22,485 nt of DNA from Patescibacteria group bacterium. GTDB taxonomy: Bacteria > Patescibacteria > Paceibacteria > UBA6257 > 2-01-FULL-56-20. The stretch is from NCBI GenBank assembly GCA_023484365.1, contig JAMDBA010000026.1:1-22485 (forward strand). The letters run 5' to 3'. Made by a program: the position numbers and the translations under genes. Below the pieces are notes generated by a model. The model worked only from the letters and a program-made list of their open reading frames with translations, did not search any database and was not told the DNA's origin. Below, one piece after another: positions 1-22,485 of the stretch; positions within the stretch are counted from its first letter, which is position 1; the number at the start of each line of letters is the position of its first letter.

Positions 1-24
1 CTAACTATATATTATATTTGGAAT

Positions 25-59
25 AAAAAAGCTCTATAGATTTTACTCATACAGAGCCT
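25..59 (-). terminator. Rho-independent terminator of the 102-461 gene
   Basis: Read on the minus strand, AGGCTCTGTA (59-50) pairs with TATAGAGCTT (38-29), a 10-bp stem with two G-T wobbles and an 11-nt loop, followed by a run of T. It lies about 45 nt past the stop codon of the minus-strand gene. Confidence 0.7.
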
Positions 60-101
60 TTGGTAGCTAGGATTGCTTAACAGAATCTTGGTGGATGGCA
101 A

Positions 102-461
102 CTACCTATCAAACGGAGGTGGGTCAAAATAAATGAATCTATCGCCGAGGAAATTTAAGTGAGTATTTTTGCCGGCCAGAACATATTTTTTGTCGCCCGG
201 CTCCGGAGCAAGAATTTCCTTGTAGTATCGGCTGTCGTTATAACGGCTGCTAATATTATTTACATCAACGGGCATCTTTCCGTGATTAAAAGCGCCGACC
301 AGCTGGTTTGATAATAGCCCCGACAACGCTAAGGTCGCACTGATTAAAAATACCGTTAGCATTCCCTTGTCCCTTTTTGACCATTTATAAAGTTTGATAA
401 ACAGCAACGAAAAAATCGTAAGTGAAATCAGGGAAATCAACAAATTATATTTTTCCATCAT
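102..461 (-). CDS. Small membrane protein of unknown family
   Basis: This encodes 119 residues. Two hydrophobic stretches at about residues 7-25 and 35-55 flank a short basic loop (KLYKWSKRDKG), which predicts an inner-membrane protein with two helices and a soluble C-terminal half of about 60 residues. The tail ends in a proline-rich DPPPF segment. I do not recognise the family. The start is supported by an AAAGGAAG Shine-Dalgarno element a few bases upstream; two ATG codons are adjacent and either could be used. An extended -10 promoter lies about 30 nt further upstream and a clear terminator follows, so it is probably a single-gene transcript. It is divergent from the beta-repeat gene at 614. 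Function unknown. Confidence 0.65.
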   Translation of the reverse strand: MMEKYNLLISLISLTIFSLLFIKLYKWSKRDKGMLTVFLISATLALSGLLSNQLVGAFNHGKMPVDVNNISSRYNDSRYYKEILAPEPGDKKYVLAGKNTHLNFLGDRFIYFDPPPFDR

Positions 462-497
462 TTTCTTCCTTTCTTCGTTTTTTTAAATGCTGTATAC

Positions 498-525
498 AAT
501 ATATCATATTTAAATAATTTGTCGA
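498..525 (-). promoter_or_regulatory. Sigma70-type promoter for the 102-461 gene
   Basis: On the minus strand, TCGACA (525-520), a 16-nt spacer and TATATT (503-498) with an upstream TG (extended -10, TGATATATT) form a plausible promoter. The predicted leader is about 30 nt and contains the AAAGGAAG ribosome-binding site. Confidence 0.5.
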
Positions 526-578
526 TGATTTTTAAATTAGGAGCATTGAGACTTTAAGTAATATAAATAATGCTAAAA

Positions 579-613
579 TTTACAAAATTCCAATAATAAA
601 GGATAATTTAAAT
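579..613 (+). promoter_or_regulatory. Promoter predicting a leaderless transcript (gene at 614)
   Basis: TTTACA (579-584), a 17-nt spacer and GATAAT (602-607) form a near-consensus promoter. Only 6 nt separate the -10 hexamer from the ATG at 614, so transcription should begin at or next to the start codon. The weak AAAGGA upstream overlaps the -10 and would not be transcribed. Confidence 0.55.
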
Positions 614-889
614 ATGATAAAAATATCCGGAAACGACGTATATGACAACGGGGTAAAAATAGGATGGATAGAAGATAATGATATAATGGACCGCGAATCG
701 CATAAGTTAGGCTATTTTAGCGGTAACGATATTTTTAATATTTCGGGAATAAAGTTGGGATATATTGAAGGAGATGAACTAATTATGAGTAATGGCAAGA
801 TTATTTTGTTTGAAAATTTGAAAAGCCGCGTTCAGGGATCGGCAAACAATATTATACGAGCGGCAATCTACGTTTTCTTTGGGGAGTAG
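614..889 (+). CDS. Beta-repeat protein, resembling 4-fold beta flower proteins
   Basis: This encodes 91 residues made largely of four tandem units of about 16 residues starting near residues 7, 22, 38 and 54. The units follow a pattern like ND-[VI]-[YMF]-D..G.K.GY-[IF].G (for example NDIFNISGIKLGYIEG). Such short beta-hairpin repeats match my recollection of the small '4-fold beta flower' proteins found in many bacteria, whose role is not established. The C-terminal 20 residues (from about SRVQGSANNIIRAA) fall outside the repeat and are partly hydrophobic. No signal peptide is seen, so it is probably cytoplasmic. The start is set by a promoter whose -10 ends 6 nt upstream. The family call is from memory and moderate; the repeats are visible directly. 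Confidence 0.65.
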   Translation: MIKISGNDVYDNGVKIGWIEDNDIMDRESHKLGYFSGNDIFNISGIKLGYIEGDELIMSNGKIILFENLKSRVQGSANNIIRAAIYVFFGE

Positions 890-967
890 TTTGTGTAATC
901 ATATAATTAGGGTTAATATTTAAACAGATATATTTTAAAGCTTATTATTCCCGCCAAGGAGGCATCA

Positions 968-1153
968 ATGGATGGCGAGCCTAAAATCATAAAAGTTGTC
1001 AGGCTGCAATGTCTGGCTTCGCCGATAGGAGCAGATCCCAGAACCCATCTATACGAAATTGAATATGAATACTACAGCAACGGCGTCGTTAAAATGGTCC
1101 CCGGAACAGTAAAAGATCTCGGTCCGGTTGACGAAAAAGACAAAGCAACATAA
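968..1153 (+). CDS. Small hypothetical protein
   Basis: This encodes 61 residues and I do not recognise a family. The strongest evidence that it is real is a near-perfect Shine-Dalgarno sequence, AAGGAGG (955-961), six bases before the ATG, together with a strong terminator immediately after the stop codon. The sequence is soluble and predicted to be mostly beta strand in the middle (LYEIEYEYYSNGVVKMV), with a charged C-terminus (DEKDK). It has a single cysteine at about residue 16. It follows the beta-repeat gene by 78 nt on the same strand, but no terminator was seen between them, so co-transcription is possible. Function unknown. Confidence 0.65.
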   Translation: MDGEPKIIKVVRLQCLASPIGADPRTHLYEIEYEYYSNGVVKMVPGTVKDLGPVDEKDKAT

Positions 1154-1157
1154 AAAT

Positions 1158-1189
1158 AAACCCTAAGGATTCCCTAGGGTTTTTCTTTT
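1158..1189 (+). terminator. Rho-independent terminator after the 968-1153 gene
   Basis: AAACCCTA (1158-1165) pairs with TAGGGTTT (1175-1182) around a 9-nt loop and is followed by TTCTTTT. It starts 5 nt after the stop codon. Confidence 0.8.
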
Positions 1190-1370
1190 GAGATAAGCTT
1201 TAAATCATAAATAATTTGTTATAATAAAATTCAAGAGCAGAAATTAAATTATTTATTATTAGTTCATATTGCGACCAATTAAAACTAACACAAGTCCGGG
1301 CAACGTTTTTCTGACGCTAAAATAGAAGTAAAAGGTTTTTTATGTCTTCTGATACTATTATCCATTTACG

Positions 1371-1886
1371 ATGATTAATAAAATTAAAAATTTTGTTTTT
1401 GGCTTTGATGCCAGACATAGACCGAACGCAACTAAATATATCTTCGGCGCCACTTCGTCAATTATCACCAGCCTGGCTTTGATTATCGGCTTCAACACAT
1501 CCGTTAACGCCAAGGTAAGTATTATCGGCAGCCTGCTCGTTATCGCCCTAGCCGACAACATCTCCGATATGCTAGGTATTCATATTTACCAAGAAACCGA
1601 AGGAATAAAAACGCATGACGTCTGGATATCAAGCTCCACCAATTTCTTGACCAGATTTTTTGTTTCCTTTGTATTCATAATATTGGTTATTTTCCTGCCG
1701 ATGCGAACCGCGGCTATTGTTTCCGTAGCATACGGATTATTCGCGCTGGCTATTTTTAGCTATATTATCGCCGACATTAAAAAGCTTAATCCCGTTCATG
1801 CGATTGCTGAGCATCTATTTATAGCTGTAGTTATAATTCTAATAAGCCAATTTTTAGGAGGATGGATTATTCATCATTATTCTTAA
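1371..1886 (+). CDS. VIT1/CCC1-like membrane protein, putative metal transporter
   Basis: This encodes 171 residues with about five hydrophobic segments (roughly residues 25-42, 45-65, 90-110, 113-135, 145-165). The segment FGATSSIITSLALIIGF, followed by an ALADNISDMLG-type stretch and an amphipathic loop rich in charged residues (IYQETEGIKTHD), resembles the first half of the VIT1/CCC1 family of Fe/Mn transporters, where a Gly-rich first helix precedes a conserved loop after helix 2. It is somewhat shorter than many family members. If the call is right it would export or sequester Fe2+ or Mn2+ at the cytoplasmic membrane. No Shine-Dalgarno is visible; TATTAT (1356-1361) lies 9 nt before the ATG, so a leaderless or very short leader is possible. 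The helical protein at 1991 follows on the same strand. Confidence 0.6.
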   Translation: MINKIKNFVFGFDARHRPNATKYIFGATSSIITSLALIIGFNTSVNAKVSIIGSLLVIALADNISDMLGIHIYQETEGIKTHDVWISSSTNFLTRFFVSFVFIILVIFLPMRTAAIVSVAYGLFALAIFSYIIADIKKLNPVHAIAEHLFIAVVIILISQFLGGWIIHHYS

Positions 1887-1990
1887 TCGTTGTCGCTAAC
1901 AACAAAAAATAGCTTAAGCAGTTTTGTTTGCGGAGTTTTTAAGACTCAGCAGTAAAATTAATATAAAGGTCGCAATTCAACACAATAATA

Positions 1991-2197
1991 ATGAAAAACA
2001 TAAATTACGATTTAATTAAACTCCTGCATACTTCTTTAGATAAAATCTGGAGGTTGGAAAAACACTATATAAAAGACGCGGTAGACGCAAAGCACGATCC
2101 CGCCAAACTTAAAAAAATGCTGGAAGAAGAAGAAAAGCACGCGAAAATGCTGGTTGGAGAGATCAAAGCCAGGATGGACGCTAGGGTATTTGACTAA
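1991..2197 (+). CDS. Small all-helical acidic/basic protein
   Basis: This encodes 68 residues predicted to form two long helices separated by a short DAKHDPAKL break. The second helix has a ferritin-like look (LEEEEKHAKMLVGEI, an E..EE.H pattern), and the first contains LEKHY. The protein is too short for a complete four-helix ferritin-like domain but could dimerise. I cannot assign a family. It lies 104 nt downstream of the VIT-like gene, which is suggestive because ferritin-like domains occur fused to VIT domains (MbfA type). A possible -10 (TATAAA, 1962-1967) precedes it. There is no good Shine-Dalgarno next to the ATG. Ferritin-like identity is an inference. Confidence 0.55.
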   Translation: MKNINYDLIKLLHTSLDKIWRLEKHYIKDAVDAKHDPAKLKKMLEEEEKHAKMLVGEIKARMDARVFD

Positions 2198-2229
2198 AAT
2201 AAGTGGCGAAAAGATTAATTATTATGGAA

Positions 2230-2255
2230 TATAAAAGGCGGCCGATGGCCGCCTT
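2230..2255 (-). terminator. Terminator between convergent genes
   Basis: AAGGCGGCC (2235-2243), loop GAT, GGCCGCCTT (2247-2255) form a perfect 9-bp GC-rich hairpin. On the minus strand it is followed by TTATATT, so it mainly serves the 2260-2907 gene. On the plus strand it may also stop transcription from 1991-2197, though the T-run there is poor. Confidence 0.75.
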
Positions 2256-2259
2256 ATGG

Positions 2260-2907
2260 TTATAATAAAGGGAATATTTTTTTAGCGAAAAATAATTTAA
2301 CCTGATTCTCTAGCTCCGCCTCGCTCACGCTGCCGCCATTATCAATTATCCAATCGGCCCGACCGCCTATTTCTTCAACAAAAATTTCCGTTTTAACATT
2401 GTCTTGCTCGCGGAATTTTTCAATTGAAATTCCCGCTTCGCCTTCGCGCTGCCTTATTTTAGCGCGAGCAAAACGAGTGTTAAAATCTGATTTAATATAA
2501 AGTATTAATCCTCTTTTTTCGGGTATATTTCTTATCATTTCTTCATCAGCCAGCCAACGGACTCCGTCAGCGATTACTATTTCCGCCTTGTCGTTTGTAA
2601 GACGATTATAAATCGCGTTTGAAAGAGCGTTATTGCCAAAAGCGTTTTCGGAAACCATTACCTGCGACATTTTCTGAAGATTATCCCTGTTAACATTTAT
2701 GCTCCAAAGATCGAGTGTCTCCTCAAGGACATCGCGAAATCTTTGCCGGCTTGCGGTCAACTTCGCGATCTTTCTCCGATTTTCAAGATAGTCATCCTTA
2801 AAATAACCAGCCCGGCATTTCGAGCCGCTGACAATTTTCATTATGATACCACCTACTGTTTCTTTTCCGGCCAAAGGCTTTCCTGTTAAGCCGATCACGA
2901 CTTTCAT
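2260..2907 (-). CDS. P-loop kinase, dephospho-CoA / nucleoside monophosphate kinase-like
   Basis: This encodes 215 residues. The N-terminus VVIGLTGKPLAGKET contains a Walker A P-loop (GKPLAGKET, residues 9-17). Downstream the segment EIVIADGVRWLADEE fits the Walker B/acceptor-site strand of NMP-kinase folds, and an Arg-rich lid-like helix (RFARAKIRQREGE) is followed by a KFREQD segment. The layout matches the dephospho-CoA kinase / deoxynucleotide monophosphate kinase group (archaeal UPF0200-like and phage dNMP kinases). The substrate cannot be told from sequence. A good ribosome-binding site (AAAGGAAA, 5-nt spacing) supports the start. It is divergent from the cytidylate kinase gene at 3072. 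Kinase fold is confident; substrate is not. Confidence 0.75.
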   Translation of the reverse strand: MKVVIGLTGKPLAGKETVGGIIMKIVSGSKCRAGYFKDDYLENRRKIAKLTASRQRFRDVLEETLDLWSINVNRDNLQKMSQVMVSENAFGNNALSNAIYNRLTNDKAEIVIADGVRWLADEEMIRNIPEKRGLILYIKSDFNTRFARAKIRQREGEAGISIEKFREQDNVKTEIFVEEIGGRADWIIDNGGSVSEAELENQVKLFFAKKIFPLL

Positions 2908-3060
2908 TTTTTCCTTTCAGCCACGCTTTATAACGGCGAGGCATTTTATTTTTAAAATTCTAAATCAAGGATAATCAAAACAAAATATCAAGTCAATTTT
3001 TATAAGCTTGACCTAAGGCGTTATTTAAAGTTATAAATAAAATAGCAACTTAAAAACCAA

Positions 3061-3067
3061 AAGGAGG
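3061..3067 (+). promoter_or_regulatory. Shine-Dalgarno that fixes a GTG start
   Basis: AAGGAGG lies 4 nt before the GTG at 3072. It decides the start of the cytidylate kinase gene, which has no in-frame ATG at this position. Confidence 0.8.
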
Positions 3068-3071
3068 GTTT

Positions 3072-3638
3072 GTGGCTATAATTGCGATAAGCGGTTCGGT
3101 CGGATGCGGAAAAACAACAATTGGAAAAAGATTGGCCGAAAATCTTGGATATAAATATCATTATACAGGCGGCATCTTTAAAGAGATGGCGCAAAAAGAA
3201 GGGAAAACAATTAATGAATTTTATGAAGAAATAAAGGCTAATCCGGCGATAGAAAAAGAGATAGACGCGCGACAGGAAAAATTAATGATGGAAAGCGACA
3301 ATCTTGTCGTTGAGGGCAGAATGGCGCCGTTTTTAGATTGCGGTTCCAATAAAATTAAGATCAACGTAAAAATTACAGCATCACTTTCAGAATTAGCAAA
3401 CCGGCTGGCGAAAAGGCCGGAAAACCAAGAAAAAAATATTAACATCATAAAAAAAGAGGCGCGCCAAAGGATGAAAACAGAAAAAGAGCGCTATCGTAAG
3501 CTATATGGCATAGAAGATTATCTTGCCGACAAGCACTTTGATGTCATTATAGACACAACAAACCTTAGCGCCGATGAAGCGTTTAAAAAAACAAAAAATA
3601 AAATAGATTACTTTATTAGAAAAAAGCAGGGCGCGTAA
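3072..3638 (+). CDS. cmk: Cytidylate kinase, archaeal type
   Basis: This encodes 188 residues. It phosphorylates CMP/dCMP with ATP, in pyrimidine nucleotide supply. The P-loop is ISGSVGCGKTTIGKRLA (residues 6-22), followed by a YHYTGGIFKEMA segment that matches the substrate-binding [ST]-G-D/G-x-F-R/K motif of the archaeal cytidylate kinase family. Next come PAIEKEIDARQ and NLVVEGRMAPF, then a lid region with KEARQRMKTEKERYRKLYGI and the C-terminal FDVIIDTTNLS. All are typical of the short archaeal-type enzyme rather than the longer E. coli Cmk. It starts at GTG with a strong Shine-Dalgarno. The stop codon lies in the loop of a terminator hairpin. The neighbour at 2260-2907 is another P-loop kinase, divergently transcribed. 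Confidence 0.85.
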   Translation: MAIIAISGSVGCGKTTIGKRLAENLGYKYHYTGGIFKEMAQKEGKTINEFYEEIKANPAIEKEIDARQEKLMMESDNLVVEGRMAPFLDCGSNKIKINVKITASLSELANRLAKRPENQEKNINIIKKEARQRMKTEKERYRKLYGIEDYLADKHFDVIIDTTNLSADEAFKKTKNKIDYFIRKKQGA

Positions 3639-3648
3639 GCCCTGCTTT
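3623..3648. terminator. Bidirectional terminator overlapping the cmk stop codon
   Basis: AAAGCAGGGC (3623-3632), loop GCGTAA, GCCCTGCTTT (3639-3648) form a 10-bp stem. The TAA stop codon of the cytidylate kinase gene is in the loop. On the minus strand the stem runs into TTTCT after the TTT of the arm, giving six T in a row, so it is also a good terminator for the glycosidase gene 3666-5009. Confidence 0.8.
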
Positions 3649-3665
3649 AAATTTTAAATAATATT

Positions 3666-5009
3666 TTAAATCCAACCCAATTCTTTAATTCTCTGATAAG
3701 CGCTCAAGCAAGAAACAAGATTCCCCATAAAATTTTTAGGCGGTTTATATAATTTCCCGATTGCCGGCCTGGAATTATAAGGGTTAAATATCTCGTAAGC
3801 GCCACCCGCTTCTTTAAAAAGATTTATATTTCCCAAGAGATCGGCAATCGCCTCTTTTTGGTATTGCGACCTGACTAAATTATCCGGATGGTTGACGGAT
3901 ATCTTTATCTTAACTTGAATATTTTGACAAGTCAGCCAGGGCCAAATGTAAAGATTGTGGTATTCCTGATTGCCGATTATCTTCAAAAGCTTCATCAGTT
4001 GATTTTTGGGATAAGGCGGAGAAAAATTTTTCAATCCCGAAACTGTCTTCAACCGATCGCTAAAAGTTTTTTGGACTCTCGCGCATTCCTCAGCGCTCAA
4101 CAAGTAAAGTGAACCGAAAACGGAAGCGGCGGCATCTATCCTGTCCAATCCCGCCTCGGCCCTAAAATAAGCTCCTTCACGATTGTATAATTTTTCCAGA
4201 ATACTTTTTTTCGTCTTTATAAATTTTTCGCGGTAAAATTCGGCTTCCTCTTTTTTGTCAAGTTGAAGCGAGATGAAACTCATAAGTTTCAACGCTCTAG
4301 CCCATAATATGTTAATTCCTCCGAGCTTCCCGCCGCGCTTAATGCTGTCAGCCCAATCAACATTCTTCCGTTGAGATAAAACCAAACTGTCGGCTTTATC
4401 AACTTTACGCTCAAAATAATTAACGGCTTTTTGAATTTTAGCAAAATTTATTTTGGCAAATTCCTTTCCTTTGGAAGACGCGATAAAAAATTCTCCAATG
4501 GCAATGATTATAGCGGGAACCGTGTCTTCGGCATTCAAAAAATCTTGTCCCTCGTAAACGGGACGCTCTTTTCTTCTCTTAATTACGTTTTCTATAAAAA
4601 TAAAAAGTTGTTTGGAAAGCCAACGCAATCCTGGCGCAAGTTTTATGAGCATATATTCTCTTTCTACTTTTAGAGGTAATGCGCCGTCAGCTCTTTGGTA
4701 AGAAAAAATCGTTTTAAGAGAATCCTCAACCGCCTCCGGCTTATTGGCGATAAAATAATTTGCCGCGGCATGAGCAAAATCCCGCGACCAAATCTGATTA
4801 TAAAAATTATCTTTGGGATCGGCCGAAGGGAAAATGCCAAAACCAGGAAAATAATTATGCGCCAGCAACCTTTCTGATTGAAAAGCAAACTCATGAAGCA
4901 AAGCGTTGTATTCTGAAGATAAACGCAAGGGATTAAGCTCTTTCGTCTTACCGGAATTGACCACCTTAAACAATCTTGATAACCGCCATTCTTCGGTTGT
5001 ATTTTCCAT
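3666..5009 (-). CDS. Six-hairpin (alpha/alpha)6-type glycoside hydrolase-like protein
   Basis: This encodes 447 residues with no signal peptide, so probably cytoplasmic. The pattern fits (alpha/alpha)6-barrel glycosidases such as the debranching-enzyme, GH15 and GH100/invertase-like groups. Visible landmarks are YNQIWSRDFAHAA (residues 70-82, the aromatic-x-RD motif), NAEDTVPAII (159-168), VDWADSIKRGGK (217-228, a candidate catalytic Asp), YIWPWLT (354-360) and GGAYEIFNP (402-410, a candidate catalytic Glu at 406). The substrate is probably an alpha-glucan or a small alpha-glucoside or fructoside, but I cannot choose. An AAAAGGTG ribosome-binding site precedes the ATG. It is a single gene ending at a terminator shared with cmk. 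Fold confident, specificity unknown. Confidence 0.7.
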   Translation of the reverse strand: MENTTEEWRLSRLFKVVNSGKTKELNPLRLSSEYNALLHEFAFQSERLLAHNYFPGFGIFPSADPKDNFYNQIWSRDFAHAAANYFIANKPEAVEDSLKTIFSYQRADGALPLKVEREYMLIKLAPGLRWLSKQLFIFIENVIKRRKERPVYEGQDFLNAEDTVPAIIIAIGEFFIASSKGKEFAKINFAKIQKAVNYFERKVDKADSLVLSQRKNVDWADSIKRGGKLGGINILWARALKLMSFISLQLDKKEEAEFYREKFIKTKKSILEKLYNREGAYFRAEAGLDRIDAAASVFGSLYLLSAEECARVQKTFSDRLKTVSGLKNFSPPYPKNQLMKLLKIIGNQEYHNLYIWPWLTCQNIQVKIKISVNHPDNLVRSQYQKEAIADLLGNINLFKEAGGAYEIFNPYNSRPAIGKLYKPPKNFMGNLVSCLSAYQRIKELGWI

Positions 5010-5127
5010 TATTTTCGCACCTTTTTTCCGCCATCCGCCAAATAGCGAAGACGGATTTTAAATATCTGCCTAAATACTATCATTTTTAAGATTAGACGCA
5101 AATAATTAAATTAACAGCTCTAATTAA

Positions 5128-5811
5128 TCAATTTATTTCCGCGTTTACAATCAGAACATATTCTCCTTTTACATCTTTTTGATTGACCTCTAATTCATTT
5201 AAAACTTCGCTAATCGTGCCGCGATAAAATTTTTCAAAAATTTTTGTTATTTCTTTCGCTATAAATATCTCCCTGTTGCCGCCGACGAACCCGCTCAGTT
5301 CTTTCAATGTTTTTATAATTTTATAAGGCGATTCGTATAAAACAACCTGGCAATCATAATTTTTTATTTTTTCAAAAAATTTCCTCCTTTTCTTTGGCGG
5401 AGGAAAGCCCATAAACAAAAATTCGCCGCCTGTGAAGCCGCAAACAGAAACGGCCGCGGCAAGCGCCGAAGGACCAGGAATTGGAATAATTTTAACTTCT
5501 CCGAGACTATCAACTATTTTCTTTATTAAAAATTCACCAGGATCGGAAATACCCGGCGTGCCGGCATCGGTTACCAGCGCCAAATTCTTATCATTAGACA
5601 GCAAACTTTTAATCTCCTCAATTTTTCTAAGGTCGGAAAATTTATGATAAGAGATCATCGGTTTTGATATTTCGTAATGAGCTAAAAGATTCTTGGTGAC
5701 ACGAGTATCTTCGGCTAAAATAAAATCAACGCTCTTTAACGTTTCTATCGCTCTTAGAGTGATGTCTTTTAAATTGCCTATCGGCGTGGCAACGATAAAA
5801 AGAGAACCCAT
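5128..5811 (-). CDS. rsmI: 16S rRNA (cytidine1402-2'-O)-methyltransferase
   Basis: This encodes 227 residues. RsmI methylates the 2'-O of C1402 in the decoding centre of 16S rRNA using S-adenosylmethionine. The tetrapyrrole-methylase fold is clear: LFIVATPIGNLKDITLRA (residues 4-21), FILAEDTRVT (30-39), LVTDAGTPGISDPG (79-92), PGPSALAAAVSVCG, and the family-typical GFPPPKKRRKFF, then VLYESPYKI. It is slightly short, lacking the C-terminal extension of the E. coli protein. The ATG begins 3 nt after the stop codon of the PEP synthase gene with no independent Shine-Dalgarno, so translation is probably coupled to ppsA in one transcript. Confidence 0.95.
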   Translation of the reverse strand: MGSLFIVATPIGNLKDITLRAIETLKSVDFILAEDTRVTKNLLAHYEISKPMISYHKFSDLRKIEEIKSLLSNDKNLALVTDAGTPGISDPGEFLIKKIVDSLGEVKIIPIPGPSALAAAVSVCGFTGGEFLFMGFPPPKKRRKFFEKIKNYDCQVVLYESPYKIIKTLKELSGFVGGNREIFIAKEITKIFEKFYRGTISEVLNELEVNQKDVKGEYVLIVNAEIN

Positions 5812-5814
5812 TAT

Positions 5815-8235
5815 TTATCTCTTGCTGCCGGTTTTTATTTTTTTCTCTGTCGCTAAAACAGTAAGTATCATTTTTAAAACTGAATCGGGATTTAACGATA
5901 TGCTGTCAATTTTATTTTTTACCAAAAACTCAACCATCTCCGGATAATCGGATGGCGCCTGGCCGCAAATGCCTATTTTAACTCTAGGCTTGGCGCGATG
6001 AGCTTTTTCAATAGCTTCTTTGATAAGCCTCAAAACCGCCGGATTTAATTCCGAAAAACTTCCGGCAACCGTTTTAGAGTCGCGGTCAATACCCAATGTC
6101 AACTGGGTTAAATCGTTAGAACCGATAGAAAAACCATCAAAAAGTTTGGCGAAATCTTCCGCTAAAATGGCGTTAGAAGGAATCTCAACCATTTGATAAA
6201 TTTTTAAGACATTTTTCCCGCGCCGAAGACCATTGTCTTCCATAATTTTAATCGTCCTTTTCGCTTCTGTTAAAGTCCGGACGAAAGGCAACATTACGAT
6301 TAAATTAGTTAAGCCCATCTCTTCTCTGACCTTTTTAATCGCCCTGCATTCCAATGCAAAAGCCGGAGCAAATTTCGGATCGCTATAGCGTGAAGCGCCC
6401 CGCCAACCAATCATCGGATTTTCTTCGTGAGGTTCAAAAATCTTTCCTCCTAGCAAACTAGAATATTCATTACTCTTAAAATCAGAAGTGCGGACTATAA
6501 CCGGCTTAGGATAGAAAGAGGCGGCAATTCTGGCGATGCCATAAGCCAATCTGTCAACATAAAACTCAACCTTGTCGTTGTAACCCAAAGTTTGTTCATT
6601 AATTTCGGAAATAAGCTTTTTGTCTTTAATCTTTTTAAAATTTAAAAGCGCAAGCGGATGGATTTTAATATAGTCGTTGATTATAAATTCTTCTCTCGCC
6701 AAACCGACTCCATCGTTAGGGATGAAAGAAAATCCAAATGATTTTTCCGGGTCGCCCACATTCATCATTATCTTAGTTTCGGGCTTTTTCAATTTTTTCA
6801 GGTCTATTTTTTTAATCTGATAATCTATTTTACCGTCATAAATTTTTCCGACTTCGCCCTCGGCGCAAGAAACGGTAATATCCCTGCCCGTCTTTATCAC
6901 TTCAGTAGCGGTTTTTGTCCCGACAACCGCGGGCACACCCAATTCACGGCTGACAATAGCAGCATGCGATGTGCGCCCGCCGGAATTAGTAACTATAGCC
7001 GAAGCAATTTTCATTATCGGCTCCCAATCAGGATCGGTCATTTCGGTAATTAAAACTTCGCCAGGTTTGAATTCGGAAATATTAGATATGCTTTTAATAA
7101 CCCGCGCTTTACCTTGGCTGATTTTTTCTCCAACCGCGACTCCCTCAATTAATACTCTGCCTTTATTCTTTAATAAATAAGACTCGTAAATATAAGGATC
7201 TTTTATTGACTGAACCGTCTCTGGTCGCGCCTGGACTATAAACAAATCATTTCTCTGACCGTCTTTCGCCCATTCAATATCCATCGGCCGGCCGTAATGC
7301 TTCTCAATTAAAACTCCCCATCGCGCCAACTGCAAAATTTCCTTGTCAGACAAAGCAAACTTTCCCCTGTCTTTTTCCGGCGTGGAAATGTTAAGCGTGG
7401 GCTTGGCTCCTTTATGATAAATCAACCTTTTAGCCTTCGTTCCAAGGCTCTTGTCAATTACGGCCTTATAACCGGACGCCAAAGCCGGCTTGAAAATAAT
7501 ATATTCATCCGGATTAACACGGCCCAAAACTACATTTTCGCCCAAACCGTAAGAAGCGTTTATTAAAACAATGTTCCTGAAACCGCTGTCGGTATCCAAT
7601 GTGAACATAACGCCGGAAGCAGCCAAATCAGAACGAACCATTTTCTGAACGCCGATAGAAAGATAAACTTTAAAATGATCAAAGTGGCGATCGTGACGAT
7701 AAGAAATAGCGCGATCGGTAAAAAGGGAAGCGAAGCATTTTTTAACGGCCATTGAAAGGTTGGCTTCGCCTCGTATATTTAAATAGCTTTCCTGCTGGCC
7801 GGCGAAAGAAGCTGACGGCAAATCCTCGGCAGTCGCCGAAGAACGCACCGCCACATCAACTTCGCCAACTCTGTATTCCTTAGAAAGCGCGGCGTAAGCT
7901 GACATAATTTCTTTTTTTAAATCAGGAGGAATTTTTGCTTTAACTATTGCCTCCCTTACCTTAGCTCCTTTTTCTTCTAAATTATGAATATCCTTAGTAT
8001 TGATTCCCTTCAAAATTCCTCTAATTTTTTTGTCCAGATTATTGAATTTCAAAAAATACTTATAAGCGGCTGCTGTAATGGCAAATCCATGAGGCACTTT
8101 GATTCCTGCCGGCGTTACTTTCTGCCACATTTCTCCTAAATTGGCATTTTTTCCACCGACCAATCCGACGTCGTCTTTTGTTATATCGTCAAACCAAAGG
8201 ACCAAGGCTGACTTTTTTGCTGATAAATTTTTCAT
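5815..8235 (-). CDS. ppsA: Phosphoenolpyruvate synthase (pyruvate, water dikinase)
   Basis: This encodes 806 residues. It interconverts pyruvate + ATP and PEP + AMP + phosphate. Domains in order: an ATP-grasp-like nucleotide-binding domain (residues about 10-340, with VGGKNANLGEM, AVRSSATAEDLPSASFAGQQ and IVQARPETVQS); the phosphohistidine swivel domain (about 365-460) with catalytic His424 in SGGRTSHAAIVSRELGVP; and a PEP/pyruvate TIM barrel (about 480-795) with NDGVGLAREEF, RTSDFKSNEY, GWRGASR and the catalytic Cys757 in GICGQAPSD. All key residues are present and length is normal. The -10 TATAAT ends 6 nt before the ATG, predicting a leaderless message. rsmI follows 3 nt downstream. With enolase and glycerate kinase nearby it completes the route between glycerate and pyruvate. 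Confidence 0.95.
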   Translation of the reverse strand: MKNLSAKKSALVLWFDDITKDDVGLVGGKNANLGEMWQKVTPAGIKVPHGFAITAAAYKYFLKFNNLDKKIRGILKGINTKDIHNLEEKGAKVREAIVKAKIPPDLKKEIMSAYAALSKEYRVGEVDVAVRSSATAEDLPSASFAGQQESYLNIRGEANLSMAVKKCFASLFTDRAISYRHDRHFDHFKVYLSIGVQKMVRSDLAASGVMFTLDTDSGFRNIVLINASYGLGENVVLGRVNPDEYIIFKPALASGYKAVIDKSLGTKAKRLIYHKGAKPTLNISTPEKDRGKFALSDKEILQLARWGVLIEKHYGRPMDIEWAKDGQRNDLFIVQARPETVQSIKDPYIYESYLLKNKGRVLIEGVAVGEKISQGKARVIKSISNISEFKPGEVLITEMTDPDWEPIMKIASAIVTNSGGRTSHAAIVSRELGVPAVVGTKTATEVIKTGRDITVSCAEGEVGKIYDGKIDYQIKKIDLKKLKKPETKIMMNVGDPEKSFGFSFIPNDGVGLAREEFIINDYIKIHPLALLNFKKIKDKKLISEINEQTLGYNDKVEFYVDRLAYGIARIAASFYPKPVIVRTSDFKSNEYSSLLGGKIFEPHEENPMIGWRGASRYSDPKFAPAFALECRAIKKVREEMGLTNLIVMLPFVRTLTEAKRTIKIMEDNGLRRGKNVLKIYQMVEIPSNAILAEDFAKLFDGFSIGSNDLTQLTLGIDRDSKTVAGSFSELNPAVLRLIKEAIEKAHRAKPRVKIGICGQAPSDYPEMVEFLVKNKIDSISLNPDSVLKMILTVLATEKKIKTGSKR

Positions 8236-8241
8236 AGTTTA

Positions 8242-8247
8242 ATTATA
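8242..8247 (-). promoter_or_regulatory. -10 box of ppsA, leaderless spacing
   Basis: On the minus strand a consensus TATAAT (8247-8242) ends 6 nt before the ATG at 8235. The -35 region falls in the T-tract of the preceding terminator (TTTTTT), so the -10 must carry most of the signal. No Shine-Dalgarno fits in the 6-nt gap. Confidence 0.55.
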
Positions 8248-8260
8248 ACTCTTATAAATT

Positions 8261-8288
8261 AATAAAAAAACCCGACTAAGTCGGGCTT
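8261..8288 (-). terminator. Terminator between the 8336-8659 gene and ppsA
   Basis: On the minus strand AAGCCCGAC, loop TTA, GTCGGGTTT form a 9-bp stem (one wobble) followed by TTTTTTATT. It separates the upstream transcript from the ppsA-rsmI operon, whose promoter starts within its T-tract. Confidence 0.85.
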
Positions 8289-8335
8289 AATAAAATCAAT
8301 CTCTCTAAAAAACGAGGGTTTTTTCGCGACAAAGA

Positions 8336-8659
8336 TTATTTAAAATTCATGACAAAATCAATAAATTCCTGCGGTGGCGAATAGTTGTGATCTTCTATAA
8401 AATGGCTTAAAGCGCTTGGCCAGATATATTTTCCGTAAATATGATAATAATAATATTTTTCCTTACGGCATATTCCGCAGACGCCATAGCCAAACATCGC
8501 AATCTGCTGTGTTGCTTTTTGGACCACATCTAATTTATCCAAAAAACCTTCGGGCGCACCGCCTTTATTAAATTCCGTATCCGGATAAACATAATTGCCA
8601 ACCGAAATCTTCCCGTATCCCGGATAAACATCAAGATCTTTCACTTTTAATATCTCCAA
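8336..8659 (-). CDS. Small Cys/His protein of unknown family, TTG start
   Basis: This encodes 107 residues. It begins at a TTG codon: the only strong ribosome-binding site is AAGGAGGG, about 5-7 nt upstream of that codon, and no ATG lies nearby. The C-terminal half holds CGIC (residues about 61-64), a run of four tyrosines, then YIWPSALSHFIEDHNYSPPQEFIDFV, where the spacing of CxxC and HFxxxH suggests one zinc site. The N-terminal part (DLDVYPGYGKISVGNYVYPDT) looks beta-rich. I recall similar 'WPSALSHF..DH..PP.EF' endings in uncharacterised bacterial proteins but no named function. It lies between enolase and ppsA on the same strand and ends at a strong terminator. Confidence 0.65.
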   Translation of the reverse strand: MEILKVKDLDVYPGYGKISVGNYVYPDTEFNKGGAPEGFLDKLDVVQKATQQIAMFGYGVCGICRKEKYYYYHIYGKYIWPSALSHFIEDHNYSPPQEFIDFVMNFK

Positions 8660-8751
8660 ATTTCCCTCCTTAATTTTAAAAATCTATTTAAAGGATAAAC
8701 CTAATAATCACTGAGGTCAAATAAATAGCAGTTTAGAATAAACACCGGAAA

Positions 8752-9960
8752 TTATTTAAAAATTTCCCAGATCCGATTGTATTTCGCCAGCCTTTCGCCG
8801 CGATTGGGCGCGCCGGCTTTAAGCCCAAAAGCATTAACAGCCGCCGCCAAATCGGCGACAAAATCATCGTTCGTCTCTCCGCTCCTATGGCTAACTATTA
8901 CTTTAAGCCCGGACCCTTGAGCCGTTTTTGCGGCTTCAATAGTCTCGCTGAGAGTACCGATTTGATTTGGCTTAATAATAACCGCGCCGATACTTGAAGC
9001 AGCCCGCTTGATTAATTTTTCGCTTGTGACCGTTAAATCGTCTCCAACAACAATAATATTTTTATTCAAATCAGAAAAATATTCTAAATCTTCATCTTCA
9101 AAGAATGGATCTTCAATAGAAAAAATATCAAATTTTTTAGAAAATTTTTTATATTTTTCCAGTAATTCTCTTGGCGAAAATTTTTCTTTTCCTACCTCAT
9201 ATTTCCCGTTTTCATAAAACGAACCGGCTGCCGCGTCTAAACCCAGCTTTACATTACGGCCGGTATTTTTTACCGCCTCGCTTAAAATTTCAAGCGGTAT
9301 TGAAACGTCGTCCGTATTTAGAACAAATCCTCCCTCATCGCCGCCGGCGTTAGCCGAAACATCCCCGAACTCTTTTCTGATAATCTTTCTCGTTTCGTCA
9401 AAAATAATTTTCATTGACAGCAAATCTTCGCCGATAGAAGCGGATTGCGGGATAACTAAATATTCCTGAAAAGCTAACGGGCTTAAACTGTGCTTCCCGC
9501 CGTTAATAATATTGGAAAAAAGTCGCGGAGCTTTTTCCGAATTCTTGAATCCGAATTTTTCCTTGAGGTATAAATAAGTCTGCTTCTTTTGGTCCATTGC
9601 CGCCGCCTTCGCCGCCGCAATACTTACGCCAATCATCGTATTCCCTCCTAGATGGGATTTATTTTCGGTTCCGTCAAGCTCAAGAAGTTTTTTGTCAATT
9701 TTTTCCTGTTCTTCTGCGTCAAAACCGGATAATTCGGGGTTGATTAAATCCTGTATTTTAGAGACCGCTTTTTTTACACCCAACCCGCCAAATCTTTTAT
9801 CGCCGTCCCTGAGCTCAACCGCCTCCTTCTCTCCCTTGCTTTTTCCCGCCGGAACGCCAAAAACACCCCTTGAATTTTCCGTTTCCACAGTCACCTCTAA
9901 AGTCGGTACGCCACGCGAATTTAATATTTCTCTTCCTGAAATTTTTTTTATCTTTGCCAT
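8752..9960 (-). CDS. eno: Enolase (phosphopyruvate hydratase), divergent catalytic loop
   Basis: This encodes 402 residues, slightly shorter than the usual 420-430. It converts 2-phosphoglycerate to PEP. Most active-site positions are intact: His157 in INGGKHS, Glu166 in FQEYL, Glu209 in GDEGGF, Asp242 in LDAAAGSF, Glu283 in IEDPF, Asp308 in GDDLTVT, Lys330 in IKPNQIGT, SHRSGETNDDF (357-367) and Lys381 in KAGAPNRGERLAKYN. The mobile loop 1, normally PSGASTG, is PAGKSKG (37-43), so the Ser that binds the second Mg2+ in canonical enolases is Ala38. The start ATG is 1 nt after the stop of the glycerate kinase gene and has no Shine-Dalgarno of its own, so the two are translationally coupled. Confidence 0.93.
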   Translation of the reverse strand: MAKIKKISGREILNSRGVPTLEVTVETENSRGVFGVPAGKSKGEKEAVELRDGDKRFGGLGVKKAVSKIQDLINPELSGFDAEEQEKIDKKLLELDGTENKSHLGGNTMIGVSIAAAKAAAMDQKKQTYLYLKEKFGFKNSEKAPRLFSNIINGGKHSLSPLAFQEYLVIPQSASIGEDLLSMKIIFDETRKIIRKEFGDVSANAGGDEGGFVLNTDDVSIPLEILSEAVKNTGRNVKLGLDAAAGSFYENGKYEVGKEKFSPRELLEKYKKFSKKFDIFSIEDPFFEDEDLEYFSDLNKNIIVVGDDLTVTSEKLIKRAASSIGAVIIKPNQIGTLSETIEAAKTAQGSGLKVIVSHRSGETNDDFVADLAAAVNAFGLKAGAPNRGERLAKYNRIWEIFK

Positions 9961-9961
9961 T

Positions 9962-11221
9962 TTACTCGTTTAATAAAATCATCAAGTCGGAAACGTTTTC
10001 ATTGGTCGGTTGGGTAAAAATCAAATCTTTAGTTTTAAAGAAGAAATTAAAAGCGTCAAAATTGTTAGCGAATTTCTTGGGATTAAGTTTTAATTTTTTA
10101 GCTTTTTCTGCTGTAAATTTATCGGCAATCGCGCCAGTTACCGGGATATTATCCTGGCCATCAGAAGCAAAGGAAACAAAAAGCTGATTCTCTTTTATTG
10201 CTGGAAGCATCTCTAAAGCCAACTGCTGATTCCGGCCGCCTTTGCCGTGCCGCTTAGGAATAGCAGCTTCCGGCTCACCGCCGAAGATTGCGACGCCTTT
10301 AAATCTTACTGATTTAAAAATCTCTACTGCTTTTTTCTGGTTTTTTGCGATATTAGAAGAAAATATTTTTGCCGTTAAGCCAAGATCACCGGCTCTTTCT
10401 TTCATCGCTTTAAGCGCGTCAACATTAGAGACTATAGGGAAATTAAAAACGTTTTTAAAATAAATCTGTTCTTTAGGTGTTTCACTGAAGGGATAATTTT
10501 TTAATTTATATTTTTTAGCAATTTTTTGAGCGTCTTTAACTGTTGTTGGATCAAAATAAGTAGGACCGGAAGCCACCATATCAAATTGATTACTCGGAAC
10601 ATCGGAAAAAACCAGCCCAATTACTGTTGCCGGATAAAGTAATCTCGCCAAACCGCCGCCCTTAAGACCGGAAAGGTGCTTTCTTAAAACATTAAGCTCT
10701 TCAATTGGTATGTCGCTTTTGATAGAATCTTCATAAAGTTTTTTGCCCAAGAAACACTCTGAAGCCGGCCAGCAAAGCATTGAAGACCCGCCTCCGGAAA
10801 TAACCACTATAACCAAATCATCTTCGCCGGCGCCGGCGGCAATTTCCATTAGATTTTTAGTAATTAAAAAATTATCTTCCGATGGCGTCGGATGGGTGCC
10901 ACTGTAAGTCTTAATTACCTGACATACGTTTGGCGCGGCAATATTGCCTATAACCACTCCGCTGGTTATTTTTTCCCTTAAAATCCCCTCAATAGCCGGT
11001 GCCGCTTCGCAGGCGACCTTGCCGAATCCTATAACACTAATTTTCTTAAATTTTTTCAAATCAAACGTCTTATTTTTTACCGTTAGCCTGCCTTTTGTCA
11101 GTTTCAGATTTTTTTTAATAGCTTCTTCTGTCCTGATTGAATCAAGAGCAGCCTCAATAAGACTTAACGCAATTTTTCGCTGCGGACTGACGGCAATTTC
11201 ATTATAATTTTTAATCCACAT
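9962..11221 (-). CDS. Glycerate 2-kinase, GckA/MOFRL family
   Basis: This encodes 419 residues. It phosphorylates D-glycerate to 2-phosphoglycerate, the substrate of the enolase encoded 1 nt downstream. The N-terminal DUF4147 domain shows VIGFGKVACEAAPAIEGIL, KTYSGTHPTPSEDNFL, VVISGGGSSMLCWPA, LNVLRKHLSGLKGGGLA and GLVFSDVPSNQFDMVASGPT. The C-terminal MOFRL domain shows FGGEPEA, GKGGRNQQLALEM and SFASDGQDNIPVTGAIAD. The end is divergent: the usual TGPTGTNVNDL is TQPTNENVSDL. An extended -10 (TGATATAAT, 11241-11233) lies 11 nt before the ATG, giving a leader of only a few bases. The ATG codon is followed by TGG and no Shine-Dalgarno is visible. Confidence 0.9.
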   Translation of the reverse strand: MWIKNYNEIAVSPQRKIALSLIEAALDSIRTEEAIKKNLKLTKGRLTVKNKTFDLKKFKKISVIGFGKVACEAAPAIEGILREKITSGVVIGNIAAPNVCQVIKTYSGTHPTPSEDNFLITKNLMEIAAGAGEDDLVIVVISGGGSSMLCWPASECFLGKKLYEDSIKSDIPIEELNVLRKHLSGLKGGGLARLLYPATVIGLVFSDVPSNQFDMVASGPTYFDPTTVKDAQKIAKKYKLKNYPFSETPKEQIYFKNVFNFPIVSNVDALKAMKERAGDLGLTAKIFSSNIAKNQKKAVEIFKSVRFKGVAIFGGEPEAAIPKRHGKGGRNQQLALEMLPAIKENQLFVSFASDGQDNIPVTGAIADKFTAEKAKKLKLNPKKFANNFDAFNFFFKTKDLIFTQPTNENVSDLMILLNE

Positions 11222-11232
11222 AAATATTATTA

Positions 11233-11241
11233 ATTATATCA
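11233..11241 (-). promoter_or_regulatory. Extended -10 promoter of the glycerate kinase-enolase operon
   Basis: On the minus strand TGATATAAT (TG at 11241-11240, TATAAT 11238-11233) is a perfect extended -10 element. It ends 11 nt before the start codon, so the leader would be about 4-5 nt. No convincing -35 is seen. Confidence 0.5.
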
Positions 11242-11320
11242 CCTTAAAAAATAAAAACTTGTTTTTATTAAAAACCTCATAGCGCGCCGAAAAAATTAAA
11301 AATACCCGCGTAATTTATGA

Positions 11321-11355
11321 TTGACAGATTAATGATTTTGATGTATTTTCATAAT
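11321..11355 (+). promoter_or_regulatory. Consensus promoter with leaderless spacing (alpha/beta hydrolase)
   Basis: TTGACA (11321-11326), an exact 17-nt spacer and TATTTT (11344-11349) are followed by 6 nt and then ATG at 11356. The quality of the -35 and the exact spacing make this the clearest promoter in the window. Confidence 0.7.
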
Positions 11356-12324
11356 ATGAATATAGAATCGCCAAAAAATAACCCTGGCGCCGGCAAAAAA
11401 ACCGAAAAAGCAGCCAAAGAAATAGAGTCTGGAATAAAAAAATCCGAAGGCGGTGAAATAGAAATATCTTGGAGAAAATTTTCCTCAGAGTCCGCAAAGG
11501 AATCGGAGAAAACCGGTCGCGCCGTTATTTTCCTGCCCGGATGGGCGGAAAACGCCGGAGACAAGTCGCTTGACGGCATTAGCCAGGCATTTGCCGAAGC
11601 CGACTCTTCATCTACTTATCTTATTTCCACCAGCCCCGAGAAGCCGCTCAAAGATCCTTTAGAAACAGAAGCTATGGCTGTCGGAGATTTTATTAAAGAA
11701 AATAAAATAAAAGAGATTGTAATTGCAGGCTATTCCAAAGGCGGAGACAAAGCGATAAACCTCGCCAATCTCCTCCAAGAAAACAACACGGAAAAAATAA
11801 AAATAAAAGGATTAGTGCTTATGGGCCCGGTTGGTCTTTATAATCAAAAAAGCACGGAGTTGACGAAGAATTTTGTTAAAGATATTATTAACACGCCTAA
11901 AACAAAAGATTCCGCTAGTATAGCTATTGACTCAATCTTTGACATTTTAGAGGAAGTATCGCGCGCAGGAATAAAATACCCGAAGATATTTTTAGAAGAT
12001 ATCAAGGCTATGGCGAAAATGAACGAAAAAACTTCCAAAATAAAAGCGCCTGTCGTCCTCATCCAGGGAGCAAAAGACTTGGTTTCCGACCCTAAAAGGG
12101 TAATCCCGCCAGAAATAATAAAAGAAGAAGGAAAGGGGCGGGGAGACAACTATATGGACCCCAGAGAAGAATATTTGAAAAATAATTTATTCCAAAACAG
12201 TCCTTACGTTAAGATGGTAATAGCCGAAAAGATGGGCCACCACTCGCTTCCCTTCTTCCGCCCCGATCAAATAGCTAGAGTAGCCATAGGTCTTTTAGAG
12301 AGATATTACAGAAACAATAGGTAA
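11356..12324 (+). CDS. Alpha/beta hydrolase of unknown substrate
   Basis: This encodes 322 residues from the ATG at 11356. A longer frame from 11317 exists, but it would place the start inside the promoter TTGACA-17-TATTTT. The alpha/beta-hydrolase fold is supported by VIFLPGWAENAG (residues 57-68, strand and oxyanion loop), IVIAGYSKGGDKA (121-133, nucleophile elbow, Ser127), PVVLIQGAKDLVSDP (232-246, acid Asp241) and AEKMGHHSLPF (290-300, catalytic His295 or His296). The triad is therefore complete. The first 30 residues are Lys/Glu-rich and probably disordered. A lid of about 60 helical residues lies between residues 165 and 225. No signal peptide is seen. Substrate unknown; esterase or peptidase-like are both possible. 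Confidence 0.85.
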   Translation: MNIESPKNNPGAGKKTEKAAKEIESGIKKSEGGEIEISWRKFSSESAKESEKTGRAVIFLPGWAENAGDKSLDGISQAFAEADSSSTYLISTSPEKPLKDPLETEAMAVGDFIKENKIKEIVIAGYSKGGDKAINLANLLQENNTEKIKIKGLVLMGPVGLYNQKSTELTKNFVKDIINTPKTKDSASIAIDSIFDILEEVSRAGIKYPKIFLEDIKAMAKMNEKTSKIKAPVVLIQGAKDLVSDPKRVIPPEIIKEEGKGRGDNYMDPREEYLKNNLFQNSPYVKMVIAEKMGHHSLPFFRPDQIARVAIGLLERYYRNNR

Positions 12325-12362
12325 ATATCCCATAGACCGCAAAGGCACGCGATCTTTGTTTG

Positions 12363-12371
12363 TGTTATAAT
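12363..12371 (+). promoter_or_regulatory. Extended -10 promoter, leaderless spacing (thioredoxin-like gene)
   Basis: TGTTATAAT (TG at 12363-12364, TATAAT 12366-12371) is an extended -10 ending 7 nt before the ATG at 12379. No clear -35 is seen, as is usual for extended -10 promoters. Confidence 0.55.
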
Positions 12372-12378
12372 GTAATAA

Positions 12379-12630
12379 ATGCTTTTAGAATTTTATGGCT
12401 TAGAATGCCCTCATTGCAAAAATATGGATCCTCTTGTAAACCGTTTTGAAAAGGAAACCGGCAAAAAATTTGAAAAATACGAAGTCTGGCATAATGAAGA
12501 AAACGCCAAAAAAATGAACGAATACGATAAAGGAAGTTGCGGCGGCGTGCCGTTTTTTATAAACACCGAAACTAATAATATAATCTGCGGCGAAGCTCCC
12601 TACGAAGAACTGATCCGCTTAAGCGCTTAA
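12379..12630 (+). CDS. Small thioredoxin-fold protein with CPHC motif
   Basis: This encodes 83 residues. The first strand FYGLECPHCKNMDPLVNRFE carries a CPHC active site (Cys10 and Cys13), the motif of DsbA-like oxidants. A later GGVPFFIN segment supplies the cis-proline loop of the thioredoxin fold and NIICGEAPYEEL closes the fold. Extra cysteines lie at GSCGG (about residue 54) and ICG (about residue 70). There is no signal peptide, so it should act in the cytoplasm or be held at the membrane by a partner. It ends 6 nt before the TspO gene and is probably co-transcribed with it. The glutaredoxin-like short length distinguishes it from true thioredoxins. The partner is unknown. Confidence 0.8.
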   Translation: MLLEFYGLECPHCKNMDPLVNRFEKETGKKFEKYEVWHNEENAKKMNEYDKGSCGGVPFFINTETNNIICGEAPYEELIRLSA

Positions 12631-12636
12631 TAAAAT

Positions 12637-13104
12637 ATGAAACAGAATTACCTTGTTATTCCGCTAATAGTTATCATAATCGCCATCTGGGGCGGATTAA
12701 TAACAAGCGGCGGAATGGTTTGGTATGAGACGATTAAACTCCCCGCCTGGACGCCCTCAGGAGTAGCCATAGGCATCGTCTGGATGGTTATCTTTGTATT
12801 AAGCGCCGCCTCTGCTCTTATAATCTGGAATAAAAAATCAAAACGAGACCAAAAATTTTGGATAATTATTTTAATTTTCATACTTAACGCTCTTTTAAAT
12901 ATCCTCTGGAGTAATTTGTTTTTTGGCCGAGGCCTTATCGGTTTGGCCGCAATTGAGGCTGTGGTCATGGATTTAACGGTGATAGCGCTGGTCGCCTTAA
13001 TTTGGCCTCTTTCCAAGCTGGCTTCTTCCCTGCTTCTGCCCTATGCCGGCTGGGTAATTTTTGCTATTTACCTCAACTACGTTATTTGGATTTTAAACAG
13101 ATAA
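12637..13104 (+). CDS. TspO/MBR family membrane protein
   Basis: This encodes 155 residues with five predicted transmembrane helices (about 5-25, 45-65, 75-95, 105-125, 130-150). Landmarks are KLPAWTPSGVAIG in the first loop, NALLNILWSNLFFGR in helix 3, and YLNYVIWILN at the end, all typical of TspO (tryptophan-rich sensory protein, homologue of the mitochondrial benzodiazepine receptor). The family binds porphyrins and other hydrophobic ligands and is tied to stress and redox responses. The gene follows the CPHC protein by 6 nt with no Shine-Dalgarno, so it probably depends on translation of that gene. A bidirectional terminator follows. Confidence 0.9.
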   Translation: MKQNYLVIPLIVIIIAIWGGLITSGGMVWYETIKLPAWTPSGVAIGIVWMVIFVLSAASALIIWNKKSKRDQKFWIIILIFILNALLNILWSNLFFGRGLIGLAAIEAVVMDLTVIALVALIWPLSKLASSLLLPYAGWVIFAIYLNYVIWILNR

Positions 13105-13113
13105 TTTTACGGC

Positions 13114-13146
13114 TAAAAAAATCCCCTCTTTTAGAGGGGTTTTATA
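13114..13146. terminator. Bidirectional terminator between convergent genes
   Basis: CCCCTCT (13123-13129), loop TTT, AGAGGGG (13133-13139) is followed by TTTTATA on the plus strand and by ATTTTTTT on the minus strand. It serves both TspO and the 13155-13439 gene. Confidence 0.85.
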
Positions 13147-13154
13147 TAGAGGTT

Positions 13155-13439
13155 TTAAAAATCATCAAAGTCAAGATAGTCCTTGATGATAAATTTTGTA
13201 AATCGGTAAATTTTCCTGATTTTCTTTTTCGTCTTATTAACCGGCTTTATAAGAAAAACGGAAGGCTTGACGACTATTATAAATGCGACAACCGCAATAT
13301 AAACGACCCAACCAGCCACAAGGAAATGCGGAATGGCTGTGCGCAGTAAACCGCAAATAACACCCGCCAAAATAAACGCTATAAACACGACTACGTTTAT
13401 CGCCGACATAAAACTTATTATCTTGTCCAGTTTTTTCAA
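13155..13439 (-). CDS. Small two-helix membrane protein
   Basis: This encodes 94 residues. Two hydrophobic segments (about residues 14-36 and 42-62) are followed by a strongly basic tail (KPVNKTKKKIRKIYRFTK) and an acidic end (DYLDFDDF). The tail is presumably cytoplasmic and could contact nucleic acid or phospholipid. I do not recognise the family. The start is well supported: AAGGAGG lies about 6 nt before the ATG. An overlapping frame (13237-13497) lacks such support and is taken as a shadow. It ends at a bidirectional terminator shared with TspO. Function unknown. Confidence 0.65.
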   Translation of the reverse strand: MKKLDKIISFMSAINVVVFIAFILAGVICGLLRTAIPHFLVAGWVVYIAVVAFIIVVKPSVFLIKPVNKTKKKIRKIYRFTKFIIKDYLDFDDF

Positions 13440-13760
13440 TCTCCACCTCCTTTTTAAGCCATAAGGTTATTTTTTGTTTTCCCTTATTCAAAATCACTTA
13501 AGGTTTGCTGTTTTTAAAATAACAAATAATTTAACGATTATCAATAAATGCGGTTTTCGTTAAAATTATTAGCGCGCTTAAAAAACGTAACGAAACCTGA
13601 TAAGAAATTAGAAAATCGCTAATCGCCGAAAAAGGCGTCTTCGCTAAAATAAAAATTAATAAAACGCGAAATATTGGATTGGTATCTGAAAAACAAATAA
13701 AGGAAACTGATTATTTTTGGACTATAATAAAATCCCTCGGGAAAGAAAAATAGACTTCGG
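13440..13760. other. Region without a confident gene
   Basis: These 320 nt separate the start of a minus-strand gene from the end of the ABC permease. The first part should hold the promoter of the 13155-13439 gene. The rest contains a small plus-strand frame pair discussed as a possible broken gene (13548-13753). No RNA gene, repeat or strong hairpin was seen. Confidence 0.5.
13548..13753 (+). pseudogene. Possible small gene split by a frameshift
   Basis: An ATG at 13548 opens a 24-codon frame ending with TAA at 13620. A second frame, shifted by one base, is open from 13604 to the TAG at 13751 without any ATG (containing NIGLVSEKQIKETDYFWTII). Joined by a -1 shift they would give about 70 residues. 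GATTAT (13536-13541) lies 6 nt before the ATG, the same spacing as the leaderless promoters elsewhere in the window. I do not recognise the protein, and the open frames are short enough to occur by chance. Confidence 0.2.
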
Positions 13761-14516
13761 TTAAATTTGGATTTCCGAAAAAAGATAACTGCCTATGCCA
13801 AGTAAAATAATTATTGAAACAGCAAGAACGGAAAAATCAAGCGGCAGACCGAATTGAGTTTCTTTCACTAAAAGTATCCTTAAAGCGTCAACTCCATAAG
13901 ATAAGACATCGGCTTGGACGATAATTTTTATGTATTCCGGAAGCCCGGCCAGAGGGAATAGCGCGCCAGATAAGAAAAATAACGGCATCACCAAAAAGTT
14001 AATAATCAATTGAAAACCCTGAAAGTCATCCATAACTGAAGCTATGGCCGTCCCAAGAGTGGTAAAAAGCAGCGCTATTAGAAACATAAACACTATAACC
14101 ATCGGCAAAGCCCACCAGCTAACCGGACGAAAACCCACAAGCAAAGAAAGCAGAAAAACAATTACCCCTTGAAAAGTAGCGACGGTTGCCCCGCCCAGGG
14201 TTCTGCCCAACATAACATCCAAGCGAGAAACAGGCGCAACCAGAGTTTCTTTTAAAAATCCAAACTGTCTGTCCCAAATAACCTCAATGCCGGAAAAAAC
14301 CGCAGTGAATAATATCGCCATTGAAATAATCCCAGGAGCAAGAAAATCAATATAATTACCTCCGCCCGCCTTTTGAAATACTGGTCCTAACCCAAAGCCC
14401 AGAGCAACCAAAAAGAGCAGCGGCTGGCCGAGAGAGCCAACAAGCCTCGCCTTGGAGCGAAAATATCTTTTGAGCTGCCTTAACCAAAGAATGTAAATTG
14501 CGCTTAATCTTTTCAT
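13761..14516 (-). CDS. ABC-2 type exporter permease (DrrB-like)
   Basis: This encodes 251 residues with six predicted membrane helices. The N-terminal helix region YILWLRQLKRYFRSKARLVGSLGQPLLFLVALGFG, then PGIISMAILFTAVFSGIEVIWDRQFGFLKETLVAPVSR (the ABC-2 signature region), FLISALF-like helices and the MPLFFLSGALFPLAGLP segment identify an ABC-2 transporter permease of the daunorubicin-resistance DrrB / NodJ type. It would form a homodimer with the ATPase encoded immediately upstream. Its ATG is 4 nt after the ATPase stop codon, so translation is coupled. The exported substrate cannot be inferred; lipids, drugs or polysaccharides are all carried by this family. Confidence 0.9.
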   Translation of the reverse strand: MKRLSAIYILWLRQLKRYFRSKARLVGSLGQPLLFLVALGFGLGPVFQKAGGGNYIDFLAPGIISMAILFTAVFSGIEVIWDRQFGFLKETLVAPVSRLDVMLGRTLGGATVATFQGVIVFLLSLLVGFRPVSWWALPMVIVFMFLIALLFTTLGTAIASVMDDFQGFQLIINFLVMPLFFLSGALFPLAGLPEYIKIIVQADVLSYGVDALRILLVKETQFGLPLDFSVLAVSIIILLGIGSYLFSEIQI

Positions 14517-14520
14517 AATT

Positions 14521-15312
14521 TTATCTGCGCCACATCCTATGATGCATTCTTAATTTATCCAAACCGCCGACTTCTTCTTCTCTTATGGCTTTTCCCGTAA
14601 GCGCCAGAAAAGCATCTTCTAAGTAAGAAGTTTTGGTCCTATTTTTTAAATCTTGCGAAGTGCCAATATCAACTATTTTCCCATAATCTATAACGGCTAT
14701 CCTTTGAGCGATCCTGTCAGCCTCTTCCATATAATGAGTAGTAAAAAAAATAGTCATTCTCTCCTCTTTATTTAATTTTTCTATATAGCCCCAGATATGA
14801 TTTCGTGTTTGAGGATCAAGTCCAAGAGTTGGCTCATCTAAAAACAATATCTGGGGATGGTGAATAAGCCCTCTGGCGATCTCAAGCCGCCTCTTCATTC
14901 CTCCTGAAAAATTTTTTACAAGCTCGTCTCTCCTGTCCCAAAGTTCAATAAATTTTAAGAGCTGCTCAATTCGCGATCTACGTTCAACTTTTGGAACATG
15001 GTATAAAACGCCGTGAAATTCCATATTTTCCCACGCCGTAAGCTCGTCATCTAAGCTTGGATCCTGAAAGACGATACCAAACATTTGCCTGACTTTGTTT
15101 GGATCCTTAACGGGGTCAAAACCGGCAATTCTTATTTCTCCGCTCGTCGGTTTCGCTAAAGTAGTCAGCATTTTTATGGTTGTACTTTTTCCGGCGCCGT
15201 TTGGACCCAGAAAAGCGAATATCTCGCCTTTCTCAACGTCAAAAGAAATACCGTTGACGGCCACCAGCTCTTTGAATTTTTTAGTTAAATTTTTGACGCC
15301 TATAATACTCAT
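14521..15312 (-). CDS. ABC exporter ATP-binding protein (DrrA-like)
   Basis: This encodes 263 residues. It powers the ABC-2 permease encoded downstream. Visible motifs are Walker A GPNGAGKST (residues 36-44), a Q-loop in VFQDPSLDDELTAWENM, the signature NFSGGMKRRLEIARGL, Walker B ILFLDEPTLGLDPQTR, and the H-loop FFTTHYMEEADRIAQRIAVIDYGKIV. The GLDPQTR and ELTAWENM segments are typical of the DrrA/CcmA-type exporters. A short C-terminal extension follows, ending MHHRMWRR. The gene lies 11 nt after the AbrB-type regulator on the same strand and 4 nt before the permease, giving a three-gene operon. Confidence 0.93.
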   Translation of the reverse strand: MSIIGVKNLTKKFKELVAVNGISFDVEKGEIFAFLGPNGAGKSTTIKMLTTLAKPTSGEIRIAGFDPVKDPNKVRQMFGIVFQDPSLDDELTAWENMEFHGVLYHVPKVERRSRIEQLLKFIELWDRRDELVKNFSGGMKRRLEIARGLIHHPQILFLDEPTLGLDPQTRNHIWGYIEKLNKEERMTIFFTTHYMEEADRIAQRIAVIDYGKIVDIGTSQDLKNRTKTSYLEDAFLALTGKAIREEEVGGLDKLRMHHRMWRR

Positions 15313-15323
15313 ATAGATAAAAT

Positions 15324-15575
15324 TTATTTTGTTTTATTGATTACCTCATCAAACATCTTTAATTTTTCGGAAAGGTGCGAGGCGATTTTTTCTACCTGTG
15401 AAAGCTTCATAAGCACGACCATATCTTTGTCCGTCCCAAAAACAAGCAGGCGATCGCCTTTTTTTAAATTCATATCTTTTCTCGCGTCGCTCGGTATGAC
15501 TATTTGGCCTTTTTCGCCAAGGCTTGCCGCGCCATAAAATTTTTTTTGCCGCGATTGATTGTTTTGTTTTGTCAT
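15324..15575 (-). CDS. AbrB/SpoVT-type DNA-binding regulator
   Basis: This encodes 83 residues from the ATG at 15575. A longer frame to a TTG at 15638 is rejected because it runs through a likely promoter (TTGTTT-16-TATTAT on the minus strand). The swapped-hairpin AbrB domain is clear: GAASLGEKGQIVIPSDARKDMNLKKGDRLLVFG (residues about 15-47), the usual 'KGQIVIP.DAR..L.L..GD.L' signature. The C-terminal 30 residues (QVEKIASHLSEKLKMFDEVI) form an amphipathic helix that may aid oligomerisation. Being first in the operon, it probably controls the ABC exporter genes that follow 11 nt downstream, possibly by autoregulation. The ribosome-binding site is weak (TAGGAAT, very close to the ATG). Confidence 0.8.
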   Translation of the reverse strand: MTKQNNQSRQKKFYGAASLGEKGQIVIPSDARKDMNLKKGDRLLVFGTDKDMVVLMKLSQVEKIASHLSEKLKMFDEVINKTK

Positions 15576-15687
15576 ATTCCTACAAGTTGGAAAAATACTA
15601 CCTTTTATTAATAATACAAAACGATTCAAATAAAACAATCCTCTGCTGCGAATAATAGCGGTGGCAATATTGGCCCAGTCATAAAAA

Positions 15688-15702
15688 TGATATAATTAAT
15701 CA
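15688..15702 (+). promoter_or_regulatory. Extended -10 promoter, leaderless spacing (zinc-ribbon gene)
   Basis: TGATATAAT (TG at 15688-15689, TATAAT 15691-15696) is an ideal extended -10 and ends 6 nt before the ATG at 15703. No Shine-Dalgarno can fit. Confidence 0.6.
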
Positions 15703-16044
15703 ATGGATAATGATTTAAAATGTCCTTATTGCGGAGCGCCGATAGACGCCAATTTTTATTTTTGTCCCAACTGCGGAAAACAATTAAGAATAAAACCCGC
15801 GCAAACAAGCGTGATGAGCCAGATAGGCGTTTATTTATTGAGTTTCTTTTTGCCTCCCCTTGGCTTATGGCCGGCTTATAAATATTTAAAACAAAGCGAC
15901 GGTAAATCAAAAATGATAGGCTGGATCGCTGTTGCTTTAACCGTCATTTCACTCGTCTTAGCCGTCTGGCTATTTCAAGGCTTCACTGCTTATCTTAATC
16001 AATCAATAAATAATCAGCTTAATTCAACTAATTTACTGTATTAA
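15703..16044 (+). CDS. Zinc-ribbon membrane protein
   Basis: This encodes 113 residues. The N-terminus carries a CPYCGAPID...FCPNCGKQL zinc ribbon (two CxxC pairs, about residues 6-25), then a linker, and two hydrophobic segments at about residues 42-60 and 72-95. A PPLGLWPAYKYLK motif follows the first membrane segment. This arrangement (zinc_ribbon plus short membrane helices) is common in small bacterial proteins whose role is unknown. The second helix ends in a polar tail (LNQSINNQLN). The start is fixed by an extended -10 six bases upstream, predicting a leaderless mRNA. It does not appear to share an operon with the RRM gene, which has its own promoter. Function unknown. Confidence 0.75.
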   Translation: MDNDLKCPYCGAPIDANFYFCPNCGKQLRIKPAQTSVMSQIGVYLLSFFLPPLGLWPAYKYLKQSDGKSKMIGWIAVALTVISLVLAVWLFQGFTAYLNQSINNQLNSTNLLY

Positions 16045-16095
16045 AAGCTCTGTTTGCCGCTCAATCAGCCGTCTTGACTTTTGATACTCAACCTA

Positions 16096-16146
16096 TTGAC
16101 TTTTTAAAAGCTATCTGCTAACATTAATCTTATCCTAGAAAGGATA
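16096..16146 (+). promoter_or_regulatory. Strong promoter and 5' stem-loop of the RRM gene
   Basis: TTGACT (16096-16101), a 17-nt spacer and TAACAT (16119-16124, with an upstream TG) form a near-consensus promoter. Transcription should start near 16131, exactly where TATCCT-AGAA-AGGATA (16131-16146) can fold as a hairpin. The remaining leader to the ATG at 16257 is about 110 nt. Confidence 0.6.
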
Positions 16147-16256
16147 GTAGGTTTTCTTAGTTGGTTTCTTTCGCAATTTATCGCTTAAGAATCTTAAAGA
16201 TCGTTTTTGATTTTAAGTAAACTAGGTAATAGTCGCCCTACTCAATACAAAAAAGT

Positions 16257-16538
16257 ATGGCAAAAAAGTTATACATTGGAGGCTTACCTTACAGCACCAC
16301 TCAAGAAGCTTTGAAAGACGCTTTTTCCGCCGCTGGCACCGTTGAATCAGCCACGATCATCACGGATAAATTTTCCGGACGATCAAAAGGATTTGGTTTC
16401 GTGGAAATGTCCAATGACGAAGAAGCGAAAAAAGCCATTGATATGTTCAATGGCAAAGACTTTGAAGGCAGGAATTTGACCGTAGACGAAGCGAGACCGA
16501 TGGAGCCCAGAGCGCCTCGAAGAGAATTCAACCGATAA
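16257..16538 (+). CDS. RRM-domain RNA-binding protein
   Basis: This encodes 93 residues, a single RNA recognition motif. RNP2 is LYIGGL (residues 5-10) and RNP1 is KGFGFVEM (44-51), both with the aromatic residues that stack on RNA. The beta-alpha-beta-beta-alpha-beta order is complete and ends with NLTVDEARP, followed by a short Arg/Pro tail (PRAPRREFNR). Bacterial single-RRM proteins of this type (as in cyanobacteria) are often cold-induced and bind single-stranded RNA in the cytoplasm. It is preceded by a strong promoter and a leader of about 125 nt, long for this window, with no obvious Shine-Dalgarno before the ATG. The stop codon is about 5 nt from the predicted end of an IS200-type element. 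Confidence 0.92.
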   Translation: MAKKLYIGGLPYSTTQEALKDAFSAAGTVESATIITDKFSGRSKGFGFVEMSNDEEAKKAIDMFNGKDFEGRNLTVDEARPMEPRAPRREFNR

Positions 16539-16556
16539 TAAGTTGATCCTCAACCA

Positions 16557-16576
16557 CTCCGCACTAAAGTGCGGAG
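16557..16576 (+). repeat. IS right-end hairpin
   Basis: CTCCGCAC-TAAA-GTGCGGAG is an 8-bp perfect stem with a 4-nt loop. Its core GCACTAAAGTGC recurs at 17108-17119 on the other side of tnpA. Confidence 0.75.
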
Positions 16577-16580
16577 GATG

Positions 16581-16608
16581 ACACCCCGATATTAATCGGG
16601 GTGTTTTT
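16581..16608 (+). terminator. Terminator behind the RRM gene, inside the IS end
   Basis: ACACCCCGAT (16581-16590), loop ATTA, ATCGGGGTGT (16595-16604) plus TTTT make a strong 10-bp rho-independent terminator on the plus strand. By the boundaries proposed here it belongs to the insertion sequence, not to the RRM gene. Confidence 0.85.
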
Positions 16609-16617
16609 GACTGAAAG

Positions 16618-17067
16618 TCAACTAAAGATCTGGAAGGTCTTATCTTCCTCTTCTTCTTGCTTGCCTTGTTGTTCAATATAATCCTTAATGACCTTTTCGG
16701 TCACTACGCCAGTGGTAACGCAAAAATAACCAATAGCCCACATATGCTGACCCCAAAACGATTTGCCAAGCTTAGGGAATTCCATTTGAAGTTTTCTTGA
16801 TGATTCGCCTTTGAGATGTTGGATTATTCTTGAAATTGCTATGTAAGGAGGTGTTTCCAAGAGAATATGAACATGATCGGGCCCGATGGCGCCTTTGAGT
16901 ATATCAATCTTTTCAGTTGAACAAATTTGCCTGATTATTTCTCTCAATCTGAGCGCAATATCATCTACCAATATCTTTTTGCGATACTTGGTAATCCAGA
17001 CTATATGGTATTTATTATCGTATACCGTATGGCTTGTCCGATGATATTGCTGCCCGCTCATGTTCAT
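16618..17067 (-). CDS. tnpA: IS200-like transposase TnpA (HUH/Y1)
   Basis: This encodes 149 residues, full length for the family. It cuts and joins single-stranded DNA at the element ends. The N-terminal YHIVWITKYRKKIL is the family signature, GPDHVHILLETPP (about residues 63-75) holds the HUH metal-binding pair, and the C-terminal helix VIKDYIEQQG (about 127-136) holds the nucleophilic Tyr. FWGQHMWAIGYFCVTTG in between is also typical. A Glu-rich tail follows (KQEEEEDK). It ends at TGA, the only TGA stop I noted in the window. No strong Shine-Dalgarno precedes the ATG; GAAGGT lies about 12 nt upstream. All catalytic residues are present, so the protein should be active. Confidence 0.93.
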   Translation of the reverse strand: MNMSGQQYHRTSHTVYDNKYHIVWITKYRKKILVDDIALRLREIIRQICSTEKIDILKGAIGPDHVHILLETPPYIAISRIIQHLKGESSRKLQMEFPKLGKSFWGQHMWAIGYFCVTTGVVTEKVIKDYIEQQGKQEEEEDKTFQIFS

Positions 17068-17104
17068 ATTCTACCATACCTTCAACGCTTATTGATGCTA
17101 AAGC

Positions 17105-17123
17105 CTCGCACTAAAGTGCAGAG
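17105..17123 (+). repeat. IS left-end hairpin
   Basis: CTC-GCAC-TAAA-GTGC-A-GAG is a 7-bp stem with one unpaired base. On the transposase strand the bulge is a T in the 5' arm, as in the end hairpins of IS608. Confidence 0.7.
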
Positions 17124-17145
17124 TTTTCCTCTCGGAGGAGGCAAT

Positions 17146-17170
17146 AAAATGCCCTTCACGAGGGCATTTT
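17146..17170. terminator. Bidirectional terminator beside the IS
   Basis: AAAATGCCCT (17146-17155), loop TCACG, AGGGCATTTT (17161-17170) form a 10-bp stem with A/T tracts at both feet. It serves the minus-strand gene 17203-17451. It may have been the original terminator of the RRM gene before the insertion. Confidence 0.7.
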
Positions 17171-17202
17171 ATAATCGCAGACCCATGCGCTATCAATCTT
17201 CC

Positions 17203-17451
17203 TTATTTTTTAATGCTCGTATTATGCATCCAGACCATATATGCCGCGAAAATCCATGCGAAGACGAATAGGTCGATCGCGCCGATGATCATCCCTCCGA
17301 CGGTCCACGAAAATCCGGGTAGAAGCTCGAAGAGCGACGCATGCAGATCGGCAATTGGTCCGCTTAAGAAGAATCGGTAAATCATGCAGATGATATAGAA
17401 CACCTCGATACCAAGCGCGCAGAGCCATCCGTATCTTTTAAGTGAAAGCAT
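17203..17451 (-). CDS. Small membrane protein, DUF5676-like
   Basis: This encodes 82 residues with two or three hydrophobic segments (about residues 8-28 and 45-75). LSLKRYGWLCALGIEVFYIICMIY, then LHASLFELLPGFSW and GGMIIGAIDLFVFAWIFAAYMVWMHN resemble the DUF5676 family of small membrane proteins, which I recall being found next to copper ATPases. Here the gene lies 31 nt downstream of such an ATPase on the same strand and is probably last in its operon; the terminator at 17146-17170 follows. Its role is unknown, perhaps an accessory to metal export. The ribosome-binding site is weak. Confidence 0.7.
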   Translation of the reverse strand: MLSLKRYGWLCALGIEVFYIICMIYRFFLSGPIADLHASLFELLPGFSWTVGGMIIGAIDLFVFAWIFAAYMVWMHNTSIKK

Positions 17452-17482
17452 TTGTTTTTTATTTTTTGATTATTTCCGACCT

Positions 17483-19693
17483 TTATAGTTTTTTTCTTTT
17501 TAAAAGCATTGCGTTTACCGCGACGATAACCGTGCTTAATGACATAAAGACAGCACCGACTGCAGGCGAAAGCAGAATGCCCCGCGACGCAAGCACTCCC
17601 GCGGCAAGCGGAATCGCGACTATGTTGTATCCCGCCGCCCACCAGAGATTTTGTATCATCTTGGCATAAGTAAGGCGCGAAAGCGTAATAATTTTTGGAA
17701 TGTCGCGCGGATCATTTTTGACAAGGATAATTCCCGCTGATTCTATCGCCACATTTGTACCGGCGCCAATTGCTATTCCTAAATCCGCTTGCGTAAGCGC
17801 GGGAGCGTCATTTATCCCGTCTCCCACCATAGCAACCCGCTTTCCTTCTGACTGTAAAATTTTTACTTTTTCCGATTTTTGACCAGGTAACACCCGGGCA
17901 AAGTATTTATTGATGCCAAGTTCACCCGCAACCCATTGCGCCACATCCTCCGCGTCGCCGGTTATCATAGCCACATCAACTTTCATATCTTTTAACGATT
18001 TAATCGCTTGACGAGATTCTTCACGAATAACGTCCGCAAGAGCAATAACACCCGCAAGCATTCCGTCGCGAAGCACGTATATAATTGTCTTGCCCTTCTT
18101 GTTTTCAAACGCGATATCGGCTGGAAGCAAAATATTTTTTCCCTCAACAATACCTTCTCCGCCGACAATTATTATGACGTCGTTTATCCGCGCCTGAGAT
18201 CCCTTGCCGGAAATCCGCTTAAAATCAGTTATCTTATCAAGCGCAATATGATGAGTATTGGCGTAAGCGACAATAGCTTTTGAAATGGGGTGTTCGGAAT
18301 ACGAATCAACAGAAGCGGCAAGCCGAATAATCTCATTTTCGTCCTTGATGTTAATCGGCCAAATGTTTGTAACGCCATACTCTCCCTTTGTAAGAGTGCC
18401 GGTCTTATCAAAAAGGACTATATCTATATTCCGCGCCGCCTCAAGCGCAAGGCGCCGCTTAACAAGAAAACCATTTTGAGCCGCCTTAGTTGTTGATATT
18501 GAAGCGACAAGCGGCACCGCCAAACCAAGCGCGTGCGGGCAAGCGATAACTAAAACGGCGACGAGCCGTTCAATAGCGAACGCCGTTCCGCCTCCTGCCG
18601 CTATCCAAGCAACGACCGTTATAGCGCCTACGCCGACCGCAATGATAGTGAGATAAAACGCGGCGCGATCGGAAAGTATTTGCAAGCGCGACTTAGACGC
18701 CTGCGCTTCAGCTACAAGTCTCATCACGCCCGCGAGGAATGTCTTGTCGCCAATTTTTGTTATTTTAATCTTTAAAATTCCATCGGAGTTAACAGTTCCC
18801 GCGATAGTAAAACTTCCTTTTTTCTTTGTTATAGGTTTAGATTCTCCCGTCGCTATTGATTCGTCCACGGAAGAATCACCGTCAATGACTTCTCCGTCGG
18901 CGGGAATTTTTCCGCCAGGCCTCACAATAACAATATCCCCTTCTCGAAGATCGGCGAGCGAAATAATTTCAGTTTTATCCCCCCGCGCTACTTCCGCAGT
19001 GTCGGGCAAAAGTTTGGACAATTCTTTTAACGCGCTCTGAGCTCCGGAAACAGCGCGCATTTCAAACCAGTGGCCAAGAAGCATAATCGTGATAAGCGTC
19101 GCGAGCTCCCAGAACAGCGTATCAGGACGGTTGGCGATAACCGCGTAAAGACTCCAGATATACGCCGTCGTAATAGCAATCGCTATAAGCGTCATCATTC
19201 CAGGAAGGCGAGCCCTTAATTCACGCCACGCGCTCGCAACGAATACCCAGCCGCCATAAAAGAAAATTATAGACGCTAAAATAAATTGCAGATAAGCCGA
19301 TCCGGGAAATGCCGGCGCGGTCCAATGAAACAATGATTGCGTTAGGTCTGAATAAAGCACAATTGGAATAGAAAGAATCAGGCTTACCCAGAATTTCCTT
19401 TTGAATATATTTACGTGATGGCCTTCATGCTTATTAAAAGACGAGATATGATCGCTATGGTTATCGTGGCCGGCATCATTGCCTTCCATCTGCATAGCCG
19501 ACGGCTGTTTTGCCTGCTTCGTTTTTACCGGAATAAGGTTCATTCCGCATTCCGGACATATTCCCGGCTTGTCCTGGATTATTTCCGGATGCATCGGACA
19601 GGTATAAGCGACGCTCTTTGATGATTCAGTATTTTTATTCATTTTTTTGAAATATATTATTTTAATTAATTCTTTAGCGATGCCTTCAGCCAT
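17483..19693 (-). CDS. copB: Copper-exporting P1B-3-type ATPase (CopB-like)
   Basis: This encodes 736 residues. It pumps copper (or silver) out of the cytoplasm using ATP. The N-terminus has a heavy-metal-binding motif, YTCPMHPEI...CPECGMNLIP (about residues 30-55), and a His-rich linker (residues 75-93, six His). Next come TGES (282-285), the transmembrane CPH motif in IACPHALGLAVP (385-387), DKTGT with the phosphorylated Asp429, SEHPISKA (HP 468-469), GDGINDAP (624-631) and MSLST in the last helix (717-721). CPH and the His-rich N-terminus define the P1B-3 subgroup. The ATG at 19693 directly follows the TAA of the 54-residue gene, so translation is coupled. An internal ATG at 19642 (MNKNTESS) is an alternative start. 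Confidence 0.93.
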   Translation of the reverse strand: MAEGIAKELIKIIYFKKMNKNTESSKSVAYTCPMHPEIIQDKPGICPECGMNLIPVKTKQAKQPSAMQMEGNDAGHDNHSDHISSFNKHEGHHVNIFKRKFWVSLILSIPIVLYSDLTQSLFHWTAPAFPGSAYLQFILASIIFFYGGWVFVASAWRELRARLPGMMTLIAIAITTAYIWSLYAVIANRPDTLFWELATLITIMLLGHWFEMRAVSGAQSALKELSKLLPDTAEVARGDKTEIISLADLREGDIVIVRPGGKIPADGEVIDGDSSVDESIATGESKPITKKKGSFTIAGTVNSDGILKIKITKIGDKTFLAGVMRLVAEAQASKSRLQILSDRAAFYLTIIAVGVGAITVVAWIAAGGGTAFAIERLVAVLVIACPHALGLAVPLVASISTTKAAQNGFLVKRRLALEAARNIDIVLFDKTGTLTKGEYGVTNIWPINIKDENEIIRLAASVDSYSEHPISKAIVAYANTHHIALDKITDFKRISGKGSQARINDVIIIVGGEGIVEGKNILLPADIAFENKKGKTIIYVLRDGMLAGVIALADVIREESRQAIKSLKDMKVDVAMITGDAEDVAQWVAGELGINKYFARVLPGQKSEKVKILQSEGKRVAMVGDGINDAPALTQADLGIAIGAGTNVAIESAGIILVKNDPRDIPKIITLSRLTYAKMIQNLWWAAGYNIVAIPLAAGVLASRGILLSPAVGAVFMSLSTVIVAVNAMLLKRKKL

Positions 19694-19858
19694 TTATTTG
19701 ACCGCGTGTTTTATGATCTCAAGATTGCAACTTTTATATTCTTTGCACCAAGCTGCGCATTTATCGGCCCACTTTTTCTCTCTATAACGCATTCCGCATT
19801 CAGGACATTGATATAATTTATCATCTTCTTTTATGGTGGCTGGGTATTTATGCTTCAT
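19694..19858 (-). CDS. 54-residue Cys-rich protein heading the copper operon
   Basis: This encodes 54 residues from the ATG at 19858. A longer frame from 19894 is rejected because its start lies in the promoter (TTGACG-18-TATACT). The body YQCPECGMRYREKKWADKCAAWCKEYKSCN holds five cysteines in CxxC, CxxxC and a final Cys, and looks like a small zinc ribbon or copper-binding module. No transmembrane segment. It is the first gene of the copper ATPase operon and its stop codon abuts the ATPase start (TAA-ATG), implying tight co-expression. It could be a metallochaperone or a storage protein; this is inferred from position and cysteines, not from a known family. Confidence 0.75.
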   Translation of the reverse strand: MKHKYPATIKEDDKLYQCPECGMRYREKKWADKCAAWCKEYKSCNLEIIKHAVK

Positions 19859-19864
19859 AATTTT

Positions 19865-19894
19865 AGTATACCCCCAACAGGTATTATCCGTCAA
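19865..19894 (-). promoter_or_regulatory. Promoter of the copper ATPase operon, leaderless spacing
   Basis: On the minus strand TTGACG (19894-19889), an 18-nt spacer and TATACT (19870-19865) are followed by 6 nt and the ATG at 19858. An inverted repeat occupies the spacer. Confidence 0.6.
19868..19884. promoter_or_regulatory. Candidate copper-responsive operator (CsoR-like)
   Basis: ATACCCCCAACAGGTAT is a 5-bp inverted repeat (ATACC/GGTAT) around a 7-bp centre. It resembles the TACCC...GGGTA pseudo-palindromes bound by CsoR copper repressors, and its place between -35 and -10 of the copper operon is where such operators usually lie. No csoR gene is in the window. Confidence 0.45.
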
Positions 19895-19935
19895 TCTTAA
19901 TATTAATTATTTATAGCAATATCTAACTATCAACA

Positions 19936-20109
19936 TTAATCGCAACAACCGCCACTAGCGCGTTTTAGCTGTTCCTTAACTAACTGTTTCTGATAATCCT
20001 CTTTACACTTTTCCGAATAAAACTTCTTCCCGGAACTTTCGGGATAATTTTTCCCTTCTTTTAATTCCATTTTACAGATCGGACATTTTTTATTAGATAG
20101 ATTGAACAT
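19936..20109 (-). CDS. 57-residue TRASH/YHS-like metal-binding protein
   Basis: This is a short frame that is easily missed. It starts MFNLSNKKCPICKMEL and continues with KFYSEKCKEDYQKQ, the CxxC...[FY]C pattern of TRASH/YHS-like metal-binding domains (Cys9, Cys12, Cys35). It ends in a GGCCD tail that adds a Cys pair. Such proteins bind Cu, Zn or other soft metals and are frequent beside copper exporters. It lies 37 nt downstream of the peroxiredoxin-like gene on the same strand and is probably the last gene of that operon. No Shine-Dalgarno or nearby promoter was found. The motif pattern and the context make it likely to be real. Confidence 0.7.
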   Translation of the reverse strand: MFNLSNKKCPICKMELKEGKNYPESSGKKFYSEKCKEDYQKQLVKEQLKRASGGCCD

Positions 20110-20146
20110 AAATTTATTTGTTAATTATTTTTGCCGACTTTTATCA

Positions 20147-20764
20147 TTAGTTTAACATTTGGATTTCGCTCGCAATGCGATCGTTATCAATACCCATATT
20201 CGGGTCGTCATAGACAAAACGGATAACGCCCTGTTTGTCTATAACGACAAAAGAATGGCCAGGGTAGGAGCCGTAATGCATTGACGATGGAGCGGTAAGC
20301 ATTCCAAATTCTTGCGAAATAACCTTGTTGGTATCAAATAAAACGACTGCCTTCCCTAGCTCGGGCATTTGCTGTATCGCCTGCTGCCACTCGTCCGGAG
20401 AATCAATCACGACCGAAAGCGCGACGGTATCGGTTGCCTGAAATCTTGGATCGGTTGCGAGCGCGACCATCTGGTTCCAGCATGCCGGATAACACATAAT
20501 GCCCTCATTAAAGAAAAGTACTATATTTTTTCCTCTAAGACTATCATTTGAATAAACCTTACCGTTGCGATCTCGGAGCGAAAAATTCGGCGCTATTTTG
20601 CCGATGAGCGCGCCGCCGAAATCGCCGGAGTCAGAGATACCCGCGTTATCCGTAATACCGCTGTTCCTGTATCCCAATACGAAAAGCCCACCGACAACAA
20701 ACACGCTAACAGCGATAATACCCAATATTTTTATGATGTTTGATCCTTTATTTTTGTTTTCCAT
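20147..20764 (-). CDS. Membrane-anchored peroxiredoxin-like (AhpC/TSA) protein
   Basis: This encodes 205 residues. An N-terminal helix (residues about 10-31, IIKILGIIAVSVFVVGGLFVLG) anchors a thioredoxin-fold domain on the outside of the cell. The domain begins GKIAPNFSLRDRNGKVYS, then NIVLFFNEGIMCYPACWNQM with Cys91 and Cys95 at the peroxidatic position, and VVLFDTNKVISQEFG and GHSFVVIDKQGVIRFVYDD, typical of AhpC/TSA-family proteins. The CxxxC spacing differs from classical peroxiredoxins (TxxC). It probably acts as an extracytoplasmic peroxidase or thiol-disulfide protein, reduced through the CcdA-like protein encoded 7 nt upstream. There is no Shine-Dalgarno and the operon position implies coupling. 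Confidence 0.85.
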   Translation of the reverse strand: MENKNKGSNIIKILGIIAVSVFVVGGLFVLGYRNSGITDNAGISDSGDFGGALIGKIAPNFSLRDRNGKVYSNDSLRGKNIVLFFNEGIMCYPACWNQMVALATDPRFQATDTVALSVVIDSPDEWQQAIQQMPELGKAVVLFDTNKVISQEFGMLTAPSSMHYGSYPGHSFVVIDKQGVIRFVYDDPNMGIDNDRIASEIQMLN

Positions 20765-20771
20765 TTTTTTG

Positions 20772-21638
20772 TTATTGATTTTTTTTGAATTGCTTTATAG
20801 CGAGAGCCACGAGATACACGAAGAGACCGACAAAGATTATTGCCCACGCATATTGCGGCATCCAACCGATGAAACGGTTTAGGTAATTATTTACCTCGGT
20901 GAGGTAGATATTGATATCTACTTGTAACATTGAATGCACGGCGACCTGGTTCATAGACGCCCAGTATAAAGTGAGTATTCCCATAGTGGTAAATGTCGCA
21001 CCGGCAAGAAGATCAGAAATCCTTACGCGGACGCCCTTCCCTAAGAATACGAACTCTATCGGTTTCCGCATTCCAAAAAGGCGATCTGTCGGTCTCTTCG
21101 TGTAAAGCGCCGCGGCCAAGATGAATAGAGGTAAGACCATGCCAAGCACATAAGCTAAGGTATAGATAATCCCCCATATAAAAGAGCCCGGCAGAATAGA
21201 TAAAGCAAGCGCCCCAGCGAGAACCGGCGCGCAGCAGGTCGTGGCGATACCGGAAAAAATTCCGAGAAGATATATTGAACCTGCGTTCTCGCTGCCAGTC
21301 AGCTCCGGCTTAAAGCGAAAATATTTCGGCATCGGGAACCGCTTCCCGAAGAGAAGCGAAATACCTAGAATGAGAAGCGCCACACCGATGGCTGTAAAAA
21401 TTGTCCGGTGGTAATGGCTGAAAAACTGCCCAAGCATAGATAACCCAAGTCCCAAGGGGAGAAATACCGTAAGAATACCGAGGAAGAAAATGAAGGTCAT
21501 CAGAAACACTTTTCGACGCGTGCGAAAAATTAAACCGAAGTAGGAAGGCAGAAGAACGGTAACGCAACACGGTGCGAACAAGGCTGCGATTCCCGCGATA
21601 AACGCCGCGATAAGCGAAGTTCCAATAATTGTTTCCAT
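20772..21638 (-). CDS. CcdA/DsbD-like membrane thiol transporter
   Basis: This encodes 288 residues with about six to eight membrane helices. The family moves reducing equivalents from cytoplasmic thioredoxin across the membrane. The two redox helices carry FAPCCVTVLLPSYFG (Cys24, Cys25) and IATTCCAPVLAGAL (Cys135, Cys136). Canonical CcdA has one Cys in each; here both are CC pairs. The middle holds a GISLLFGKRFPMPKYFRF loop, and a long C-terminal helix pair (about residues 225-285) extends beyond a minimal CcdA. Its stop is 7 nt before the peroxiredoxin-like gene, and the unknown Cys/His protein ends 7 nt upstream, giving a three-gene operon. The likely role is supply of electrons to those extracytoplasmic partners. 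Confidence 0.85.
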   Translation of the reverse strand: METIIGTSLIAAFIAGIAALFAPCCVTVLLPSYFGLIFRTRRKVFLMTFIFFLGILTVFLPLGLGLSMLGQFFSHYHRTIFTAIGVALLILGISLLFGKRFPMPKYFRFKPELTGSENAGSIYLLGIFSGIATTCCAPVLAGALALSILPGSFIWGIIYTLAYVLGMVLPLFILAAALYTKRPTDRLFGMRKPIEFVFLGKGVRVRISDLLAGATFTTMGILTLYWASMNQVAVHSMLQVDINIYLTEVNNYLNRFIGWMPQYAWAIIFVGLFVYLVALAIKQFKKNQ

Positions 21639-21645
21639 AATTTTA

Positions 21646-22485
21646 TTAAACTCCGCAGCTATTCGATGACGGGACCGACGCCGTGTTTTGACCCGTTTGG
21701 TTTTGCAAGCTTACTCCGCAATTTGCCGATGATTTTGTCGGGATAGGGGCGACTTGGCTTTGGACCGCTTGATATCCTTGAATACTCGAGTAAGCGGCGC
21801 CCAAAACAATTTTTGGATCGACCGAGTTCCAGCTAATTCCTTTGCCCGCGAAATACCGAGAAATCGTTAGATATGTGTCCGGGAACCAATATGAATTTGC
21901 CGCAAGCGCCGCCCTATACATCTGGCTTTCAGTCACGCCTTGTGAGGCCATAAGTTCCAAAAGTCCCAGCATCGCCATTCCGTGATTACAGTCGGGAAAA
22001 TAAGTGGAATTGCCGCAGCAAGGGCGGTAAATATTTTTTGCCACGCTTTCAACGAGCGCCTGCTCATCCGCGGTAAGCGTTACGAATTGGTGCGCGCTAT
22101 AGTGATTCATCGCGCTTCCCACCGCAACCGTCCAGCCTCCAGTTGAAGCAAAGTTTCCCGCGCCGCCGTATTGCGGATTTTGCATTGGACCATTTCCGAG
22201 GATAGGATTTTTATTGCCAAGACCGAAAGCCCAAAGAAGATTCAGAATAACTCCGGCATTTTGTTTGGTAATAACAAGATCCCCGTTGTCGGGCGAATCG
22301 AGAAGCGCCTGCTCGTCCGCGGCAAGTCCGCCGTTTTGAGCGTATAGCGCCTTGAATTGCGGCTCATCAATAACGCCCGCCGCGACCATCTTTTTCCCGA
22401 CGTCTCCCCAGCGCGCCGGAAGCGAAACTCCAGATGAAGGCGTTATAATTTCGCTTAAAGCATACGGGCCTGCCCGATTTAGCAA
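21646..22485 (-). CDS. Cys/His-motif protein of unknown family (partial, start outside window)
   Basis: The reading frame runs off the window edge; the first codon seen is TTG, so the true start is probably upstream and only the C-terminal 279 residues are visible. I do not recognise the family. Notable features are two TADEQAL-type segments (residues about 56-61 and 139-144 of the visible part), a block RPCCGNSTYFPDCNHGMAML (155-172) with Cys156, Cys157, Cys166 and His168, and His128 and His132 just before it. A Ser/Gln/Asn-rich tail with two further Cys (256, 277) closes the protein. The Cys/His clustering suggests a metal or disulfide site outside the cytoplasm. It is first in the visible operon with the CcdA-like and peroxiredoxin-like genes, 7 nt upstream of the former. 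Confidence 0.7.
   Translation of the reverse strand: MLNRAGPYALSEIITPSSGVSLPARWGDVGKKMVAAGVIDEPQFKALYAQNGGLAADEQALLDSPDNGDLVITKQNAGVILNLLWAFGLGNKNPILGNGPMQNPQYGGAGNFASTGGWTVAVGSAMNHYSAHQFVTLTADEQALVESVAKNIYRPCCGNSTYFPDCNHGMAMLGLLELMASQGVTESQMYRAALAANSYWFPDTYLTISRYFAGKGISWNSVDPKIVLGAAYSSIQGYQAVQSQVAPIPTKSSANCGVSLQNQTGQNTASVPSSNSCGV

What the first reader, a model, noticed from the sequence alone, without database searches (positions are those of the whole stretch)
579..19894. Recurrent leaderless-promoter signature across unrelated genes
Six genes on both strands (614, 8235-, 11356, 12379, 15703, 19858-) have a -10 hexamer (GATAAT, TATAAT, TATTTT, TATAAT, TATAAT, TATACT) ending 6, 6, 6, 7, 6 and 6 nt before the ATG. 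Three have a clear -35 at 17-18 nt and two have an extended -10 TG. None has room for a Shine-Dalgarno. Other genes in the same window (968, 2907-, 3072, 8659-, 13439-) have strong AAGGAGG-like sites. The constant spacing is hard to explain by base composition alone and suggests a large share of leaderless mRNAs in this lineage.
Basis: partly seen in the sequence, partly recalled or inferred. Interest (0 to 1): 0.7.

Follow-up and report, generated by a model that had tools for sequence, protein, structure and literature searches.

The report
Leaderless gene starts in Patescibacteria
Several genes here have their promoter so close to the start codon that their messenger RNA probably begins at the first codon; the same pattern recurs across this large group of tiny bacteria, though usually in a minority of genes.

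Summary
In the window, 6 of 26 gene-start ATGs have a TATAAT-like hexamer (at most 1 mismatch) ending 6-7 nt upstream, against 11 of 508 other ATGs (Fisher P 6e-5); exact TATAAT is 3 of 26 against 0 of 508. TANNNT peaks at a 6-nt gap: 60 of 552 ATG starts, against 18 at 5 nt and 29 at 7 nt. Of 46 leading genes with that hexamer, 17 carry TGn and 11 a TTG at a 17-nt spacer, against 7 of 320 each in other leading genes, so many are promoters, not mere AT-richness. A pattern survey of 192 genomes of the phylum gave 1448 hits at gap 6, 215 at gap 5, 720 at gap 7. Leaderless mRNA from sigma-70-type promoters is well supported but unproven without 5' ends. "A large share" is overstated: about 5-9% in G390, about 19% in G120. 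Gene 614 also has an SD-like AAAGGA. Unexpectedly, 54 of 148 listed 16S 3' ends in the relatives' class lack the anti-Shine-Dalgarno core.

The parts
579..616 (+). Putative leaderless promoter of the beta-flower-like ORF 614-889: -35 TTTACA 579-584, 17-nt spacer, -10 GATAAT 602-607, 6-nt gap, ATG 614. Weakest of the six: SD-like AAAGGA at 598-603 offers a rival reading.
8233..8247 (-). -10 TATAAT 8247-8242, 6-nt gap, ATG 8235 of the PEP-synthase-like gene (ppsA). Neither TGn nor a -35 was seen.
8260..8288 (-). Terminator-like hairpin and T run for the upstream gene 8659-8336. A promoter after it has only about 32 nt before the ppsA ATG, leaving no room for a leader of normal length.
   Evidence: consensus scan only
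11321..11358 (+). -35 TTGACA 11321-11326, 17-nt spacer, -10 TATTTT 11344-11349, 6-nt gap, ATG 11356 of an alpha/beta-hydrolase gene. The promoter lies inside the longer frame from 11317.
   Evidence: start supported
12363..12381 (+). Extended -10 TGT-TATAAT (12363-12371), 7-nt gap, ATG 12379 of a thioredoxin-like gene. Two in-frame TAA codons directly precede the ATG, so the start cannot lie further upstream.
   Evidence: start agrees with homologues of equal length (P0145, 86% identity, 83 aa, whole query covered)
15688..15705 (+). Extended -10 TGA-TATAAT (15688-15696), 6-nt gap, ATG 15703 of a zinc-ribbon protein gene.
   Evidence: start agrees with a homologue of equal length (P0030, 90% identity, 113 aa, whole query covered)
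19856..19894 (-). -35 TTGACG 19894-19889, 18-nt spacer, -10 TATACT 19870-19865, 6-nt gap, ATG 19858 of a small ORF (54 aa, no Pfam match).
   Evidence: start not checked by homologues
961..970 (+). Contrast: SD-led start (GGAGG of AAGGAGG before ATG 968; the AA lies just upstream). Similar at 3072 (+), 8659 (-) and 13439 (-).

Best explanation
Most of the six are real sigma-70-type promoters whose -10 box ends 6-7 nt before the ATG, so transcription starts at or within a nucleotide or so of the A of the start codon and the mRNA is leaderless. Translation would then start on a 5'-terminal AUG without Shine-Dalgarno pairing. The lineage mixes three kinds of start: SD-led, leaderless, and leadered without SD. 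Leaderless starts are a recurrent minority mode across Patescibacteria. Shown: the sequence register, its statistical excess, and its linkage to -35 and TGn elements in relatives. Inferred: the actual 5' ends, the initiation route, and that each individual window gene is leaderless.
For: Window enrichment of the register. G390: gap-6 TANNNT 60 of 552, with 18 at gap 5 and 29 at gap 7. Leading genes: 46 of 366 observed against 24.8 expected from the column frequencies (P 4.5e-5); operon-internal genes 8 of 132 against 5.9 (P 0.23). TGn in 17 of 46 hits versus 7 of 320 other leading genes (P 4.7e-12); TTG at a 17-nt spacer 11 of 46 versus 7 of 320 (P 6.4e-7). Internal ATGs show no gap-6 peak (0.9% of 2678 in-frame, 2.0% of 4599 out-of-frame). 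G120 and G179 give stronger versions: TGn in 23 of 27 versus 3 of 116, and 15 of 20 versus 4 of 68. Survey of 192 genomes: TGNTATAAT to ATG at gap 6 gives 1448 hits, gap 5 215, gap 7 720; reversed-pattern controls 108, 103, 134; gap 6 exceeds gap 5 in 157 genomes, equals it in 22, is below in 13. The cliff between 5 and 6 is what a start site limited by the ATG itself would give.
Against: No RNA data. The window's own genome is not held, and the relatives are distant (enolase 51-53%, glycerate kinase 46-49%); by glycerate kinase, genomes outside that order score nearly as well (G517 402 bits against G390 409), so the window's order is not settled. The bare TANNNT excess at gap 6 is not significant in G001 (27 of 354 vs 22.0 expected) or G705 (5 of 132 vs 4.3), and weak in G598 (15 of 132 vs 7.8, P 0.012). 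In G120 operon-internal genes also show it (11 of 96 vs 3.3), so the contrast leading/internal is not general. In the strict single-start subset of G390 the peak is less clean (22 at gap 6, 18 at gap 9, 17 at gap 11, of 214). G390 has only 3 hits to the strict survey pattern, and G388, G389, G391 have 4, 4 and 1. The nine ppsA orthologues from named Patescibacteria loci that one search printed (of 15 hits) show no gap-6 TATAAT. Gene starts come from my own simple caller, which covers 77% of G390. Gene 614 has an SD-like AAAGGA.
Confidence: 0.83

Rival explanations
1. AT-richness just upstream of starts in a 40% GC genome makes chance TATAAT-like hexamers; the constant gap is selection by the reader's eye.
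For: TANNNT alone is only 5 of 26 in the window, and promoter-like sites as a whole are only slightly above shuffles. In G001 the bare TANNNT peak is not above column expectation.
Against: Exact and near TATAAT in this register is concentrated at gene starts (3 of 26 vs 0 of 508; 6 of 26 vs 11 of 508). TGn and TTG elements are in register in relatives. The 1448 / 215 / 720 profile and the low reversed-pattern counts do not look like composition.
Confidence: 0.1
2. The -10 boxes are real but transcription starts a few nucleotides upstream or downstream, or a second upstream promoter makes the main leadered mRNA; the genes are near-leaderless or have dual 5' ends.
For: Gap 7 is also strongly enriched (720 versus 215 at gap 5). 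Gap 8 exceeds expectation among all ATG starts of G120 (P 3.4e-5), G705 (P 0.017) and G390 (P 0.03). Gene 12379 has a 7-nt gap.
Against: The cliff between gaps 5 and 6 points to the A of ATG as the limiting start nucleotide. The terminator-like hairpin just upstream of ppsA argues against a leadered transcript there.
Confidence: 0.3
3. Gene 614 is SD-led through AAAGGA at 598-603, and GATAAT is incidental.
For: AAAGGA could pair with a canonical 16S tail; other genes in the window have strong SDs.
Against: The spacing (10 nt between) is long for an SD, and a 10-of-12 promoter match sits at exactly the leaderless register.
Confidence: 0.4

Closest known systems
TA-led (leaderless) genes of bacteria, Zheng et al. 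2011 (PMC3160421; abstract and the section on distribution in bacteria read)
   Same: TATAAT-like box about 10 bp upstream of the start codon, coexisting with SD-led genes; TG before the box in some low-GC genomes.
   Different: Of their 953 bacterial genomes, the groups in which they report leaderless genes, as listed in the section read, name no candidate phyla. Their highest shares (Actinobacteria around 20%, Deinococcus-Thermus around 40%) exceed my G390 estimate.
'-10 region adjacent to ORFs' pattern of Deinococcus-Thermus, Zhong et al. 2025 (PMC12340547; outline, two Results sections and found passages read)
   Same: TANNNT 6-7 bp before the ORF, acting as the promoter; some boxes lie inside an annotated longer frame, as at 11356.
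   Different: Supported there by transcriptome and reporter data; about 30% of ORFs; different phylum. The paper scanned the bacterial domain (Fig. S7, legend seen, figure not held), and its text does not mention Patescibacteria or CPR.
Leaderless transcriptome of Mycobacterium tuberculosis (PMC3898074, search listing with start of abstract only)
   Same: Large-scale leaderless transcription in a bacterium, by title.
   Different: Mapped experimentally by RNA-seq of 5' ends; different phylum.

Membership tests
Leaderless (TA-led) bacterial genes | -10-like box about 6-7 nt before the start codon | tested here: met
   enrichment
Leaderless (TA-led) bacterial genes | The box behaves as a promoter element (-35 / TGn in register) | tested here: met
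   Five of six window genes carry one or the other (sequence); ppsA 8235 has neither. Group-level enrichment in G390, G120, G179 and, for TGn, G001.
Leaderless (TA-led) bacterial genes | No Shine-Dalgarno upstream | tested here: inconclusive
   By eye met for five of six; 614 has AAAGGA 10 nt before the ATG
Leaderless (TA-led) bacterial genes | Genome-wide peak at the fixed distance | tested here: met
   In relatives, not in the window's own genome: G390, G120, G179 clear; G598 weak; G001 and G705 not significant by bare TANNNT; survey of 192 genomes
Leaderless (TA-led) bacterial genes | mRNA 5' end at the start codon | not testable with these tools
   needs 5'-end RNA sequencing
Leaderless (TA-led) bacterial genes | Start codon assignment correct | tested here: inconclusive
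   Supported by homologues for 11356, 12379, 15703. First start codon of the frame for 614, 8235, 12379, 15703. 19858 not checked.

The most novel reading that the evidence does not exclude
In Patescibacteria the Shine-Dalgarno / anti-Shine-Dalgarno interaction has become dispensable. Leaderless and SD-less leadered starts carry much of gene expression, SD use has faded even where the 16S tail is intact (G001), and the anti-SD core has been lost, apparently many times, in the class of the window's relatives (54 of 148 listed 16S 3' ends; five such ends checked as the true ends of full-length 16S genes, plus the altered one of G100). A few lineages (G120, G168) instead expanded extended -10 leaderless promoters.
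Probability: 0.5. Interest if true: 0.72.

Novelty: new member of a known kind. Interest (0 to 1): 0.52.

Why it matters
Patescibacteria are a very large part of bacterial diversity (recalled), with reduced ribosomes and hardly any genetics. If a recurrent share of their genes is leaderless, gene finders that look for SD sites may misplace starts (11317 versus 11356 here), and these cells become natural material for asking how ribosomes initiate without Shine-Dalgarno pairing. My searches for 'leaderless' with Candidate Phyla Radiation, Patescibacteria or Parcubacteria, and for 'leaderless mRNA' with Saccharibacteria, in the held open-access library listed three papers in all; the 'leaderless' passages of two concern YchF and a protein-secretion tool, not leaderless genes in these bacteria, and the third, PMC10434106, I saw only as a listing. 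Most subscription papers are not held, so this is weak evidence of absence.

Tried and rejected
Bare TANNNT as the sole measure: too AT-dependent (not significant in G001), so I used elements in register and a stricter pattern. ppsA orthologues as a conservation test: no shared gap-6 TATAAT in the nine named Patescibacteria loci printed; the script took the nearest in-frame start codon, so some starts may be off. A rise of leaderless starts where the anti-SD is lost: not seen in the two genomes examined (gap 6: G598 15 of 132, G705 5 of 132). A changed SD matching G100's altered 16S tail (AGAAG in place of GGAGG): no enrichment (2 of 79, controls 1 and 3); AAGGAG could still pair with that tail through one G-U, so G100 is altered rather than wholly lost. 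Literature search combining 'leaderless transcription', 'Shine-Dalgarno' and 'Pribnow box': nothing.

Limits: my gene caller is home-made (5'-most ATG within a coding-score tolerance; one search failed with a script error and was mended). In some searches I kept only ATG starts with 70 nt upstream: G390 552 of 583 called genes, G001 354 of 358, G120 289 of 302, G179 147 of 149, G598 132 of 137, G705 132 of 141; 'leading' and 'internal' leave out the genes in between (in G390 366 + 132 of 552). The phylum and class searches drew 373-383 or 192 genomes from larger groups, so 'nearest' means nearest of those drawn. The 32 genomes outside the group came from ppsA hits, include at least two archaea by record title, and got no gap-5 control; L037 was not held. 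The 16S-tail pattern misses genes whose last matched position is G (for example G054); one search found 158 matching genomes and I counted the 148 that were listed, one end each (second, canonical copies in G443 and G458 left out).

Searches show its matched tail lying 860 nt past the end of the 16S match, so it is withdrawn as a checked case; G598, G705, G129 and G671 were checked instead and hold.
Full report
What was claimed and what is there. The six hexamers, gaps, -35 and TGn elements are in the sequence as stated. Two details change. Gene 614 has an SD-like AAAGGA at 598-603. Starts 11356 and 19858 are inner starts of longer frames. For 11356 the inner start is supported: of four homologues aligned, P0009 begins at it, P0002 (79% identity, 322 aa) and P0008 two residues after it, and P0003 five residues before it, at a Met-Tyr-Phe that matches the window residues encoded over the -10 box. 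Starts 12379 and 15703 agree with homologues of equal length.

Chance in the window. Among 534 ATGs on both strands, 26 are gene starts by my list. TATAAT with at most one mismatch at gap 6 or 7 occurs at 6 of 26 starts and 11 of 508 other ATGs (P 6.3e-5); that six includes 21638- and not 11356. Exact TATAAT occurs at 3 of 26 and 0 of 508 (P 1.0e-4). TANNNT occurs at 5 of 26 and 22 of 508 (P 0.007). Against first-order random upstream sequences, the observed 6 and 3 were not reached in 3000 trials; 5 TANNNT had P 0.016. Promoter-like sites as a whole are only slightly above shuffles (59 against 48.4, sd 6.1), but 3 of the 12 sites that match 10 of 12 bases end exactly 6 nt before a start ATG.

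Where the window comes from. No genome is held for it. Its ppsA matches mixed metagenome bins at about 60%. By enolase the best of the genomes drawn from the phylum is G100, and its order (five genomes, four with a match) gives 51-53% identity. By the neighbouring glycerate kinase the best of 383 genomes drawn from the class is G390 of the same order (49%), but G517, outside that order, scores nearly as well; the window's order is therefore not settled. The reference G001 lies behind a locus titled Candidatus Falkowbacteria, which NCBI places in the Patescibacteria group. 'Phylum of G001' is what I call Patescibacteria below.

In G390, 552 ATG starts give TANNNT counts of 18, 60, 29 and 35 at gaps 5, 6, 7 and 8. 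Leading genes have 46 of 366 at gap 6, expected 24.8 from the column frequencies (P 4.5e-5); operon-internal genes have 8 of 132, expected 5.9. The 46 carry TGn in 17 and a TTG at spacer 17 in 11, against 7 and 7 of 320 other leading genes (P 4.7e-12 and 6.4e-7). In-frame internal ATGs show 0.9% at gap 6. In the 214 starts without any other start codon up to 60 nt downstream, gap 6 has 22 but gaps 9 and 11 have 18 and 17. G120 has 50 of 289 at gap 6 (expected 15.1) and TGn in 23 of 27 leading hits; its operon-internal genes also show the peak (11 of 96, expected 3.3). G179 has 26 of 147 (expected 11.5) and TGn in 15 of 20 leading hits. Results against: G001 27 of 354 (expected 22.0, not significant, although TGn is 7 of 16 versus 2 of 144); G598 15 of 132 (expected 7.8, P 0.012); G705 5 of 132 at gap 6 (not significant) and 9 at gap 8 (P 0.017).

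How large a share. In G390 the excess at gap 6 is 27 of 552 over the column expectation (about 5%), or 32 of 366 leading genes over the mean of gaps 14-29 (about 9%). In G120, gaps 6 to 8 together exceed expectation by about 54 of 289 (19%). So 'a large share' does not hold for the relative tested. SD-led starts are also few in G390 (AGGAG in 24 of 581, controls 6 and 1), common in G120 and G179 (73 of 298, controls 4 and 0; 34 of 149, controls 0 and 0) and nearly absent in G001 (4 of 357, controls 2 and 3), all.

Phylum survey without annotation. TGNTATAAT followed by ATG at gap 6, 5 and 7 gave 1448, 215 and 720 hits in the same 192 genomes; the reversed pattern gave 108, 103 and 134. Gap 6 exceeded gap 5 in 157 genomes, equalled it in 22 and was below it in 13. 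Without the four richest genomes the counts are 1194, 204 and 632. G120 (100) and G168 (86) stand out; G048 and G066 prefer gap 5 (11 each, against 4 and 6 at gap 6). In 32 mostly bacterial genomes outside the group there were 62 gap-6 hits in 125.4 Mb with 23 reversed-pattern hits. The order nearest to the window is poor in this strict pattern (G390 3, G388 4, G389 4, G391 1; G100 2).

Mechanism. With a sigma-70 -10 box ending 6 nt before the ATG, the usual start point about 7 nt downstream is the A of ATG (recalled general knowledge). The cliff between gap 5 and gap 6 fits that limit. At ppsA a terminator-like hairpin ends at 8268 and the ATG is at 8235, so a promoter in between can hardly make a leader. 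The register and the promoter elements are shown; the 5' ends and the initiation route are inferred.

An unexpected companion finding. The 16S 3' end keeps CCUCC in all but three (G019, G100, G129) of 97 matched genomes of the phylum sample (counted by eye). In the class of G100, 83 of 148 listed ends have CCUCC, 11 have one change and 54 lack the core, 48 of these even UCC. Checked against the 16S model, the altered ends of G054, G100, G598, G705, G129 and G671 are the true ends of full-length matches; that of G357 is not (it lies 860 nt beyond the match, perhaps behind an insertion) and is not counted as checked. G598, with such a tail, has AGGAG before 0 of 132 starts and fewer GGAG/GAGG/AGGA than its controls (3 against 11 and 16); G705, also with such a tail, is less clear (AGGAG 2 of 132, controls 0 and 2; 10 against 4 and 5). 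G001 hardly uses SD although its tail is canonical. This suggests SD disuse first and anti-SD erosion later. Leaderless starts do not rise in the two such genomes examined. The papers found with anti-SD terms and CPR terms do not report such loss in the passages I read (listing only); the review on Era says that most CPR have lost Era and that Era binds this site (PMC10582724, passages only).

Compared with what is known. This is the TA-led class of Zheng et al. 2011 (abstract and one section read) and the Deinococcus-Thermus -10 pattern of Zhong et al. 2025 (two sections and passages read), now seen across a phylum sample of Patescibacteria. It works like those; membership by mapped 5' ends is untested.

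Noticed in passing
L105 (G054), L106 (G100), L255 (G598), L256 (G705), L257 (G129), L258 (G671) and the 16S ends listed: 54 of 148 listed 16S 3' ends in the class of the window's relatives lack the CCUCC anti-Shine-Dalgarno core, with varied replacement sequences that suggest repeated loss; six altered ends were confirmed as true 16S ends.
   Followed up: partly
L107 (G357), 2922-3833: A 16S 3'-end-like tail lies 860 nt beyond the end of the 16S model match: perhaps an insertion or intron in the 16S gene.
   Followed up: no
G048, G066: In these two genomes the extended -10 sits more often 5 nt than 6 nt before ATG (11 vs 4 and 11 vs 6): perhaps a lineage with a start-site register shifted by one base.
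   Followed up: no
G120 and G168: Extended -10 leaderless-type promoters are exceptionally common (100 and 86 strict hits per genome of about 0.7 Mb) beside abundant SD sites in G120; the lineage is unnamed here.
   Followed up: partly
window 16096-16256 (+): The RRM RNA-binding gene 16257 has a TTGACT-17-TAACAT promoter-like site and so perhaps a leader of roughly 125 nt without SD. A motif GTCGYCYTAC, 15-28 nt before the ATG, recurs upstream of its homologues in G390 and G001 but not in L077: possibly a conserved 5'-UTR element.
   Followed up: partly
G001 (L149-L168): SD-like words before starts are below control regions (8 of 357 vs 28 and 18) although the 16S tail is canonical: SD disuse with an intact anti-SD.
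   Followed up: partly
window 20109-19939 (-): A small cysteine-rich ORF of 57 aa, below the 60-aa listing limit, lies between 19858- and the ORF 20764-20147.
   Followed up: no
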